Assembly (NCBI RefSeq): GCF_028993635.1
Contig: NZ_CP118631.1
Span: forward strand, 1,178,001 to 1,242,000
Length of the DNA: 64,000 nt
Reading direction: 5' to 3'
Source: Mucilaginibacter sp. SJ
GTDB taxonomy: Bacteria; Bacteroidota; Bacteroidia; Sphingobacteriales; Sphingobacteriaceae
Shown here: piece after piece, positions 1 to 64,000 of the stretch
How the letters are laid out: each line of letters begins with the position of its first letter
How positions within the stretch are numbered: the first letter of the stretch is position 1
Position numbers and translations under genes: made by a program
The notes under the pieces: generated by a model
What the model saw: the letters and a program-made list of their open reading frames with translations, nothing else
Told to the model about the DNA's origin: nothing
Databases searched by the model: none

Positions 1-1876
1 CATCAAAAAAAGTTTTGGTAACCTGGGTAAAGGCGCCATATTTTTTATAGATCACATCTTTACCGAAAGTACCGTCGGCCAATGGGGTATTCCTATCGGC
101 AATAGGGCGACTAAAATCTACGAAGTTATTACCATCCGGCGTAATGCTGTACACACGCACATCGGCACCAACCAACAGGTCAACAAATTTAACCTTGCTG
201 CTCAAATCCCACTGGGCTTCGCCGTTATACATATGACTTTTTTGAACCAATGCGGCGCCGCCCGTAACCGGGGCGTTAGGGATCAGGCTCGATTTAATAT
301 CCCAGTTATTGATACCAATGATAGTTTTTCTCAACGCATCAAACTCAGGAGTACCGGGCTCAACACGGCCTTTATCAGCAGCAGCACGGGCGGCTTGCTC
401 GGCAGCAGCAAGATTTGCAGAAGTAAGAACACCGCCATTGTAGGCTTTTAACGCATTACCATATAAAGTTGCCCATGCCGAGTTACTGGCGTGGTTAAGA
501 TCAAGATTGTCAGCTAATGGTTTTACGTTGAACGAGTTACCAGTATTTTCAATTGATTCATAACCACGTACCAGGAAATCTTTTCCTTTTAACTCAATCT
601 TATGATTCTGAACTGTAGCGCCTTGTAATGAGATCTTGTTACCACGTTGAAATACACCATCAAGCCTGCCATAGCGATAAGTATACGATAAGATGGTGCT
701 TGGCGATAGCTTATATGCCAGCGTACCATCTAACTTTAAATTTTTAACATGTGGGTCGACCAAATCAACCTCGTTATAGCCGGTACGGGCTACCGTAAGG
801 TTTGGACGGGCTTTGCCATCAACCGTGATACCTTTTATTGATACGGTGTTACTGCCTGCAAGTGCATCATCACCGTACTTATTCCAGCCATCATAAGCTG
901 CGTTGCTGGTACCTGTCAATTCGGGGTAAGCAGGGTTGGCCGATTTCAGATTAGTTGGGTTTTGATCAAGGCGGGTATCTGATTGCCAGTCTTGCCCTTG
1001 CATATAGCTAAAGTTCACTTTAACAGCAAACTTATCGTTAAAAGCTTTGGCATATCTTAAAGCATCTTCGGTAAGGGAACTTGCCCCTAAGCGATCTTTC
1101 CCAACGTGGTTTAAACCCTGGCGATGGTAAAAACTTAAACCCTGATATTTAAATGGATCTTTAGTAAACAGATTTGATAAACCATTAATGGCATTAGTGC
1201 CGTAAAGCGCGGCGGCAGCACCCGGGGTGATCTCCACGCTGGCAATATCCAGTTCGGTCGGCCCAATGGCATTGCCAAGCGGCACACCTAATGTAGCCGA
1301 TTGCATATCTACACCGTCAACCAGCTGCATAAACCTAAAGTTGTTTGGGCTGTTGAAACCACGGGTATTAGGCACTTTAAGGGTGATACTGGTGGTGGTC
1401 ATCTGTACACCTTTAACATTTTCTAAAGCATCATAAAAACTTGGGCCAGGCGACTGTTTTAACGCTGTAATACTCAATTTTTCGATAGCTACGGGCGAAC
1501 GAAGTAACTTTTCTTCCTTACGGGATGCCGTTACTACTACCTCATTAACCAGTAATGATTGCGTAGTAAGCGTAATGTTAACCGCGCTATTGGCATTTTT
1601 AATGTAAAACTCCTGTGGTTGATAACCTATCGCGGTAAAAACAAGCGTGTAAGGTAATTTGGCGCTGGTTGTTAATGAAAATTTACCGGTTGTATCGGTT
1701 GATGTTTTATTGGTTGTACCTTTAATAGATACGGTTGCCCCTATCAGCGGCTTACTCTGATCGTCGTTTACTTTTCCGCTCAATATATATGAGCCGTTAA
1801 GCTGTGCATAACCTATCCCCGGCAATAGTACCAGGAAGAGCACAATTATTCTAACTGAGTTTGTAAAAATTTTCAT
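1..1876 (-). CDS. TonB-dependent receptor, N-terminal part (runs off the left edge)
   Basis: Outer-membrane receptor that would import a ligand using TonB energy. About 625 codons are visible, reading from ATG at 1876 to the window edge without a stop. The protein starts with a signal peptide (MKIFTNSVRIIVLFLVLLPG, then cleavage after a YAQ-type site), followed by a carboxypeptidase-regulatory-like beta-sandwich (LSGKVNDDQSKPLIGATVSI, about residues 34-110) and a TonB-box-like segment NEVVVTAS. The plug domain follows, with VPNTRGFN and a LVDGVDMQ stretch, then the start of the barrel. This order is the standard one for Bacteroidota receptors. The substrate cannot be told from the sequence; no SusD-like partner is in the window, though one could lie further left. 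The family call is secure; a SusC versus siderophore assignment is not. Confidence 0.93.
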   Translation of the reverse strand, partial: MKIFTNSVRIIVLFLVLLPGIGYAQLNGSYILSGKVNDDQSKPLIGATVSIKGTTNKTSTDTTGKFSLTTSAKLPYTLVFTAIGYQPQEFYIKNANSAVNITLTTQSLLVNEVVVTASRKEEKLLRSPVAIEKLSITALKQSPGPSFYDALENVKGVQMTTTSITLKVPNTRGFNSPNNFRFMQLVDGVDMQSATLGVPLGNAIGPTELDIASVEITPGAAAALYGTNAINGLSNLFTKDPFKYQGLSFYHRQGLNHVGKDRLGASSLTEDALRYAKAFNDKFAVKVNFSYMQGQDWQSDTRLDQNPTNLKSANPAYPELTGTSNAAYDGWNKYGDDALAGSNTVSIKGITVDGKARPNLTVARTGYNEVDLVDPHVKNLKLDGTLAYKLSPSTILSYTYRYGRLDGVFQRGNKISLQGATVQNHKIELKGKDFLVRGYESIENTGNSFNVKPLADNLDLNHASNSAWATLYGNALKAYNGGVLTSANLAAAEQAARAAADKGRVEPGTPEFDALRKTIIGINNWDIKSSLIPNAPVTGGAALVQKSHMYNGEAQWDLSSKVKFVDLLVGADVRVYSITPDGNNFVDFSRPIADRNTPLADGTFGKDVIYKKYGAFTQVTKTFFD

Positions 1877-2213
1877 GAAGTAATTTGTGGTGGTGGTAAT
1901 TAAAATTGTGATTAGTAATTGTGTTATCGTTAATGAGGGTTACGCTCAACAACAACATACTGCAGTTAGGAGCTGCATTTTTAACATGGACTGAACGGCA
2001 ATTGCATTAATATGATACATTGTCTATAGAATTAGTCGACAAAAATATAAATTTAATACAGACTGTCAAGCTTTCCTGTCTGTTTTTTTAAACTTTTGAT
2101 GATTTTCGCACCATTTCACTATAAAATCCATCACTTTACTGGATATTTCAAAATAAACAAAGCCTAATTTCTCCCAAATTTGTAATATTGAAGCCTCAAT
2201 CTGTACTGTACTA
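1877..2213. other. Divergent intergenic region between the TonB receptor and proB
   Basis: This 337-base AT-rich stretch must hold the promoters of both divergent genes. I found no full TAnnTTTG element with a correctly spaced TTG for either one. The nearest is CAAATTTG at about 2174-2181 before proB, with one mismatch at the first base. A weak hairpin with a T-run at 2058-2089 is listed separately. No open frame of interest was seen. Confidence 0.5.
2058..2089 (+). terminator. Weak terminator-like hairpin in the proB leader
   Basis: ACAGAC at 2058-2063 pairs with GTCTGT at 2078-2083 across a 14-base loop, and seven T residues follow at 2083-2089. It points towards proB, with no plus-strand gene upstream in the window. 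It is therefore either an attenuator-like element in a long proB leader or a chance structure; the six-pair stem is weak. Confidence 0.3.
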
Positions 2214-3293
2214 ATGGCTTTCAATTATCAGCGTATCGTTATCAAAATCGGCTCAAATGTTATTACTCAGGAAAACGGCCTCCCCGACCTGCCTCGGATA
2301 ACCCATTTGGTTGAACAGATAGCTGCGATAAAAAAACAGGGCACCGAAGTGATTCTGGTTTCATCAGGAGCTGTGGCATCCGGCCGTAGCCTGATCACGG
2401 TAGTAGAAAAATCAGATGCTGTTGCCGCCCGCCAGGTACTGGCCTCTATTGGGCAGGTAAAACTGATCAATACCTATTCGCATTTGTTTGAGCAATTTCA
2501 AATACTATGCTCGCAGGTTTTGGTTACCCGCGAGGATTTCAGGGACAGGATGCACTACCTCAACATGAAAAACTGCCTTGAGGCTTTGCTGCAATATGAG
2601 GTGATCCCTGTGGTAAACGAAAACGACGTGGTATCAGTAACCGAGCTTATGTTTACCGATAATGATGAATTGGCAGGCCTCATAGCATCTATGCTAAACG
2701 CTAATGCGCTCATCATCCTCACCAACGTTGATGGCATTTACAATGGCGATCCTAAAGCAGCTGGTTCGGCAGTGATAGATGAGGTTAGCGGTAATGAACT
2801 TGATTTTTCAAGTTTTGTATCATCAGGCCGTTCGCAATTTGGCAGAGGTGGCATGATCACGAAGTCAACCATGGCGCAAAAAACCGCCCAGCTTGGTATT
2901 TCAGTGCATATAGCCAATGGTAAACGTGATCAGATCTTAACAGATGTTTTGGAAAACCAGGTTACACATACCCGCTTCATTCCCAATAAAACAGCATCGG
3001 GTAAAAAGAAATGGATTGCCCATTCCGAAAAATCAGCAACCGGAAGTGTACTGATCAATGCCGGTGCAAAAGCCGCGTTAATTTCAAACAAAGCAACCAG
3101 TTTATTACCCGTTGGTATTGTTGGCGTAATAACCGACTTTAAAAAAGGAGATATTATTAAACTGATTGATGATACCGATAAGCTAATTGGCTTAGGCATT
3201 GCCGAATATGGTGCAGATAAGGCCCGTGAACGCATCGGCCAAAAAAACCAAAAGGCACTGGTACACTATGATTATCTTTACTTACAAGGCTAA
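2214..3293 (+). CDS. proB: Glutamate 5-kinase
   Basis: Phosphorylates L-glutamate with ATP to gamma-glutamyl phosphate, the first step of proline synthesis in the cytoplasm. The 359 residues match the usual length of the two-domain enzyme. An amino-acid-kinase domain (about 1-255) opens with the phosphate-binding RIVIKIGSNV and VSSGAVASG segments and contains PVVNENDVV and FTDNDELAG for glutamate and nucleotide contacts. A C-terminal PUA domain (about 268-355) follows. The gene ends three bases before proA, so the two are co-transcribed and translationally close, as expected for an enzyme pair that passes on a labile intermediate. Confidence 0.97.
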   Translation: MAFNYQRIVIKIGSNVITQENGLPDLPRITHLVEQIAAIKKQGTEVILVSSGAVASGRSLITVVEKSDAVAARQVLASIGQVKLINTYSHLFEQFQILCSQVLVTREDFRDRMHYLNMKNCLEALLQYEVIPVVNENDVVSVTELMFTDNDELAGLIASMLNANALIILTNVDGIYNGDPKAAGSAVIDEVSGNELDFSSFVSSGRSQFGRGGMITKSTMAQKTAQLGISVHIANGKRDQILTDVLENQVTHTRFIPNKTASGKKKWIAHSEKSATGSVLINAGAKAALISNKATSLLPVGIVGVITDFKKGDIIKLIDDTDKLIGLGIAEYGADKARERIGQKNQKALVHYDYLYLQG

Positions 3294-3296
3294 AAA

Positions 3297-4544
3297 ATGA
3301 ACTATAACAGCTATTTTGATAAAGCACGTGAAGCAAGCCGCAAAGCTCCCCTTGCTCCCGCCATCATCAATAAGATTTTGGAAGATGTTACTGCCGAGGC
3401 TATAGCACAAACCGAATATATCCTGGCCGAAAACCAACGAGACCTTGACCGCATGGATCCGGCCGATCCAAAATACGACCGGCTTAAACTGACTGCCGAC
3501 CGCATCAAAGGTATTGCAGGCGATATGCAAAGCGTAGCCCAACTGGACAGTCCGCTTGGAAAACAACTTTCGGCTACCGAAATGCCTAATGGCTTATCGA
3601 TATCAAAAATACGCGTACCGCTTGGCGTAGTAGGTGTTATATATGAAGCCCGCCCCAATGTTACTTTTGATGTTTTTGCGCTTTGCTTTAAAACAGGCAA
3701 CATCAGTGTATTAAAAGGTGGTAGTGATGCCGATTTCTCCAACCGGGCCATTATCTCAGTTATCCATAAGGTATTAACAAAGCATGGCGTTGATGTTAAT
3801 GTAGTTACCCTGCTCCCTGCCGAACGTGAGGCTACAACAGCTTTGCTGAATGCAATTGGTTATATTGATGTGCTTATCCCGAGAGGAAGCCAGTCGCTGA
3901 TTGATTTTGTGCGGGATAATAGCAAGGTACCGGTTATTGAAACAGGTGCCGGTATTGTGCATACTTATTTTGATGAATCGGGCAATGTAGAGAAAGGTGC
4001 TGAAATTATCGCCAATGCAAAAACCCGAAGGGTAAGTGTTTGCAACGCTTTAGATTGTTTGATCATCCACTCCGCGCGCTTAAGCGACCTGCCGCAACTG
4101 GCACACATCCTAAACGAAAAAGAAGTAGAGATCTTTGCCGATGAACGGGCCTTTGAAGCGTTAAAAAGCAATTATCCCTCCAACCTTTTGCATAAAGCCA
4201 GTCCGGAACACTTTGGTACTGAATTTCTTTCGATGAAGATGGCTATTAAAACGGTAAGTTCATTTACTGAAGCGTTAGAATATATCGCTGTAAACAGTTC
4301 AAAACATAGTGAAGCCATTATCTCTGAAAATGCAGAAAACATTGCTAAATTTTTAAATGATGTGGATGCTGCAGCTGTTTATGCAAACGTATCAACAGCG
4401 TTCACTGATGGCGCCCAGTTTGGTCTTGGCGCCGAGATTGGCATCAGTACTCAAAAACTCCATGCCCGCGGTCCTATGGGCCTGGAAGAACTTACCAGTT
4501 ACAAATGGATAGTTAAAGGCAACGGACAAACACGCAATCCGTAA
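3297..4544 (+). CDS. proA: Gamma-glutamyl phosphate reductase
   Basis: NADPH-dependent reduction of gamma-glutamyl phosphate to glutamate semialdehyde, the second step of proline synthesis. The 415 residues are full length for the aldehyde-dehydrogenase-fold family. Visible family marks are [17 protein letters not shown], the LKGGSDA segment and the catalytic-cysteine stretch [11 protein letters not shown], with Cys249 as the likely nucleophile. The C-terminal [13 protein letters not shown] is also typical. It follows proB with a three-base gap. Downstream, a hairpin at 4575-4604 faces a convergent tiny gene and could end both transcripts. Confidence 0.97.
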
Positions 4545-4574
4545 AATATCCTGCAAAAAACATATCGCATAAAA

Positions 4575-4604
4575 AAGGTGCTTACTCTGTGTAGTAAGCA
4601 CCTT
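4575..4604. terminator. Bidirectional terminator between proA and the small minus-strand gene
   Basis: AAGGTGCTTACT (4575-4586) pairs perfectly with AGTAAGCACCTT (4593-4604) around the loop CTGTGT. Read on the minus strand, the stem is followed at once by a run of six T, so it is a strong intrinsic terminator for the small gene at 4631-4723. On the plus strand it lies 30 bases after proA but without a good T-run. Confidence 0.85.
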
Positions 4605-4630
4605 AACGTGTTTATTCGTATTGTTAAGCG

Positions 4631-4723
4631 TTACTTTATTAAGTAGTTGGCTGCTGCAATAAAGCAAATAATCACTAAAATTACGCCCTGTAATTTTTGT
4701 TCTAAAGTTAATTGAGTTAACAT
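4631..4723 (-). CDS. 30-residue single-pass membrane peptide, unknown function
   Basis: A short frame encoding 30 residues that begins MLTQLTLEQKLQGVILVI and continues hydrophobically to end in AANYLIK. The N-terminal 11 residues are polar or amphipathic, residues about 12-25 form one hydrophobic segment, and the end is lysine. Three independent signals support it: a complete Bacteroidota promoter at 4746-4775, a start codon about 16 bases after the expected transcription start, and a strong terminator 26 bases after the stop. It converges on proA. I do not recognise the family; it could be a regulatory membrane micropeptide, or the transcript itself could be the functional product. Confidence 0.6.
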   Translation of the reverse strand: MLTQLTLEQKLQGVILVIICFIAAANYLIK

Positions 4724-4745
4724 TGTTTTATTAATTAGGATATAG

Positions 4746-4775
4746 CAAATTTATAATGTAATAGGTCCGTTACAA
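4746..4775 (-). promoter_or_regulatory. Bacteroidota-type promoter of the 30-residue peptide gene
   Basis: On the minus strand, TAAATTTG (4753-4746) matches the -7 consensus TAnnTTTG exactly. TTG of the -33 element lies at 4775-4773, leaving a 19-base spacer, which is the phylum's usual spacing. The predicted transcription start is near 4739, just ahead of the ATG at 4723. Confidence 0.75.
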
Positions 4776-5264
4776 TAGGCAGCATCACTTTTACGTTTTT
4801 TTTAATAAATAATGTTGCTTGTTTTTATAATAGTCAACTCTACATTTATTATTTAAAATTTTAGCAACAAATGTCTTTTAATGTTGAAATTAGTGTATCA
4901 CCTACACCTGTTACAAACACACTTTTTACAACGAAATGAACTCTCTGAGCGCCCGTTTAATTCCCTTTTTTAATCAGCCCTTTTTACACTAAGTAGATTA
5001 AATTTTTTTGCCTTATTATACAATATTAATGTGATATTAAGAATGTAGCTATCGGAGCATTTTAATTTATATTAAAGAAACAATGAAATTAACAGCGGCA
5101 AAATCAGGATTTATAAACAACATTTATCCTAATTTTGTCTTGTATCTTACCATCATCTTTACTTAATATAACCAATGTAAAATTCTGAATAACAATCTTA
5201 ATTAACTATTAATTAACACAAAATAATGATTATCTAAATACATTTTACCCTATACTGACTAAGC
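4776..5264. other. Long AT-rich intergenic stretch upstream of mnmA
   Basis: Nearly 500 bases between the small-gene promoter and the mnmA promoter. I see no convincing gene. A 22-residue plus-strand frame starting at 4871 has no promoter or ribosome-binding signal. An imperfect inverted repeat built on AGGAT and ATTTATCCT lies near 5106-5132. A non-coding RNA cannot be excluded but nothing specific supports one. Confidence 0.4.
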
Positions 5265-5298
5265 TTGTGTTAACATAAAAATCAAATAGGTATCTTTG
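5265..5298 (+). promoter_or_regulatory. Probable mnmA promoter giving a nearly leaderless transcript
   Basis: TATCTTTG at 5291-5298 fits the TAnnTTTG -7 element. TTG at 5265-5267 is the closest -33 candidate, with a spacer of 23 bases, a few longer than usual. The mnmA ATG is only eight bases after the -7 element, so the mRNA would start at or within a few bases of the start codon. Confidence 0.55.
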
Positions 5299-5305
5299 CA
5301 GCATT

Positions 5306-6394
5306 ATGAGTAAGCATGGCAGGATATTAGTGGCAATGAGCGGCGGGGTTGATAGTTCGGTGGCGGCGGTGATGCTGCATGAACAGGGCTATGAAGTTAT
5401 TGGTTTAACCATGAAAACCTGGGACTATGCCTCATCGGGCGGCAGCTCAAAAGAAACCGGCTGCTGTAGTTTAGATAGCATCAATGATGCGCGTGCCCTT
5501 GCCGTTGGTTATGGTTTCCCTCATTATATATTAGATATCCGCAATGAGTTTGGCGATTTCGTGATCGATAACTTTGTTGATGAATACCTGGCTGGTCGTA
5601 CCCCTAACCCATGCGTTTTGTGCAACACTCATATTAAATGGGAAGCGTTATTAAAACGTGCCGATAAACTCGATTGCGAATTTATAGCTACCGGTCACTA
5701 TGCTAATATCCGTTTGCAGGACAATGGCCGTTACGTGATATCAAAAGGTAGGGATACCAATAAAGATCAATCGTACGTGTTATGGGGGGTATCTCAAAAA
5801 AACCTTGCACGTACTAAATTCCCGTTGGGTAGTTTTTCAAAACCCGAGATCAGGCAGATGGCGCTCGATATGGGCCAAATAGAACTTGCAGGTAAAAGCG
5901 AAAGTTACGAGATCTGCTTTGTACCAGATAACGATTATCGCTCATTTCTGCGCCATAAAGTTGAAGACCTTGACGAACGTATCGGCCCGGGTAATTTTGT
6001 ACTTACCAACGGCACCGTAGTGGGCAAACACCAGGGTTATCCTTTTTATACTATTGGCCAGCGTAAGGGCTTGGGCGTGGCATTAGGACATCCTATGTTT
6101 GTTACGCGCATCGATCCTACCACCAATACAGTTGTTTTAGGCACCGCCGACGAGCTTGAACGCAAACAAGCCTGGGTAAAAAACCTCAACCTCATTAAAT
6201 ATGAAAATATAAATGAGCCGCTCGAAGCCATTACCAAAATCCGTTATAAAGATGCCGGAGCGCAAAGCACCATTCTTCAAATGGGCGAACATATGAAAGT
6301 TGATTTTCATCATAATGTATCAGGCATAGCGCCGGGCCAATCAGCTGTATTTTATGAAGGAGATGACCTTGTTGGCGGTGGTTTCCTGATGTAA
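5306..6394 (+). CDS. mnmA: tRNA-specific 2-thiouridylase MnmA
   Basis: Transfers sulfur to uridine 34 of the Lys, Glu and Gln tRNAs in an ATP-dependent reaction. The 362 residues carry the PP-loop SGGVDSS (12-18) for ATP binding and the two catalytic cysteines typical of the family: Cys103 in TPNPCVLCN and Cys204 in YEICFVPDN. TIGQRKGLG and a C-terminal beta-barrel domain ending in FYEGDDLVGGG complete the family pattern. The ATG at 5306 is supported by the -7 element just upstream. It stands alone between AT-rich regions. A short hairpin (AATGCG with CGCATT, 6427-6444) lies downstream but lacks a clear T-run. Confidence 0.97.
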   Translation: MSKHGRILVAMSGGVDSSVAAVMLHEQGYEVIGLTMKTWDYASSGGSSKETGCCSLDSINDARALAVGYGFPHYILDIRNEFGDFVIDNFVDEYLAGRTPNPCVLCNTHIKWEALLKRADKLDCEFIATGHYANIRLQDNGRYVISKGRDTNKDQSYVLWGVSQKNLARTKFPLGSFSKPEIRQMALDMGQIELAGKSESYEICFVPDNDYRSFLRHKVEDLDERIGPGNFVLTNGTVVGKHQGYPFYTIGQRKGLGVALGHPMFVTRIDPTTNTVVLGTADELERKQAWVKNLNLIKYENINEPLEAITKIRYKDAGAQSTILQMGEHMKVDFHHNVSGIAPGQSAVFYEGDDLVGGGFLM

Positions 6395-6627
6395 ACACCC
6401 TATTTCCTGCATTTTCTAAGCTTGACAATGCGAGCTGCCGCATTTGCTTGTTATCATTTTGTTAAAATGAGTTTAGTTATTTTGCAAGAATATAATTTCC
6501 AAAGGCATTTTTTCATAAAATTCTCAACTTAAAACATATTTTGCCTTCAACTTTTGCACCTTTTACCAAAAACTAATTGGTGTTTCGCTTACTTTATGTT
6601 TTATTTGCAAAAACTAAAACTGATTAA

Positions 6628-9021
6628 ATGGCCAAAAACTTACTGATAGTTGAATCACCTGCAAAAGCTAAGACCATTGAGGGTTACCTTGGTAAGGACT
6701 TTACCGTAAAGTCCAGCTATGGGCATATCCGTGATCTGGTTAAGTCGGAAGATGCAATTGATATAGCTAATAACTTTAAACAAAAATACGAGGTACCGGC
6801 AGATAAAAAGCAGGTAGTTAGCGAATTAAAGAAGTTAGCTAAGGAAGCCGAAATGGTTTGGCTCGCATCGGACGAGGACCGCGAGGGTGAGGCCATTTCC
6901 TGGCATTTGTTTGAAACATTGGATCTGAAGGACACGCATACCAAGCGTATCGTTTTTCATGAGATCACTAAGCCGGCAATTTTAAAAGCAATAGATACAC
7001 CACGTAAAATCGACTATAACCTTGTTAATGCCCAACAGGCGCGCCGTGTTTTAGACAGGTTGGTAGGTTTTGAGCTCTCCCCTGTTTTGTGGAAGAAGGT
7101 AAAACCATCACTTTCGGCAGGTCGTGTACAGTCAGTTGCAGTAAGGCTTATTGTTGACCGTGAACGTGAGATCAATAAATTTAAATCAGAAGCAGCATTT
7201 AAAATCGTAGCCATATTTGGCAAAGGCAAAGAAGCTTTCAAGGCCGAACTACCTGAACGTTTTGCTAAACAGGAAGATGCTGAAAAGTTTTTACAGGATT
7301 GCATCGCTGCCGACTTCGACGTAAAGTCATTGGATACCCGGCCGGCAAAACGTTCACCAGCCGCGCCATTTACTACCTCAACCCTGCAGCAGGAAGCCAG
7401 CCGTAAACTTGGTTATTCGGTTGCGCGTACTATGCAAGTTGCACAAAGGCTTTACGAATCAGGTTACATTACCTATATGCGTACCGACTCGGTAAACCTG
7501 TCTGAACTGGCCTTAAATTCGGCGGCAAGCGAGATTGTATCAGCCTATGGCGAAAAATACCATCAGCAAAGAAGATATAAAACCAAAAATACCAGTGCAC
7601 AGGAAGCACACGAGGCGATCAGGCCAACCTATTTTAATAACCACTCCATCGATGGTGAATCCGCAGAAAAGCGCTTATATGAGCTGATCTGGAAACGTGC
7701 CATTGCTTCGCAAATGAGCGAAGCCCAGTTTGAGAAAACTACTGCAAAAATCAGTATCTCAACCCGTAGTGAAGATTTAGTGGCAAACGGCGAGGTAATG
7801 AAATTTGATGGCTTCCTGAAAGTTTACCTTGAATCGCAGGATGATGAAGATGAACCACAGCAAGATGGCGAAAACGCGATGTTGCCTCCTTTAACCAAAG
7901 GTCAGCGTTTAGCTCTGCAGGAGATGTCGGCTACAGAACGTTTTTCGCGCCCGGCTGCCCGTTACACCGAGGCAAGCCTGGTGAAAAAACTGGAAGAGCT
8001 TGGTATCGGCCGCCCGTCAACCTATGCCCCTACTATCTCAACCATTCAAAACCGCGGTTATGTAGTTAAGGAAGAACGCGAAGGTAAGCAACGTAATTTC
8101 AGGGTGTTAACACTGAAAGCAGGCGGCATTACCAAAGAAGAAAAAACGGAGAATACCGGTGCCGAACGAGGTAAGCTGTTCCCAACCGATATCGGTGCTG
8201 TGGTGAACGATTTCCTGGTTCAATATTTCAAGGATATCGTTGACTTTAACTTTACCGCCAGCGTTGAAAAACAATTTGACGAAATTGCTCAGGGTATGAA
8301 AGAGTGGACAGCTATGCTCCATGATTTTTACAACCCTTTCCATAAGGAGGTTGAGAGCACTATTGAAAAAGCCGACAAAGCAACCGGCGAACGTGAATTA
8401 GGCATCCACCCTGAAAGTGGGAAAAAAGTTTCTGTGAGGATAGGTCGTTTCGGGCCATTTGTGCAGGTTGGAGAGAGCGCTACCGACGAAAACGAAGAGA
8501 AACCCCTTTATGCAAGTCTTCGCAGTGGACAGAGTATCGAGACCATCAGCCTTGAAGAGGCACTTGAGCTATTCAAACTCCCCAAAGTTGTGGGCGAGTA
8601 TGAAGGCAAGGTAATGAAAGTGGCCATCGGCCGTTTCGGACCTTACATTAGCCACAACAGCGCTTTTGTATCGTTACCTAAAGAAATCGACCCACATGAT
8701 GTTACTGAAGAACAAGCGATTGAACTCATTAACCTAAAGCGCAAAAAGGATGCGGAAAAACTGATTAAATCTTTCGATGAAGACCCGGACGTAAAAGTAT
8801 TAAACGGGCGCTGGGGGCCTTATATTGAATTTGGCAAGCTGAACGTTAAAATACCCAAAGATAAAGATCCTTTGACCCTGACGTACGAAGAATGCAAGGC
8901 ACTCGCCGACGCAACACCGAAGGATGCTAAAAAAGGGCGCTTTGGTAAAGCTGCTGCCTCAGCCAAACCCGCTGCAACAAAAGCACCGGCTAAGAAAAAA
9001 GCGGCAACAAAGAAGAAGTAG
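6628..9021 (+). CDS. topA: DNA topoisomerase I (type IA)
   Basis: Relaxes negative supercoils by nicking one strand through a 5'-phosphotyrosine. The 797 residues open with a Toprim domain (VESPAKAKTIEGYLG, Glu9, and the acidic DEDRE cluster at 82-86). The catalytic tyrosine is Tyr283 in YITYMRTDS, and GRPSTYAPTI lies further on. Instead of cysteine zinc ribbons, the C-terminus has three repeats of the IGRFGPF, IGRFGPYI and NGRWGPYIEFG type (about 590-750), then a short tail rich in Lys and Ala that probably adds non-specific DNA contacts. This zinc-free layout is common in Bacteroidota. A nested inverted repeat follows the stop codon. Confidence 0.97.
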   Translation: MAKNLLIVESPAKAKTIEGYLGKDFTVKSSYGHIRDLVKSEDAIDIANNFKQKYEVPADKKQVVSELKKLAKEAEMVWLASDEDREGEAISWHLFETLDLKDTHTKRIVFHEITKPAILKAIDTPRKIDYNLVNAQQARRVLDRLVGFELSPVLWKKVKPSLSAGRVQSVAVRLIVDREREINKFKSEAAFKIVAIFGKGKEAFKAELPERFAKQEDAEKFLQDCIAADFDVKSLDTRPAKRSPAAPFTTSTLQQEASRKLGYSVARTMQVAQRLYESGYITYMRTDSVNLSELALNSAASEIVSAYGEKYHQQRRYKTKNTSAQEAHEAIRPTYFNNHSIDGESAEKRLYELIWKRAIASQMSEAQFEKTTAKISISTRSEDLVANGEVMKFDGFLKVYLESQDDEDEPQQDGENAMLPPLTKGQRLALQEMSATERFSRPAARYTEASLVKKLEELGIGRPSTYAPTISTIQNRGYVVKEEREGKQRNFRVLTLKAGGITKEEKTENTGAERGKLFPTDIGAVVNDFLVQYFKDIVDFNFTASVEKQFDEIAQGMKEWTAMLHDFYNPFHKEVESTIEKADKATGERELGIHPESGKKVSVRIGRFGPFVQVGESATDENEEKPLYASLRSGQSIETISLEEALELFKLPKVVGEYEGKVMKVAIGRFGPYISHNSAFVSLPKEIDPHDVTEEQAIELINLKRKKDAEKLIKSFDEDPDVKVLNGRWGPYIEFGKLNVKIPKDKDPLTLTYEECKALADATPKDAKKGRFGKAAASAKPAATKAPAKKKAATKKK

Positions 9022-9026
9022 TGAAT

Positions 9027-9080
9027 GGTTGATTAGGTGAATGGTTTAGCAATGCAATTAGACCACTCACCTAATCAACC
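9027..9080. repeat. Inverted repeat built from short words, topA to next gene
   Basis: GGTTGATTAGGTGA (9027-9040) is perfectly complementary to TCACCTAATCAACC (9067-9080). Outside it, further copies of ATGGTT and AATCAACC occur. A 26-base loop separates the arms and no T-run follows, so a terminator role is uncertain. It belongs to the word-like spacer class seen throughout the ABC array. Confidence 0.8.
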
Positions 9081-9095
9081 CAATCAACCAAAAGA

Positions 9096-9500
9096 ATGAA
9101 AAAAGACCTGCCAGAAAATAATGTAAAGGATATTGCTATCGCGGTAGCATTGGAGAGCGAGAGCGTGGAAAGTAAGGTATGGTATGTATATCTCATTAAC
9201 CTTAAAAACGAGCCGATCGAAAACGTGCTCATAACCTCAAAAGGCTATGGGGAAAAGGACGGCGAACAGGTAAAAACCTCTACCCTGAGACATATGATCC
9301 CTGTTGTTGACAGCAAAGCATATAAGCTTATCGAGCCTATTGATGAGCAAACCTTCGGCCTTAATAACGAATATTGGCTCAGCTATTATATAGGCAAAGA
9401 CATTTTCGACAAGAAATTTATATTCCTTCCTGAAAGTATTGTGGAGATGAATTTTATCAAGATCCCGGTTTTAAATAAGCCCGGGGTTATGATAAAATAA
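9096..9500 (+). CDS. Conserved-looking hypothetical protein, 134 residues
   Basis: I do not recognise a named family. The product is soluble-looking with no signal peptide or membrane segment. It alternates short beta-like strands (KVWYVYLINLKNEPIENVLI) with charged turns and ends in a hydrophobic stretch LPESIVEMNFIKIPVLNKPG. The reading frame has normal codon use and starts 74 bases after topA, on the same strand, with an inverted repeat between. It ends 65 bases before the large macroglobulin gene. A purine-rich AAAGA lies just ahead of the ATG. Function cannot be assigned. Confidence 0.75.
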   Translation: MKKDLPENNVKDIAIAVALESESVESKVWYVYLINLKNEPIENVLITSKGYGEKDGEQVKTSTLRHMIPVVDSKAYKLIEPIDEQTFGLNNEYWLSYYIGKDIFDKKFIFLPESIVEMNFIKIPVLNKPGVMIK

Positions 9501-9565
9501 TTTTCGCTTTAAATTATTTATTGTCATAAATTTCATAATTTACCTGATAATAAATAAACCTATTC

Positions 9566-12500
9566 ATGGAAAACGGATACAATCAATTCCGCAAACGCCG
9601 AACCTTAATCACTGTTGTCACTACCATTGCTCTTGCATTACTCATCGTATACCTGGTAGCTCATGGCCATAAAAAAACAATAGTTGATCCTGCTTTCAGC
9701 AAGTATATCGAGTCGTATACAACTGGTGTTATTTCCAAACAGAGCCCCATTCGCATCAGGCTGGCCAATGACGTGCAGGTAACGCACCAACAAAATGAGG
9801 AAATAACCGAAGATCTTTTCAACTTTTCACCGGCTATAAAAGGAAAGGCTATCTGGACGGATGCACGAACCATCGAGTTCAGGCCCGATGAAAAGCTCGA
9901 CCCCGGTAAAAACTATACTGCCGATTTTAAATTGGGCAAGCTTATTGAAGTGTCGGATCATTTTGAGCACTTTAAATTTAATTTCCAGATTATTCAGCCC
10001 GATTTTACGGTTTCATTTGTTGGCATGCAAACTGCAACCAGCACTTCAAACACCGAAATGAAACTGACTGGCGATGTACAAACAGCCGATGCAGAAGATC
10101 CATCGGCTGTTGATAAGATCCTCATATCCAACTACGCATCTCCGGTAAAAATAAACTGGGAGCATGACGCTGCCCACAAAAACCATCATTTTACCATAAC
10201 CGGCTTAATCCGTATTGCAGGCAAAGCCAATCCACTTACTATTAAGTGGGATGGCAGCAGCATTGGCGTAGATAAAAAAGGTAACCAGAGTTTTGAAGTG
10301 CCCGCCATTGGCGATTTTAAGGTACTGAATATCCGCGCTGTGCAGGACAATGATCAGTATGTTGAAGTACAGTTTTCGGATAACATTTTGGTTGGCCAGG
10401 AGCTTAACGGGCTTATCACAATCAATAATATAACTGATCCTGCTTATAGCATAGATGGCAGCCTGGTCAAAGTTTACGCACCTGATCGTTTGCAGGGGGA
10501 TTACACCATATCTGTGAACGAAGGCATTAAAAACACGCTCCTTAAAAGGATCACGAAGGGTTATACCGCTAATTTATTCTTTGAAAATCGTTTGCCTGCA
10601 GTTACTATCCCCGGCAAGGGTGTGATCCTCCCCGATTCGGGCCGCATTATGATGCCGTTTGAAGCAATTAACCTGAACGCGGTTGATGTCACCATCATCA
10701 AGATCTACGAAAACAACGTACCTCAATACTTTCAAAGCAATGGTTTTGACGGCAGTGCCGAATTAAGGCAGGTTGGTAAGCCCATAGTGCAAAAAACTAT
10801 CCGCCTGGATAATGATAAAGGTCTTAACCTGCACAAGAAAAACCGCTTTATGCTTGATCTTGACCAGATGATCCGAACTGAACCCGGCGCTATCTATCGC
10901 GTGGTAATCGGTTTCAGGCGGTCGTACTCGTTGTTCAACTGCAAGGTTTATAGCGGTAAAGTTCAAAAAGATAACGGTGATAGTGACGAAGGCGAATACT
11001 ATGGCGGTGAATACAGCGACAATTCATCAAAAGTAAGCGACGAGGACGACGACTTTTGGAAGCGCTATGATAATTACTATCCCGAAGGCTACAACTGGCA
11101 GGAACGCGACGATGCGTGCACAGATTCGTATTATAGCAAGCAGCGCTGGGCTACCCGAAACATCATATCCTCAAACATTGGTCTTATTGCCAAACGTGGC
11201 AATGATAACAGTATGCTGATAGCTGTTACTGATATACTTAGTGCCCAGCCGATGAATAACGTGGATTTGGAATTACTTGACTACCAAAAACAGGTGATTT
11301 ACAAAACAACCAGCGACGGCGATGGGCTTGCCAAATTCGACCTGAAGCGTAAACCGTACCTGTTGGTAGCCAAAAAAGGCGTACAGCGCGGTTACCTAAA
11401 GCTGGATGACGGAAGCTCTTTACCTCTGTCAAGATTTAACGTTGGCGGTGAAGAAGTGCAGAATGGCCTCAAAGGATTTATTTATGGCGAACGCGGCGTT
11501 TGGCGCCCTGGTGATTCTATTTATACATCCTTTATTCTGGAGGATAAATTAAAAACTCTTCCTGCCGATCACCCTGTTGAGTTTGAATTATATGATCCGA
11601 GTGATAAGCTTTACAGGCGCATTACCCAAACCAAAAGCTTAGATGGATTTTACAGTTTCCATACAGCGACGGAAACCTCGTCCCCTACTGGTAACTGGAC
11701 AGCTAAGGTTAAAGTTGGAGGCGCTACTTTTGAGAAAAAAATAAAGGTTGAAACCATAATGCCTAACCGGCTTAAGCTTAGCTTGTCTTTCGGCGGGGCT
11801 GCTGAATTGACCAAAGGAAACAACGCCAATGGAAAACTAAGCGCACAATGGCTTTTTGGTGGTGCGGCCCAAAACTTAAAAGCCAAAGTTGATGCTTATT
11901 TATCGGCACAGAATACCAGCTTCAAAAAATATAAGGATTATGTTTTTGATGATCCTACACTGGCTTTTAATACGCAGGTTCAAACCGTTTTTGATGGCAA
12001 ACTAAGCGAAACAGGTACGGCCGATGTTGACGCCAATGTAAATGTGGAGAAACAGGCCCCTGGTCAGCTTCGTGCGAATTTCCTGGTTAAGGTATTTGAG
12101 CCGGGCGGTAATTTAAGCATCAACCAGGTGAGCATGCCTTATAACGTTTACCCAGGCTACGTAGGGATCAAGACACCTGAAGGCAGTGACCTTTCGGGCA
12201 TGTTGATTACCGATAAAGATCATATGGTTGATATTGCCGATGTGGACGTGAATGGAAACGCCCTGCCGGGTAGCCGCGACGTGCAGGTTGAACTATACAA
12301 GGTACAATGGCGCTGGTGGTGGGACCAAACCGGTAATGAAATGAGCAACTTTACCCAGGATAAATACAACAAACTCATTAAAACCGAAACCGTAAATCTG
12401 ACCAACGGCGCAGGCAAATGGAAGCTGCATATTAACAAAGCCGACTGGGGCCGGTACCTTATTAAAGTTAAAGATGAACAAACCGGACATTCAACAGGTA

Positions 12501-15172
12501 AGATCATTTATGTGGATTGGCCAAACTGGTCGGAAAGGTTACAATCCACCAATCCTACCGAGGCCGCAATGTTATCTTTCACTTCAGATAAACCTGCTTA
12601 TAAAGTTGGCGATGAGGCAACTTTGACCATTCCAACAGGGGAAGCTGGTCGAGCACTGATTAGTTTTGAAAACGGCAGCAAGGTTTTAAAAACAACCTGG
12701 ATAGATACGAAAAAGGGACAAACCCGATATACATTTACTGTTGATGGAACAATGGCACCGAACGTTTTTGTTAACGTTACCCTGCTTCAAAAACATTCGC
12801 AAACGGTTAATGACCTTCCTATCCGCATGTATGGCGCCATTCCGCTGCAGGTCGAAAATCCAGAAACGGTCCTGAAACCGATCATCAGCATGCCTGATAA
12901 GATCAGGCCGGAAACACAGTCGGCCATTACCGTATCCGAAGCATCGGGCAAGGAAATGACCTATACCATTGCAATTGTTGATGAAGGCCTGCTTGATATC
13001 ACCAATTACAAAACGCCGAATCCACATGATACCTTTTATGCTCATGAAGCTTTAGGCGTAAAAACCTGGGACCTGTTTGACTATGTGATAGGCGCGTTTG
13101 GCGGAGGGCTGGAGCGAATTTTAAGCATAGGAGGAGATGGGAATCTCGGCAACAACAAAAACGTGTCTGTAAACCGTTTTAAACCTGTTGTAAAATTCCT
13201 TGGGCCTTTCCACCTCAATGCCGGCGAAAAGCAAACACAACGCTTTATATTGCCTCAATACGTGGGTTCTGTTAAAGCCATGATAGTAGCCGGGCACAAC
13301 GGTGCTTATGGTATAGCTGAAAAAGCGGTAGCAGTTAAAAAGCCGCTGATGATTTTGGCAACCCTGCCCCGAGTTCTCGGCCCGTCCGAAAGCATTCAGT
13401 TGCCGGTTACTGTGTTTGCTATGGAAAACAATGTCAAAACCGTTAGCGTGCAGGTACAAAGCAATGCTTTCAGCAATCTTAGCGGCAATAACCAAAAGAC
13501 GCTGACTTTTGACAAGCCCGGTGACCAAATGGTAACTTTTGATTTAAATGTTAAGGATTTTGTTGGCGTAGGCAAGGTAAAAATAATTGCCAAAAGCGGT
13601 TCAGAAACAGCGGCTTATGATGTTGATCTTAATGTGCGAAATCCTAACCCGCCGGTTACCCGCATTATTCAGAAAGAGCTTGCGCCGGGCGAAGCATGGA
13701 ACACCGATTATCAACCGGTTGGCATCAACGGCACTAATAAAGCCACGCTCGAAGTAGCTTATATCCCGCCGCTCAACCTTTCAAAACGTTTGGATTACCT
13801 AATCGAATATCCGCATGGTTGTGTGGAACAAACCACGTCATCAGCTTTCCCCCAGTTATACCTGAACCAGTTGCTCGACCTTTCACCAAAACAAAGGGCC
13901 GAAACTGACCGGAATATTAAAGCCACCATTAACAGGCTCAATGGCTTCCAGGTACAGGGGGGTGGCTTAAGCTACTGGCCTTACGGCGGCGAAGCCGATG
14001 AGTGGGGAACCAATTATGCCGGGCATTTCATGTTAGCGGCACAAGCAAAAGGCTTCAGCATGCCGATCGGCTTTATTGACCGCTGGAGAAAGTATCAAAA
14101 AGAAAAAGCCCTGAGCTGGGCACCACGCAAGCAGCCATATTATTATGAAGATGACCTTACTCAGGCCTATCGTTTATACCTGCTGGCCCTCACCCGCTCA
14201 CCCGAAATGGGCGCAATGAACCGGCTGCGTGAGTTTGCTTTGCTGAGTGATGCAGCTGCATGGCGCCTTGCTGCTGCCTATAAACTTGCCGGGCAACCCG
14301 AAGTTGGCCTGAGGATGATAGCAAAATTATCCACCACCGTTAAGCCATACAATAGCCTCTACGGCACCTATGGCTCCGATTTAAGGGATCAGGCTATGAT
14401 ACTGGAAACTCTTACCCTATTGGGCCAAAAACAAAAAGCAGCCGGCCTGGTACATACAGTTGCCGCACGTTTATCACAGGACGATTGGTACAGCACCCAA
14501 ACTACAGCATACTCGCTGATAGCATTGGCGCAATTCTATGGTCAAAACAAACCTGCCGGTAAACTTGAATTTAACTATGCAGCAGGAAGCGCTAAAACAA
14601 CCATCAGTACAAGTTCGTATTTATGGCAGGGAGCACTGGCAGGCAATGGTGGTAAAGTTTACTTCAAAAACAACAGCAACAATAAACTGTATATTAGGCT
14701 GATACAAAAAGGACAACCATCATCAGGGCAGGATACCAAATCAATTATTAATCCGGATGTATTGCAAATGCGCGTTGGCTATTTCTCGCTTAAAGGCAAG
14801 CCAATAGATCCATCCTCGTTAAAACAAGGAACTGATTTTGTGGCGCAGGTAAACATCAAAAATCCGGGCAAACGCGGCAGGTATGATAATCTCGCCCTCA
14901 CCCAAATCTTCCCTTCGGGTTGGGAAATCTTAAACACGCGGCTGCTCGGTGATGAAGCATTCAAATCATCCCCTTCTGATTACCGCGACATCCGTGATGA
15001 CAGGGTTAATACTTATTTCAGTTTATACGAAGGGCAGGAATCAACCTATTATGTAATGCTTAATGCAGCATACACCGGTAAATACTATTTACCGGCGGTT
15101 TACTGCGAGGCGATGTATAATAACCAGATCAGCAGCTTATTGAAAGGACAATGGGTTGAGGTGATGAAGTAA
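9566..15172 (+). CDS. Alpha-2-macroglobulin family protein with thioester motif
   Basis: A 1868-residue giant thought, in bacteria, to trap proteases in the periplasm and protect the envelope. A single N-terminal hydrophobic segment (about 14-33) follows a basic start and lacks a lipobox cysteine, so it would be an inner-membrane anchor or uncleaved signal. Repeated macroglobulin beta-domains follow; the MG2-like motif YGERGVWRPGD is at 640-650. The reactive thioester HGCVEQTTSS has Cys1419 and Gln1422 intact. Residues about 470-522 form an unusual Asp/Glu/Tyr-rich insert. The penicillin-binding protein 1C gene that often accompanies this family is not adjacent. The gene ends at a strong hairpin (15227-15258). 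Confidence 0.93.
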   Translation: MENGYNQFRKRRTLITVVTTIALALLIVYLVAHGHKKTIVDPAFSKYIESYTTGVISKQSPIRIRLANDVQVTHQQNEEITEDLFNFSPAIKGKAIWTDARTIEFRPDEKLDPGKNYTADFKLGKLIEVSDHFEHFKFNFQIIQPDFTVSFVGMQTATSTSNTEMKLTGDVQTADAEDPSAVDKILISNYASPVKINWEHDAAHKNHHFTITGLIRIAGKANPLTIKWDGSSIGVDKKGNQSFEVPAIGDFKVLNIRAVQDNDQYVEVQFSDNILVGQELNGLITINNITDPAYSIDGSLVKVYAPDRLQGDYTISVNEGIKNTLLKRITKGYTANLFFENRLPAVTIPGKGVILPDSGRIMMPFEAINLNAVDVTIIKIYENNVPQYFQSNGFDGSAELRQVGKPIVQKTIRLDNDKGLNLHKKNRFMLDLDQMIRTEPGAIYRVVIGFRRSYSLFNCKVYSGKVQKDNGDSDEGEYYGGEYSDNSSKVSDEDDDFWKRYDNYYPEGYNWQERDDACTDSYYSKQRWATRNIISSNIGLIAKRGNDNSMLIAVTDILSAQPMNNVDLELLDYQKQVIYKTTSDGDGLAKFDLKRKPYLLVAKKGVQRGYLKLDDGSSLPLSRFNVGGEEVQNGLKGFIYGERGVWRPGDSIYTSFILEDKLKTLPADHPVEFELYDPSDKLYRRITQTKSLDGFYSFHTATETSSPTGNWTAKVKVGGATFEKKIKVETIMPNRLKLSLSFGGAAELTKGNNANGKLSAQWLFGGAAQNLKAKVDAYLSAQNTSFKKYKDYVFDDPTLAFNTQVQTVFDGKLSETGTADVDANVNVEKQAPGQLRANFLVKVFEPGGNLSINQVSMPYNVYPGYVGIKTPEGSDLSGMLITDKDHMVDIADVDVNGNALPGSRDVQVELYKVQWRWWWDQTGNEMSNFTQDKYNKLIKTETVNLTNGAGKWKLHINKADWGRYLIKVKDEQTGHSTGKIIYVDWPNWSERLQSTNPTEAAMLSFTSDKPAYKVGDEATLTIPTGEAGRALISFENGSKVLKTTWIDTKKGQTRYTFTVDGTMAPNVFVNVTLLQKHSQTVNDLPIRMYGAIPLQVENPETVLKPIISMPDKIRPETQSAITVSEASGKEMTYTIAIVDEGLLDITNYKTPNPHDTFYAHEALGVKTWDLFDYVIGAFGGGLERILSIGGDGNLGNNKNVSVNRFKPVVKFLGPFHLNAGEKQTQRFILPQYVGSVKAMIVAGHNGAYGIAEKAVAVKKPLMILATLPRVLGPSESIQLPVTVFAMENNVKTVSVQVQSNAFSNLSGNNQKTLTFDKPGDQMVTFDLNVKDFVGVGKVKIIAKSGSETAAYDVDLNVRNPNPPVTRIIQKELAPGEAWNTDYQPVGINGTNKATLEVAYIPPLNLSKRLDYLIEYPHGCVEQTTSSAFPQLYLNQLLDLSPKQRAETDRNIKATINRLNGFQVQGGGLSYWPYGGEADEWGTNYAGHFMLAAQAKGFSMPIGFIDRWRKYQKEKALSWAPRKQPYYYEDDLTQAYRLYLLALTRSPEMGAMNRLREFALLSDAAAWRLAAAYKLAGQPEVGLRMIAKLSTTVKPYNSLYGTYGSDLRDQAMILETLTLLGQKQKAAGLVHTVAARLSQDDWYSTQTTAYSLIALAQFYGQNKPAGKLEFNYAAGSAKTTISTSSYLWQGALAGNGGKVYFKNNSNNKLYIRLIQKGQPSSGQDTKSIINPDVLQMRVGYFSLKGKPIDPSSLKQGTDFVAQVNIKNPGKRGRYDNLALTQIFPSGWEILNTRLLGDEAFKSSPSDYRDIRDDRVNTYFSLYEGQESTYYVMLNAAYTGKYYLPAVYCEAMYNNQISSLLKGQWVEVMK

Positions 15173-15226
15173 CGATAAATTCAAACTTACGAAGTTTTAG
15201 AGACCTCATAAGTTCTTAAAAAATAA

Positions 15227-15258
15227 AAAGCGCTTCTAATTAATTGGGGAAGCGCTTT
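15227..15258. terminator. Bidirectional terminator between the macroglobulin and GH9 genes
   Basis: AAAGCGCTTC (15227-15236) pairs with GAAGCGCTTT (15249-15258) around a 12-base AT-rich loop. T-rich stretches follow on both strands (CTTTTTATT on plus, TTTATTTTTT on minus). It sits between two convergent genes and fits termination of both. Confidence 0.88.
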
Positions 15259-15338
15259 CTTTTTATTGCGACAATAAAGTCTTACAACCTGCCGATTCTT
15301 GAAGGTTGATCTGTCGCAGATATATGCCTAATGCTTTA

Positions 15339-17114
15339 TCATCTTGGGATCTGACTCGCTAACTTGTGTTGCAAAGCCTCTAACGCATTAGCCAGATAAG
15401 CCAGCGGGGCATTCCAGTTTATGGCTATTTCATTGGCGGCGTAAGCGTGCTCATTATCAATATAAGCCTCATCGGGCACTTTTGATGGCACTGTGACACC
15501 ATCTTGCATACCTGGATTGGGGCCGCCAACAAGCAGGCCTGGTATTGGGTCAACTATAGCGTCAGTTGCAGAAGGCCTGTGGTGCGGATGCATTGGCGTT
15601 TTAGTACCATACCCTGTTACAAAGGAATAACCAGTGCCGTTACGACCGAGCAGGTAGTCAAGATTTGCTAAAGCATAATCCAGGTATTTTTTATCGCCCG
15701 ATAACTTGTAAGCCTGGATAAGCAGAACTCCTTCGTTTGCGGCCTCGGATGTGCTGCCCCAGCCAAAATGCCTGGCGGATTTAGTCATCACTGTTTGATA
15801 AGCGTTTGAGTCAACGCCTTTGATCATATCATCGGCAGTGTTGATAAGCCGTTTCTTTATTTCCGGCAACGCCGGCACAGTTTTCCCTGTTATATCATTT
15901 TTGATCAGCGTATAATACCCCAACAGCCTAACCTGCGACCATGTAGGTACCGGCATCCGGCCATCAGGCAAAAGATCAATATTTTTAAGATAGTCAACCT
16001 CACCGGTGCTGACTGCCAGCTCGGATGCCGCCCAGATAAACTCGTCGGTAAAGTTATTATCGCCATACCCCCCTGTAGTAATCTTCGGTTCAAACTTTTT
16101 GTTCATCTCATCCTGCCGGTATGCCGCCATCGGATTTTTACCAGCCCAAGTCCAGGCTTTTTGAGCAGCATTGATACATGAATCGGATAAGCCCGGTAGG
16201 TCGTTAGGATATTGTTTAAAAATGCGGGACGCTTGTGCCATAACCGCTGCAAAATCAAGCGTAGCCGCAGTACCTTTTTGTACCACATAACGTGGCGATG
16301 TGTCTTTATCAGGCATTTCAAACTTATCAAAAGCGGCATTGGTAAGCTTGTGATATACGCCGCCATCGACAGGATCCTGCATAGTGAGCATCCAACGCAG
16401 GTTCCAAAGCACCTCATCCAAAACATCCGGAATTTTGTTGCTGCCTTCGGGGATACTAAGCTTAACTGTTTTCATGTAGGCGGGAAAATCCTCATATAAA
16501 GAAAGCAGTGTGCTAGTGGTAATACCACTATTTACTATATACTTATTATAATCGCCGGCATCATACCAACCGCGCGGTGATGAGATTATTGAGCCAGCCT
16601 TCCGCCCTTCACTTTCGGCAGATGGATGGATCAGTACAACAGTATCAGGATGACCTTCGGCCCGGTGCCATTTGCCGGCATACTTTTCGGGCAAGGGTGT
16701 ACCCGATCGCATAAAATAATAAGCTTTAATAGCAGCGGCGGCAACATCTTTATGAACCGAGGCCTTAACTTCAAAGGGATAAGAATAACCCGCAGATGGG
16801 ACATAAAGCACATACCTGCCAGGCTTGCTGAACGTACTAAAGTCGGCCGATTGAACAATATGACCGGCAAAGTTCGGTTTAAGTGATGGCTGCAGCTTAC
16901 CAGTAAATACTGTTTGCTTTTGAATGGTTTGGATAAAAAAGTCGCCCCCTCTGTCACTTAAAACAACAGCCTTTTTAATGGCAGCCGGGTAAAAGCCTAT
17001 TTGATTGAGTCGGATAGGCCTCGAAGTTGTATCGGTTTGAGCAGAAGCATTGCCTCCTATCAGCGACAACACAAATAAAAATTGATAAAATGATGTACGA
17101 AGACGCTTTTTCAT
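15339..17114 (-). CDS. Glycoside hydrolase family 9 (endoglucanase-like)
   Basis: Secreted or periplasmic glycosidase of the GH9 (alpha/alpha)6 family, which cleaves beta-1,4-glucans or related oligosaccharides by inversion. The 591 residues start with a signal peptide (MKKRLRTSFYQFLFVLSLIG, to NASAQ), then an Ig-like N-terminal domain (about 33-118: RLNQIGFYPAAIKKAVVL). The catalytic domain has the nucleophilic-water aspartates in WYDAGDYNKY (Asp185, Asp188), the histidine segment MHPHHRPSATDA and the general-acid glutamate Glu562 in ANEIAINWNAP. All key residues are present. No polysaccharide-utilisation partners lie beside it, so the substrate is open. The terminator at 15227-15258 would end its transcript. 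Confidence 0.94.
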   Translation of the reverse strand: MKKRLRTSFYQFLFVLSLIGGNASAQTDTTSRPIRLNQIGFYPAAIKKAVVLSDRGGDFFIQTIQKQTVFTGKLQPSLKPNFAGHIVQSADFSTFSKPGRYVLYVPSAGYSYPFEVKASVHKDVAAAAIKAYYFMRSGTPLPEKYAGKWHRAEGHPDTVVLIHPSAESEGRKAGSIISSPRGWYDAGDYNKYIVNSGITTSTLLSLYEDFPAYMKTVKLSIPEGSNKIPDVLDEVLWNLRWMLTMQDPVDGGVYHKLTNAAFDKFEMPDKDTSPRYVVQKGTAATLDFAAVMAQASRIFKQYPNDLPGLSDSCINAAQKAWTWAGKNPMAAYRQDEMNKKFEPKITTGGYGDNNFTDEFIWAASELAVSTGEVDYLKNIDLLPDGRMPVPTWSQVRLLGYYTLIKNDITGKTVPALPEIKKRLINTADDMIKGVDSNAYQTVMTKSARHFGWGSTSEAANEGVLLIQAYKLSGDKKYLDYALANLDYLLGRNGTGYSFVTGYGTKTPMHPHHRPSATDAIVDPIPGLLVGGPNPGMQDGVTVPSKVPDEAYIDNEHAYAANEIAINWNAPLAYLANALEALQHKLASQIPR

Positions 17115-17312
17115 CTGCCCTGAATTTTAGGAAACGTCCGAAACCCGCGTTTAAACAGATAACTGACGGATAAATGGCAGATAAATATAGGTGTACGTTG
17201 TACAATAAGCATAATACTATTCTATCAAATAAAAGCTAAAATATAATACTAAATATACAATCGATTGCGCAACACGAACAACAGTAAAGCTTATACTTTG
17301 ATCTAACGCAAA

Positions 17313-17338
17313 AAAGACCCGCACGCCGGCAGGTCTTT
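17313..17338 (-). terminator. Terminator of the beta-barrel protein gene
   Basis: AAAGACC (17313-17319) pairs with GGTCTTT (17332-17338). On the minus strand the stem runs directly into TTTTTT. It lies 26 bases after the stop of the gene at 17364-17954. Confidence 0.75.
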
Positions 17339-17363
17339 CAGTATTTTTTGAGGGACCGGGAAA

Positions 17364-17954
17364 CTATAATGAGAACAATTTATAAGCTACAGCAAGGCTG
17401 AACAAGCTAACACGTGTGTGTGAATTATCGTTACCATAAGCTATTTTATTTAAACCTCCTTCGTAACGAAGATCGATAGACAGGCTGCTGATATCAACAC
17501 CTGCACCTACCTGTATTGCGTAGTTGGCATCTTTATACCTTAAAGCTGTTGCATCGTTAAATGCATCCCTGTCTCTTCCGGTTGTAAATGAAAGTACTGG
17601 CCCACCATAAAACCTTCCACCTAAACCTAAGGCGCCAACTTTAGCTCCTACAAGTAATGGAACATCAAAACTTTTAAAGCTTTGTTTGTTTGAAACACCT
17701 CCATTATTTACAGTTACGCTTTTATTAGTATAATAAAGTTCGGGTTGAAAAATTAAGCCCAGGCCACCTATCCGTGCCCATGCACCAGCCTGGTAACCTG
17801 CTTTATTATCGTTGTTAAAAACTCCGTTTGAGGGAAATGTTGAATAGTTTAAACCGCCTTTAAGGCCGAAAGAAAAGCTCGGGATTACCTGGGCTTTTGA
17901 AACGCCGACTGACAGTAAAAAAATAGATAAGGATAGTAAAATTGCTTTTTTCAT
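17364..17954 (-). CDS. Outer-membrane beta-barrel protein (PorT/OmpA-barrel type)
   Basis: A 196-residue protein with a clear signal peptide (MKKAILLSLSIFLLSVGVSKAQ). The barrel then starts with FGLKGGLNYSTF, the typical first strand of Bacteroidota small beta-barrels. Amphipathic strands alternate (LIFQPELYYT, LGGRFYGGPVLSF, SIDLRYEGGLN) and the chain ends in a strand VSLFSLAVAYKLFSL with an aromatic-hydrophobic end, as needed for barrel insertion. Such proteins are passive or structural; no ligand is indicated. It stands alone with its own terminator. Confidence 0.85.
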   Translation of the reverse strand: MKKAILLSLSIFLLSVGVSKAQVIPSFSFGLKGGLNYSTFPSNGVFNNDNKAGYQAGAWARIGGLGLIFQPELYYTNKSVTVNNGGVSNKQSFKSFDVPLLVGAKVGALGLGGRFYGGPVLSFTTGRDRDAFNDATALRYKDANYAIQVGAGVDISSLSIDLRYEGGLNKIAYGNDNSHTRVSLFSLAVAYKLFSL

Positions 17955-18125
17955 TTTTTTAGGTGTTTGAATGATGTATTAAGTCTTGGCAAACCTTATT
18001 ATTTGCAAAACCGCTGCTAAATTAGAAATATCCAGCTAAACCCCACTGATAATTCAGTAATGTTTAACCGGATATTTAACTTATAATCTTTAATAAAAGT
18101 ATAGGCTGTGTTAGTCTTATCGCAT

Positions 18126-19556
18126 TTACAACGCTAATTTGCCCTGGTAATAATCAAGGATTTTGTTATAAATGTAACAGTCATAGCGGGCATTGATCAT
18201 GTTTATCTTTGATTTATCAAGGTTATTTTTCGCTACTACATAATCAACGGAAGTTAAAACACCTGCATTGAACCGTATTTCGGCAGTACGAAATGACTCG
18301 GCATAAGCTTTAACCTGCTCAAGCAGCACAGTATACCTGTTATAGGCCGACGTCATGTTAAGATAAGCCTGTTCAACATCTTGTTTCAGTTTAATTTTAG
18401 TATTTTCTTCTATGTACTTATAATTGAGCAAATCGATCTTTGCTTTGGCTACTTTATTATGATTTTGAAAATAATTTAAGATCGGGATCTTCAGACTTAC
18501 ACCAAACTGTGTACTGTAATTATTTTTAAACTGGTCATAGTAGCCGATATCTTTATTTACATAATTGGCCTGCGTAGTTAAAACTGGTTGCTTACCGCCT
18601 GGTGTATTTATAAAGTTACCGGTATTTACGGTCGATGAGTCGGTGAACACTGAGCTTTGCGCTGCGCTTGAATAATTGGTATACAAACCACCATATAACG
18701 AAACATTTGGCAGCAAAGCCCCTTTAGCTACGCTAACAGCTTTTTCGGCACTTTGACGGCGAAGCGTGGCGGCTTTAACCAGGGCCAGTTGCTGTAACGC
18801 TGTATCGTAAACCTGGTCGGACGAGAGCACAGTTTGATTTGCAACGTCCTGCGCATTAATAGGCTGCAGCACAATATTTTTATTATACGGGATATTAAGT
18901 ATTTGTAATAAGCTCAGTTTGGCACTTTCCAACGCGCTGTTGGCCGCAACAACATTCAGCTTATTATCGCCCAGCGTACCCTGCAAATCATAAAGATCGG
19001 ACGGTAATTTATTAGCGCCGTCCTTTTCTAAAACAGTTAGCCTTTCAACCTGCTTTGCTGAAACATCAACCTGGTTTTTAACCTGCGCCAACAATTCTGT
19101 GTTATCCAGTACAAGCAAATAAGCAGTAATCACATTAATAGTAACCAGATCCTTGGCCTGCTGCAAATCCATTTTACCGGCCTGGTAAGCCAGCGAAGTT
19201 TGCTTAATAGCATTTACGTTTTGCAAGCCGCCAAAAAGCGTAAGGTTCGACTCGAGGCTATAGTTACCATAAGTTAATGACTGATTTACATAGGTATTTG
19301 TAAAGGGGTTAATATTACGCCCCTGGTTTATACCGTGGTTTATATTAGCATTTAAAGTTGGCAGCATATTTTCTTTAGCCTGCATAAAATCAATGCGGGC
19401 ACTTTGGGCCTTTAATTCGCTTTGCTTTACATCAAGGTTATTTTTTATAGCAATATCAATGCATTTCTGCAACGAAAGTGATGTATCAGATTGGCCAAAC
19501 GCTTTTGCCGACGACAACGTAACAAGACCGAGAAATAGTAATTTATAGTATCGCAT
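18126..19556 (-). CDS. TolC-family outer-membrane efflux protein
   Basis: Outer-membrane channel of a tripartite exporter. A 476-residue reading is chosen from the ATG at 19556, because the signal peptide MRYYKLLFLGLVTLSSAKAF begins there; an in-frame ATG at 19637 would overlap the ATPase gene and add 27 unrelated residues. The mature part has two TolC repeats of long helices: LSLQKCIDIAIKNNLDVKQS opens the first, and repeated Leu/Ala heptads with YGNYSLESNLTLFGG strands mark the barrel part. The stop of the ATPase gene lies 13 bases upstream, so both share one transcript. It is the only TolC in the window and would be the natural exit duct for the ABC array. Confidence 0.93.
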   Translation of the reverse strand: MRYYKLLFLGLVTLSSAKAFGQSDTSLSLQKCIDIAIKNNLDVKQSELKAQSARIDFMQAKENMLPTLNANINHGINQGRNINPFTNTYVNQSLTYGNYSLESNLTLFGGLQNVNAIKQTSLAYQAGKMDLQQAKDLVTINVITAYLLVLDNTELLAQVKNQVDVSAKQVERLTVLEKDGANKLPSDLYDLQGTLGDNKLNVVAANSALESAKLSLLQILNIPYNKNIVLQPINAQDVANQTVLSSDQVYDTALQQLALVKAATLRRQSAEKAVSVAKGALLPNVSLYGGLYTNYSSAAQSSVFTDSSTVNTGNFINTPGGKQPVLTTQANYVNKDIGYYDQFKNNYSTQFGVSLKIPILNYFQNHNKVAKAKIDLLNYKYIEENTKIKLKQDVEQAYLNMTSAYNRYTVLLEQVKAYAESFRTAEIRFNAGVLTSVDYVVAKNNLDKSKINMINARYDCYIYNKILDYYQGKLAL

Positions 19557-19569
19557 TTTATTATTGAGT

Positions 19570-20247
19570 TCAGAGTTTTCTTGATGAATCGATCCTGCCA
19601 TCCAGCAGATCGATAATGCGCGAACCGTATTCGGCATTTTTTTCGGAGTGGGTAACTTGTATAATAGTTACGCCATCTTCCTTATTCAGCTTCCGGAACA
19701 GTTCCATGATTTCCTCCCCTTGTTTTGAGTTGAGGTTACCGGTTGGTTCATCGGCTAATAACAATTTGGGTTTGGCAATAAGCGCGCGGGCTATGCCTAC
19801 AAGCTGCTGCTGCCCGCCCGATAACTGCGCCGGGAAAAGATCTTTTTTACCAACGATGTTAAAACGATCGAGCATATCGGCAACCATGGCTTTACGCTCG
19901 GCACTTTTAAAATCCTGGTAAATAAGTGGGGTTTCAATATTTTCGTAAACGGTAAGCTCATCAATTAAATGGTAAGCCTGGAAAACGAAACCGATGTACT
20001 GCTTGTACAAAGCCGAACGTTGTTTTTCTTTGAGCTGATGCACCGCATGCCCTTCAAAATAATGATAACCGTCTGATGGTTCGTCGAGCATACCTATGAT
20101 ATTAAGCAACGTTGATTTGCCCGAACCTGAAGGACCCATGATCGAAATAAATTCGCCCTCGTCAACCTCAAGGCTAAGATCATTGAGGATGATGTTTCTG
20201 TTGCCCCCTACCTGGAAATACTTTGAAATATGCTGCAGTGATAACAT
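19570..20247 (-). CDS. ABC ATPase 1, MacB/LolD type, with altered signature and D-loop
   Basis: A 225-residue cytoplasmic ATPase that drives FtsX/MacB-type permeases. Walker A is GPSGSGKST (38-46) and the Q-loop is VFQAYH. The signature is LSGGQQQLVGIARAL (142-156), Walker B LLLADE (to Glu167), and a switch histidine sits in VTHSEKN. Two places depart from the family norm and from ATPase 2 at 62698: Arg-Val-Ala after the signature reads Leu-Val-Gly, and the D-loop GNLDS reads GNLNS. The catalytic glutamate and histidine are intact, so hydrolysis is still expected. It leads a two-gene unit with TolC, behind the shared promoter at 20330-20429. Confidence 0.93.
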   Translation of the reverse strand: MLSLQHISKYFQVGGNRNIILNDLSLEVDEGEFISIMGPSGSGKSTLLNIIGMLDEPSDGYHYFEGHAVHQLKEKQRSALYKQYIGFVFQAYHLIDELTVYENIETPLIYQDFKSAERKAMVADMLDRFNIVGKKDLFPAQLSGGQQQLVGIARALIAKPKLLLADEPTGNLNSKQGEEIMELFRKLNKEDGVTIIQVTHSEKNAEYGSRIIDLLDGRIDSSRKL

Positions 20248-20329
20248 TTTTAGTTATTGAATTAGTTGTTAGTAAATAAATGAGTTAAACAATAATACTC
20301 ATCATTTTGCTATTAACATATCAATAACA

Positions 20330-20429
20330 TACCAAAGTTATATCTAACTAATTATCAATACATTAAATCATTATATCAAAACTTTACTGTACGCTTATGT
20401 AACAGGATGCGTACGGTTATGATACAGTG
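20330..20429 (-). promoter_or_regulatory. Shared promoter architecture, copy 1 (ATPase 1-TolC)
   Basis: On the minus strand the order is: CACTGTATCA tail, palindromic box with half-sites at 20417-20410 (ACCGTACG read on minus) and 20393-20386 separated by 16 bases, then 49 bases, then TTTGGTA at 20336-20330. The start codon is 82 bases further on, more than in the other three copies. TAACTTTG (20340-20333) overlaps the TTTGGTA here and also fits a -7 element. Confidence 0.75.
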
Positions 20430-20449
20430 ATTTGAAGTCAATGGTCCAA

Positions 20450-20559
20450 AGTCGGGAGTTCAAAGTCTTTAATTGCAGAAGCCTTACATATTGGCTTAAT
20501 TGAACCAATAGTAAGGCATTTACTTAAGACTTTGTACTTAGAACTTACTGCTCCCGACT
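20450..20559. repeat. Nested inverted repeat after permease P1
   Basis: Four pairs of arms nest inside one another: AGTCGGGAG (20450-20458) with CTCCCGACT (20551-20559); AAAGTCTT (20462-20469) with AAGACTTT (20526-20533); GCCTTAC (20481-20487) with GTAAGGC (20511-20517); ATTGG (20490-20494) with CCAAT (20505-20509). In RNA this would be one long interrupted hairpin right after the P1 stop, and it may end or stabilise the P6-P1 transcript. Confidence 0.82.
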
Positions 20560-20561
20560 AA

Positions 20562-22958
20562 TCATTCGGAACGCAAGCTCTTAACCGGATTAGCAATTGC
20601 TGCCTTAATGGCCTGGAAGCTTACAGTAGCAAAAGCTATAACCAGTGATGTAAAACCAGCCATGCCAAATATCCACCAGCTAATATCAATGCGATAAGCA
20701 AAATCCTGCAGCCATTTATTCATGGCATAAAACGCTATCGGCCATGCTATAACGTTGGCAATGAGCACCAATTTTACAAAATGGCCCGAAAGCAGCAGTA
20801 ATATATTTTGTACCGATGCACCAAGCACCTTGCGTACCCCTATTTCCTTAACCCGTTTCTCGGCCGAATATGATGCCAATCCGAATAATCCCAAACAGGA
20901 TATAATGATGATCAACCCAGCTAAAATACTTACTACAGTGCTTACCTGATTGTCAACACTGTAAACTTCTTTAAAATGATCGTCAAGAAACTGGTATTCA
21001 AAGGGTATCCCCGGAAATTCCTTTTGCCAGGTTGATTGGATAAATGCAACAGCATCTTTAGCCCTGCCGCCGTTGACCTTAACCGACATTTGGTTGAACC
21101 CCTTACCGTTTACCAGGAACAGCGTTTCAATTTTATAATGCAGGGAATTGAAATTGAAATCTTTGGCTATTCCGGTAATCACACCCAACGAATCAAAACC
21201 AAACCTTTGCCCCAGTAATGATTCCATATTTTTTCCTTTATGATCTTTCAGCAGTTCCTTAGCCAGCGCTTCATTAATGATATACTGTTTCCAAACGGCC
21301 GAAGTATCGGTAGAAAAATTCTTTCCCATCAGCAGCTTGATCTTATACAGATCGAGGTAATTATTATCAACCACCAACAATGTTGACGTAAGCTGACGCA
21401 AAGGCGAATCGCCCAGTTTAAATGAGATCCCTGTTTGATCGAGATGACTGCCTAAAATATCCTGCGATGCGGTAACTCCCAGCACTATTGAATTGGAGAG
21501 TAATTCCTGCTTAAACAGATCATACTTATTTTGCGGAATCAAACCTAAGGGAACGTTAACAATCTGATCGCGGTTAAAACCGGGATCCTTTTTTTGCATA
21601 AACTTAAGCTGCCTGATAACCAAAACGGTAGCTACCATTAAAATCACAGCACTCGTAAACTGGCCAACAACCAAAATATTACGCAGCGGCACCTTATTGC
21701 CTCCTGCTGAAGTTAAAGCCCCTTTTAATACCTTGACCGGCTGAAATGACGACAGAAAGAGTGCAGGATATATACCGGATATCATGCCGACAAGCACTGT
21801 GCTTACTAACATCACTGCGATAAGCATTTTATTATCATGCAACGGCAAACTGATATCACGCTGGCTTAAACTATTGATAAAAGGAATAGCAAGGGTCACC
21901 AAAACACAGGCAAAAACTAAAGCTATCAGAGAAAGTAACACCGTTTCACCCAAAAATTGCATGGCCAGCTGAATACGCCCTGCCCCAATAGACTTACGTA
22001 CGCCAACCTCTTTTGCCCGCTCCGACGACCGCGCGGTTGAAAGGTTAATGAAATTAATACAGGCTATTACCAAAACAATGATCCCTATAACTGTAAACAG
22101 GTTGGTGATATGTTTATCAAATTTTTGATAATTGATATAGTCCAACCCTATATCGGCCGAGTTTGCGTGAACATCTTTCAGGGACAACAGGAAGAGCTCG
22201 TAATTTTTAGGACCATCTTTACCTTTATATTTTTGAAGATAGGCCGGGAACTTCTTTTCAAGTGCCGCCATATTAGTGCCCGGTGCCAATTCAAGATAAG
22301 TATTTAACCAGTTGCCGCCCCAATTGGTAAACATCCAGGGTTTATAAATACTGCTGAATGAAAATAAACAATCAAACTGTAGCTGTGAGTTTTTAGGCAC
22401 GTTGGCCAATATGCCGGTAACCGAATAAGTTATGGTATCCTGCCCGTAATTGGTCACGGTTTTACCTATCGGGTCGTCATTACCAAACATACGCTTGGCT
22501 GCATCTTCGGTTAATAAAACACTTCGCGGCTTTAGCAAAGCGGTCGCCCTGTCACCTCTTAATAGCTTGAAATCAAACATCTTCAAAAAAACCGAATCCA
22601 CAAAGAACACCTGCGGCATATACACGCGTTTAAGCCCGTTGTTGAGCGGAAATTTTTGCTGCCAGCGCACACGCGTGAAGTTTTTTATTTCCGGGAAATC
22701 GGCCTTAAGCGTCGGGCCCATAGGGAACATAGATAAGGCTACTTTTTGCGTGGCGCCCATTCCCTCAAACTTTTGCACCTCGTTTAAGCGATAGATATTT
22801 TTTGTATGCAGGTTATCAAAGCTTTTTTCATAATAAACAAAAAGCGTGATCACAATGCAGGCCGCCATACCCACAGCCAGCCCAAAAATGTTGATGGCCG
22901 AAAAAACCTTGCTTTTCCAGATATTCCGCCAGGCGATTTTAAAGTAATTTTTTATCAT
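20562..22958 (-). CDS. ABC permease P1 (FtsX/MacB type, two-halved)
   Basis: Inner-membrane permease of 798 residues, last of its group. It shows the plan shared by all 16: half one is TM1 (18-43), a MacB-like periplasmic domain, then TM2 (about 289-310), a coupling helix with KEVGVRK (about 314-320), TM3 and TM4, ending in SSFQPVKVLKG. Half two repeats this: TM5 (LVVGQFTSAVILM), a second periplasmic domain, TM6, the coupling helix KEIGVRKVLGAS (about 704), TM7 and TM8, ending ANPVKSLRSE. The resemblance of the two ends marks an internal duplication, so one chain could supply both halves of a MacB-like dimer. P1 does not fall clearly into the main subfamilies: before TM2 it has a divergent KDVHANSADIGLDY. 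Confidence 0.94.
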   Translation of the reverse strand: MIKNYFKIAWRNIWKSKVFSAINIFGLAVGMAACIVITLFVYYEKSFDNLHTKNIYRLNEVQKFEGMGATQKVALSMFPMGPTLKADFPEIKNFTRVRWQQKFPLNNGLKRVYMPQVFFVDSVFLKMFDFKLLRGDRATALLKPRSVLLTEDAAKRMFGNDDPIGKTVTNYGQDTITYSVTGILANVPKNSQLQFDCLFSFSSIYKPWMFTNWGGNWLNTYLELAPGTNMAALEKKFPAYLQKYKGKDGPKNYELFLLSLKDVHANSADIGLDYINYQKFDKHITNLFTVIGIIVLVIACINFINLSTARSSERAKEVGVRKSIGAGRIQLAMQFLGETVLLSLIALVFACVLVTLAIPFINSLSQRDISLPLHDNKMLIAVMLVSTVLVGMISGIYPALFLSSFQPVKVLKGALTSAGGNKVPLRNILVVGQFTSAVILMVATVLVIRQLKFMQKKDPGFNRDQIVNVPLGLIPQNKYDLFKQELLSNSIVLGVTASQDILGSHLDQTGISFKLGDSPLRQLTSTLLVVDNNYLDLYKIKLLMGKNFSTDTSAVWKQYIINEALAKELLKDHKGKNMESLLGQRFGFDSLGVITGIAKDFNFNSLHYKIETLFLVNGKGFNQMSVKVNGGRAKDAVAFIQSTWQKEFPGIPFEYQFLDDHFKEVYSVDNQVSTVVSILAGLIIIISCLGLFGLASYSAEKRVKEIGVRKVLGASVQNILLLLSGHFVKLVLIANVIAWPIAFYAMNKWLQDFAYRIDISWWIFGMAGFTSLVIAFATVSFQAIKAAIANPVKSLRSE

Positions 22959-22965
22959 CTCTTTT

Positions 22966-23071
22966 GTTCACTTGTTCATCGGTTCATTAGTTCATTGGGA
23001 CTTATAGCTTAGCATATATTACACCCGCCCCGCGTTCGCCTAATGAACCAATGAACAAGTGAACCAATGAA
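22966..23071. repeat. GTTCATT-word inverted repeat between P2 and P1
   Basis: A 25-base arm at 22966-22990, made of GTTCACTT, GTTCATCG and GTTCATTAG, is complementary to 23040-23064 at all but one position. The arm is itself a string of imperfect GTTCATT words, and two more words extend each side. A GC-rich loop (about 49 bases) lies between. Confidence 0.9.
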
Positions 23072-23075
23072 CTTT

Positions 23076-25442
23076 CTATTCGCTTCTTAAACTTTTAACC
23101 GGATTAGCTATAGCCGCTTTAATAGCCTGAAAGCTAATGGTTATCAACGTAATCACAATAGCCACTAAGGCCGATATAATAAATACATCGGGGCTAACCG
23201 TTACCCGGTAATCGTATTTTTGCAACCAACCCTGCAAAAAGTAAAAGGCTACCGGAGAGGCTATTACACAACTAATAAGCACCAGCAGCACAAAATCTTT
23301 CGACAGTAAAAACCATAGCTGGCTTACAGTTGCGCCTAATACCTTACGTACACCAATTTCTTTGGTGCGTTGCTCAGCGATGTATGCGGCCAGGCCAAAC
23401 AAACCAAGGCATGATATAAAAATAGCCAGTCCCGCAAAAATGCCCGATAATTTACCTACCAATACTTCCTGGCCAAACTTGCGGTTATAATCATCATCTA
23501 CAAAGCGATATGTAAATGGATACGCAGGACTATATTTTGAAAACACCTGCTCTATTTTATCAATAGCATCGTGCGGAATTACTTTAGGCGAAAGCCTGTA
23601 GATCATGTTTTGATGCGGATCATTATTATACAAAAACATGGTTGGATCGGCTTGTGCAAATGGCGATAGCATCAGCGCGTTTTTGACTACCCCAATTATC
23701 TTGCGTTGCTTACCTCCATATATTATTACCTGGCTTATCGGGTCGCCTTTAAGGCGCAGGCGCTTAACCGCTGCTTCATTGAAAATGATATTCAATGAAT
23801 CGGACACCACATTATTATAATCTCTCCCGGCAAGCATTTTCATGCCCACAGTCTTAAAATAATCATTAGCTACAGCTATTACGCCCATTTCAACGGTTTC
23901 ACCGGCAAATTTACCAGGCCATTGGTCAATGTTATTGTGCATGTTAATATCCGTAATGGTGCTTGATGCTGTGGAGATACTTTCAATCACACCGCTTTGC
24001 AATAATTCATTTTTAAAAGCGGAATAGTGCTTACCCAAATCTTCGTTGGCATTAGTGGCTATTAACCTATTAATATCGTATCCCGCCGGGCGGTTTTTGG
24101 CGTACTGAATCTGCCTGTAAATAACAGCTGTACTTATGATCAATGCTATTGAACAGCTAAATTGCATCACTACCAAAACTTTACGCGAATACGATGCCGA
24201 GCGGCCAACCTGAATTGTACCTTTTAACACCCTAACCGGATTAAATGACGAAAGATAAAACGCAGGGCGGCTACCGGCCACCAGGGCTGTAAGCAATACA
24301 CACCCTATGGCAATCAGCCAAAAAATTGCGCTGTTAAAGGGTATGGAAATAGTAGTACCGGTAAGCGAGTTAAACAGCCCGAGCGCTATTTGAACAAAAA
24401 GCATTGAGCATATAAAAGAGATCAGTGTGATCAGTGTAGATTCTGTCAAAAACTGGAATATTAGATGCTGACGTTGTGATCCGATAGCTTTACGGATGCC
24501 GACCTCGCGCGCGCGTTTTTCAGACCGGGCAGTTGTGAGATTGATGAAATTCACACAAGCTATCAGCAGTACCAGTACACCAACAATACTAAAGGTGCGT
24601 ACGTAATCAATAAACCCACCTACTGCAGCTCCATTTTTATAATCGGAAAAAAGGTGCCAATCGGTCATGGGTTGCATAATTACATCCGAGTTTTCGGCGT
24701 TGATATTTTTTTCGCCTTTTTCGATATGAAGGATCTTTGGGGCCAGTTGTGCGTACGTTACACCTGGTTTTAGCTTTGCAAATAGTTCGAAGCTATTGTT
24801 ACCAAAGCTATCGTGGGCGTCTTTCATGTAAGGCTGTTGCTCCATCAAACTGAATGGAATAACATATTTAAATTGAAGCGACGAATTCAATGGTACATCC
24901 TGAATCACGCCGGTAACTTTTAAATTGTAGTTATTATCAACCTTAACTACCTTATTGATCACATTCCCGGTGCCAAATAAAGCGAGAGCGGTAGCTTTGG
25001 TCAATACAATTGAATACGGATCATTCAAAGCGGTTGTACGGCTCCCCTGTAAAAAATTGTATTGAAAAATTTTCAGAAAATCGCTACCTGCCTGCACGCC
25101 ATCAATAGATAACTTCTTATCGCCTACCATTAACCCATGTGTGCCCCCCCAATCTGTGGGTGCTACATATTCTATTTCGGGCATAGTTTTCAACACATCT
25201 GCCAGTTTTAGCGATATTGAACTAAACGTCAAGGTTTCACCATTGCTGTTAAAATTACGGCGAACCTGGTATACCCTGTTGGCATCGGGCAAAAACCTGT
25301 CGTACGAGTACTCATTAGCAACCCAAAGCGCTATCATCAAGGCAACAGCCATCCCGGCCGCCAACCCCAAAACATTGATAGCTGTATAGGCTTTGTTGTT
25401 AGCGATGTTTCGCCAGGCTATTTTGATATAATTTCTAAGCAT
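23076..25442 (-). CDS. ABC permease P2 (subfamily A)
   Basis: A two-halved FtsX/MacB permease of 788 residues. The start at 25442 (MLRNYIKIAWRN) is chosen because this opening is conserved in all the paralogues; an in-frame ATG at 25523 would only add translated repeat DNA. Subfamily A mark: NGAAVGGFIDYVRTF ahead of TM2, then the coupling segment REVGIRKAIGSQR (about 312). Second coupling helix KEIGVRKVLGAT at about 694; C-terminus ANPVKSLRSE. It is visibly closest to P4: both share NEYSYDRFLP after TM1, KVLVVMQFSCS at TM5 and WLQKYDYR before TM8, although P3 of another subfamily lies between them. Confidence 0.94.
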   Translation of the reverse strand: MLRNYIKIAWRNIANNKAYTAINVLGLAAGMAVALMIALWVANEYSYDRFLPDANRVYQVRRNFNSNGETLTFSSISLKLADVLKTMPEIEYVAPTDWGGTHGLMVGDKKLSIDGVQAGSDFLKIFQYNFLQGSRTTALNDPYSIVLTKATALALFGTGNVINKVVKVDNNYNLKVTGVIQDVPLNSSLQFKYVIPFSLMEQQPYMKDAHDSFGNNSFELFAKLKPGVTYAQLAPKILHIEKGEKNINAENSDVIMQPMTDWHLFSDYKNGAAVGGFIDYVRTFSIVGVLVLLIACVNFINLTTARSEKRAREVGIRKAIGSQRQHLIFQFLTESTLITLISFICSMLFVQIALGLFNSLTGTTISIPFNSAIFWLIAIGCVLLTALVAGSRPAFYLSSFNPVRVLKGTIQVGRSASYSRKVLVVMQFSCSIALIISTAVIYRQIQYAKNRPAGYDINRLIATNANEDLGKHYSAFKNELLQSGVIESISTASSTITDINMHNNIDQWPGKFAGETVEMGVIAVANDYFKTVGMKMLAGRDYNNVVSDSLNIIFNEAAVKRLRLKGDPISQVIIYGGKQRKIIGVVKNALMLSPFAQADPTMFLYNNDPHQNMIYRLSPKVIPHDAIDKIEQVFSKYSPAYPFTYRFVDDDYNRKFGQEVLVGKLSGIFAGLAIFISCLGLFGLAAYIAEQRTKEIGVRKVLGATVSQLWFLLSKDFVLLVLISCVIASPVAFYFLQGWLQKYDYRVTVSPDVFIISALVAIVITLITISFQAIKAAIANPVKSLRSE

Positions 25443-25450
25443 CTCTTCTA

Positions 25451-25527
25451 TCATTAGGTCATTAATCATTGAGTCATTGGCCTCGCGAAAAAATGACTTA
25501 ATGACGCGAAGCAAATGACTCAATGAC
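25451..25527. repeat. GTCATT-word inverted repeat between P3 and P2
   Basis: CATTGAGTCATT and the GC-rich end at 25467-25487 are nearly complementary to 25505-25525 (CGCGAAGCAAATGACTC and on). A smaller hairpin of AATGACTTAATGACG type lies inside. All arms consist of AATGAC/GTCATT words. Confidence 0.8.
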
Positions 25528-25530
25528 TAT

Positions 25531-27909
25531 TTATTCAGAACGCAAACTCTTAACCGGATTGGCCAACGCAGCCATAGTAGCCCGATAGCCTACCGTGATC
25601 CAGGCTATTATTAGGCTTGACAGGATCGACATTACAAATATTTGTGGACCGATACTAATCCGGTATTGAAAATCTTTTAGGTAATTATGCATTGCCCACC
25701 AGGCCAGCGGAGAAGCTATTACAAATGCAACAAGCAACAATATGCTGAACTCCTTACCAAACAACCATAAGATACTGCTGATATTTGCACCCAATACCTT
25801 ACGAACCCCTATCTCCTTAGTTTTTCGTACAGCCATGAACGATACCAGGCCATACAAACCAAGACACCCTATAACAATTGCGATACCGGCAAACACTTCA
25901 ACCAGGGTTAATAATATTTTATCCATCTCATAGAAACGGGCAATGGTATCATCCAGAAACTGGTAAGAATATAATTCTTCGGGGAAAGTTTGGTTCCAGA
26001 TTTTATCAATATCCGCCAGTGTAGCTTTGGCATTACGCATATCTATCTTCACGGCAACGGTAGATAGTGACTGATAGTTAGGCATTACACATAATGGTGA
26101 AATCTCCGAATGGAAAGAGTAATTGTAAAAATCTTTCATTACGCCTACAATGGTACCTTTATAGTCGCGGCCATTAATTGCCATTTGTTTCCCTATTACA
26201 TCCTGCGGTTTAAGGTGCAGTTTATTAACGAAGGTTTCGTTCACCAAAAACTCTTTAACCGAGTCGCCTTTGAAGAAGTTTCTGCCGGCAATCAGTTTAA
26301 TGCCAAAAGTGGAAATGTAATTTTCGTCGGCCTGCTTGGTGTTGATGCTCCAATGCTCGTCTTCGGCGCGATTATCATATTGAATACCGGTATTACTATT
26401 TGAACGTGACGCCGGCGGGTTATAACAGTAAGATACATTTTCAACACCCTTAATTTCGCTGAGGCGATTACGCATAGTGCTCATTTTCATCTTATCGTTT
26501 TGAGGAAGCGGCACAAGCACTACGGCATTTTTATTAAAGCCAAGGTCGGCAGTTTGTGAATAATGTAATTGCGATACTACGATAATAGTACCGATGATAA
26601 GTACCTGCGATATAGTAAACTGGGTAACTACCAGTACCCTGCGTAACGAAAAACCGCCAACATCTTTTTGTGACAGTTTACTTTTAAGCGCTTTAATTGG
26701 CTGAAACCTCGCCAATACCAAACCAGGATATGAACCCGAAAGAAATACAACAACAATAGTAATAACAACTATAAAAGCGCTCAATTCGGCCCAGTTAAAG
26801 GTCATCCTTGCATGGAAGAGATTGTTTAATGGCGTCAGAGCTATCTCTGATAAACCAATAGCCACTCCAACAGCAATAATGCTGATGATAGCGGTTTCTG
26901 CAATAAACTGCCAGAATAATTGGAAAGGCTGGCTACCCAATACTTTACGGATACCCACCTCTTTTGAGCGGTTTAGCGCCTGGGCCGTAGCCAGGTTTAT
27001 AAAATTTACCGAGGCTGTAATGATCAGGAACACACCGATAAAGAACAGCGCCCATAAATAGCTTTTATCGGCATAACCACCAAGTTCACGGTCAAAGTGC
27101 ATTTCGGCAATAGGTTGTAATTTAAAGCGCCAAACCTGTAAATCCCTGCCGGTGTAATTCTTTTTAACCAATTGCAGCATGGCAGTTTCAACCTGTGCTT
27201 TGGTTACGCCCGGCTTCAACCTGGTAAAACCCTGACAACCGCTGTAAACACCGCCCCAGTTATTTTCACGGCCTTTACCTGCGTATGCTTCCATACTTGC
27301 ATACGAAATAAAGATCTGTTGCTTTTGGTCGGTGTTATTTGGCAAATCTTGTAGTACACCAGTTATAGTAACAGTTATGTTATTATCCAGCTTAAAAGTT
27401 TTGCCTATTGGGTTATCATTACCAAAATATTTTTGGGCCATTTTTTCGGTAACCAAGGCTTCATTCGGGTTAACAAGCATGGTTTTCTTATCACCTTTAA
27501 GCAATGGAAAATTCAGGATGTCGAAATACTCGGGCTCAACAAAGGCAACACCATCATCCTCACCAAATTTTTTCACTTCACTTCCCTTGGTAATCGTGAT
27601 CAGCGTTTTATTAAAGCTGATGTATCTCGCCGTTTTTTCGCTAAAAGCAAAGTCATTTCGATAACCCTTGGCCATCGGTTGCGGAATAGCGCCTACCCGA
27701 TCTACACCCTGATCGTGAAACTCGGTATAAAAACGGTAGATCCTGTCTTTATCCTTATGAAAGGTATCAAAGCTCAGGTGGTAAGTGATCAGCGTAAATA
27801 TTAGTACGCCGCAGGCTATACCCAAAGCCAAACCAATAACACTGATGGTTGCGTAAGCCTTGTTACGCACCAAATTTCGCCATGCAATTTTTATGTAGTT
27901 TTTGATCAT
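25531..27909 (-). CDS. ABC permease P3 (subfamily B)
   Basis: A two-halved FtsX/MacB permease of 792 residues, starting MIKNYIKIAWRNLVRNK. Subfamily B marks: YHLSFDTFHKD after TM1, AEMHFDRELGG ahead of TM2, and TAQALNRSKEVGIRKVLGSQ (about 316), where the TAR of the other groups reads TAQ. Half one ends LARFQPIKALKSK. Half two opens with VLVVTQFTISQVLIIGT and has KEIGVRKVLGAN at about 698. The C-terminus is ANPVKSLRSE. It sits 88 bases downstream of P2's start side and 114 bases after P4, and is flanked by two unrelated repeat types. Confidence 0.94.
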   Translation of the reverse strand: MIKNYIKIAWRNLVRNKAYATISVIGLALGIACGVLIFTLITYHLSFDTFHKDKDRIYRFYTEFHDQGVDRVGAIPQPMAKGYRNDFAFSEKTARYISFNKTLITITKGSEVKKFGEDDGVAFVEPEYFDILNFPLLKGDKKTMLVNPNEALVTEKMAQKYFGNDNPIGKTFKLDNNITVTITGVLQDLPNNTDQKQQIFISYASMEAYAGKGRENNWGGVYSGCQGFTRLKPGVTKAQVETAMLQLVKKNYTGRDLQVWRFKLQPIAEMHFDRELGGYADKSYLWALFFIGVFLIITASVNFINLATAQALNRSKEVGIRKVLGSQPFQLFWQFIAETAIISIIAVGVAIGLSEIALTPLNNLFHARMTFNWAELSAFIVVITIVVVFLSGSYPGLVLARFQPIKALKSKLSQKDVGGFSLRRVLVVTQFTISQVLIIGTIIVVSQLHYSQTADLGFNKNAVVLVPLPQNDKMKMSTMRNRLSEIKGVENVSYCYNPPASRSNSNTGIQYDNRAEDEHWSINTKQADENYISTFGIKLIAGRNFFKGDSVKEFLVNETFVNKLHLKPQDVIGKQMAINGRDYKGTIVGVMKDFYNYSFHSEISPLCVMPNYQSLSTVAVKIDMRNAKATLADIDKIWNQTFPEELYSYQFLDDTIARFYEMDKILLTLVEVFAGIAIVIGCLGLYGLVSFMAVRKTKEIGVRKVLGANISSILWLFGKEFSILLLVAFVIASPLAWWAMHNYLKDFQYRISIGPQIFVMSILSSLIIAWITVGYRATMAALANPVKSLRSE

Positions 27910-27922
27910 AAACCCCTCCTAA

Positions 27923-28012
27923 CCTCCCCAAAGGGGAGGAATTGTACTTGTGATATATTTAGTTATTAGTCATGTATTTTAATCTTCTTAAAGCCCTCTC
28001 CTTTGGAGAGGG
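27923..28012. repeat. Double C/G-run hairpin between P4 and P3
   Basis: Two perfect tight hairpins: CCTCCCC-AAA-GGGGAGG (27923-27939) and CCCTCTCC-TTT-GGAGAGGG (27994-28012). The outer flanks (AACCCCTCCTAACC and GGGTTTGGGTGAGG) are also roughly complementary. It differs in sequence from all neighbouring spacers but has a similar length and place. Confidence 0.85.
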
Positions 28013-28023
28013 TTTGGGTGAGG

Positions 28024-30411
28024 TTACTCACTTCTCAAACTTTTCACCGGATTTGTCAGCGCAGCTTTTATAGCCTGGAAACTTATAGTCACCAACGTTA
28101 TAATTATAGCGGCCACTGCCGAAAGCACAAACACTCCCGGACCTATTGTTATCCTGTAATCATATTTCTGCAGCCAGTCTTTCAAAAAATAAAAAGCTAC
28201 AGGCGTTGCTATTATGCAACTTAACATCACCAGTAAAATAAATTCTTTTGATAGCAGCAGCCACACCTGTGCTATTGAAGCACCCAATACTTTTCGTATA
28301 CCAATTTCTTTGGTGCGTTGCTCGGCTACGTACGCAGCTAACCCAAACAAACCAAGGCATGAAATGAAAATAGCTAATCCGGCAAAAACGCCGGCAAGTT
28401 TGCCAACTAATGCCTCGAGGCTAAATTTGCGATTGTATTCCTCATCAACAAACTGATAGATGTACGGATATGCCGGGTTATAGGTATCAAAGATTTTCCC
28501 TATCTTTTTAATGGCATCCTGCATATTTACGTTAGGTGCCAGGCGATACATGATGTTATTACCTCCCCTACCATGATTAAATACAGCCGGCTGCACAGGT
28601 GTAAATGGCGATTCCATTAGGGCATCTTTAACCACACCTATAATATGAACCCGACCCATAAAGCTATAATTTATCACTTTGTTAATCGGATCTTTTAAGC
28701 CCATGCGTTTTACGGCAGCCTCGTTGATGATAACATTGGTTGTATCAGACGCCCACTCGGGCGAAAAATCACGCCCTTCTTTCATTGTCATGCCCATTGT
28801 TTTGAAGTAGTTGGGCGATATAGAGATAGCTCCAACATTGATACCTGTTTCACCCGCATTTTTACCAGGCCAGTTATCAACACCTGAGTGACTGTAAATA
28901 TTAGTAACCGGGCTTGATGCGGAAGCTACACTCTCCACCAACCCGCTGGCAAGGAGATCATTTTTAAGAGCGCTATAATTTTTTTCAAGATCGCCGCTCA
29001 TGTCAGTCATCATTAACCGGGTTGAGCTATAACCGTTAGGCCTGTTTTTAGCATATTGTATTTGCTGATAAACAATAAGAGTACTGATAATCAAAGCAAC
29101 AGAACAACTAAACTGCATTACTACCAACACCTTGCGCGGCAATGAAGCCGACCTGCCAACCTTAATAGTACCTTTTAATACCTGCACAGGGTTAAATGAC
29201 GATAGATAAAATGCAGGACGACTACCTGCTAACAAACCAGTAAGCAGCACATAGGCTATCATCATAGCCCAAAACAAAACATTGGTATATGGGATACTGA
29301 TGGCACTGCCTACGATAGCATTAAAAGACGGAATAGCCAGCTGCACCATCACTATCGACAACAAAAATGAAATAAAAGTGATCATCACCGACTCGGCAAG
29401 GAACTGCGCAATAAGATCACTGCGTTGCGAGCCAATGGCTTTGCGTACCCCTACTTCGCGGGCCCGTTTTTCAGACCTGGCGGTTGAAAGGTTCATGAAG
29501 TTGATGCAGGCAATAAGCAGCACCAAAATACCTATCACGCTAAACATACGCACATAATCAATAAAACCGCCAACTGCCTTACCGTTTTTGAAATCATTAT
29601 ACAAATGCCATTTTTTTAATGGATGAATAATTACTTCCGGTTTCGCCGGGCGCATCTGTTCGTTACGGTCGTAAACTATGTTTTTAATTTTTGGTGCAAT
29701 CTGATCCATAGTAACACCGGGTTGCAACTCCAGGTACATGTTAAAAGAGTTGTTTGTCCACGTAGTGCGGGCTCCTTTCATCCAGCCCTCGGTTGCTTCT
29801 TTAAAGCTGAAAGGAGTCAGGAAGCCGAATTGCAGCGTGGCATTTTTAGGAATGTCTTTTATTATACCCGTAACCTTCAAATTTTGACTATTATCGTAAC
29901 GTATTACTTTATTAATCGGATCGGCATCACCAAAAAGAGCTATCGCGGTAGATTCATTAAGGATGATGGAATTTGGCTGGGTAAACACATCCTTTACATT
30001 ACCTTTTACAAAGGTGTATTTAAAGATCTGTAAAAAGTCGGGATTCGCGGCACCGCCGGCAAGGTAAAGCTTTTTATCGCCTACCAGCAGGTCGTGCCAT
30101 TGCATACCTACCCAATCTGTTTCGGCAACACGTTTAATTCCCGGGATTTCCTTACGCAATACCTCAGCCAACGGCAACGAAACCGCGGTCTGTGTATGTT
30201 CGCCATCATGCTGAGTAGTGAAATGTTGTTCAACCTGGTAAAGCTGCTCATAGTTGGGTAAAAACCTGTCGTACGAATATTCATTGGCTACCCAAAGCCC
30301 AATCATCAGCGCAACCGCCATGCCTGCGGCAAGCCCCAATATATTAATTGCGCTATAAACCTTGTTGTTAAGGATATTGCGCCATGCGATTTTTAAATAA
30401 TTCTTTATCAT
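28024..30411 (-). CDS. ABC permease P4 (subfamily A)
   Basis: A two-halved FtsX/MacB permease of 795 residues from the ATG at 30411 (MIKNYLKIAWRNILNNK); an in-frame ATG at 30423 adds only four residues. Subfamily A mark: NGKAVGGFIDYVRMF before TM2, then REVGVRKAIGSQR (about 319). Half one ends SSFNPVQVLKG. The second coupling helix KEIGIRKVLGAS is at about 702, and the C-terminus is TNPVKSLRSE. It is the evident sister of P2 in TM1 (NEYSYDRFLP), in TM5 and in the segment before TM8. The shared periplasmic pattern DNWPGKNAGETG also matches P2's DQWPGKFAGETV, so the two may handle related ligands. Confidence 0.94.
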   Translation of the reverse strand: MIKNYLKIAWRNILNNKVYSAINILGLAAGMAVALMIGLWVANEYSYDRFLPNYEQLYQVEQHFTTQHDGEHTQTAVSLPLAEVLRKEIPGIKRVAETDWVGMQWHDLLVGDKKLYLAGGAANPDFLQIFKYTFVKGNVKDVFTQPNSIILNESTAIALFGDADPINKVIRYDNSQNLKVTGIIKDIPKNATLQFGFLTPFSFKEATEGWMKGARTTWTNNSFNMYLELQPGVTMDQIAPKIKNIVYDRNEQMRPAKPEVIIHPLKKWHLYNDFKNGKAVGGFIDYVRMFSVIGILVLLIACINFMNLSTARSEKRAREVGVRKAIGSQRSDLIAQFLAESVMITFISFLLSIVMVQLAIPSFNAIVGSAISIPYTNVLFWAMMIAYVLLTGLLAGSRPAFYLSSFNPVQVLKGTIKVGRSASLPRKVLVVMQFSCSVALIISTLIVYQQIQYAKNRPNGYSSTRLMMTDMSGDLEKNYSALKNDLLASGLVESVASASSPVTNIYSHSGVDNWPGKNAGETGINVGAISISPNYFKTMGMTMKEGRDFSPEWASDTTNVIINEAAVKRMGLKDPINKVINYSFMGRVHIIGVVKDALMESPFTPVQPAVFNHGRGGNNIMYRLAPNVNMQDAIKKIGKIFDTYNPAYPYIYQFVDEEYNRKFSLEALVGKLAGVFAGLAIFISCLGLFGLAAYVAEQRTKEIGIRKVLGASIAQVWLLLSKEFILLVMLSCIIATPVAFYFLKDWLQKYDYRITIGPGVFVLSAVAAIIITLVTISFQAIKAALTNPVKSLRSE

Positions 30412-30417
30412 GATCAA

Positions 30418-30496
30418 AATCATTAAGTCATTGGATCATTAAGCCATTGCTTCCCGCGTTTAAATGATTTAATGATGCGAAGCAAATGACCTAATG
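30418..30496. repeat. GTCATT-word imperfect inverted repeat between P5 and P4
   Basis: CATTAAGTCATTGGATC on the left faces GCGAAGCAAATGACCTAATG on the right. Pairing is interrupted but both arms are chains of GTCATT or ATGATT words. The loop has the GCTTCCCGCG type also seen in the P3-P2 and P9-P8 spacers. Confidence 0.7.
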
Positions 30497-30500
30497 GAAT

Positions 30501-32861
30501 TTATTCCGAACGAAGGCTTTTAACCGGGTTACTCAGTGCCGCTTTAACAGCCTGGAAACTTACAGTTGCCAGTGCTATAACTATGGCAGCAATGCCGGCA
30601 GCAGCAAATACCCACCATTGTACTGTTACCCGATACTGATAATTTTGCAGCCAGTTATTAGTAGCATACCACGCTACCGGAAAGGCTATCAGGCATGACA
30701 CTGCAACCAGCTTTAAAAAATCGCGGGATAACAATCCGGTTAACCCTGCTACAGATGCACCCAGCACTTTGCGGATGCCTATTTCCTTGATCCTTCTCTC
30801 AGCGGTATAGGCAGCTAATCCAAATAAGCCAAGGCATGATATCACAATAGCCAGCGATGCAAACACTCCGGCCAGCTTGCCTGTTAGCGTTTCAGTTTTA
30901 AACAGCTCATCAAAATCGGCATCAATAAACTTGTACTCGAAAGGATAGCCCGGGTTAGCCCGTTTATAAACTTCACCTGTTTTAGCCAGCGCTTCTATTA
31001 AATTAACGCCTCGTTTAAAGCGGATAGTTAAAATGTTGTTGTTTTGCGGATGGCTGAATAACATGAGCGGCGCACCGGCAACATACATATCATTATAAAG
31101 GAAATCTTTGATAATTCCGGCAATTTGGTAAGGTTTAGTGCCGCCATCCCTGACAATGCCACCAACATGCCCTGCTTTACCCATTTGTTTGGCAAAAGCT
31201 TCGTTAATGATCACATTACTACTGTCGAGCTTAGCATTGGCGTAAAAATCACGACCGGCAACCAGTTTCATGTTCATGGTTGATACAAACTGCGGGCTCA
31301 CGTTTTCAATGGTGATGAGCGGATTTTTTGAAGCATCCTTGCCATCCCATGAAAAATTATCGGTATTGCTCCATATCTGTAAAACAGGGTATTCGCTCAA
31401 TGAGGCATCGGCCACTACGCCCGTTTGTTTCAGATCATTATTTACGGCCGCGAAATGATCGGTTAGCTTGCCTTTGGTATCGATGTAAACAAGGTTGTCT
31501 TTTTCATAGCCCAACTCCCTGTTCTTAACGTGCTGAATTTGCTGGTATATAATTACCGTACCAATAATCAATATAATTGATACCGAAAACTGGATCACTA
31601 CCAAACTTTGCCTGATAAAACCGGCGCCCGCTGCTGTAGGCAGTTTGAGATTCTTTAATACAGCTATCGGGTTAAATGACGACAGGTAGAAGGCCGGATA
31701 GCTCCCGGCCAGCAAACCTGTAATAAATCCTATCGACAGTAAATAAATTAAATGTGATGGCTGCAATATGTTAATAGCCAATTCCTTTTGAACCAGGTTA
31801 TTAAACGTTGGTAAAGCCACGTAAACTAATAGCACGGCTATAATTACCGCGATGAATGCCATGATCACAGCCTCACCTATGAACTGGCCAATAAGCTTGC
31901 CTTTACCTGCCCCCATTACCTTGCGTACCCCAACTTCCTTAGCACGTTTTTCAGACCGGGCAGTTGACAGGTTCATGAAATTGATACAGGCTATGATGAG
32001 GATGATAACAGCAATAGCGGCAAACAAACGAACGTATTCAATCCTCCCTCCATCCATTTTCCCATCGGTAAATTTATCGCGCAGGTTCCAATCATTCATG
32101 CCGAAAAGGAATGATACTGTTTTATTACCATTTTTCTTGGTGCCGATGTAGTTAGCCAACTTTTTATCAACAGCTTTAACATCTGCAGTTGGCTCAAGCT
32201 CCACATATGTGCGGGCCCAGTTGGCGCTCCAATCCTGCATCCAGAGTTGCATATGATCGATATTTTTTAAGGGAGCGAACCATTGCATCTGAAAGGTTGA
32301 GTTTTTGGGCAGATCGGTAAATACGCCGGTAACCGTAAAATCCTGTTCGTTATTCATCTTTAAGGTTTTGCCCATCGGATTGGCATCGCCAAAAAACTTT
32401 TTAGCCATGGTAGTGCTAATCACCACCGAATGCAATTCATGAAAAACATTAGCTTCATCACCTTGTACAAAAGGCAGTTTCAACATCGGGAAGATCTCCG
32501 CATCTGTATAGGAACCATCTTCGTTAATTACCTTATCGCCCAGCGCAAATACGATATTATCGGAGCCTGCCATGCGCGCAGCATTTTTAACACCTGGAAT
32601 ATCGGCCTTCAAAGCTGCTGCCATAGGCCCCGGAGTAGCGCGGAACGTAGAGGTTTTGCCATCATAGGTTTGATTTTCGCGAACCGTGTACAGGTTGTCC
32701 CGCTTTACAAAATTGTTATTAAACGTAAGCTCATCCTGCACCCACAAAAATATCATAGATGCGCAAGCCACGCCAATAGCAAGACCGGCAATGTTCAAAA
32801 AACTGTAAGCCCGGTTGTTCATCAGGCCGCGTACGGTGGTTTTAATGTAATTTCCTATCAT
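30501..32861 (-). CDS. ABC permease P5 (subfamily A)
   Basis: A two-halved FtsX/MacB permease of 786 residues, the shortest of the set, starting MIGNYIKTTVRGLMNNR. TM1 is SFLNIAGLAIGVACASMIFLW. Subfamily A mark: DGKMDGGRIEYVRLF before TM2, then KEVGVRKVMGAGK (about 309). Half one ends SSFNPIAVLKN and half two opens SLVVIQFSVSIILIIGT. The second coupling helix KEIGIRKVLGAS is at about 692 and the C-terminus is SNPVKSLRSE. It lies 83 bases after P6's start and 89 bases before P4. It is more distant from P2 and P4 than those are from each other. Confidence 0.94.
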   Translation of the reverse strand: MIGNYIKTTVRGLMNNRAYSFLNIAGLAIGVACASMIFLWVQDELTFNNNFVKRDNLYTVRENQTYDGKTSTFRATPGPMAAALKADIPGVKNAARMAGSDNIVFALGDKVINEDGSYTDAEIFPMLKLPFVQGDEANVFHELHSVVISTTMAKKFFGDANPMGKTLKMNNEQDFTVTGVFTDLPKNSTFQMQWFAPLKNIDHMQLWMQDWSANWARTYVELEPTADVKAVDKKLANYIGTKKNGNKTVSFLFGMNDWNLRDKFTDGKMDGGRIEYVRLFAAIAVIILIIACINFMNLSTARSEKRAKEVGVRKVMGAGKGKLIGQFIGEAVIMAFIAVIIAVLLVYVALPTFNNLVQKELAINILQPSHLIYLLSIGFITGLLAGSYPAFYLSSFNPIAVLKNLKLPTAAGAGFIRQSLVVIQFSVSIILIIGTVIIYQQIQHVKNRELGYEKDNLVYIDTKGKLTDHFAAVNNDLKQTGVVADASLSEYPVLQIWSNTDNFSWDGKDASKNPLITIENVSPQFVSTMNMKLVAGRDFYANAKLDSSNVIINEAFAKQMGKAGHVGGIVRDGGTKPYQIAGIIKDFLYNDMYVAGAPLMLFSHPQNNNILTIRFKRGVNLIEALAKTGEVYKRANPGYPFEYKFIDADFDELFKTETLTGKLAGVFASLAIVISCLGLFGLAAYTAERRIKEIGIRKVLGASVAGLTGLLSRDFLKLVAVSCLIAFPVAWYATNNWLQNYQYRVTVQWWVFAAAGIAAIVIALATVSFQAVKAALSNPVKSLRSE

Positions 32862-32870
32862 GGTTAGGTG

Positions 32871-32943
32871 TTCATTGGTTCACTTGTTCATTCGTTCATT
32901 GATACTTGTATAGTCCGTTAACTGCAAACTGCCACTGCCAACT
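32871..32943. repeat. Half-type word repeat between P6 and P5
   Basis: GTTCATTGGTTCACTTG-type words (32871-32905) are followed not by their complement but by a second word family, ACTGCAAACTGCCACTGCC (about 32920-32940), just before the P6 stop. The same two-part arrangement recurs between P11 and P10, P13 and P12, P14 and P13, and P15 and P14. Confidence 0.7.
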
Positions 32944-32944
32944 A

Positions 32945-35362
32945 CTACTCACTCCTCAGGCTTTTTACCGGGTTGGCAAGCGCTGCTTTAACAGCCTTGT
33001 ACCCTACTGTTACCCACGCTATTATCAGCGATGATACGATCGCCAGTAAAAAGATCCAGACACCCATCGATATACGGTATACAAAGTTTTGCAGCCATCC
33101 GTTCATGATATACCATGCAGCCGGCATAGCTATCAGGAATGAGATACCTATAAGTACCATAAATTCTTTCGAAAACAGGAATACTATGCTGCTTACCGAT
33201 GCGCCTAATACTTTGCGGATGCCTACTTCTTTAGTGCGCTGAACTGCCATAAACGATACCAGGCCATATAAACCAAGGCATGAGATAAAAATGGCTATCC
33301 CGGCAAACACCTTGTAAACCAATGCCATTTTATTTTCCTGTTCATAAAATTTAGCTATATTTTCATCAAGGAAATAACCGTTGTAGGCATACTCAGGATA
33401 GGTGTCTTCCCAGATCTTTTGCAGTTGAGACACGGTTTTGTTCAGATCGGATGCCTGGATTTTGATGCCTATCTGTCCTTCAAATTTCTTTGCCGGTGAT
33501 ATTACTATTGGCTTTATAGCTTCACGAAGCGAATTGGTTTTAAAATCTTTAACAACACCAACTATTTGCAGCCATTTGCCGCCGCCTAAACGTATAGTTT
33601 TCCCTATTGCTTCATCGGCTTTTTGAATCCCCAGTTTATGTATAAAGGTTTCGTTAACCACATACTGTTTTGCAGTATCGCTTACGTCATAGGCTTTGCC
33701 CGCGGCAAATGTTAGCCCATATGTTTTAAAATAATCAGCATCTCCAAATTTGAGGTAGGTATTAAAACCAACGTCTTTGGTTGAGTTGTTGAAATCAAAA
33801 TTAGTACCCCAGTTATTTTCTGACGATGGAACATCTGAAGAAAAGCTAACTGACGTTACCCTCGGATTTTGTAACACCCGTTGCTTAAACGATTCCATTT
33901 TTCGGAGGCTTAAACTATCGGTATAGCCGGGAATGATAAGCAAAGCGTTTTTGTTAAAACCAAGGTCCGCTTTGTTTACAAAGTCCATTTGATTTACCGC
34001 TACGATGGTACCAATAATGAGCAATTGTGATATGGCAAACTGGGCAATCACCAATCCGCGACGGAGTGGAATCCCACCGATAGAAGCCGCCGTTATTTTA
34101 TTTTTAAGTGCAAGTACCGGTTTAAAACCAGACACCACCAACGCCGGATAAATGCCCGACAATAACACTATAGTTACCGTACTTGCGGCCAAAAACAATA
34201 AACTGCCCGTAGTGAACAAGCTGATACTATCAGGCACATTAGCTATATTTTTCAATTGGGGCATAGCCAGCCTGGCAACGGCCAACGCAATTAAGGCCGA
34301 AGCAATAACGATGATAGTAGTTTCGCCAATTACCTGGACGATCAATTGCGGGCGTGTACTACCCAATACCTTACGGATCCCTACTTCTTTTGACCGGCCA
34401 ACAGATTGCGCCGTCGACAAGTTGATGAAGTTGATAGAGGCCATGACAATGATTAGTAGCGCAATGAACGACAAGGTACGCAAGGTAGCCTTGCTGGTGC
34501 TATGATCGCCAAGCGGGTTGCCTATCCGGGTATCAAAATGCATATCAGCAAGCGGCTGAGGCAATAACGTAGTTTGTGTCGATCCTTTTTTAAAGTGTTT
34601 GGCCGAAAATGCTTTTAACTGGGCATCGATGGTGCTTTTTGACATGCTGGCCGGGAACAACATAAACACCTCGTGACTGCTACTGGTTGAGCCCCATTCG
34701 GCACTGTAATTGTAATCTTTCGGGTGCTGTTTCCAGGTATCAAAGGATACCATTATTTTAAACGGAAAATCACTATTTACCGGAGCATCTTCAACAATGC
34801 CCGATACTTTTAGCGTTAACACATTATCCATTTTAAGGGTTTTGCCTACAGCATCTTTCCAATCGCCAAAATATTTAACGGCCGAGCTTTTATCCAAAAC
34901 AACCATATCGGGATTGGCTAATACCGAGGGGTTGCCCGCCAACCATTTATGGCTAAAAATATCAAAGAACTGGGGCTGAATAAATAACACGCCAATATTT
35001 TCAGTAAATTTCTTATCACTGCTACTACTTCCGGTGGCTTGCGGCACTGTGATCTGGCTACCATAGCTGCTGTTCAAAGCTGCCACTTTAGCCTGAGGTA
35101 TATCCAAACGAAGGGCATCTGTAGCAGGAACTGCAACACCAGGGTTGGTTGTAGTTTCCGACTCATGTTTCTCCTGTGTAACTACGCGATAGATATTTTT
35201 ATAATTAGGATTAAAAGTATCAAAACTGAGTTCAAACTGGATGATAACGAAAATGAGTAAGCAGGCTGCCAAGCCAACTGTTAAACCTGCAACATTTATA
35301 GTAGAATAACCTTTATGACGAACGATATTTCGCCAGGCTATTTTGAAGTAATTTTTTAGCAT
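32945..35362 (-). CDS. ABC permease P6 (subfamily B), first gene of its group
   Basis: A two-halved FtsX/MacB permease of 805 residues. The start at 35362 (MLKNYFKIAWRN) is chosen: it matches the paralogues and lies 36 bases after the TTGGTA element. An in-frame ATG at 35404 would lie within the promoter. Subfamily B marks: FELSFDTFNPN after TM1, ADMHFDTRIGNP before TM2, and TAQSVGRSKEVGIRKVLGSTR (about 326). Half one ends SGFKPVLALKN; the second coupling helix KEVGIRKVLGAS is at about 711; the C-terminus is ANPVKSLRSE. A serine-rich stretch (TGSSSSDKK) occurs in the first periplasmic domain. It leads the P6-P1 unit. Confidence 0.94.
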   Translation of the reverse strand: MLKNYFKIAWRNIVRHKGYSTINVAGLTVGLAACLLIFVIIQFELSFDTFNPNYKNIYRVVTQEKHESETTTNPGVAVPATDALRLDIPQAKVAALNSSYGSQITVPQATGSSSSDKKFTENIGVLFIQPQFFDIFSHKWLAGNPSVLANPDMVVLDKSSAVKYFGDWKDAVGKTLKMDNVLTLKVSGIVEDAPVNSDFPFKIMVSFDTWKQHPKDYNYSAEWGSTSSSHEVFMLFPASMSKSTIDAQLKAFSAKHFKKGSTQTTLLPQPLADMHFDTRIGNPLGDHSTSKATLRTLSFIALLIIVMASINFINLSTAQSVGRSKEVGIRKVLGSTRPQLIVQVIGETTIIVIASALIALAVARLAMPQLKNIANVPDSISLFTTGSLLFLAASTVTIVLLSGIYPALVVSGFKPVLALKNKITAASIGGIPLRRGLVIAQFAISQLLIIGTIVAVNQMDFVNKADLGFNKNALLIIPGYTDSLSLRKMESFKQRVLQNPRVTSVSFSSDVPSSENNWGTNFDFNNSTKDVGFNTYLKFGDADYFKTYGLTFAAGKAYDVSDTAKQYVVNETFIHKLGIQKADEAIGKTIRLGGGKWLQIVGVVKDFKTNSLREAIKPIVISPAKKFEGQIGIKIQASDLNKTVSQLQKIWEDTYPEYAYNGYFLDENIAKFYEQENKMALVYKVFAGIAIFISCLGLYGLVSFMAVQRTKEVGIRKVLGASVSSIVFLFSKEFMVLIGISFLIAMPAAWYIMNGWLQNFVYRISMGVWIFLLAIVSSLIIAWVTVGYKAVKAALANPVKSLRSE

Positions 35363-35398
35363 ATCGTACAGTAATTTTTGATTACAATGTAAAACATA

Positions 35399-35497
35399 TA
35401 CCAAAACGAAAACAAACTGAATATCAATTACTTATATTAACCACCAATAATATACTGTTCGTAAGTGTAACACCTTGTGTACGGTATTGATACAGTG
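35399..35497 (-). promoter_or_regulatory. Shared promoter architecture, copy 2 (P6-P1 unit)
   Basis: Half-sites ACCGTACA (minus strand, 35485-35478) and CGAACAGT (35461-35454) are separated by 16 bases that include GTGTTAC. CACTGTATCA lies just upstream. After 48 bases comes TTTGGTA (35405-35399), and the P6 ATG follows 36 bases later. Confidence 0.8.
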
Positions 35498-35501
35498 TTT
35501 T

Positions 35502-35534
35502 GATTTCGGATTTGGGATGTTCGATTTCGGATTT
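35502..35534. repeat. Direct repeat GATTTCGGATTT, two copies 21 bases apart
   Basis: Copies at 35502-35513 and 35523-35534, next to promoter copy 2. No inverted partner was found nearby. This is another word-type spacer, in the 346-base gap between P7 and P6, which otherwise holds the promoter and a probable terminator. Confidence 0.75.
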
Positions 35535-35637
35535 AGAAGTTTATTTTCCTGGCATCGTTACCTCTTTGCCGGCGCAAGGTACTGTACGGGCTATTGTCAG
35601 GCTCACTTGTGCTGTCTACGTCATCGATGATTCGACC

Positions 35638-35673
35638 AAAAAAAGGAAAGGTCAGCATGTTTTAAAGCCAACC
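35638..35673 (-). terminator. Probable terminator of the P11-P7 unit
   Basis: On the minus strand GGTTGGC (35673-35667) pairs with GCTGACC (35656-35650), including two G-T pairs. TTTCCTTTTTTT follows. It lies 36 bases after the P7 stop and before promoter copy 2. Confidence 0.55.
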
Positions 35674-35708
35674 TCTATAGTTTATTACTAAAAATTAAAA
35701 GTTTCAGG

Positions 35709-38123
35709 TCATTCTCCCGATCTCAAACTCTCAACCGGATTTGCCATAGCTGCTTTGATGGATTGAAAACTTACTGTGATAAACGCGATCAGCAGAGCTA
35801 CAAAAGCAGCCAGCACAAATACCCACCATTGAATATCTATCCGGTAAGCAAAGTTTTGAAGGTATTTGCTCATTATGAGCCAGGCTATGGGTGATGCCAC
35901 AATAACCGCGATCAGCACCAATTTCAGAAAATCAACAGAAAGCAAACCAGTTATATTCGTTACAGAAGCGCCGAGCACTTTGCGGATACCGATCTCTTTG
36001 GTACGCTGAAGCGTTAACAGCGATATCAGGCCGAGTAAACCCAGGCAGCTGATAAAAATAGCGATTATCGCACTTGAGGTAATCAACTTGTTTAGCAGAT
36101 CTTCCTTTTGATAAAAATCGGCTATCTGTTGGTCAAGAAAGCGATATTCAAATACGTTATCCGGGTAAACCGCCTGCCATTCTTTTTTTATATGGTCAAT
36201 AACTGCTGAAGGGTTACCTGAACGTATCTTTATACCTACATACTGGTAGCCTTTTCTAAACGTGGAAATGTATTCGGGGGCAATAGCTGTATACAGTGAT
36301 TTGGCATGAAAGTCTTTTACCACCCCTACTATAATACCCGGATTATTCGACAAATCACCTGCTGTAAAATGCCTGCCAATAGCTTGTTGCGGGTCTTTAA
36401 GGCCTAACTTCTGTACCAGCAGTTCGTTAACCAGGTATTCGCGGGCGGTATCAGCTTCTACAATATTGCGACCTGCAATTAACTGCATCCCGAAAGTTTT
36501 AACATAATCGGCGTCGCCTATCTGTGTGTAGCCAACAAATTTCTCCCAGTCGCGGGTGTCAAATTTAATTGAGCCCCCTTTATCAGCGGTAGAAGACGGC
36601 GCACGATAACAAAAAGAAACACTTTTTATTGCAGGATCGGCCAGCAACTGATTGCGTAAATAATCGGTTTTACTTTTGTTGTTATCAGGCACAGGAAGCA
36701 TTAAAACTGCATTTTTATTGAAACCGAGGTCGGTAGTTTTAAGATATTTAACCTGCATCGTTATCAATATCGTGCTGATGATAAGTACCTGGGCTATTAT
36801 ATTTTGAGCCACAATTAAACCTTTACGGGTAAAACCGGCAGTCTGTGTTTTACCGCCAACCTGGTTTTTCAAAGCATTTACAGGCTTGAACCTGCTTAAT
36901 ATAAGCGCAGGATATGAACCGGCAGCTAATATGATAATGACTAAAACAACAATAATAAGACCAGCAAATCTGTAATTGTTAAAAAGGTTAAAACTTAACT
37001 GCGTTTGCAGCCAGTTATTCAAAATAGGCGTAGCTACTATCATCATTAAAAACGATAGCAATGCCGCAAAAACAACGATGTATGATGTTTCGGAAATAAA
37101 CTGAATGAATATTGCTCCCGGTGAGCTGCCTAAAACCTTGCGGGTACCTATCTCCCTGGCCCGTTTAAAGCTTTGGGCCGTAGCCATATTGATAAAATTA
37201 ACACAAGCTATAATAATGAGCAGCAAGCCAATTATACCAAGGGTTACCAACAAAGAGCGCTGGATCACACCCGCAAAGCGACCATCAAAATGCACCTCGC
37301 TTAACGGAAGCATCATAAAATGGTATGGCTTTGCTGCTTCTGCGCCATGTAGTTTCACATTTAACCGATTGATATCTTTTTCTATCAAATGCGGATTTGC
37401 TCCATCTTTGAGTTCTAAATAAATGGAGTTAGTTGAATTAATGAAACCCCAATCGTTTTGTAAGCTATTGGCTACATCTGGATAGAGACTTTTTAATGTA
37501 GATAGCGAGAGGAATAGTTCAGCCTTAATATCTGTATTAGCTGGGTGGTCTTTAACAACACCCGTTATCCTGAAAGTATTTTTATTATTAACCCTGATAG
37601 TTTTCCCAATAACATCCTGACTGCCGAAATATTTTTGAGCCAGACCATGAGTTAAAACTACGGTATTAGGCTCGGTAAGAGCGGTATTTTGGTTGCCTTG
37701 CTCCCACTCGTAATCAAATAAATTAAAAAAATGGCCATCAGTTATGCCGATATTTTCATGCTCGGCAAACATTTTTTTTCCGATACCGTCGTTTTGTGGG
37801 ATGCTGACAATGATATCATGCATTCGCAATAACACGCCTACATCTTTCACCCGCGAATCACTCGCTTTCACGTCTCTCGCCAGGGCCAGGGGCGCTCCCT
37901 GATCATATATTGGAGCACCCTCAAAAGCCGTTAACCGATGAACGACCCTGTATACCTGTTTTGCATCATGGTGGTAGGTGTCAAAACTTAAATGGTATAT
38001 AATAAACTGAAATAGTATAATATTGCAACCAATGCTCAGCGCCAGGCCGAACATATTAATAAAGGTGTAAAATTTATGCTTCCAAAGGTTGCGCCAGGCT
38101 ATTTTAAAGTAGCTTTTAATCAT
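35709..38123 (-). CDS. ABC permease P7 (subfamily B), last of its group
   Basis: A two-halved FtsX/MacB permease of 804 residues, starting MIKSYFKIAWRNLWKHK. Subfamily B marks: YHLSFDTYHHD after TM1, SEVHFDGRFAG before TM2, and TAQSFKRAREIGTRKVLGSSP (about 323), with Thr in place of Val or Ile in the coupling helix. Half one ends SRFKPVNALKN; half two opens GLIVAQNIIAQVLIIST, where the usual QF is QN. KEIGIRKVLGAS is at about 708. The C-terminus is NPVESLRSGE: Glu instead of Lys and an inserted Gly, nearer the PVEALR ending of MacB and FtsX. A probable terminator follows. Confidence 0.94.
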   Translation of the reverse strand: MIKSYFKIAWRNLWKHKFYTFINMFGLALSIGCNIILFQFIIYHLSFDTYHHDAKQVYRVVHRLTAFEGAPIYDQGAPLALARDVKASDSRVKDVGVLLRMHDIIVSIPQNDGIGKKMFAEHENIGITDGHFFNLFDYEWEQGNQNTALTEPNTVVLTHGLAQKYFGSQDVIGKTIRVNNKNTFRITGVVKDHPANTDIKAELFLSLSTLKSLYPDVANSLQNDWGFINSTNSIYLELKDGANPHLIEKDINRLNVKLHGAEAAKPYHFMMLPLSEVHFDGRFAGVIQRSLLVTLGIIGLLLIIIACVNFINMATAQSFKRAREIGTRKVLGSSPGAIFIQFISETSYIVVFAALLSFLMMIVATPILNNWLQTQLSFNLFNNYRFAGLIIVVLVIIILAAGSYPALILSRFKPVNALKNQVGGKTQTAGFTRKGLIVAQNIIAQVLIISTILITMQVKYLKTTDLGFNKNAVLMLPVPDNNKSKTDYLRNQLLADPAIKSVSFCYRAPSSTADKGGSIKFDTRDWEKFVGYTQIGDADYVKTFGMQLIAGRNIVEADTAREYLVNELLVQKLGLKDPQQAIGRHFTAGDLSNNPGIIVGVVKDFHAKSLYTAIAPEYISTFRKGYQYVGIKIRSGNPSAVIDHIKKEWQAVYPDNVFEYRFLDQQIADFYQKEDLLNKLITSSAIIAIFISCLGLLGLISLLTLQRTKEIGIRKVLGASVTNITGLLSVDFLKLVLIAVIVASPIAWLIMSKYLQNFAYRIDIQWWVFVLAAFVALLIAFITVSFQSIKAAMANPVESLRSGE

Positions 38124-38194
38124 ACCTAATCACTTTATACGATAATACGCAAAACCCTTTAAATGAGTAGTTAAAAAGTGTTAAAGTCAAGCGG

Positions 38195-38286
38195 AAAGCC
38201 GAAGGCTGAAAGCAAAAAGCTTATAAAAAGTCCCACCCGATATTTACACTTTAGTCAGTTGCTTTTTGCTTTCAGCCTTCGGCTTT
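38195..38286. repeat. Perfect 26-base inverted repeat between P8 and P7
   Basis: The arm at 38195-38220 is exactly complementary to 38261-38286. The arm is made of AAGCCGAAGG, CTGAAAGC and AAAAAGC words, and the loop is 40 bases. The gap between the two genes is 170 bases, longer than at other internal junctions. The perfect match suggests recent origin or active maintenance. Confidence 0.95.
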
Positions 38287-38293
38287 TAGCTCC

Positions 38294-40690
38294 TTATTCG
38301 CTCCTTAAGCTATTTACCGGGTTGGCCAGTGCAGCTTTAATAGATTGGATGCTTACGGTTATCAACGCTATTAAAAGTGCAACGCACGCTGCAACAGCAA
38401 ATATCCACCAGGCAATATTTGTGCGGTATGCAAAATCTTGTAACCATTTGTTCATCATATACCAAGCTACGGGGAAAGCAACGACATTGGCTATCACAAC
38501 CGTTTTCAAAAACTCTGCAGATAATAGCCCGATGATATTTTGAACGCTGGCGCCAAGCACTTTACGGATGCCTATTTCTTTTACCCGCTGTTCGGCGGCA
38601 AAGGCTGCCAGACCAAGTAAGCCCATGGCTGATATTGCAATAGCTATAATTGCAAAAGCCGCTATCAATGTTGACGAACGCTGTTCGGCGTGGTAAAGTT
38701 TATTATAGCCATTATCAATAAAACTGTAATCAAACGGTTGGTCGGGAACAAATTCATTCCACACATTTTGGGCAATCTTTATAGCTGCAACTGTATTACC
38801 GGGAGTTGTTTTGATATAAAAGCTACGCGCCCAATCAGTATGGTTGTTTATAACCATAGGGCCTATTTTTTCATGAAGGCTCCTGAAGTTAAAATCTTTC
38901 ACCACACCTGCAACTATCCCCGAATCGCCGTTAATCTTAAACCGTTGCCCAATTACCGGTTTATGGATCCCAAGCTGTTTTACCGCTGTTTCATTTAAAA
39001 TTACGTTATGCTGATCGGAGCCATTTTTATCAAACCAATGTCCGTCGGCCATTTTAAGCCTTAGTATGTGTTGAAACTTTTCATCGGCCGATATGGTGGA
39101 AACCGAGGGGTTGTAATCCTGTGGCCGGCCTTCCCAATCCATCGATCCCGAAACTTTGTTGCTATTGTTAAAGAAGGCATCGTTAGCCGAGCGGGAAACC
39201 TCACCGATCACGCTTTGCTGTTTTAATTCGTTAGCTATACTTATTAATTTCGATTCCCTTATCTTATCGTCTAACCCAAGCACCTGCCATGGTATGGTCA
39301 TTACAAAAACATGCTCACGCTTATACCCCAGATCGGCTTTTTGCATAAAATTAAGCTGACGATAAATGATCATTGTGCTGATGATAAGCATCACCGAGAT
39401 GCCAAATTGCAAAACAACCAGGGCTTTACGAATGCCGCCGTCCTTAAAACTCAATAACGTCCTGCCCTTAAACACAGTTAATGGCTTAAATGATGATAAT
39501 AATACCGCAGGATATATGCCATTAAAAACAAAACAAACAACCAGTGTGCCCAACAATATCAGCCATGTTGTGCCGGATGTTAGTGGCTGTACAAAGTGCT
39601 TTTCGGTAATCTGGTTAAACCACGGCAGACAGATCTGGATAAATAAAATGGCAAATAATAATGACAGGAAACTAACAACCAATGATTCGGACATAAACTG
39701 GGCAAAAAGCTGCCTCCTACCCGCTCCCACAATTTTACGCACGCTCACCTCTTTTGAACGTACGCTTGCCCTGGCGGTAGTTAGGTTTACGTAATTTATG
39801 CACGCCGTAGTCAAAAGTAAAAAAGCCAGGATCAGGAAGACATTGACCAGTTTCAGGTTGCCGTTTTCAAACGATGTGCTTAACAAACCGCTTTCAAAAT
39901 GGATACCCTTAAGCCCAATCACACTCATGGTTGTATTTTCACTACCCTTGTTATTTTTCCTTAGAATTTGGGTCAACTTATTGCCTACATCTTTAATATT
40001 TACGCCAGGTTGCAATTTCAAAAATGTAAGTCCGCTGAAATTGCCCCAGTTGTTTGCCTGTTCTTTTTCATGTGCATTGCTTAGTTTAGCTTCCACCGGC
40101 ATCAGCATATCGTACTGAAAGCTTGAGTTTGCAGGGTTATCCTTCACTACTGCCTGTACCTGGTAGTTCATGGAGTCAACCTTCAGCATTTTGCCAACAG
40201 CTTCATCGTTACCAAAATATTTTTTTGCTGTTGATTGCGTCAGGATTAAACTGAATGGATTTTTTGAAAAGCTGTCGGCGCTTCCGTCAATAAAATCGTA
40301 ATGGAATACTTTAAACCAATTAGCATCTATATACGCATACTTTTTTTCCGATATCAGCTGGTTATTATGATGCACCGTTATCATATAACCCGGCCACAAA
40401 AAAGTATAATTTTTTAAACCGGGTATTTCCTGCTTAGCAACGGGGCCTAACATATAAGGAGACGACTCCCAGTCCCAGACTTCGTTTTTAGTAAGACTTA
40501 GTTTCGTTTTTACCCGGTAGATATTATCAACGTCCGGGTGGTAATTATCAAAACTGAACTCGTTTTGTACCCAAAGCATGATAAATACCGCCGCAGTAAT
40601 GCCGATGGTGAGCCCCGCGATATTAATCATACTAATAGTGCGGTGTTTAGCTAAATTACGGAATGCTACTTTAAAATAATTTTTAAACAT
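38294..40690 (-). CDS. ABC permease P8 (outlying member)
   Basis: A two-halved FtsX/MacB permease of 798 residues, starting MFKNYFKVAFRNLAKHR. It fits none of the three main subfamilies: before TM2 it reads KGIHFESGLLSTSFENGNLKLVNVF, and the coupling helix is VRSKEVSVRKIVGAGRR (about 314), with Ser for the usual Gly. Half one ends SSFKPLTVFKG. Half two opens ALVVLQFGISVMLIIST and has KEIGIRKVLGAS at about 704. The C-terminus is ANPVNSLRSE. Acidic-aromatic KNEVWDWESSPY marks the first periplasmic domain. It lies between two subfamily B genes. Confidence 0.94.
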   Translation of the reverse strand: MFKNYFKVAFRNLAKHRTISMINIAGLTIGITAAVFIMLWVQNEFSFDNYHPDVDNIYRVKTKLSLTKNEVWDWESSPYMLGPVAKQEIPGLKNYTFLWPGYMITVHHNNQLISEKKYAYIDANWFKVFHYDFIDGSADSFSKNPFSLILTQSTAKKYFGNDEAVGKMLKVDSMNYQVQAVVKDNPANSSFQYDMLMPVEAKLSNAHEKEQANNWGNFSGLTFLKLQPGVNIKDVGNKLTQILRKNNKGSENTTMSVIGLKGIHFESGLLSTSFENGNLKLVNVFLILAFLLLTTACINYVNLTTARASVRSKEVSVRKIVGAGRRQLFAQFMSESLVVSFLSLLFAILFIQICLPWFNQITEKHFVQPLTSGTTWLILLGTLVVCFVFNGIYPAVLLSSFKPLTVFKGRTLLSFKDGGIRKALVVLQFGISVMLIISTMIIYRQLNFMQKADLGYKREHVFVMTIPWQVLGLDDKIRESKLISIANELKQQSVIGEVSRSANDAFFNNSNKVSGSMDWEGRPQDYNPSVSTISADEKFQHILRLKMADGHWFDKNGSDQHNVILNETAVKQLGIHKPVIGQRFKINGDSGIVAGVVKDFNFRSLHEKIGPMVINNHTDWARSFYIKTTPGNTVAAIKIAQNVWNEFVPDQPFDYSFIDNGYNKLYHAEQRSSTLIAAFAIIAIAISAMGLLGLAAFAAEQRVKEIGIRKVLGASVQNIIGLLSAEFLKTVVIANVVAFPVAWYMMNKWLQDFAYRTNIAWWIFAVAACVALLIALITVSIQSIKAALANPVNSLRSE

Positions 40691-40697
40691 ATATCCT

Positions 40698-40789
40698 GGT
40701 CATTTTATCATTGGGTCATTAAGTCATTTATCGCTTCCTGCCGTTGTCAAAAAAATGACTTAATGAGCGAAGCCAATGACTAAATGACC
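40698..40789. repeat. GTCATT-word inverted repeat between P9 and P8
   Basis: The arm 40698-40730 (GGTCATTTTATCATTGG followed by GTCATTAAGTCATT) matches the reverse complement of 40754-40789 apart from a short CTTCGC insertion and two changes. Both arms are tandem GTCATT words. Confidence 0.85.
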
Positions 40790-40791
40790 TA

Positions 40792-43260
40792 TTATTCAGA
40801 ACGTAAACTTTTGGTTGGATTAGCCAACGCTGCCTTGATGGTTTGAAAACTTGAGGTGATCAATGCCGTCAATAACATTCCGCCGCCGCTTACTACAAAT
40901 ATCCACCAGCTTATTGTTGTACGGTCGGCAAAGCTTTCCATCCATTTGTTCATGGCATACCAGGCCAGCGGAGTTACCAGTACAAAGGCCAGTACAATGA
41001 GCAGCACCAGCTCGGTTGAAAGCAGGGTTACTATTTGTGTTACGGTTGCCCCGAGTACTTTGCGCACACCTATCTCCTTCGTCCTCTGGTTGGTATTATA
41101 AATAGCCAAACCTAACAAACCAAGGCAGCTTATAAATATCGATAAACCTGTTGCCCAGGTTAACAAGGTTGATGTATGCTGTTCGGCATCGTAAAATTTG
41201 GCGATACTCTCGTCAAAAAAATTATATTCAAAATCGTCTTCAGGATAGATCTCTTTCCATATTTTTTCCATCGAAGCGATGGCTTTTTTCCATTCATTAC
41301 CACCGGTCGTTTGCGGCTTAAGTGCTATATGAAAAGTACCGTTGTTATAAAAACTATTACTAATATGAATGCAGGTAGGTTTAATAGGCGAATGCAATGA
41401 TTCAGAATAAAAATCACCTACTACACCTATGATCTGCATTCTTTTATCTCCATTAAACTTATCAATATACTTCCCCACTGCATCAGCCGGGTTTTTAAAC
41501 CCAATAAGTTTTGCATAAGTATTATTGATCAAAAATGCACTGGTACTGTCGCCGTACTGTATATTACGCCCAGCCAAAAGTTTAAGCTTGTATACATTGA
41601 TATAATTTGGGTCGCCATACTTTTCATACAATTCAATTTTTATTTCCTTTTTACCGTCTATGTAGGTAGCCTCGGTTGAATTGGTACTGTTTGACGATGG
41701 AGCGGCTTTACCTGCGCTCACCATCTCAACCTGGGGTATCGCCTTCAGCTTGTTCATAAATACCTGGTTCTTGCTAAGCGTACGGTTTTTCCATGGTGAG
41801 TTAATGATCAGGATGGCGTCCTTTTTAAAACCCAGGTCTTTAGTAAGTGCGTAATGAATCTGTTTACTTACCAGCACCGTTGCCATTATAAAAAACTGGG
41901 CAATAATAAATTGGGTTACCGTTAACGACTTACGCAGCCAGGCATTACGTGTTTTGCTGCTATTTGATGATGCCTGGTTTTTAAGCACCAATACGGGTTT
42001 ATAGCCCGATAATAACGCGGCCGGGTAAAAACCTGATAACAGGGCCACCACTATTGTCAACAAAAACAGGAATACAAAAAGATTGGGTTGATGAAGCAGG
42101 TCAAGCTTGATACCCTCTGCAATAAAATCTTTAAATAGTTTTAATATAGCTGGTGCCAACGCCACCGAAATGATAACAGCCAAAAGGGTTATAATGAACG
42201 TTTCACTCAGAAACTGGGTAATAAGCTGGGCGCGGCTGCTCCCCATTGTTTTACGCACACCAATTTCTTTGGCCCTTTGTGTGGCCTGGGCAGTAGTTAA
42301 GTTGACAAAATTAATACAACCTAATAATAACAGGAATGCAGCAATAACCAGTAAACCGTAAAGTGTTGTTTTATTAGCCGGATTGCCTGAATCAAACGTA
42401 CCGTATGTACTATTAAAATGCAGATCACTCAAAGGTTGTAAGGTAAAATTACGTGTATTGCCTTTGTTTTCAGGCTTTGGAGGATCGCTTTTTTTGAGAA
42501 TAGCGTTTAGTTGCCTTTCAAAATTGGCTACAGTGGTATTTGGCGCCAACTTTACAAAAAGAATAGATGACGAAGTGGTACCCCCCCAATTAGTAAGGTT
42601 CAGTTCATTGGCGAGTGTTTTGTTATTTTTTGCCGTTGAATAAGAAAGGAAATCGTGAAAAGTAAAATCGTTGTTGCCCTTCAGTGGTTCAACAATGCCT
42701 GTAATTGCTGCGCTAAGCGTGTCATAAGTGATCACCCGGCCTATCATCTGGCTGTATGAAAGCTTAGGAAAATACTTTTTTGCCTGATCAGCAGTAAGTA
42801 CCGTTTGATTAGGGGCATTCAAAGCTGTCTTCGCCGAACCGGCAAGCCAGTTATATTTAAACATGCTGAAATAGCGTCCATCGGCAAGGATCACGTTATC
42901 CTGTAACTTAAACTTAACAGGAATACCGCCTTTTCCCGGAACAAGTACGTTGGGCTGACTTAAAGTGAAGAATGGAGCAGCAAGCTCAACGCCGCTTACA
43001 TTGTTCTGTACAACTTCGGGCACAGGGCCTGATACGCCGCGGTTATGCGCTTCTTCGCCGGAAAAGGTATAGTTTGATACCACCCGGTAAATGCGGTCGC
43101 CGTTATCAAAGTTTTGATTAAAAGTAAAATCAAAATGAACTATCAGGTAAATAACCAGCGCCGAACTGATCCCTATAGATAAACCGATTACATTGATGAA
43201 TGTAAAAAATTTATGCCGCCAAAAATTACGCAGCGCGATTTTGAAATAGTTTTTAAACAT
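40792..43260 (-). CDS. ABC permease P9 (subfamily B)
   Basis: A two-halved FtsX/MacB permease of 822 residues, the longest in the array, starting MFKNYFKIALRN at 43260 (an in-frame ATG at 43272 adds four residues). Subfamily B marks: SDLHFNSTYGTF before TM2 and TAQATQRAKEIGVRKTMGSSR (about 332). FNQNFDNGDRIYRV follows TM1. Half one ends SGYKPVLVLKNQ, followed by an Asn/Ser-rich linker; half two opens SLTVTQFIIAQFFIMAT. KEIGVRKVLGAT is at about 727, with YNTNQR before it instead of the usual AEQR. The C-terminus is ANPTKSLRSE. The extra length is spread over both periplasmic domains. Confidence 0.94.
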   Translation of the reverse strand: MFKNYFKIALRNFWRHKFFTFINVIGLSIGISSALVIYLIVHFDFTFNQNFDNGDRIYRVVSNYTFSGEEAHNRGVSGPVPEVVQNNVSGVELAAPFFTLSQPNVLVPGKGGIPVKFKLQDNVILADGRYFSMFKYNWLAGSAKTALNAPNQTVLTADQAKKYFPKLSYSQMIGRVITYDTLSAAITGIVEPLKGNNDFTFHDFLSYSTAKNNKTLANELNLTNWGGTTSSSILFVKLAPNTTVANFERQLNAILKKSDPPKPENKGNTRNFTLQPLSDLHFNSTYGTFDSGNPANKTTLYGLLVIAAFLLLLGCINFVNLTTAQATQRAKEIGVRKTMGSSRAQLITQFLSETFIITLLAVIISVALAPAILKLFKDFIAEGIKLDLLHQPNLFVFLFLLTIVVALLSGFYPAALLSGYKPVLVLKNQASSNSSKTRNAWLRKSLTVTQFIIAQFFIMATVLVSKQIHYALTKDLGFKKDAILIINSPWKNRTLSKNQVFMNKLKAIPQVEMVSAGKAAPSSNSTNSTEATYIDGKKEIKIELYEKYGDPNYINVYKLKLLAGRNIQYGDSTSAFLINNTYAKLIGFKNPADAVGKYIDKFNGDKRMQIIGVVGDFYSESLHSPIKPTCIHISNSFYNNGTFHIALKPQTTGGNEWKKAIASMEKIWKEIYPEDDFEYNFFDESIAKFYDAEQHTSTLLTWATGLSIFISCLGLLGLAIYNTNQRTKEIGVRKVLGATVTQIVTLLSTELVLLIVLAFVLVTPLAWYAMNKWMESFADRTTISWWIFVVSGGGMLLTALITSSFQTIKAALANPTKSLRSE

Positions 43261-43266
43261 GATATT

Positions 43267-43374
43267 GTTCATTAGTTCAATTGTTCATTAGTTCATTGGT
43301 GTTGTCTACGCCGTATAAGCTATCCTTAAACTTGTCCGCGTTCACCAATGAACTAATGAACAAGTAAACCAATG
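43267..43374. repeat. GTTCATT-word inverted repeat between P10 and P9
   Basis: A perfect 21-base core: 43281-43301 (TTGTTCATTAGTTCATTGG plus TG) is complementary to 43343-43363. Additional GTTCAAT and AACCAATGA words extend both arms. The loop is 41 bases. Confidence 0.92.
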
Positions 43375-43375
43375 A

Positions 43376-45793
43376 TTATTCAGAACGCAAACTCTTCACC
43401 GGGTTAGCCATTGCAGCCTTTATCGATTGATAGCTTATGGTTGCAAAAGCGATGATCAGCGCTATTACGCCGGCCATTACAAAAACCCACCATTGTATGT
43501 TAATTCTGAAAGCAAAATCAAGCAGCCATTTACTCATCGCGTACCACGCGATTGGCAAAGCAATCACCGCGGCAATGATCACCAGCTTCAAAAAGTCTTT
43601 TGAAAGTTCGGTAACAATTTGCGGGATGCTTGCGCCAAGTACTTTACGTACGCCAATTTCTTTTACTCTTTGTGATATGGTAAAGGCTGAAAGTCCAAAC
43701 AGACCAAGGCAAGCTATGAATATGGCAAGGCACGAAAATATAGTAAACAGGTTGCCCTGCTCCTGCTCACTATTATATAGCTTTTGAAACCGCTCATCTA
43801 AAAAGCTGTATTCAAAAGGCGTTTCGGGTTGATATTTTTTCCAGGTTTGCCCAAGGGTTGCCAATGCCGAATTGATACGATTACCATCGATCTTAACCGT
43901 TATTCTTCTATAACTATTGTTGGCGAATGAGGGCATCTCCATTAAAAGCGGGATGATATTTTGATGTAATGACTCGAAATGAAAGTCATTAACCACTCCT
44001 ATCACTTTTCCTTTAACGCCTCCATAGCTCATATCCTTGCCTATGGCGCTTTCAGGCGATTTCCATCCTAATGCACTTACTGCCGATGCATTGATCACAA
44101 AATTATTACTGTCGGTGGCGAACTCGCGACTGAAGTTTCTGCCGGCGGCAATCTTTATGCCGTAAGTTGGGATAAAGCCGTAATCGGCATTAATGCATTT
44201 AATATCAGCTTTAACGGGCAGTGGTTTATCGCCATCAAAAACAGAAACACCCTGATCATCCAACAGCCGTCCTGATGGAATGCGCGATGAACGTCCAATA
44301 TCTTTTACCGCTGGATCTCGCAATAAATCGGCCCTGAAAGCTTCAAACTGGTTAGCCGGGATACCGCCCAACGTTACTAAATGATCTTTATTAAAGCCAA
44401 GTGATTTGGTTTGGATATACTTTAACTGCTGGAAAACTATGGTTGTAGCTACAATCAGAATTATCGAGATGGAGAACTGCACAACCACCAATACCTTGCG
44501 GAACGAGATATTTCCTGATCCAACTTTAAGGATCCCCTTTAAAACTTTTATCGGCTTAAATGAAGACATAAAAATGGCGGGATAAATACCGCTGATAAGC
44601 CCTATAACCAGGGGCAGCAATAATACCGATACTAAAATTGATGGTTTAAATAAGCTTATGATTGATAAGCCAAGTTCAGAAAATCCGTTGATAAGCGGCA
44701 ATAAAAGCCAGGTTAAGATCAGGGCCAATACGAGCGAGAAATAAGTGATCAGCACAGATTCGCTTAAAAATTGGGTGATGATCTCTTTTTGCTGTGCACC
44801 GATTACCTTGCGAATGCCGATCTCTTTAGCCCTAAGCGTTGAGCGGGCAGTAGATAGGTTCATATAATTGATACATGCTATCAGCAAAATAAACAATGCG
44901 ATGGCAGAGAATATGTAAACTCTTTTGATATCACCGTTTTGTTCAACCTCATCATCCAGGTGTGAATGCAGGTGGATATCCAGGAACCTTTGAATATGCA
45001 GCTGGGTAAATTTTGACTGCCGGGGTTGCCCGGGAGAATTCATGTATTTATCTATAAAAGCCGGAAACTGCGAGCTGATACGATCAATATTATAATGATC
45101 AGGCAATAACAGGTAGGTAAAAAATGAGTTGTTCCCCCAATTGGTTGCCAATTGATTACGTCCATAAACCTTGTCATCGTTCAGTGTATTGAATGACAGC
45201 AACATTTGAGGGTGCATCTGCGAGTTAGCCGGAAATGGCTTAAAAATACCGGTAACTTTAAAATTGGCCGTATTATCAAGCCTGATTTCTTTGTTTATGG
45301 GGTCTTCGTTACCGAAGTATTTGCGCGCCATATCCTCGGTCATCATCACTGTATACGGCTCACTAAGGGCAGTTTTAGGATCACCTGCTACTGTTTTAAG
45401 ATCAAAGAAACTAAGGAAATTTTCATCAGCAAAATAAGAGCCCTTTTCAACGAGCAATTTTTCCTTATAGCGCAAAACCACATCACCGTTAGGAAACAAC
45501 CGGGTCACTTTTTTGATATCCGGAAATTCGTTTTTTAGCAGCGGACCAAAAGGCGGTGCCACGGCCCCCAAATGCAGGTTGACGATACCATCGGCCGTAT
45601 TAAAACTCCGGCTCACCCTGTAAATATTGGGCGCATTATGGTTAAACTTATCATAACTGAGTTCTTTAACTATGTAAGTTAAGATAAGCAGGCAACAGGT
45701 TAACCCTATGGTTAAGCCAAAAATATTGATGAACGAAATAAATTTGTGCCGGGCAATATTGCGCAGGGCACTCCGTAAATAATTCTTTATCAT
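43376..45793 (-). CDS. ABC permease P10 (subfamily C)
   Basis: A two-halved FtsX/MacB permease of 805 residues, starting MIKNYLRSALRNIARHK. Subfamily C marks: KELSYDKFNHN after TM1, DIHLHSHLDDEVEQNGDIKR before TM2, and STARSTLRAKEIGIRKVIGAQQ (about 324). Half one ends SSFKPIKVLKG and half two opens VLVVVQFSISIILIVAT. The second coupling helix KEIGVRKVLGAS is at about 712 and the C-terminus is ANPVKSLRSE. It is second in the unit led by P11 and the last subfamily C member before the order switches to B and D types. Confidence 0.94.
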   Translation of the reverse strand: MIKNYLRSALRNIARHKFISFINIFGLTIGLTCCLLILTYIVKELSYDKFNHNAPNIYRVSRSFNTADGIVNLHLGAVAPPFGPLLKNEFPDIKKVTRLFPNGDVVLRYKEKLLVEKGSYFADENFLSFFDLKTVAGDPKTALSEPYTVMMTEDMARKYFGNEDPINKEIRLDNTANFKVTGIFKPFPANSQMHPQMLLSFNTLNDDKVYGRNQLATNWGNNSFFTYLLLPDHYNIDRISSQFPAFIDKYMNSPGQPRQSKFTQLHIQRFLDIHLHSHLDDEVEQNGDIKRVYIFSAIALFILLIACINYMNLSTARSTLRAKEIGIRKVIGAQQKEIITQFLSESVLITYFSLVLALILTWLLLPLINGFSELGLSIISLFKPSILVSVLLLPLVIGLISGIYPAIFMSSFKPIKVLKGILKVGSGNISFRKVLVVVQFSISIILIVATTIVFQQLKYIQTKSLGFNKDHLVTLGGIPANQFEAFRADLLRDPAVKDIGRSSRIPSGRLLDDQGVSVFDGDKPLPVKADIKCINADYGFIPTYGIKIAAGRNFSREFATDSNNFVINASAVSALGWKSPESAIGKDMSYGGVKGKVIGVVNDFHFESLHQNIIPLLMEMPSFANNSYRRITVKIDGNRINSALATLGQTWKKYQPETPFEYSFLDERFQKLYNSEQEQGNLFTIFSCLAIFIACLGLFGLSAFTISQRVKEIGVRKVLGASIPQIVTELSKDFLKLVIIAAVIALPIAWYAMSKWLLDFAFRINIQWWVFVMAGVIALIIAFATISYQSIKAAMANPVKSLRSE

Positions 45794-45799
45794 GATTTA

Positions 45800-45861
45800 G
45801 TTCATTAGTTCACTTGTTCATTAGTTATTAGTCCCTGGCGATGGTCTGCCACTGTCGACTG
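45800..45861. repeat. Half-type word repeat between P11 and P10
   Basis: GTTCATTAGTTCACTTG words come first, then TCTGCCACTGTCGACTGC immediately before the P11 stop. There is no complementary arm. At 68 bases this is the shortest permease-permease gap. Confidence 0.65.
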
Positions 45862-48282
45862 CTACTCACTTCTAAGGCTTTTCACCGGATTAGCCAAAGC
45901 CGCTTTAACCGATTGAAAGCTTATCGTGATGCCCGCCACCAGCAAGGCTATGCCGCCCGCCAAGATGAATACCCACCATTGGATACTGATACGGTATGCA
46001 AAATCCTGCAGCCATTTGTTCATGGCAAACCATGTTACCGGAAACGATATAATGGATGCAATGACGATCAACCTCAAAAATTCTTTTGATAACATCACCG
46101 TAATGCTGCCTGTTGATGCGCCTAATACCTTGCGGATGCCAATTTCTTTAACCCTTAGCCTGATCATAAACGCGGCTAAACCGAACAAGCCCAGACTTGC
46201 TATAATGAGGGCGATGCACGAAAACACGGTGAATATTTTACCTGTTTGCTGTTCGGATGCATAAAGCGACGCATATTGTTCATCGAGGAATGAGTAGCTG
46301 AAAGGTGTTTCCGGCCTGAAATTATCCCATTCTGTTTTAATGTTGGCTATCAACGATTTTACATCACCGGTTTTTATCTTTAAAATAACAGAACCGGTAT
46401 TGTGACCAGATAACAGCATTAATGGAGCAATCTTTTGCCTGGCCGAAGCGTAATGAAAATCTTTTACCACTCCAACAACAGTATATTGCGTACGTGCCGA
46501 GCGCACAATGGTTTTACCGATCGGGTTAGCGTTGCCCCATCCCAAGCCTTTTACCAGGGCCTCATTTACCACAACCGACATTGAATCGCCGGGGAAAGAC
46601 TGATAAAAGTTACGCCCCTTGATAACCTGCAGCCCCAAAGTGGGCACATAACTTTCATCAACATGATAAATATTGGTATGGATTTCGGCATGCCCCCCTT
46701 TATCGTCAAATTCTTTAGCATCAATCTGCGTACCGTCAACACCGGTTAACTTGCCTGGTACGCTGCTCGATATAGTAGCATTTAACACCTGCGGATTGCG
46801 TAAAAGCTGATTTTTAAAAGCGTCTACATTACGGCCAAGGGTATAAGCGTCATTTATTACAAGCACCTGATCTTTATTATACCCAAGCTTTTTGTTTTGC
46901 ATATAATGCAATTGCTGATATACTACAAATGTTGATATGATGAGCGCCGTTGACACCGCGAACTGGAAAATGATCAACCCGCTGCGTAAAACACGTTTCC
47001 CTTCGGCTTTAGTAGCGCCGTTGCCTTTCAATACGGCTATGATCTTGAACGATGAAAGGAAGAAAGCGGGATAAATGCCCGCTAAAATACCAACCGCAAA
47101 AGCGGTGAATAATTCGATAAGCAAAGCCTTAGGGCTAAGGAAAAATCCGAGATCGATGTGTTTGCCGGCTAAGTTGTTAAACAAAGGCAACAACAGGTAC
47201 ACCATACCTAAAGCCAGTAGCAAAGCCCAAAATGTGAGCATAACCGATTCGGTAAGAAATTGCGAAACCAGTCCGCCTTTTTCAGAGCCAAGCACTTTAC
47301 GGATACCCACTTCTTTCGACCGCCGCGCTGAACTTGCTGTTGAAAGATTAGTAAAATTGATGCAGGCCAAAATCAATATAAAAGCAGCTAAAGCGCCGAA
47401 TATATACACATAGTGGATGTCGCCATTGGGTTCAAGTTCATATTTGGTTGCCGAGCGCAGGTGGATGTCGCTTAACGGTTGCAAGAAAAACAGGAAGGAG
47501 TTAACAGATTTGCTTGCTTCGGCCGTGCTTGTACCCATATCATGTGCAATTTCGGGCACTACAAATTTCCTTACCATTTCGGGAAAAGAAGCTTCCAGTT
47601 TTTTAGGACTGGCATTTCTATCCAATACAACATAGGTAAAAAAGCCGATGTTGCTCCAGGTTTGCTTTGCATTTTTAACAAAGGGTGCCAGGTTCAAAAA
47701 GGCATCACCATGAAAATGTGAATCATCAGGTACTTTGTCAATTACACCAGTTACCTTGTACGGTTTGCCATCGATGGTAACCGATTTGCCAACGGCTTCC
47801 TGATCGCCAAAATATTTATTAGCCATGGCCCTGGTAACCACCATACTGTTAGGCTCGGTAAAACAGGCTTTATCATCACCGTCAATCAGAGGTATCGAAA
47901 ACAGGCGCAGGAAATTGGCATCTATCATTTGTACATGCTCTTCTTTAAATTGCCTGTCGTTATATTTTATAAATACGGGTCCGCGGCCGGTAAGCCTTGT
48001 GGTTTCAAGCACCTCGGGAAACATATTTTTAATACCCTGCCCCACCGCTATGTCCACCATCGGATATTCACTAACGCCATTATTTTCAACGGAGCGCAAA
48101 CCAACACGGTACATCTGTTTTGCCTGTGCCGGATATTGGTCATAGTTTAACTCGCTATACACATAAGCACAGATCAGCATACAACAAGCCAACCCTACAG
48201 AAAGGCCAAACACATTAATAAAGGAAAATATCTTGTTACGTTTTAAGCTTCGCCAGGCGGTTTTGATGTAATTTTTGAACAT
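45862..48282 (-). CDS. ABC permease P11 (subfamily C), first gene of its group
   Basis: A two-halved FtsX/MacB permease of 806 residues. The start at 48282 (MFKNYIKTAWRSLKRNK) matches the paralogues and lies 37 bases after the TTGGTA element; an in-frame ATG at 48300 adds six residues. Subfamily C marks: SELNYDQYPAQ after TM1, DIHLRSATKYELEPNGDIHY before TM2, and STASSARRSKEVGIRKVLGSEK (about 323), where TAR has become TAS. Half one ends SSFKIIAVLKG, with Pro lost from the usual motif. The second coupling segment IRLRVKEIGIRKVLGAST is at about 713 and the C-terminus is ANPVKSLRSE. It leads the P11-P7 unit. Confidence 0.94.
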   Translation of the reverse strand: MFKNYIKTAWRSLKRNKIFSFINVFGLSVGLACCMLICAYVYSELNYDQYPAQAKQMYRVGLRSVENNGVSEYPMVDIAVGQGIKNMFPEVLETTRLTGRGPVFIKYNDRQFKEEHVQMIDANFLRLFSIPLIDGDDKACFTEPNSMVVTRAMANKYFGDQEAVGKSVTIDGKPYKVTGVIDKVPDDSHFHGDAFLNLAPFVKNAKQTWSNIGFFTYVVLDRNASPKKLEASFPEMVRKFVVPEIAHDMGTSTAEASKSVNSFLFFLQPLSDIHLRSATKYELEPNGDIHYVYIFGALAAFILILACINFTNLSTASSARRSKEVGIRKVLGSEKGGLVSQFLTESVMLTFWALLLALGMVYLLLPLFNNLAGKHIDLGFFLSPKALLIELFTAFAVGILAGIYPAFFLSSFKIIAVLKGNGATKAEGKRVLRSGLIIFQFAVSTALIISTFVVYQQLHYMQNKKLGYNKDQVLVINDAYTLGRNVDAFKNQLLRNPQVLNATISSSVPGKLTGVDGTQIDAKEFDDKGGHAEIHTNIYHVDESYVPTLGLQVIKGRNFYQSFPGDSMSVVVNEALVKGLGWGNANPIGKTIVRSARTQYTVVGVVKDFHYASARQKIAPLMLLSGHNTGSVILKIKTGDVKSLIANIKTEWDNFRPETPFSYSFLDEQYASLYASEQQTGKIFTVFSCIALIIASLGLFGLAAFMIRLRVKEIGIRKVLGASTGSITVMLSKEFLRLIVIASIISFPVTWFAMNKWLQDFAYRISIQWWVFILAGGIALLVAGITISFQSVKAALANPVKSLRSE

Positions 48283-48319
48283 GAGTGTACGATTAACCAC
48301 AATACAGGTTTAAAAGCCA

Positions 48320-48418
48320 TACCAATAAAACAAACACCTAAATATCAATTGGTTATAATTTATTTTTAATCAAAACTGTACGAAGACGTAACACCATGTG
48401 TTCGGTTATGATACACTC
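48320..48418 (-). promoter_or_regulatory. Shared promoter architecture, copy 3 (P11-P7 unit)
   Basis: Half-sites ACCGAACA (minus strand, 48406-48399) and CGTACAGT (48382-48375) are separated by 16 bases including GTGTTACG. The flanking AGTGTATCA lies upstream. After 48 bases comes ATTGGTA (48326-48320), and the P11 ATG follows 37 bases later. Confidence 0.8.
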
Positions 48419-48431
48419 CGTTCAACAAAAA

Positions 48432-48462
48432 AAGACCTGTCACTATTTGAGTAACAGGCCTT
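48432..48462 (-). terminator. Terminator of the DUF4097-type gene
   Basis: On the minus strand AAGGCCTGT(T)ACT pairs with AGT(G)ACAGGTCTT around a short loop, and a run of seven T follows. It lies 24 bases after the stop at 48486 and separates this gene from promoter copy 3. Confidence 0.8.
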
Positions 48463-48485
48463 CGTAATATCCCTTATTATTGTTA

Positions 48486-49523
48486 TTAGTTTACAGTAAG
48501 GTTTATCCTGTTGCTGCCTCTAACTTCAACAAGCGAGCCACCTCCGTTAAGTTTACCTTCTACCCTTTCTTTATCCTTGCTACCTGAAAAATTGTCGGCA
48601 AGGTTTGTTTCTATCTTATCAGCCCGCAAATCAAGATTAAGACCTTGTTTTGATGGCAACTGCAGATCAACACGACCCGAGCTTACATCAATTTTAATAA
48701 ATTTACCTACGCTGACAAATTGTGCGTGAAAACTGCCGGCACTTGTTGAAGCATCGAGGCTACACGACAAATCAGTGAGGTTAATGCTGCCACCTGATGT
48801 GCCTGTAATGAAATCGCCATCAATTTTACTGCCGCTGATACTGCCGCCGCTGGTCGTAGCTTTGATATCTCCCTTTAAACCATCGAGATGCAAAGAACCG
48901 CCAGATGTTTCAAGTTTGATACGCCCCATGCAATTACGGGCCTCAATACTGCCGCCCGATGTTTGAAGATCAATATTTTCTTTTGAATCGCTCACGTGGA
49001 TACTGCCGCCTGAAGTACGACCTTTGATAGTGCCGGTAATTTTATCCAGGTGTAAGCTGCCACCACTGGTTTCAAACTGTTGTGCACCTGTTAGATTATC
49101 CAAATGGATACTGCCTCCGCTGGTATTCAGATTGGTTGCCACATTGCCGGGTACATACACACGGAACGAGATACTTAATGATTTTTTCCAGTCCCAGTTG
49201 CCATCGTGCTTGCTTTTGGCTTTGGCGTGCAGCTCTCCGCCGTTAACATCAACACTCAGATCATAATTTTCATCAAGGCGCTTTTTGATCTCTTCTTTAG
49301 AAAGATCGCCATTGCCATTATTACCTTGTATAAAAACCTCAACTCTTGGTTCCTGGCCCGATGCGCCGCTAACAGTAATACTGCCGCCCGATGTATTAAC
49401 AAATACATTTTTCACAGCCTGTCCTGATAATGATTTGGTGAGATATGGTGTTTTCTGATTATTTTGTGCAAAAACGCTGCTGCCTGCACAGGCAACAAAT
49501 AACACAAGTAAATACTTTTTCAT
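48486..49523 (-). CDS. DUF4097-type beta-repeat surface protein
   Basis: A 345-residue secreted protein placed inside the ABC array but transcribed separately. The start at 49523 gives a clean signal peptide (MKKYLLVLFVACAGSSVFAQ); an in-frame ATG at 49568 adds 15 odd residues. From about residue 100 it repeats a roughly 20-residue unit with the signature TSGGSI or TSGGSL (for example NTSGGSIHLDNLTG, ETSGGSLHLDKITG) some eight times, predicting a right-handed beta-solenoid. The C-terminal part is polar. Such DUF4097 adhesin-like proteins occur widely in Bacteroidota with unknown roles. Terminators lie on both sides, so it is an independent unit. Confidence 0.88.
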   Translation of the reverse strand: MKKYLLVLFVACAGSSVFAQNNQKTPYLTKSLSGQAVKNVFVNTSGGSITVSGASGQEPRVEVFIQGNNGNGDLSKEEIKKRLDENYDLSVDVNGGELHAKAKSKHDGNWDWKKSLSISFRVYVPGNVATNLNTSGGSIHLDNLTGAQQFETSGGSLHLDKITGTIKGRTSGGSIHVSDSKENIDLQTSGGSIEARNCMGRIKLETSGGSLHLDGLKGDIKATTSGGSISGSKIDGDFITGTSGGSINLTDLSCSLDASTSAGSFHAQFVSVGKFIKIDVSSGRVDLQLPSKQGLNLDLRADKIETNLADNFSGSKDKERVEGKLNGGGSLVEVRGSNRINLTVN

Positions 49524-49630
49524 AATAATGATCTTTGGTTTATATATACAAGACCAGGCGTTTAGCAAATACGTTGCATGGTGCTGAAAATAAATTCAGA
49601 CTACCTAATAATGACAGCACATCATAAAAA

Positions 49631-49650
49631 AGCCCGTGGGGACACGGGCT
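49631..49650 (-). terminator. Terminator of the P15-P12 unit
   Basis: AGCCCGTG (49631-49638) pairs with CACGGGCT (49643-49650) around a GGGA loop. On the minus strand TTTTTT follows. It lies 63 bases after the P12 stop. Confidence 0.88.
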
Positions 49651-49668
49651 CGGGGTATATTCTATTTC

Positions 49669-49712
49669 TTCAACTGCTACTGCAAACTGCCACTGCTATC
49701 TGCAAACTGATC
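49669..49712. repeat. ACTGC-word direct repeats after P12
   Basis: Short direct repeats of CAACTGC, TACTGC, AAACTGCC and ACTGCTATCTGCAAACTG run up to the P12 stop. There is no inverted partner. It is the same word family as in the half-type spacers. Confidence 0.65.
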
Positions 49713-52088
49713 TCATTCGCTTCTCAAACTCCTGATAGGATTTGCAAGCGCTGCCTTTAACGATTGAAAACTAATGGTAACCACGGCAATAACAAATGTA
49801 AGCAAAGCCGCCAAAGCAAAGATCCACCAATGCAAAGGTGTTTTGTAAGCGAAACTTTGCAGCCATTTATCCATGCTGTAATAACCTAAGGGGATAGCTA
49901 TCACAGTAGCTAATAACACCGGTTTCAGCAGATCTTTTGATATCAGGATAAGGATATTTTGTACCGATGAACCCAATACTTTACGGACTCCGATTTCCTT
50001 GGTACGTTTCGCTGCGGTAAACGAGGCTAAACCAAATAAACCCAAACAGGCAATAAAGATGGCCAAGCCAGAAAATATGCTTAACATGGTTTGCTGCCTG
50101 ATATCGTTGCGATAGGTGGTATCAAATTGCTGGTCAAGAAAGCTGTACTCAAACGGATAAACAGGAGCGACTTCGGCATAAATGTTTTTGATAGCAGCCA
50201 AACCGGCCTGGACATTTCCGGGTTTTAGTTTGATCACGGCTACGCGCCTGTCGTCGCTTGGCGATATCACCAGGGCATCCATGTTTTCTTTAAGTGAAAG
50301 GAAGTTAAAATCTTCCACTACACCGATGATGGTGCGGCGACTACTATCACGCACTGTATTTTTAATCCATTTACCGATAGCCTGCTGCGGCGTAAAGCCC
50401 AGTTCTTTAGCCGCTGTACGGTTGATCAATACCGAATTCGTAGTATCGGTAGCAAACTGCGGTGAAAAATCCCTGCCGGCGATAATTTTCAGGCCAAAGG
50501 TTTTAACATATTCAAAGTCGGCAAATTCCGACCTCGATTTGAATGTTTCATGCTGACCTTCAACCTCAAAGCCCTGCATATCAAAAAAGCCGCCCGGTTC
50601 GCCCGACATCAGGGATACCGACTTCACATAGTCCGAATTTTGCAGCTGGTGTTTAAATGTTTGCATGTGATCATAGATATCGTTATTATCAATCTTCACA
50701 ATAACGGTTTGCTCCTTGTCATAACCCAATGATTTGTTTTTCACATATCGCATCTGGTTAACGATCACGATAGTGCCAATAATAAGCAACACCGAAATAC
50801 TGAACTGGAACACCACCAGCGATTGCCTGAAAAATGAGCCGCCTTTACCTAATTTAAGCTTACCTTTTAAAGCCTCAATGGGCGAAAATGCCGACATGAA
50901 TATAGCCGGATAGCTTCCGGCAAGGAAACCCACAAATAAAATAACGCCTAAAAGAAACAGGTAAATCGGCGCACTGTTCCAAGATACAGTGAGCGCATAC
51001 CCAAGCAAGCTATTGTATGATGGCATCAGCAAGAGTAACAAACCAATAGAAAGGGCGCATGAAATTAGCGCCAGCAAAATAGATTCGCCGATGAACTGCC
51101 ACACCAGATGATTTCTTAATGCGCCTAAAACCTTGCGCATCCCTACTTCTTTTGAACGTTCGACAGCGCGGATAGTGGCCAGGTTCATAAAATTGATACA
51201 GGCAATGATCATGATGAGCACCGCTATCGAAATAAAGATGAATACCACAGTTTTATCCCCATGTTTTACATTATCAAACGACGAGGCATTTTCAAAATAG
51301 ATATCCTTAAACGGTCTTAAGCTCAGGTTAAATTTAGTACCAAAACGCTGCATATCCTTGCCCATGTACTTATCCATAAACTGCGGAAAGCGGCTTTCCA
51401 AGGCAGCCGGGCTGCTATGCTCATTCAATAACAGGTAAACAAAAAGGCTATTGTTAATCCATACATTAAAACCCTGATCGCGGGTGTAATTGGATATTGG
51501 CATCACCAGGTCAAAATCAAGGTGCGAGTTGGAAGGCACATCTTTGGCAATACCTGTTACCTTTAATTGCAGTTGTTTATCCATCTGTACCACCTTGCCC
51601 ATGGCATTATCAATATTGCCGAAATATTTTTTGGCTGTGGTTTCAGTTAGCACCACGCTACCCGGGTGGTTTAATGCTGAAGTAGCATCTCCCCTCAGCA
51701 ACGGGAAAGTAAAGAGGCTAAAAAAGTTGGAATCAACCGCGTAAACCTTTTTTTCGTTGAACGATTTTTCGCCAAAAGAAACCAGGTTATTTCGTGGAGA
51801 AACGCGCACTGCCATCTTGATATCCTGCGGATAATCATTCAGCATGGCGGGGGCGTAAGGTCCCGAGAGGTAAGATGTGGGGGCTTTCGACTTATCAAAG
51901 CCGCGCATCACTCTGTAAATATTTTTGCCCTGCTTATGAAAATTATCCACGCTAAACTCATTCATAATATACAGGAATATCATGAGGCAAACGGTTATAC
52001 CCATAGTTAATCCCAAAATGTGGATCAGCGAAAATGCCTTATTCCTATAAAGGTTTCGCCATGCTGTTTTTATGTAGTTACGTATCAT
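49713..52088 (-). CDS. ABC permease P12 (subfamily C), last of its group
   Basis: A two-halved FtsX/MacB permease of 791 residues, starting MIRNYIKTAWRNLYRNK. Subfamily C marks are weaker than in its neighbours: NEFSVDNFHKQ after TM1, KDIYFENASSFDNVKHGDK before TM2, and ATIRAVERSKEVGMRKVLGALR (about 313), where TAR reads TIR. Half one ends SAFSPIEALKG and half two opens SLVVFQFSISVLLIIGT. TAAKRTKEIGVRKVLGSS is at about 697, with TAAKR for AEQR. The C-terminus is ANPIRSLRSE, intermediate between the SLRSE ending of P1-P11 and the SLKNE ending of P13-P16. A strong terminator follows. Confidence 0.94.
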   Translation of the reverse strand: MIRNYIKTAWRNLYRNKAFSLIHILGLTMGITVCLMIFLYIMNEFSVDNFHKQGKNIYRVMRGFDKSKAPTSYLSGPYAPAMLNDYPQDIKMAVRVSPRNNLVSFGEKSFNEKKVYAVDSNFFSLFTFPLLRGDATSALNHPGSVVLTETTAKKYFGNIDNAMGKVVQMDKQLQLKVTGIAKDVPSNSHLDFDLVMPISNYTRDQGFNVWINNSLFVYLLLNEHSSPAALESRFPQFMDKYMGKDMQRFGTKFNLSLRPFKDIYFENASSFDNVKHGDKTVVFIFISIAVLIMIIACINFMNLATIRAVERSKEVGMRKVLGALRNHLVWQFIGESILLALISCALSIGLLLLLMPSYNSLLGYALTVSWNSAPIYLFLLGVILFVGFLAGSYPAIFMSAFSPIEALKGKLKLGKGGSFFRQSLVVFQFSISVLLIIGTIVIVNQMRYVKNKSLGYDKEQTVIVKIDNNDIYDHMQTFKHQLQNSDYVKSVSLMSGEPGGFFDMQGFEVEGQHETFKSRSEFADFEYVKTFGLKIIAGRDFSPQFATDTTNSVLINRTAAKELGFTPQQAIGKWIKNTVRDSSRRTIIGVVEDFNFLSLKENMDALVISPSDDRRVAVIKLKPGNVQAGLAAIKNIYAEVAPVYPFEYSFLDQQFDTTYRNDIRQQTMLSIFSGLAIFIACLGLFGLASFTAAKRTKEIGVRKVLGSSVQNILILISKDLLKPVLLATVIAIPLGYYSMDKWLQSFAYKTPLHWWIFALAALLTFVIAVVTISFQSLKAALANPIRSLRSE

Positions 52089-52190
52089 TAGTTCACTTGT
52101 TCATTAGTTCATTGGTACTTATCGCTTACTTTTATCTGCCTGCTGGCCTGTATCTGCTACTTCAAACTGCTGCTGCTATCTGTCAACTAA
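52089..52190. repeat. Half-type word repeat between P13 and P12
   Basis: GTTCACTTGTTCATTAG words at the P12 side are followed by CTGCCTGCTGGCC, CTGCTACTTC and AAACTGCTGCTGC words towards the P13 stop. There is no complementary arm. Confidence 0.65.
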
Positions 52191-52192
52191 TT

Positions 52193-54616
52193 TTATTCAT
52201 TTTTCAAACTCCTCACCGGGTTGGCCAGTGCCGCCTTGATGGATTGAAAGCTGATGGTTACAAAAGCGATCAACACGGCCAAAACCGCAGCCAATACTAC
52301 CACCCACCATTGTATGTTTTGCCTGTACGCAAAGCCCTGCAACCATTGCTGCATGGCGACCCAGGCAACCGGAATGGCTATTACTATTGCTATCATTACC
52401 AGTTTGATAAAATCTTTTGACAGCATACCTACTATAGCGCCTACATTAGCGCCAAGTACTTTACGGATGCCTATCTCCTTAGTGCGCTGTTCGGCCGCAT
52501 ATGCAGCAAGGCCAAACAAACCTAAACAGGCTATCACAATTGTTAAACTTGTAAATATGATGAATATGGTACCCATCCGCTGTTCCGCACGGTACGATGA
52601 ATCAAAATCGTCATCCATAAACGAATATTCAAACTCCTTACCCGGTTTTATAGATTTCCATTTGTCGCTGATCATGGCCATAAGTGCGGTGATATTAGCG
52701 GTATTTACTTTTACACTTAAGGCGCCGGTATCCTGCCCGTACATTAATATCACCGGGCTTACATTATTACGCAGCGAAGCGAAATTAAAATCCTTAATAA
52801 CACCTACTATATGATATTCTTTAAACGTTTTGGCCATATTGTCCATAGGCAAAAACATGGATTTGTTAAGCGGGTCACGTACGCCCATCAGTTTCGCCGC
52901 TGTTTCATTAATGATCATGGCCGCCGAATCGGTAGGCATCTGGTTTGAGAAATTACGGCCTTTGGTTAGTTTTATGCCGAGGGTTGGCAGATAGTTATCG
53001 TCAACTACCCAGGTTTGTGCAAGCACTGCTTTTTTAGGGTCGAGCCCGCGTTCCTGGAAAACGCTGCTGCTGTTCCTGTAATCAGAAGTTGGCAAAAAGC
53101 CTGTCATGGTTACGCCCATTACGCCTGGCAATTGCTTTACTTCATCTCTTAACACCTTGCTCTTGTCGCCGAGGTCATACACACCATGAATCACCAATAC
53201 CTGGCTGCGGTTATAACCAAGATCTTTATTCTGAATATATTTAAGCTGATTATAGATCACCAGTGTACCAATGATGAGCACTATCGATATAAAAAACTGG
53301 AACACCACCAATGAGCTCCTTAACATTCCGCCCTTAAAGCCAGAGGAAAGCTTGCCTTTTAAAACATCAATTGGCTGAAATGCCGAAAGAAAAAACGCGG
53401 GATATGAGCCAGCCAGGAAGCCAATCACCAAAACTATTACCAGCAAAGCAGGAATCAGCCAAACCAATGAGCCCATATTAAGCTCCATGGTTTTACCCGC
53501 TATATTATTGAATACCGGCAGCAGAAAATAAGCCATCAGCATGGCTATTACTGTAGCAATAAACGTTACCATGATAGACTCAGACAGGAACTGGGCAATA
53601 AGCGACTGACGCCTTGAACCAAGTACCTTACGAACCCCTACCTCCCGGGCCCGGTTTGCAGAACGGGCGGTTGAAAGGTTCATGAAGTTTACACAGGCTA
53701 TCAGTAAGATAAAAATAGCAACCGCTCCAAAAATGTACACGTACTGAATGTTCCCGTTATGATCAAGCTCCGACACAAGATTTGATTTGAGGTGGATATC
53801 CTTCAATGGCATAAGACTCAGCTGGTATTTGTTGCCGGCTCCTTCAAACGAATCAAAAGTAAGATGTAAGATACTCTGCAATTGCGGACCCGCATATTTG
53901 TGCATTAATGCAGGAAACTTGGCTTCAAACTTTTTGGCATCCACACCAGGTTTTAGTAATACATAGGTATTGAAATTATTGCTGAACCATGCCCCATCTT
54001 TGCTTTCCGCGTTTGACGCCATCGACAGGAAAAAATCGTAATGAAAATGCGATTGCCTGGGCAGGTCTTTAATTACACCGGTAACCTTATAAAGCAGCTT
54101 TTCATCAAACGTAAAAGTTTTACCTACAACCTGCGTAGTATTAAAATAACGTTTAGCTGTACTTTCAGTAATGACAACGGTATTAGGTTCAACAAGCGCC
54201 TTCTTAGGATCGCCTGCTACCATTGGCAGGGTGAATACATCAAACAAGGTGGAATCGGCCAGCACCATTCGGTTTTCATGAATAGTTTGATTGCCTTTTT
54301 TTACATTATAACCTCCGCGCATCAAAAAACGGCAGGCACGCTCAACCTCAGGGTAGTCATTTTGAAAGGCGGCACTTAACGGAGCAGGCGCACAGGCATA
54401 ACTTTGATCGATACCGCCAAATTTAATCTGCATATTGGCGCGATAGATCCTGTCGGCCTTAACATTGAACTTGTCATAGCTCAGCTCATCTACCACATAA
54501 AATACGATGAGCAAACACGTAGCCAGCCCAAGGGCCAAACCAAACACATTAATTGTGGTGAAACCCCCATTTTTTTTCAATGTGCGAAAAGCAGTTTTAA
54601 GATAATTTCTGATCAT
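52193..54616 (-). CDS. ABC permease P13 (subfamily C)
   Basis: A two-halved FtsX/MacB permease of 807 residues, starting MIRNYLKTAFRTLKKNGG. It is the obvious sister of P14: both share KTAFRTL, LGLALGLATCL at TM1 and DELSYDKFN, and KDIHLKSNLVSELDHNGNI matches P14's TDIHLHSNRTGELGSNSSA before TM2. The coupling helix is STARSANRAREVGVRKVLGSRR (about 324). Half one ends SAFQPIDVLKG; half two opens SLVVFQFFISIVLIIGT. AEQRTKEIGIRKVLGAN is at about 713. The C-terminus is ANPVRSLKNE. A tandem duplication is the simplest origin. Confidence 0.94.
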   Translation of the reverse strand: MIRNYLKTAFRTLKKNGGFTTINVFGLALGLATCLLIVFYVVDELSYDKFNVKADRIYRANMQIKFGGIDQSYACAPAPLSAAFQNDYPEVERACRFLMRGGYNVKKGNQTIHENRMVLADSTLFDVFTLPMVAGDPKKALVEPNTVVITESTAKRYFNTTQVVGKTFTFDEKLLYKVTGVIKDLPRQSHFHYDFFLSMASNAESKDGAWFSNNFNTYVLLKPGVDAKKFEAKFPALMHKYAGPQLQSILHLTFDSFEGAGNKYQLSLMPLKDIHLKSNLVSELDHNGNIQYVYIFGAVAIFILLIACVNFMNLSTARSANRAREVGVRKVLGSRRQSLIAQFLSESIMVTFIATVIAMLMAYFLLPVFNNIAGKTMELNMGSLVWLIPALLVIVLVIGFLAGSYPAFFLSAFQPIDVLKGKLSSGFKGGMLRSSLVVFQFFISIVLIIGTLVIYNQLKYIQNKDLGYNRSQVLVIHGVYDLGDKSKVLRDEVKQLPGVMGVTMTGFLPTSDYRNSSSVFQERGLDPKKAVLAQTWVVDDNYLPTLGIKLTKGRNFSNQMPTDSAAMIINETAAKLMGVRDPLNKSMFLPMDNMAKTFKEYHIVGVIKDFNFASLRNNVSPVILMYGQDTGALSVKVNTANITALMAMISDKWKSIKPGKEFEYSFMDDDFDSSYRAEQRMGTIFIIFTSLTIVIACLGLFGLAAYAAEQRTKEIGIRKVLGANVGAIVGMLSKDFIKLVMIAIVIAIPVAWVAMQQWLQGFAYRQNIQWWVVVLAAVLAVLIAFVTISFQSIKAALANPVRSLKNE

Positions 54617-54619
54617 TAT

Positions 54620-54696
54620 ATTAAGTTCATTGGTTCAATTGTTCATTAGTTCATTGGTATCAAGCTGTATAGCTGCTTACTGCCACTGCAAACTGC
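54620..54696. repeat. Half-type word repeat between P14 and P13
   Basis: GTTCATTGGTTCAATTG and GTTCATTAGTTCATTGG, then TCAAGCTGTATAGC, then CTGCCACTGCAAACTGCC up to the P14 stop. It is nearly identical along its whole length to the spacer at 57120-57193. Confidence 0.8.
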
Positions 54697-57117
54697 CTAC
54701 TCGTTTTTAAGGCTATTAACCGGGTTTGCCAATGCTGCTTTTATAGATTGGAAACTTACTGTAGCCACAGCTATTATTATAGCTACTACGCCTGCCAGCG
54801 CCAGCACCCACCATTGTATACTGATGCGGTAAGCGAAATCCTGCAGCCATTTGTTCATTAAATACCAGGCTAAAGGGGTTGTAATGGCTATGGAGATCAA
54901 TACCAGCTTTATAAAATCTTTGGATAAGGTATTCACTATGGCAGATACACTTGCACCGAGTACTTTACGGATCCCGATTTCTTTGGTGCGTTGTTCTGCA
55001 GCATAAGCGGCTAAGCCAAACAAGCCAAGGCAGGCAATGGAAATAGCCAGCACCGTAAATATGATGGATATGGTGCCGGTACGCTGCTCAGCACGATAAT
55101 TAGCATCAAAATCCTGATCCATAAAAGAATAGCTAAACTGGCTTTGGGTCATGCCCTGCCATTTGCTTTTTATCTGATCGACGAGAGCAGGTAAATTAGT
55201 TGTATTTACCCTGATACTCAGGTTTCCACTGTCTTCGTCCATTAAAAAAATCATTGGGCTGATATTTTCCCTCAGCGAGTTGAAATTAAAATCTTTAACC
55301 ACACCTATGATGTGATAAGCTTTTACATGATCACGGTTGCCATCCATATTACGGTACAGGATTTTATTGACCGGATTGGTAAAGCCTAAAAATTTAGCTG
55401 CTGTTTCATTGATCACTAATCCGGTGGAATCCGTTGACATACTTGCCGAAAAATCGCGCCCGGCAGAGATCTTCATACCCAGGGTGCTGATATAGTCCGC
55501 GTCTACCCGCCAGCTTTGCGGAAACAAAGCAGTTTTTTGATCGGCTGCCGCTTCTTTATAAAAAATGGACGTTCCCCTGTTTTTACCGGTTGGCAAATAA
55601 CCCGTCAAAGTAGCATTAACTACACCTTGGATTTGCTTTACCTCATTTTTAAAGGTTTTGGCATGGCTGCCCAATTCAAATGCATTATTGATAACAAGTA
55701 CCTGATTGCGGTTATAACCCAGGTTTTTGGTTTGAATATAATTGAGCTGGTTATAAATAACGATGGTACCAATAATGAGGAATATTGAAATAGAAAACTG
55801 GAATACAACCAGTACACTCCTAAGCCAGCTGCCTTTGAAACCGCCGGCAAGTTTACCGCTAAGCACATTAATTGGCTGAAATGCCGAAAGAAAAAAAGCA
55901 GGATATGATCCGGCAGCAAAACCTACCACCAGTACAATCAATAGTAAAGCAGGCAGCAACCAGGTTAAGGTTTGCGCGCCAACAACCAACTCCTTGCCCG
56001 ATACCTGATTAAACAGCGGCAATAAAAGTAATACAGTAAAAAACGCTATAACTGCCGCTGCCAAAGTCACCAATACCGATTCGGTTAAAAACTGGGCTAT
56101 TAAATATTTACGCGGGGAACCTAAAACCTTGCGTACACCAACCTCCCTGGCCCTGCTGGCCGAACGAGCTGTTGAAAGGTTCATAAAGTTGATGCCTGCT
56201 ATAAGTAATATGAATATGGCAATGGCCGAAAATATATAAACATACTGCGCTGAGCTATTGCTGCCCAACTCACCGGTACGGTTTGAGTGCAAATGGATAT
56301 CGGTTAAAGGAGTGAGGTTAAGCCTGAAATAACTGCCGCTTTTTTCAAAATCGGCAATATTGACGTGCAAGGCCGTTTGCATTTGCCCTTCGCTGTATTT
56401 TTTCAGCAAAGCAGCCAGTTTTTTCTCAAATAACTTATAATCTGTACCTGGTTTCAAAACCACATAGGTATTGTAGTCGCTTCTTAACCATTCGGGAGAT
56501 TTGCTATCAGGCCAGCTTATCATCGACATAAAAAAATCGAAATGAAAGTGCGATTGCTTCGGTAAATCCTTTATCACTCCTGTAATCTTTAACAATTGAT
56601 TGTTATCGATGGAGAGTGTTTTGCCTACAACGTTGGTACTGTTAAAGTACTTTTGGGCTGTAGTTTCGGTAATCACCACGGTGTTAGGCTCTTTCAAAGC
56701 CGTAGCCGGATTACCATTAATCATGGGTAGGGTAAACACGTTAAAAACCGATGGGTCGGCAAAAACGGTACCGTACTCAAGAATACTTTCGTTACCTTTT
56801 TTTACGTGGAAACCTCCTGCTGCCTTAAGCCGGGTTACTTCCTCCACCTCAGGGAGATCCGTTTTTAATGCCTGAGCCAACGGCGGCATCGCAACGGCAT
56901 AAAGTACATTATTGTTGCCAAATTTAAGATCTTCATTAACCCGGTACGTGCGATCAGCTTTCTCATTAAACCGATCATAACTCAACTCATCGGCTACGTA
57001 TAGCACAATCATAAGGCAGGTGGCCAAGCCAAGGGCCAGTCCCAATATATTTATAACCGTAAACCCCACGTTTTTGCGCAGGGTACGGAAAGCTGTTTTT
57101 AAGTAATTTTTAAACAT
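54697..57117 (-). CDS. ABC permease P14 (subfamily C)
   Basis: A two-halved FtsX/MacB permease of 806 residues, starting MFKNYLKTAFRTLRKNVG. It is sister to P13 in TM1, in the coupling helix STARSASRAREVGVRKVLGSPR (about 325) and in the SGKLAGGFKGSWLR linker after SAFQPINVLSG. Before TM2 it reads TDIHLHSNRTGELGSNSSAQ, and TM2 ends IAGINFMN where paralogues have IACINF. Half two opens VLVVFQFSISIFLIIGT; AEQRTKEIGIRKVLGAS is at about 713; the C-terminus is ANPVNSLKNE. The spacers on its two sides are near copies of each other, marking it as part of a duplicated gene-plus-spacer unit. Confidence 0.94.
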   Translation of the reverse strand: MFKNYLKTAFRTLRKNVGFTVINILGLALGLATCLMIVLYVADELSYDRFNEKADRTYRVNEDLKFGNNNVLYAVAMPPLAQALKTDLPEVEEVTRLKAAGGFHVKKGNESILEYGTVFADPSVFNVFTLPMINGNPATALKEPNTVVITETTAQKYFNSTNVVGKTLSIDNNQLLKITGVIKDLPKQSHFHFDFFMSMISWPDSKSPEWLRSDYNTYVVLKPGTDYKLFEKKLAALLKKYSEGQMQTALHVNIADFEKSGSYFRLNLTPLTDIHLHSNRTGELGSNSSAQYVYIFSAIAIFILLIAGINFMNLSTARSASRAREVGVRKVLGSPRKYLIAQFLTESVLVTLAAAVIAFFTVLLLLPLFNQVSGKELVVGAQTLTWLLPALLLIVLVVGFAAGSYPAFFLSAFQPINVLSGKLAGGFKGSWLRSVLVVFQFSISIFLIIGTIVIYNQLNYIQTKNLGYNRNQVLVINNAFELGSHAKTFKNEVKQIQGVVNATLTGYLPTGKNRGTSIFYKEAAADQKTALFPQSWRVDADYISTLGMKISAGRDFSASMSTDSTGLVINETAAKFLGFTNPVNKILYRNMDGNRDHVKAYHIIGVVKDFNFNSLRENISPMIFLMDEDSGNLSIRVNTTNLPALVDQIKSKWQGMTQSQFSYSFMDQDFDANYRAEQRTGTISIIFTVLAISIACLGLFGLAAYAAEQRTKEIGIRKVLGASVSAIVNTLSKDFIKLVLISIAITTPLAWYLMNKWLQDFAYRISIQWWVLALAGVVAIIIAVATVSFQSIKAALANPVNSLKNE

Positions 57118-57119
57118 GG

Positions 57120-57193
57120 TTCATTGGTTCAATTGTTCATTAGTTCATTGGTTTTATCAAGCTGTATAACCGCTTACAGCCACTGCAAACTGC
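57120..57193. repeat. Half-type word repeat between P15 and P14
   Basis: Same order and nearly the same bases as 54620-54696: GTTCATTGGTTCAATTG words, TCAAGCTGTATAAC, then CCACTGCAAACTGCC, running into the P15 stop. Confidence 0.8.
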
Positions 57194-59584
57194 CTACTCG
57201 TTTTTAAGGCTTTTAGCCGGATTAGCATTTGCTGCCCTTACTGATTGCACACTTACTGTTACAAAAGCGATAATCACGGAGAGGATACCTGCTACCGCGA
57301 AGATCCACCAGTTAATATCAACCCGGTAAGCAAAACTTTGTAACCATTTGCTCATGCCATACCAGGCCAGCGGCGAGGCAATTAATGTGGATATCACCAC
57401 CAGTTTCATCAAATCTTTTGACAACAGGGTAACTATGGAGGTTACACTTGCACCCAAAACTTTCCTGATGCCGATTTCTTTTACCCTTTGTTCGGCAGTA
57501 AAGGTTACCAGGCCGAAAAGCCCAAGACAAGCAATACTAATTGCCAACACGGTGAATATGAACAGGATGCTGCCTTGCTTTTGCTCTGACCGATATTGTT
57601 TGGCAAAATTCTGATCAAGAAAATGAAACTCTGCCTTGTTTTCAATATCAAACCTGCCGTAAACATTACTGATATAATTGAGCGTGGACGGGATATTATT
57701 TTTGCCTATGCGCACGTACATATTATCCTCATCATTAACAGTAGCAGGCAGGTGTAGTACCATAGATGATACTTTATGCTGCAGCGAATAGGTATTGAAG
57801 TCCTTAACTACGCCGATGATCTTTTGTGTAATTACATTTCCATTTTCATCCACCCCGGTACGTACCGATTTCCCGACAGCATCTTTCCATCCCATTTCAT
57901 TCACAAGCGTTTGATTAACGATGATGGATTCTTTCTGATCAGTCGCCATCGAGGTTGAAAAATTCCGTCCTTTAGCCAGCCTGATTTGTAAGGTTGGTAT
58001 AAAATCTTCATCAACAACCAGGCTCTCCACCACCTTTGAATCAGCGTTGCTTTTACCATCAGCACCGATATTGAATTTCACGGTGCCAATATCGTTATTG
58101 CCTATCGGGTTACCCGCTATACCCACAGCCTCAACGGCAGGGTTTTGCAACAGCTGACTTTTAATAGCTGCTATTTTAGTACGGGCTGATTTATCATGAA
58201 TATGAAAAGTAAGGGTTTGCGCCTTGTTAAAGCCGAGGTCTTTGTTCATTACATAATGTAGCTGCCGGTAAATAATGCACGAACCGGCTATCATCACAAT
58301 GGTAATCACAAACTGAAACACCACTAATACCTTTCTGAAAATTAAAGTAGCAGCCTGGCTGCCCATTTGCCCTTTCATAGCAGTAATGGTTTGAAAACCC
58401 GAAAGGAACAAGGCCGGGTATAAGCCACTCAAAATACCCGTAAGCAAAGCAAACAGCGTAAATACGATAACCGTTTTACCAATACCGAATTGAAACAGAA
58501 TCAAATTCTTGCCTGATAGCTGGTTAAAATAAGGTAGTAAAAACTGTACCATCACCGCTGCCACCAGGGTAGCAACGCCGGTAAGCAATACCGATTCGGC
58601 AAAGAACATGGTTATTAGCTGTTTTTTGCTTGATCCGATCACCTTGCGTACGCCAATCTCTTTGATTCTTACCGATGAACGTGCGGTAGTTAGATTTACG
58701 TAATTGATAACCGCGATTGCCAGGATTAGCAGGGCTACTACACCAAACACATAGATATAGGTAATGTTACCAACACTCCCAAGCTCATAATCAAGGTTTG
58801 AATGCAGGTGGATGGAAGTAAGCGGCTGCAGTTCCATTGTAAATTGCATTGGGCCAAGCGTACCTTTTATATATTTATTGAAGAAAGCATCCGAGCTTGC
58901 CTCTATCTTTTTATAATCGTCCGGATTTTTGAGCAGTAAATAGGTGTAAATACCCGCATTGCCCCATTTATCAATATAACCATCAGGAAAAGAGCGCAGA
59001 GCTTCAAAACTGAACTGGGAATTTATCGGTACATCATTTATTATGGCGGTGACTGTATTAGGATTATTTTCGATAAGTACCGTTTTATCCAAAGCGTCGG
59101 CGGTGTTGCCAAACAATTTTTCGGCCAGTGTTTTGGTAAGTACAATGCTGTTAGGTTTACTTAAGGCAGAGGCAGCATCGCCGGATAAAAAGTGATGAGT
59201 AAAGATATTAAAAAAGCCCTTATCGGTAAAAAGCATGGCGCCTTCATTAATTTGCTTTTCACCATAGCTTATTTTACCACCGCCTTCAGCATCAATGCGG
59301 ATAGCATCTTCCACTTCGGGATAGTCGTTTTTTAAAGCGGGGGCGTATGGGGCCGATGTAACTGCAAGGTTAAACCTGCCGCCGTTCCATGCCCCATGTT
59401 GTACAACCCGGAAAACCCTGTCGGCCTTTTCATTGTATCGGTCATAGCTCCATTCGTCGATAATATACAAGGCGATGAGCCAAAAGGCAGCAACGCCAAT
59501 AGCCAACCCTAAAATATTGATAAATGAAAATACTTTATGTTTGAGGAGGTTTCTCCAGGCTATTTTAATATAGTTGCGCAACAT
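57194..59584 (-). CDS. ABC permease P15 (subfamily C), first gene of its group
   Basis: A two-halved FtsX/MacB permease of 796 residues from ATG 59584, which lies 37 bases after the TTGGTA element. It starts MLRNYIKIAWRNLLKHK. Subfamily C marks: DEWSYDRYNEK after TM1, TSIHLHSNLDYELGSVGNIT before TM2, and TTARSSVRIKEIGVRKVIGSSK (about 309). Half one ends SGFQTITAMKG, which lacks the usual Pro. Half two opens VLVVFQFVITIVMIAGS, and AEQRVKEIGIRKVLGAS is at about 702. The C-terminus is ANPAKSLKNE, preceded by the unusual VRAANAN where others have IKAALAN. It leads P15-P12. Confidence 0.94.
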   Translation of the reverse strand: MLRNYIKIAWRNLLKHKVFSFINILGLAIGVAAFWLIALYIIDEWSYDRYNEKADRVFRVVQHGAWNGGRFNLAVTSAPYAPALKNDYPEVEDAIRIDAEGGGKISYGEKQINEGAMLFTDKGFFNIFTHHFLSGDAASALSKPNSIVLTKTLAEKLFGNTADALDKTVLIENNPNTVTAIINDVPINSQFSFEALRSFPDGYIDKWGNAGIYTYLLLKNPDDYKKIEASSDAFFNKYIKGTLGPMQFTMELQPLTSIHLHSNLDYELGSVGNITYIYVFGVVALLILAIAVINYVNLTTARSSVRIKEIGVRKVIGSSKKQLITMFFAESVLLTGVATLVAAVMVQFLLPYFNQLSGKNLILFQFGIGKTVIVFTLFALLTGILSGLYPALFLSGFQTITAMKGQMGSQAATLIFRKVLVVFQFVITIVMIAGSCIIYRQLHYVMNKDLGFNKAQTLTFHIHDKSARTKIAAIKSQLLQNPAVEAVGIAGNPIGNNDIGTVKFNIGADGKSNADSKVVESLVVDEDFIPTLQIRLAKGRNFSTSMATDQKESIIVNQTLVNEMGWKDAVGKSVRTGVDENGNVITQKIIGVVKDFNTYSLQHKVSSMVLHLPATVNDEDNMYVRIGKNNIPSTLNYISNVYGRFDIENKAEFHFLDQNFAKQYRSEQKQGSILFIFTVLAISIACLGLFGLVTFTAEQRVKEIGIRKVLGASVTSIVTLLSKDLMKLVVISTLIASPLAWYGMSKWLQSFAYRVDINWWIFAVAGILSVIIAFVTVSVQSVRAANANPAKSLKNE

Positions 59585-59621
59585 CGGTAAATGGTTTATA
59601 CCACTAAAATATTAAAACCCG

Positions 59622-59721
59622 TACCAAATATTCAATTAATTAAAAATCAGATATTTATATAAAAAACACCAATTAAAACCGTACGATAATGAAACACATG
59701 TAGTACGGATGTGAACGATTG
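59622..59721 (-). promoter_or_regulatory. Shared promoter architecture, copy 4 (P15-P12 unit)
   Basis: Half-sites TCCGTACT (minus strand, 59709-59702) and CGTACGGT (59685-59678) are separated by 16 bases including GTGTTTC. The flanking CACTGTATCA of the other copies is not conserved here. After 49 bases comes TTTGGTA (59628-59622), and the P15 ATG follows 37 bases later. Confidence 0.78.
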
Positions 59722-59723
59722 TT

Positions 59724-59799
59724 AAGGTTAAAGGCAAAAGGGAAAGGCTTTGAAATTGGGATTTTAATCAATTTTGTTCTTCATTTCGCCTTTAACCTT
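59724..59799. repeat. Inverted repeat after P16
   Basis: AAGGTTAAAGGC (59724-59735) pairs perfectly with GCCTTTAACCTT (59788-59799). Additional AAAGGGAAAGGC and TTTCGCC words lie beside the arms. It stands between the P16 stop and promoter copy 4, so it may end the adaptor-ATPase-P16 transcript. Confidence 0.8.
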
Positions 59800-59861
59800 T
59801 CGCCTCTTAAATCATACTTTTCTGGCGCAAGTATTGAGCGGTTGCCGGAGCGTAGACCAAT

Positions 59862-62228
59862 CTATTCGTTTTTCAAACTCTTAACCGGATTACTCAACGC
59901 CGCTTTGATAGCCTGCCAGCTTACCGTAAGCAGGCAAACTACCATACTAATCCCTATAGTGACAATAAATACCCAGGCACTTATATCTGTACGGTAGGTA
60001 TAATGCTGCAACCATTTGCTCATGTTGTACCAGCTCAGGGCCGAGCCAATAATAAATGAAATAACCACGAGTATTAAAAACTCTCTCGACAGGTTGAACC
60101 ACAAACTACTGATGCTTGCGCCTAATACTTTACGGATACTGATCTCCTTTTTACGCTGTTCGGCCGAGAACGAAGCTAAACCAAACAAGCCGAGACAGGA
60201 TATAATAATGGCCAGCACAGTAAACGAACTCGACAACGTACCCAACAGCTTTTCATTTTCAAATTTGCCGCTGAAGTTTTCGTCAACAAACTTGTATTCA
60301 AATGGATATTCGGGGTTATATTTTTTATAAATGTCGCCAATTGTAGCAAGGCTCTTTGATATCGGAGCATTCGGATTTAAACGAATACCAAGCTGACCTG
60401 CCCAACCTTTATCAAAACCAATAATAGCAGGCTTCACGGGTTCATATGGCGATCCCCAAACAAAATCTTTAACAATACCAACCACGGTACAATTACGGCC
60501 CTGCCATTTCACTATCTGCCCAAGCGGATCTTTTAAGCGCATTAGTTTAACAGCCGATTCGTTCATAATGAGCGACAGTGAGTCAGCCATCCGACCTGGT
60601 ATATAATCACGCCCTTTTATCAATTCAAGCTTATAAGTTGAAATAAAATGAAATGAAGTAACAATCTGGTCAATAGGTATTTTGTCCTCGCCAGGTAGCT
60701 GCCCGGGCCAGTTAATGCCCCAACTGCTGCTGCCGTTACTGGCTATACTGCCCGATGTTTCTGCAGCATCAACAGCGGCTCCCGCGTTAATTATATCCGT
60801 TCTGAAGTTTTCATATTCTTTATATAAATTGCCATCTAATGAGATCTCTATAAGTCCATTTTGTGAATAACCTACCGGGCGGTCTTTAATGTAGTTGATC
60901 TGTTTATAAATCAGGATACTTGAAAGTATAAGACATGTAGCAAATACAAATTGTACAATAACCAATACCTGTCTTGAGTGCAGCGTTTTTCTACCCGTTT
61001 TGTTAGCGCCCTTTAAAACTTTTACCGGTTTAAACGACGACAAGAATAAAGCCGGGTAACTACCTGCCAATAAACCTGTTATCAGGGTTACTAATATAGC
61101 GGCTCCCCATGTCCACGCATTGCTATAAGGAATTGTTAGTTGCTTGTGTATGATTTCGTTAAAATAGCCAAGCGTTGATGCTATTATTACCAGTGCAACA
61201 ACAAGCGAAATTATAGCGGTTAGGATTGATTCGCCTAAAAACTGCTGGACAATGGCTATTCTCCGCGCACCCACAACTTTACGGATCCCAACCTCGCGGG
61301 AACGACGTTCAGACCGCGCAGTAGAAAGGTTCATAAAGTTGATACAGGCAATAAGCAAAATGCCTATTGCAAGAAACAGGAATAAACGCACATATTCAAT
61401 TGCGCCGCCTGTATTTACTCCATTTTTGAACTCGCTGTGCAGGTGCCATTTGGCAAATGGAAACAAAAACAGTTGATTTTCTTTATTATGGTCGTCATAA
61501 CGACCAATTAACTTTTTGATTTCCAGATTAAGCTTATCTATATTAACACCAGGCTTAAGCATAACATAAGTTTTGAACGAATAATTACCCCAGCCCGATG
61601 TTTTCACCCAGCCATTGTCAGCTTCATAAAGTTTCCATGAAATGAGCGCGTTAAACCTGAACGTAGAATTCCGGGGCAGATCTTTGTAAACAGCACTCAC
61701 TTTTACCAGCCGCGAACCATTTAACTTAACAGTCTTACCTATAGGATCAACATCGCCAAAAACGGCCTTTACTGCCGATTCGGACATGATAACTGACGAC
61801 ATATCCCTGAAAGCATCTTTTTTGTTACCCTTTACAAAATCAAGTGTAAACATATTCAGAAATGACTCGTCGGCCGCAATGGTATTTACTTTTAACGGTT
61901 TATTGTTGTAATTAAACAGTTGATCGTATGACCAGTTTGCACGGGCAGCATACTCAACCTCCGGATAGTCTTTTTGCAGCGCGGCAGCAATCTGCACGGG
62001 TGTGGCATCTCCCGTGTTTATTTCGCCATTTGAAGGCTGATTGCGCATTACCTTATACAGCCTGTCTTTATTTTCATGAAACCCATCATAAGTAAATTCA
62101 TTATAAACATATAACAGCAACATAAAGCTCACGGCCATGCCAACACCCAAACCTCCAATGTTGATGGCCGAATAAAGTTTGTTTTTAATCAAACTCCGCC
62201 ACGCGATTTTTAAATAGTTCTTAAACAT
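59862..62228 (-). CDS. ABC permease P16 (subfamily A)
   Basis: A two-halved FtsX/MacB permease of 788 residues. The start at 62228 (MFKNYLKIAWRSLIKNK) is chosen over an in-frame ATG at 62249. Subfamily A mark: NGVNTGGAIEYVRLF before TM2, then STARSERRSREVGIRKVVGARR (about 311). Half one ends SSFKPVKVLKG and half two opens VLVIVQFVFATCLILSS. The second coupling segment AEQRKKEISIRKVLGAS (about 693) has Ser for Gly. The C-terminus is SNPVKSLKNE. It is the only intact permease in the adaptor-ATPase 2 unit, so it is the best candidate for the original partner of that ATPase. Confidence 0.94.
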   Translation of the reverse strand: MFKNYLKIAWRSLIKNKLYSAINIGGLGVGMAVSFMLLLYVYNEFTYDGFHENKDRLYKVMRNQPSNGEINTGDATPVQIAAALQKDYPEVEYAARANWSYDQLFNYNNKPLKVNTIAADESFLNMFTLDFVKGNKKDAFRDMSSVIMSESAVKAVFGDVDPIGKTVKLNGSRLVKVSAVYKDLPRNSTFRFNALISWKLYEADNGWVKTSGWGNYSFKTYVMLKPGVNIDKLNLEIKKLIGRYDDHNKENQLFLFPFAKWHLHSEFKNGVNTGGAIEYVRLFLFLAIGILLIACINFMNLSTARSERRSREVGIRKVVGARRIAIVQQFLGESILTAIISLVVALVIIASTLGYFNEIIHKQLTIPYSNAWTWGAAILVTLITGLLAGSYPALFLSSFKPVKVLKGANKTGRKTLHSRQVLVIVQFVFATCLILSSILIYKQINYIKDRPVGYSQNGLIEISLDGNLYKEYENFRTDIINAGAAVDAAETSGSIASNGSSSWGINWPGQLPGEDKIPIDQIVTSFHFISTYKLELIKGRDYIPGRMADSLSLIMNESAVKLMRLKDPLGQIVKWQGRNCTVVGIVKDFVWGSPYEPVKPAIIGFDKGWAGQLGIRLNPNAPISKSLATIGDIYKKYNPEYPFEYKFVDENFSGKFENEKLLGTLSSSFTVLAIIISCLGLFGLASFSAEQRKKEISIRKVLGASISSLWFNLSREFLILVVISFIIGSALSWYNMSKWLQHYTYRTDISAWVFIVTIGISMVVCLLTVSWQAIKAALSNPVKSLKNE

Positions 62229-62239
62229 ATGTTTTATTT

Positions 62240-62327
62240 CATTAGTCATTGGTCATTAAGTCATTACCTGTCGCCTGCGCAATTAGTCATTCAAAATGAC
62301 TTAATGGAGAGCAACCGATGACTTATA
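62240..62327. repeat. GTCATT-word inverted repeat between the permease remnant and P16
   Basis: ATTAGTCATTGGTCATTAAGTCATT (split words, 62240-62264) faces AATGACTTAATGG and CCGATGACT (about 62294-62322). Arms are imperfect but use the same words as the P3-P2 and P9-P8 spacers. It shows that the remnant kept a normal spacer. Confidence 0.7.
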
Positions 62328-62333
62328 TGATAA

Positions 62334-62499
62334 TTATTCAGATCGTAAACTCTTCACCGGGTTAGTCAACGCCGCTTTAATAGCCTGGAAACTTACCGTA
62401 GCGAAGGCTATAATAACGGTAAGGCCGATGATATTTAAGGCGCTAAAACTTGGTGTTAACTAAGTTTCGCTATGCGGTTTTCGGGTAGTTTTTAAACAT
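62334..62499 (-). pseudogene. Remnant of a seventeenth permease with a large internal deletion
   Basis: The 166 bases read from ATG (62499) as MFKNYPKTA, stop, RNLVNTKF, stop, and then, in another frame, SALNIIGL directly joined to TVIIAFATVSFQAIKAALTN and PVKSLRSE with a proper stop at 62334. These are the first about 25 residues (to the start of TM1) and the last about 30 residues (end of TM8) of a permease like its neighbours. Roughly 740 codons are missing between. Two in-frame stops and a frameshift confirm it is dead. The ending SLRSE is of the P1-P12 type, not the SLKNE type of adjacent P16. Confidence 0.93.
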
Positions 62500-62534
62500 A
62501 GGAATAGCTCTTAAATAACAAAAACGCTCTAACA

Positions 62535-62564
62535 CGCCCTTCTCCACAAATGCGGAGAAGGGCG
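62535..62564. repeat. Perfect GC-rich hairpin between ATPase 2 and the permease remnant
   Basis: CGCCCTTCTCC (62535-62545) pairs perfectly with GGAGAAGGGCG (62554-62564) around an eight-base loop. No T-run follows on the minus strand. It could partially terminate or protect the adaptor-ATPase 2 message. It resembles the C/G-run hairpins between P4 and P3. Confidence 0.85.
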
Positions 62565-62658
62565 CAGAGGCACTTATTAACTTATCTATAAACTGATTTC
62601 GGGGGGCGCGCTGGTCTAAGTCAAAAGTAGTTAGTTTTAAGTCGGAAGTTATTTTCTT

Positions 62659-62689
62659 ACCATGAACTATAAACCATTAACCATGAACT
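62659..62689. repeat. Direct repeat ACCATGAACT, two copies 21 bases apart
   Basis: Copies at 62659-62668 and 62680-62689 with AAACCATTA between, just after the ATPase 2 stop. It is a word-type spacer with the same 21-base period as the repeat at 35502-35534. Confidence 0.65.
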
Positions 62690-62697
62690 CAATAAAA

Positions 62698-63375
62698 CTA
62701 AACCATGATATTTTCCATCACGGTTTGTCCGTCAAGCAGGCGTATAATGCGGTGACTGTAACGGGCATCATGCTCAGAGTGCGTAACCATGATAATGGTA
62801 GTTCCCTGTTCGTTCAAATCGGTAAGCAGCTCCATTACATCGTTACCGTTACTGCTATCCAGGTTACCGGTAGGCTCATCCGCAAGGATCAGCTTTGGCT
62901 TATTAACAACTGCACGGGCAATAGCCACACGCTGTTGCTGACCACCTGATAACTGCTGCGGATAGTGGTTGCGACGGTGCATGATCTGCATTTTGTCTAA
63001 CACCTCTTCCACCCTTTTAACACGCTCTGACGCAGCTACCCCTGTGTAAATCAATGGCAATTCAACGTTTTCAAATACGGTAAGCTCATCAATAAGGTTA
63101 AAGCTCTGGAACACGAAACCGATGTTGTGTTTACGCAAATCGGCGCGTTTGCGCTCATTAAAATGCGCTACTTCAATTTCATTAAAAACATAGCTGCCGG
63201 CATCCGGATCATCAAGCATTCCTAAAATATTAAGCAGGGTTGATTTACCGCAGCCCGACGGGCCCATAATGGCTACAAACTCGCCTGTAGCCACTTCCAT
63301 CGACAGCTTGTTTAACGCGATGGTCTCTACCTCTTCGGTACGGTAGAATTTCTCAAGATTAGAAATTTTTATCAT
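62698..63375 (-). CDS. ABC ATPase 2, canonical MacB/LolD type
   Basis: A 225-residue cytoplasmic ATPase for FtsX/MacB-type permeases. All motifs are standard: Walker A GPSGCGKST (39-47), Q-loop VFQSFN, signature LSGGQQQRVAIARAV, Walker B LILADE, D-loop GNLDS and switch histidine VTHSEHD. The LIDELTVFENVELPL segment after the Q-loop is typical of this class. It lies 131 bases after the adaptor gene and upstream of the permease remnant and P16. Compared with ATPase 1 (19570-20247) it has no unusual substitutions, so it is the likely general power unit of the array. Confidence 0.95.
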   Translation of the reverse strand: MIKISNLEKFYRTEEVETIALNKLSMEVATGEFVAIMGPSGCGKSTLLNILGMLDDPDAGSYVFNEIEVAHFNERKRADLRKHNIGFVFQSFNLIDELTVFENVELPLIYTGVAASERVKRVEEVLDKMQIMHRRNHYPQQLSGGQQQRVAIARAVVNKPKLILADEPTGNLDSSNGNDVMELLTDLNEQGTTIIMVTHSEHDARYSHRIIRLLDGQTVMENIMV

Positions 63376-63506
63376 TGGTGCCTCCGTTGTTCATCCCGCC
63401 TTTATGGCGATATGATTTGATTTTTTGTTTATTTAAATTTATTAATTATCTCTGTTATATATTATAATGACGCTTAAACAGCGCCGGGCGTTGCAGCCGG
63501 GTTACG

Positions 63507-64000
63507 TTATTTTTTCAGCACAAGCTCCTGAATATCACCATAGGTTTCATAACTTGAGGTAATAACCTTATCGCCCGGATTTAAGCCTTCTGTTACCACA
63601 AAATAATCGGGGCTCTGGCGTCCAAGCTGGATGTTTACTCTGTATGCTTTTGAACCATCTTCACTTACCTTAAAGATCCAGTTGCCGCCTGTTTGTTGGA
63701 AGAAACCGCCTTTAGGCACCAATACCGCCTGCATCTGATCGCTCAATGCCAGCCTTACCTGCAGCGTTTGGCCTTTACGGATGCCGGTTGGCACCTTGCC
63801 TACGAACTGCATATCAACCTGGAAACTACCTGTTGTTTTAACCTGGGTATATACCTTTTTTATAACCAGGTTATAGGTTTGATCGGCAAACTGAAAATCG
63901 CCTTTCAGGCCTGTGTAAATACGCGACAGATAGTGCTCATCAATATCAACCCTAACTTTAAAGCCCGATTGTACGTCTATCTGCCCCAAATGCTCGCCCT
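63507..64000 (-). CDS. Efflux periplasmic adaptor (HlyD/RND membrane-fusion type), C-terminal part
   Basis: The frame is open to the right edge; about 164 C-terminal residues are visible and the start is outside the window. The segment has the beta-barrel (SGFKVRVDIDEHYLSRIYTG) and membrane-proximal domain (VLVPKGGFFQQTGGNWIFKV, then GLNPGDKVITSSYETYGD) of membrane-fusion adaptors that link an inner-membrane ABC permease to TolC. A nearby TTG at 63989 should not be taken as a start: the reading frame and fold continue upstream of it. It heads the ATPase 2-P16 group and is the only adaptor seen. Confidence 0.9.
   Translation of the reverse strand, partial: GEHLGQIDVQSGFKVRVDIDEHYLSRIYTGLKGDFQFADQTYNLVIKKVYTQVKTTGSFQVDMQFVGKVPTGIRKGQTLQVRLALSDQMQAVLVPKGGFFQQTGGNWIFKVSEDGSKAYRVNIQLGRQSPDYFVVTEGLNPGDKVITSSYETYGDIQELVLKK

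Follow-up and report, generated by a model that had tools for sequence, protein, structure and literature searches.

Promoters of the nif, ntr, zra and norV type are sigma-54 (RpoN) promoters with an enhancer, an IHF site and a bEBP. IHF commonly acts between the enhancer and the promoter (PMC7962754). In Bacteroidia, one survey reports COG0577 (ABC antimicrobial-peptide-type permease) to be enriched for predicted sigma-54 promoters (PMC12316311), and the main text of PMC3162934 contains no word beginning 'bacteroid'. We analysed a window of 64,000 nucleotides (the whole stretch of DNA under study) around a ~46-kb array of drug-exporter-like genes in Mucilaginibacter sp. SJ, in which one three-part DNA switch stands before every operon. 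Neither this array nor its enhancer was the subject of any paper found in our literature searches. Judged from its letters, the switch is very probably (roughly 0.92) a sigma-54 promoter with a tandem enhancer and an IHF-type bend site, read by the adjacent NtrC-type activator. The module is carried by all five array operons and one unlinked permease, and would thus define one regulon.

The array consists of 16 permeases, two ATPases, one adaptor and one channel, all on the minus strand, for which we infer the borders of five operons: ATPase1-TolC, P6-P1, P11-P7, P15-P12 with a toastrack gene, and adaptor-ATPase2-P16. Unit A opens with ATPase 1, a MacB/LolD/DarD-like ABC ATPase (19570-20247), and includes a TolC-like outer-membrane channel (18126-19637, ORF as listed); the listed channel ORF overlaps ATPase 1, and its real start may be more internal. 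Unit B (20562-35362) holds six ADOP-type permeases, P6 to P1; P6 starts at the ATG at 35362, the listed TTG at 35404 falling within the promoter. Five more, P11 to P7, make up unit C (35709-48282), and unit D (48486-59584) pairs a further four, P15 to P12, with a toastrack (DUF4097) gene. The portion of unit E inside the window (59862-64000) comprises permease P16, ATPase 2 and the 3' part of the adaptor gene. All permeases are paralogous to one another, and duplication has enlarged the array. Three permeases and two ATPases were tested, and all score under the curated ADOP, DarB and DarD cut-offs. Each of sites A-D occupies the gap 5' of the first gene of its unit (ATPase1-TolC, P6, P11 and P15), as the sequence-only reading had claimed, and a fifth site, the unit E promoter, lies right of the window before the adaptor gene (C1:1242790-1242902).

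The distal element of each site is the box ACYGTWCG-N16-NGTWCGGW, reported at four places by the sequence-only reading and located at every one (20386-20417, 35454-35485, 48375-48406 and 59678-59709). The box had been called palindromic; a dyad is present in the letters, but a single palindrome leaves the first repeat unexplained. Its sequence is better captured by two direct repeats, TGTWWCA-N4-CGWAC, with a period of 22 bp, and we prefer this description because it also accounts for that repeat. These repeats are better read as a putative enhancer (UAS) of an NtrC-type activator, situated on the minus strand at 20386-20429 in site A (CTGTATCATAACCGTAC / CTGTTACATAAGCGTAC, period 22 bp), 35454-35497 in site B, 48375-48418 in site C and 59678-59721 in site D, where the first repeat is the weakest among the five sites. 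Columns 3-13 of the first repeat, which lie outside the search pattern, have an identity of 0.52 (0.70 among the five own sites). The distance from box end to the GG of the promoter is 54-56 bases in 43 of 45 sites, which places the enhancer at a fixed face. A looser box, GTWCGN{17,19}GTWCGGW, was discarded as unspecific since its 12 genome matches (five of them sites A-E) were fewer than the 23 of the reversed control.

The proximal element, TTGGTAY (RTACCAA on the plus strand), is the predicted -24 element of a sigma-54 promoter. On the minus strand it reads TTGGTAT in sites A (20329-20335), B (35398-35404) and C (48319-48325) and TTGGTAC in site D (59621-59627); the fifth site has TGGCAT. 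The interval from the box is 50, 49, 49 and 50 bases in sites A-D, so the constancy noted earlier holds to within one base, with the original values of 48, 48, 49 and 49 corrected. The corresponding -12 regions, also on the minus strand, are TTGAT (20320-20324), TTTAC (35389-35393), TTTAA (48310-48314) and TTTAA (59612-59616). Transcription is predicted to start near 20308 in site A (derived from the GG position), 35377 in site B, 48298 in site C and 59600 in site D; in sites B-D this leaves leaders of 15, 16 and 16 bases before the ATG codons at 35362, 48282 and 59584, respectively. When the box was searched without the promoter, GGYR stood 52-56 bases 3' of it in 45 of 45 sites, and in 34 of the 40 box regions fetched TGGYAY stood at 52-55; the TGGYAY columns served as the alignment anchor, and their conservation is partly by construction. 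Among 38 sites, TT occurs at +9/+10 in 36 and a purine at GG-N10 in 37, this base being G in 16 and GC appearing in 7. The -12 GC is degenerate (AT, AC, AA and AA in sites A-D), and in the fifth site the -12 G is displaced one base from register; both points count against the sigma-54 reading. The genome has a single rpoN gene (PF04552, E 7.5e-56; TIGR02395 above cut-off), whose product ends in ARRTVAKYRE plus 13 residues; we take ARRTVAKYRE to be the RpoN box.

Between box and TTGGTAY lies a third element, which matches WATCARNNNNTTR, the IHF consensus as quoted in PMC7962754, on both strands. In site A this symmetric element has the form YAAN4YTGATWNTYARN4TTR (20341-20365); its counterparts are at 35410-35434, 48331-48355 and 59633-59657, all on the minus strand. 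Mismatches to the consensus average 1.37 at offset -20 and 0.92 on the reverse strand at -32, compared with a range of 2.9 to 7.1 across all other offsets, and WATCARNNNNTTR is matched with 0 or 1 mismatch at these fixed offsets in 31 of 38 sites on the reverse strand and 23 of 38 on the forward strand. Searches of the genome with PF00216 (E 0.001 or better) and PF18291 both return the same one HU/IHF-family gene (C1:3438404-3438673), and a heterodimeric IHF is not supported by this gene content. The nearest NCBIfam model is IHF-beta, below cut-off; for these two reasons we call the element IHF-type rather than an IHF site.

The sequence-only reading had inferred a single regulator, co-expressing the channel and the permease groups, whose gene would probably lie to the right of the window. 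That region does encode a two-component activator of the NtrC type together with its kinase, and the fifth promoter copy lies between the activator and adaptor genes, so that the locus strongly suggests, on sequence grounds, one regulator co-expressing the array operons. The divergent REC-AAA-Fis activator gene (C1:1243277-1244635, plus strand) starts 0.4 kb past the fifth site, and the histidine kinase gene (C1:1244625-1245971, plus strand) lies 1.7 kb past it. The activator contains a receiver (PF00072, E 8.7e-21), a sigma-54 activator domain (PF00158, E 2.3e-66) and a Fis-type HTH (PF02954, HTH_8, E 2.9e-14). All 80 orthologs retain the Walker A and B sequences of an AAA+ domain, GENGTGKD and GTLFLDEI. 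In the sigma-54 contact loop, 42 orthologs have GAFTDA and 38 GAYTDA, with exact GAFTGA in none; NorR G266D, the matching loop change, remains active (PMC2941729). GAFTDA is also found in a second activator of the genome (L010). Across the genome the sigma-54 activator domain is matched 16 times, strongly in 11 cases, and one match adjoins the array. The best kinase models, AtoS, PnpS and ZraS, all score under cut-off.

Of 80 orthologous loci, 74 retain the adaptor site (TGGCAT in 65, TGGCAC in 9, 80 or 81 bases from box start), with the divergent promoter copy at most 0.9 kb from the activator gene. The standard site is absent within 900 bases in the other six: one has a variant (L097), one just 638 bases of flank (L098) and one none (L167), and in L157, L160 and L163 the pair sits 5.4-5.6 kb away.

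The sites exceed what chance would give. A degenerate two-part pattern finds five sites in 78 kb (A-D and one 0.9 kb past the right end of the window) and none in the reversed sequence. Across the 80 orthologous loci the reversed control gives three matches in total, and two forward matches (L124, L125) are stray. Many copies unrelated to promoters had been named as the refuting outcome; the strict box occurs six times in the 6.8-Mb genome, all before exporter genes, five of these being the sites from which the pattern was derived and the sixth an unlinked site before another ADOP permease. The box alone has 158 matches (the sum of per-genome counts) in 61 Mucilaginibacter genomes, with none for the reversed pattern in any genome. 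Forty of these regions were fetched, and 38 lead to array-type genes (31 permease, 5 ATPase1-TolC, 1 adaptor, 1 toastrack); the remaining two boxes precede unrelated genes (L195, L203). Of 53 genomes that have the activator ortholog, 48 also have the strict box, leaving five without it; the box is present in 1 of 8 genomes lacking the ortholog (Fisher 1.3e-5, an optimistic value owing to kinship of the genomes). The one activator-less genome with the box, G070, has two boxes and is 63% complete. The sequence-only reading had recognized box and TTGGTAY; it missed the sigma-54 class, the IHF-type element, the direct repeats and the fifth and sixth members.

The same IHF-sigma-54 core is also found in combination with different upstream boxes, both close to other activator genes and before five further ADOP operons, although the model E-values for these occurrences are rough and lack a shuffled control. 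In this genome, the single-permease operons L232-L234, L236 and L237 have a variant upstream box; no such promoter was seen at the ADOP gene L235, and L239 and L240 have weak ones only. Two genomes outside the genus (G037 and G050) were viewed by eye. The core stands with a different upstream box beside activator genes at L242 and L245, both in G037, only L245 having passed the matrix scan. TGGCACG is present at L248 with a poor bend block, L243 and L246 have a bend block and an unclear -24, and L244 and L247 show neither by eye.

Other explanations of the module can be weighed against these data. The Bacteroidota primary-sigma consensus is -33 TTG / -7 TAnnTTTG, and TTGGTA could belong to an ordinary promoter of this kind, with the box as a conventional activator or repressor site. 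Site A does read TAACTTTGG, an exact TAnnTTTG with TTGAT blocks upstream; this motif, however, overlaps the GG in just 2 of 38 sites (site A and its ortholog L223), while TT at +9/+10 and the purine at GG-N10 are conserved and the 74 retained adaptor sites read TGGCAT or TGGCAC. We consider this explanation very improbable and reject it. Even less credible is that operons were recently copied along with their upstream DNA, which would make the constant spacing uninformative on function. The permeases are paralogous and the array was enlarged by duplication, but such copying would need conserved spacers, and their identity is at chance (0.35 versus 0.34), compared with 0.65 for the IHF and -12 columns; the spacers argue that recent copying does not explain the likeness. 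The module is also common to unlinked sites and to sites before the ATPase-TolC and adaptor genes.

If the promoters are of the sigma-54 class, a different activator among the 11 strong ones might still read the repeats. The five further ADOP operons, which share the core and are unlinked to the adjacent activator, have a variant upstream box, and boxes can occur unlinked. The divergent promoter copy beside the activator gene and the co-occurrence of box and ortholog make this unlikely, and upstream boxes near other activators differ by eye. A more serious doubt concerns the middle element, which might be the site of a further regulator: it is symmetric, and the classical E. coli IHF site is not. 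Set against this, each strand matches WATCARNNNNTTR at a single offset, the element recurs before genes with unrelated upstream boxes, and it occupies the usual place of IHF action (PMC7962754), so we regard a further regulator as the less probable interpretation, though one to be taken seriously.

A sigma-54 module read by the adjacent activator would work as follows. A signal would cause the histidine kinase to phosphorylate the REC domain of the neighbouring REC-AAA+-Fis activator, dimers of which would occupy the two direct repeats on the same DNA face, ~53 to 96 bases 5' of the -24 GG, and assemble an AAA+ ring. At the symmetric WATCAR-type site in the enhancer-promoter interval, the sole HU/IHF-family protein found would introduce a bend. 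The bend would carry the ring to sigma-54 polymerase at TGGYAY-N4-TTKR, where ATP hydrolysis would open the promoter. With the same switch before each operon, the genes of the cluster are probably all activated at once. More tentatively, and at somewhat less than even odds, a single-gene homodimeric HU/IHF may bend sigma-54 promoters in this Bacteroidota branch at a double WATCAR site of full symmetry, whereas the proteobacterial arrangement is heterodimeric and asymmetric. On this view the array would be held tightly off because its -24 (C to T) and -12 (GC to AA) elements are weakened, and would fire only with tandem enhancer plus bend.

These results point to the likely switch of an exporter array with 16 permeases, assign a testable regulon and an enhancer sequence to a Bacteroidota sigma-54 activator, and suggest a manner of sigma-54 promoter bending in a bacterium with a single HU/IHF-family gene. 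Because the box alone leads to array-type genes in nearly all fetched regions, substrates and the inducing signal become approachable via one regulator. The enhancer, activator, bend site and array are features described here and not in the available part of the PMC12316311 survey. Like MacB, the darobactin exporter (DarBCD) and ADOP permeases, the array combines ATPase, adaptor, MacB_PCD-FtsX permeases and TolC; unlike them, it brings sixteen permeases together with two ATPases, a single adaptor and a single channel in one predicted regulon. The regulatory pair resembles AtoSC and ZraSR in its kinase and in its REC-AAA-Fis activator, and differs in targeting ABC exporter operons and in its GA[FY]TDA loop. 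With nif/ntr/zra/norV-type promoters the module shares the GG at -24, TT before -12, a bend site between enhancer and promoter, an enhancer ~80-120 bases before the predicted start and an NtrC-type activator gene beside a target. It departs from them in a -24 that is often TGGTAY, a degenerate -12 GC, a symmetric bend site and the same close spacing repeated across the five operons of a single locus.

The window (C1:1178001-1242000) belongs to a 6.82-Mb genome of the genus Mucilaginibacter, a name borne by the majority of the 80 orthologous loci, with Bacteroidetes or Sphingobacteriaceae bins making up the remainder. In the sequence-only reading, a palindromic box and a TTGGTAY element stood 48, 48, 49 and 49 bases apart ahead of four units of the ABC-exporter array (sites A-D, before ATPase 1-TolC, P6, P11 and P15). 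The pair was found at all four places, but the separation is 49 or 50 bases. Because every gene at these sites runs leftwards, each site reads box, TTGGTAY, gene on the minus strand. A degenerate version of the pair has five matches in the window plus 14 kb rightwards and none in the reversed sequence; the fifth site (C1:1242790-1242902) is in the gap separating the adaptor gene from a divergent regulator gene. A remnant of a 17th permease was recognized by eye at window 62330-62500, with P16 on one side and ATPase 2 on the other; its body is missing, and its pieces are a C-terminal NPVKSLRSE-stop and an N-terminal MFKNYPKTA-stop.

The pattern CGWACN6TGTWWCRN4CGWAC, derived from the five own sites, has six matches genome-wide: these five and C1:421336, 151 bases ahead of a further ADOP permease. 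The search for unrelated copies that had been proposed as a check, run on the box, thus returned only matches before exporter genes. Across 61 genomes of the genus, the strict box matches 158 times (summed from the table) in 49 genomes, and the reversed pattern is absent from each of the 61. Forty match regions were fetched, chosen by eye and comprising chiefly unlinked matches plus some from arrays. In 38, the first open frame after the box resembles a window protein: 31 permeases (that of L212 split across two frames), five ATPase 1-TolC pairs, one adaptor and one toastrack protein. The first open frame of the other two, L195 (genome G064) and L203 (genome G067), has no match to window proteins; the genes after the box there, frames of 359 aa and 160 aa, respectively, are not exporter genes. 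In L203, TGGTAT lies 52 bases from the box, so in some species the regulon may extend further.

GGYR lies 52-56 bases past the box end in all 45 sites (40 fetched and five own), and the full TGGYAY at 52-55 bases in 34 of the 40 fetched. With sites anchored on the GG, three blocks are prominent. TT occupies +9/+10 after TGGYAY in 36 of 38 aligned sites, and the GG-N10 position is a purine in 37, G in 16 and the start of GC in seven; all seven GC sites are distant from the activator locus, and sites A-D carry A at the G position. TGGYAY, TT and the purine together point to the -24/-12 arrangement of sigma-54 promoters, in which the -12 is here weakened. Transcription is predicted to start at about 20308, 35377, 48298 and 59600 (minus strand; sites A, B, C and D), giving leaders of 15-16 bases for P6, P11 and P15 and of 61 bases for ATPase 1. 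The mechanical ORF starts at window 35404 (P6, TTG) and 48300 (P11, GTG) precede these positions; the true starts are likely the ATGs at 35362 and 48282.

Positions -32 to -8 from the GG read YAANNNNYTGATWNTYARNNNNTTR, which corresponds to the consensus for IHF read on either strand. From this consensus, 31 of 38 sites depart by 0 or 1 mismatch on one strand, and 23 of 38 do so on the opposite strand; the mean number of mismatches at the fitting offsets is 0.92 and 1.37, respectively, against 2.9-7.1 at the remaining ones. The box itself sits inside a longer direct repeat of period 22 (CTGTATCATAACCGTAC-N5-CTGTTACATAAGCGTAC at site A), whose left repeat is conserved although largely beyond the search pattern. 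Pairwise identity in the 38-site alignment is 0.35 in the spacer versus 0.34 by chance from spacer composition, whereas it reaches 0.65 in both the IHF and -12 columns and 0.77 in the -24 columns, the last in part a product of anchoring. This difference argues that the sites are old, diverged and maintained by selection.

A regulator had been expected right of the window, and an activator gene indeed begins 0.4 kb past the fifth site. Its 452-aa product combines a receiver domain, a sigma-54 interaction domain and an HTH domain of the Fis type, and the gene is overlapped by one for a 448-aa histidine kinase. The adaptor-side promoter is retained in 74 of the 80 orthologous loci (TGGCAT in 65, TGGCAC in nine), at a distance of 80 or 81 bases from where the box starts. 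Among the remaining six, L097 carries a variant, L098 has just 638 bases of flank, a pair lies 5.4-5.6 kb off in L157, L160 and L163, and L167 has none. An activator ortholog is present in 53 of the 61 genomes, and the strict box occurs in 48 of these 53 versus one of the eight without it (Fisher 1.3e-5, uncorrected for kinship of the genomes). The sigma-54 activator domain is matched 16 times in the own genome (11 of them strong matches), which also has one rpoN and, at the thresholds used, one HU/IHF-family gene. The contact loop reads GAFTDA or GAYTDA in all 80 activator orthologs (own gene L029:2277-3635). In the accessible part of PMC2941729, NorR with the same G-to-D change keeps transcription activity and escapes repression; by analogy, the loop would not exclude activator function. 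GAFTDA is shared by another activator of this genome (L010), located within an ABC exporter operon.

A full-site sequence model scanned over the genome (E below 1e-4; E-values rough) found nine places beyond the six training sites: five ahead of ADOP permeases, one ahead of an adaptor in an operon with another activator and three ahead of frames of other kinds, two of them 105 aa and 451 aa long and the third ECF sigma factor-like by eye. The match before this third frame (C1:4950215, L267) covers model positions 29-108 and could tie in a further regulon. A second model, restricted to the IHF-sigma-54 core, also found the core before genes with unrelated upstream boxes, including C1:1735624 (the adaptor operon with another activator just mentioned), C1:647582 (where the gene stands 3 kb away from another activator) and C1:1599710 (L275, L292; by eye an RND efflux-like operon, which has an inverted repeat of its own upstream, TATCGTGA..TCACGATA). 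The core without the box thus appears to be a wider companion of sigma-54 activators, and the box the probable mark of the array regulon. Outside the array, five ADOP permease operons (C1:2877918, 4113909, 2313185, 169253 and 5352317) combine the same core with a variant upstream box, by eye CCGNAC..TGTNCG..CGNAC-like.

From the observed elements and their distribution we infer the molecular steps. Most likely, the kinase would phosphorylate the activator, which would bind the tandem repeats and form a ring; the HU/IHF-family protein would bend the DNA, and sigma-54 polymerase at TGGYAY-N4-TTKR would then be opened.

A sigma-54 promoter with enhancer, bend site and activator is a general design known from textbooks. 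Its IHF part is also covered in the portion of PMC7962754 consulted, and for COG0577 permeases in Bacteroidia the accessible part of PMC12316311, from 2025, reports control by sigma-54 as a statistical enrichment. Our literature search found nothing on the array, its activator or its enhancer. What appears to be new here is a predicted sigma-54/bEBP regulon that combines a degenerate -12 and a symmetric bend site with a single HU/IHF-family gene.
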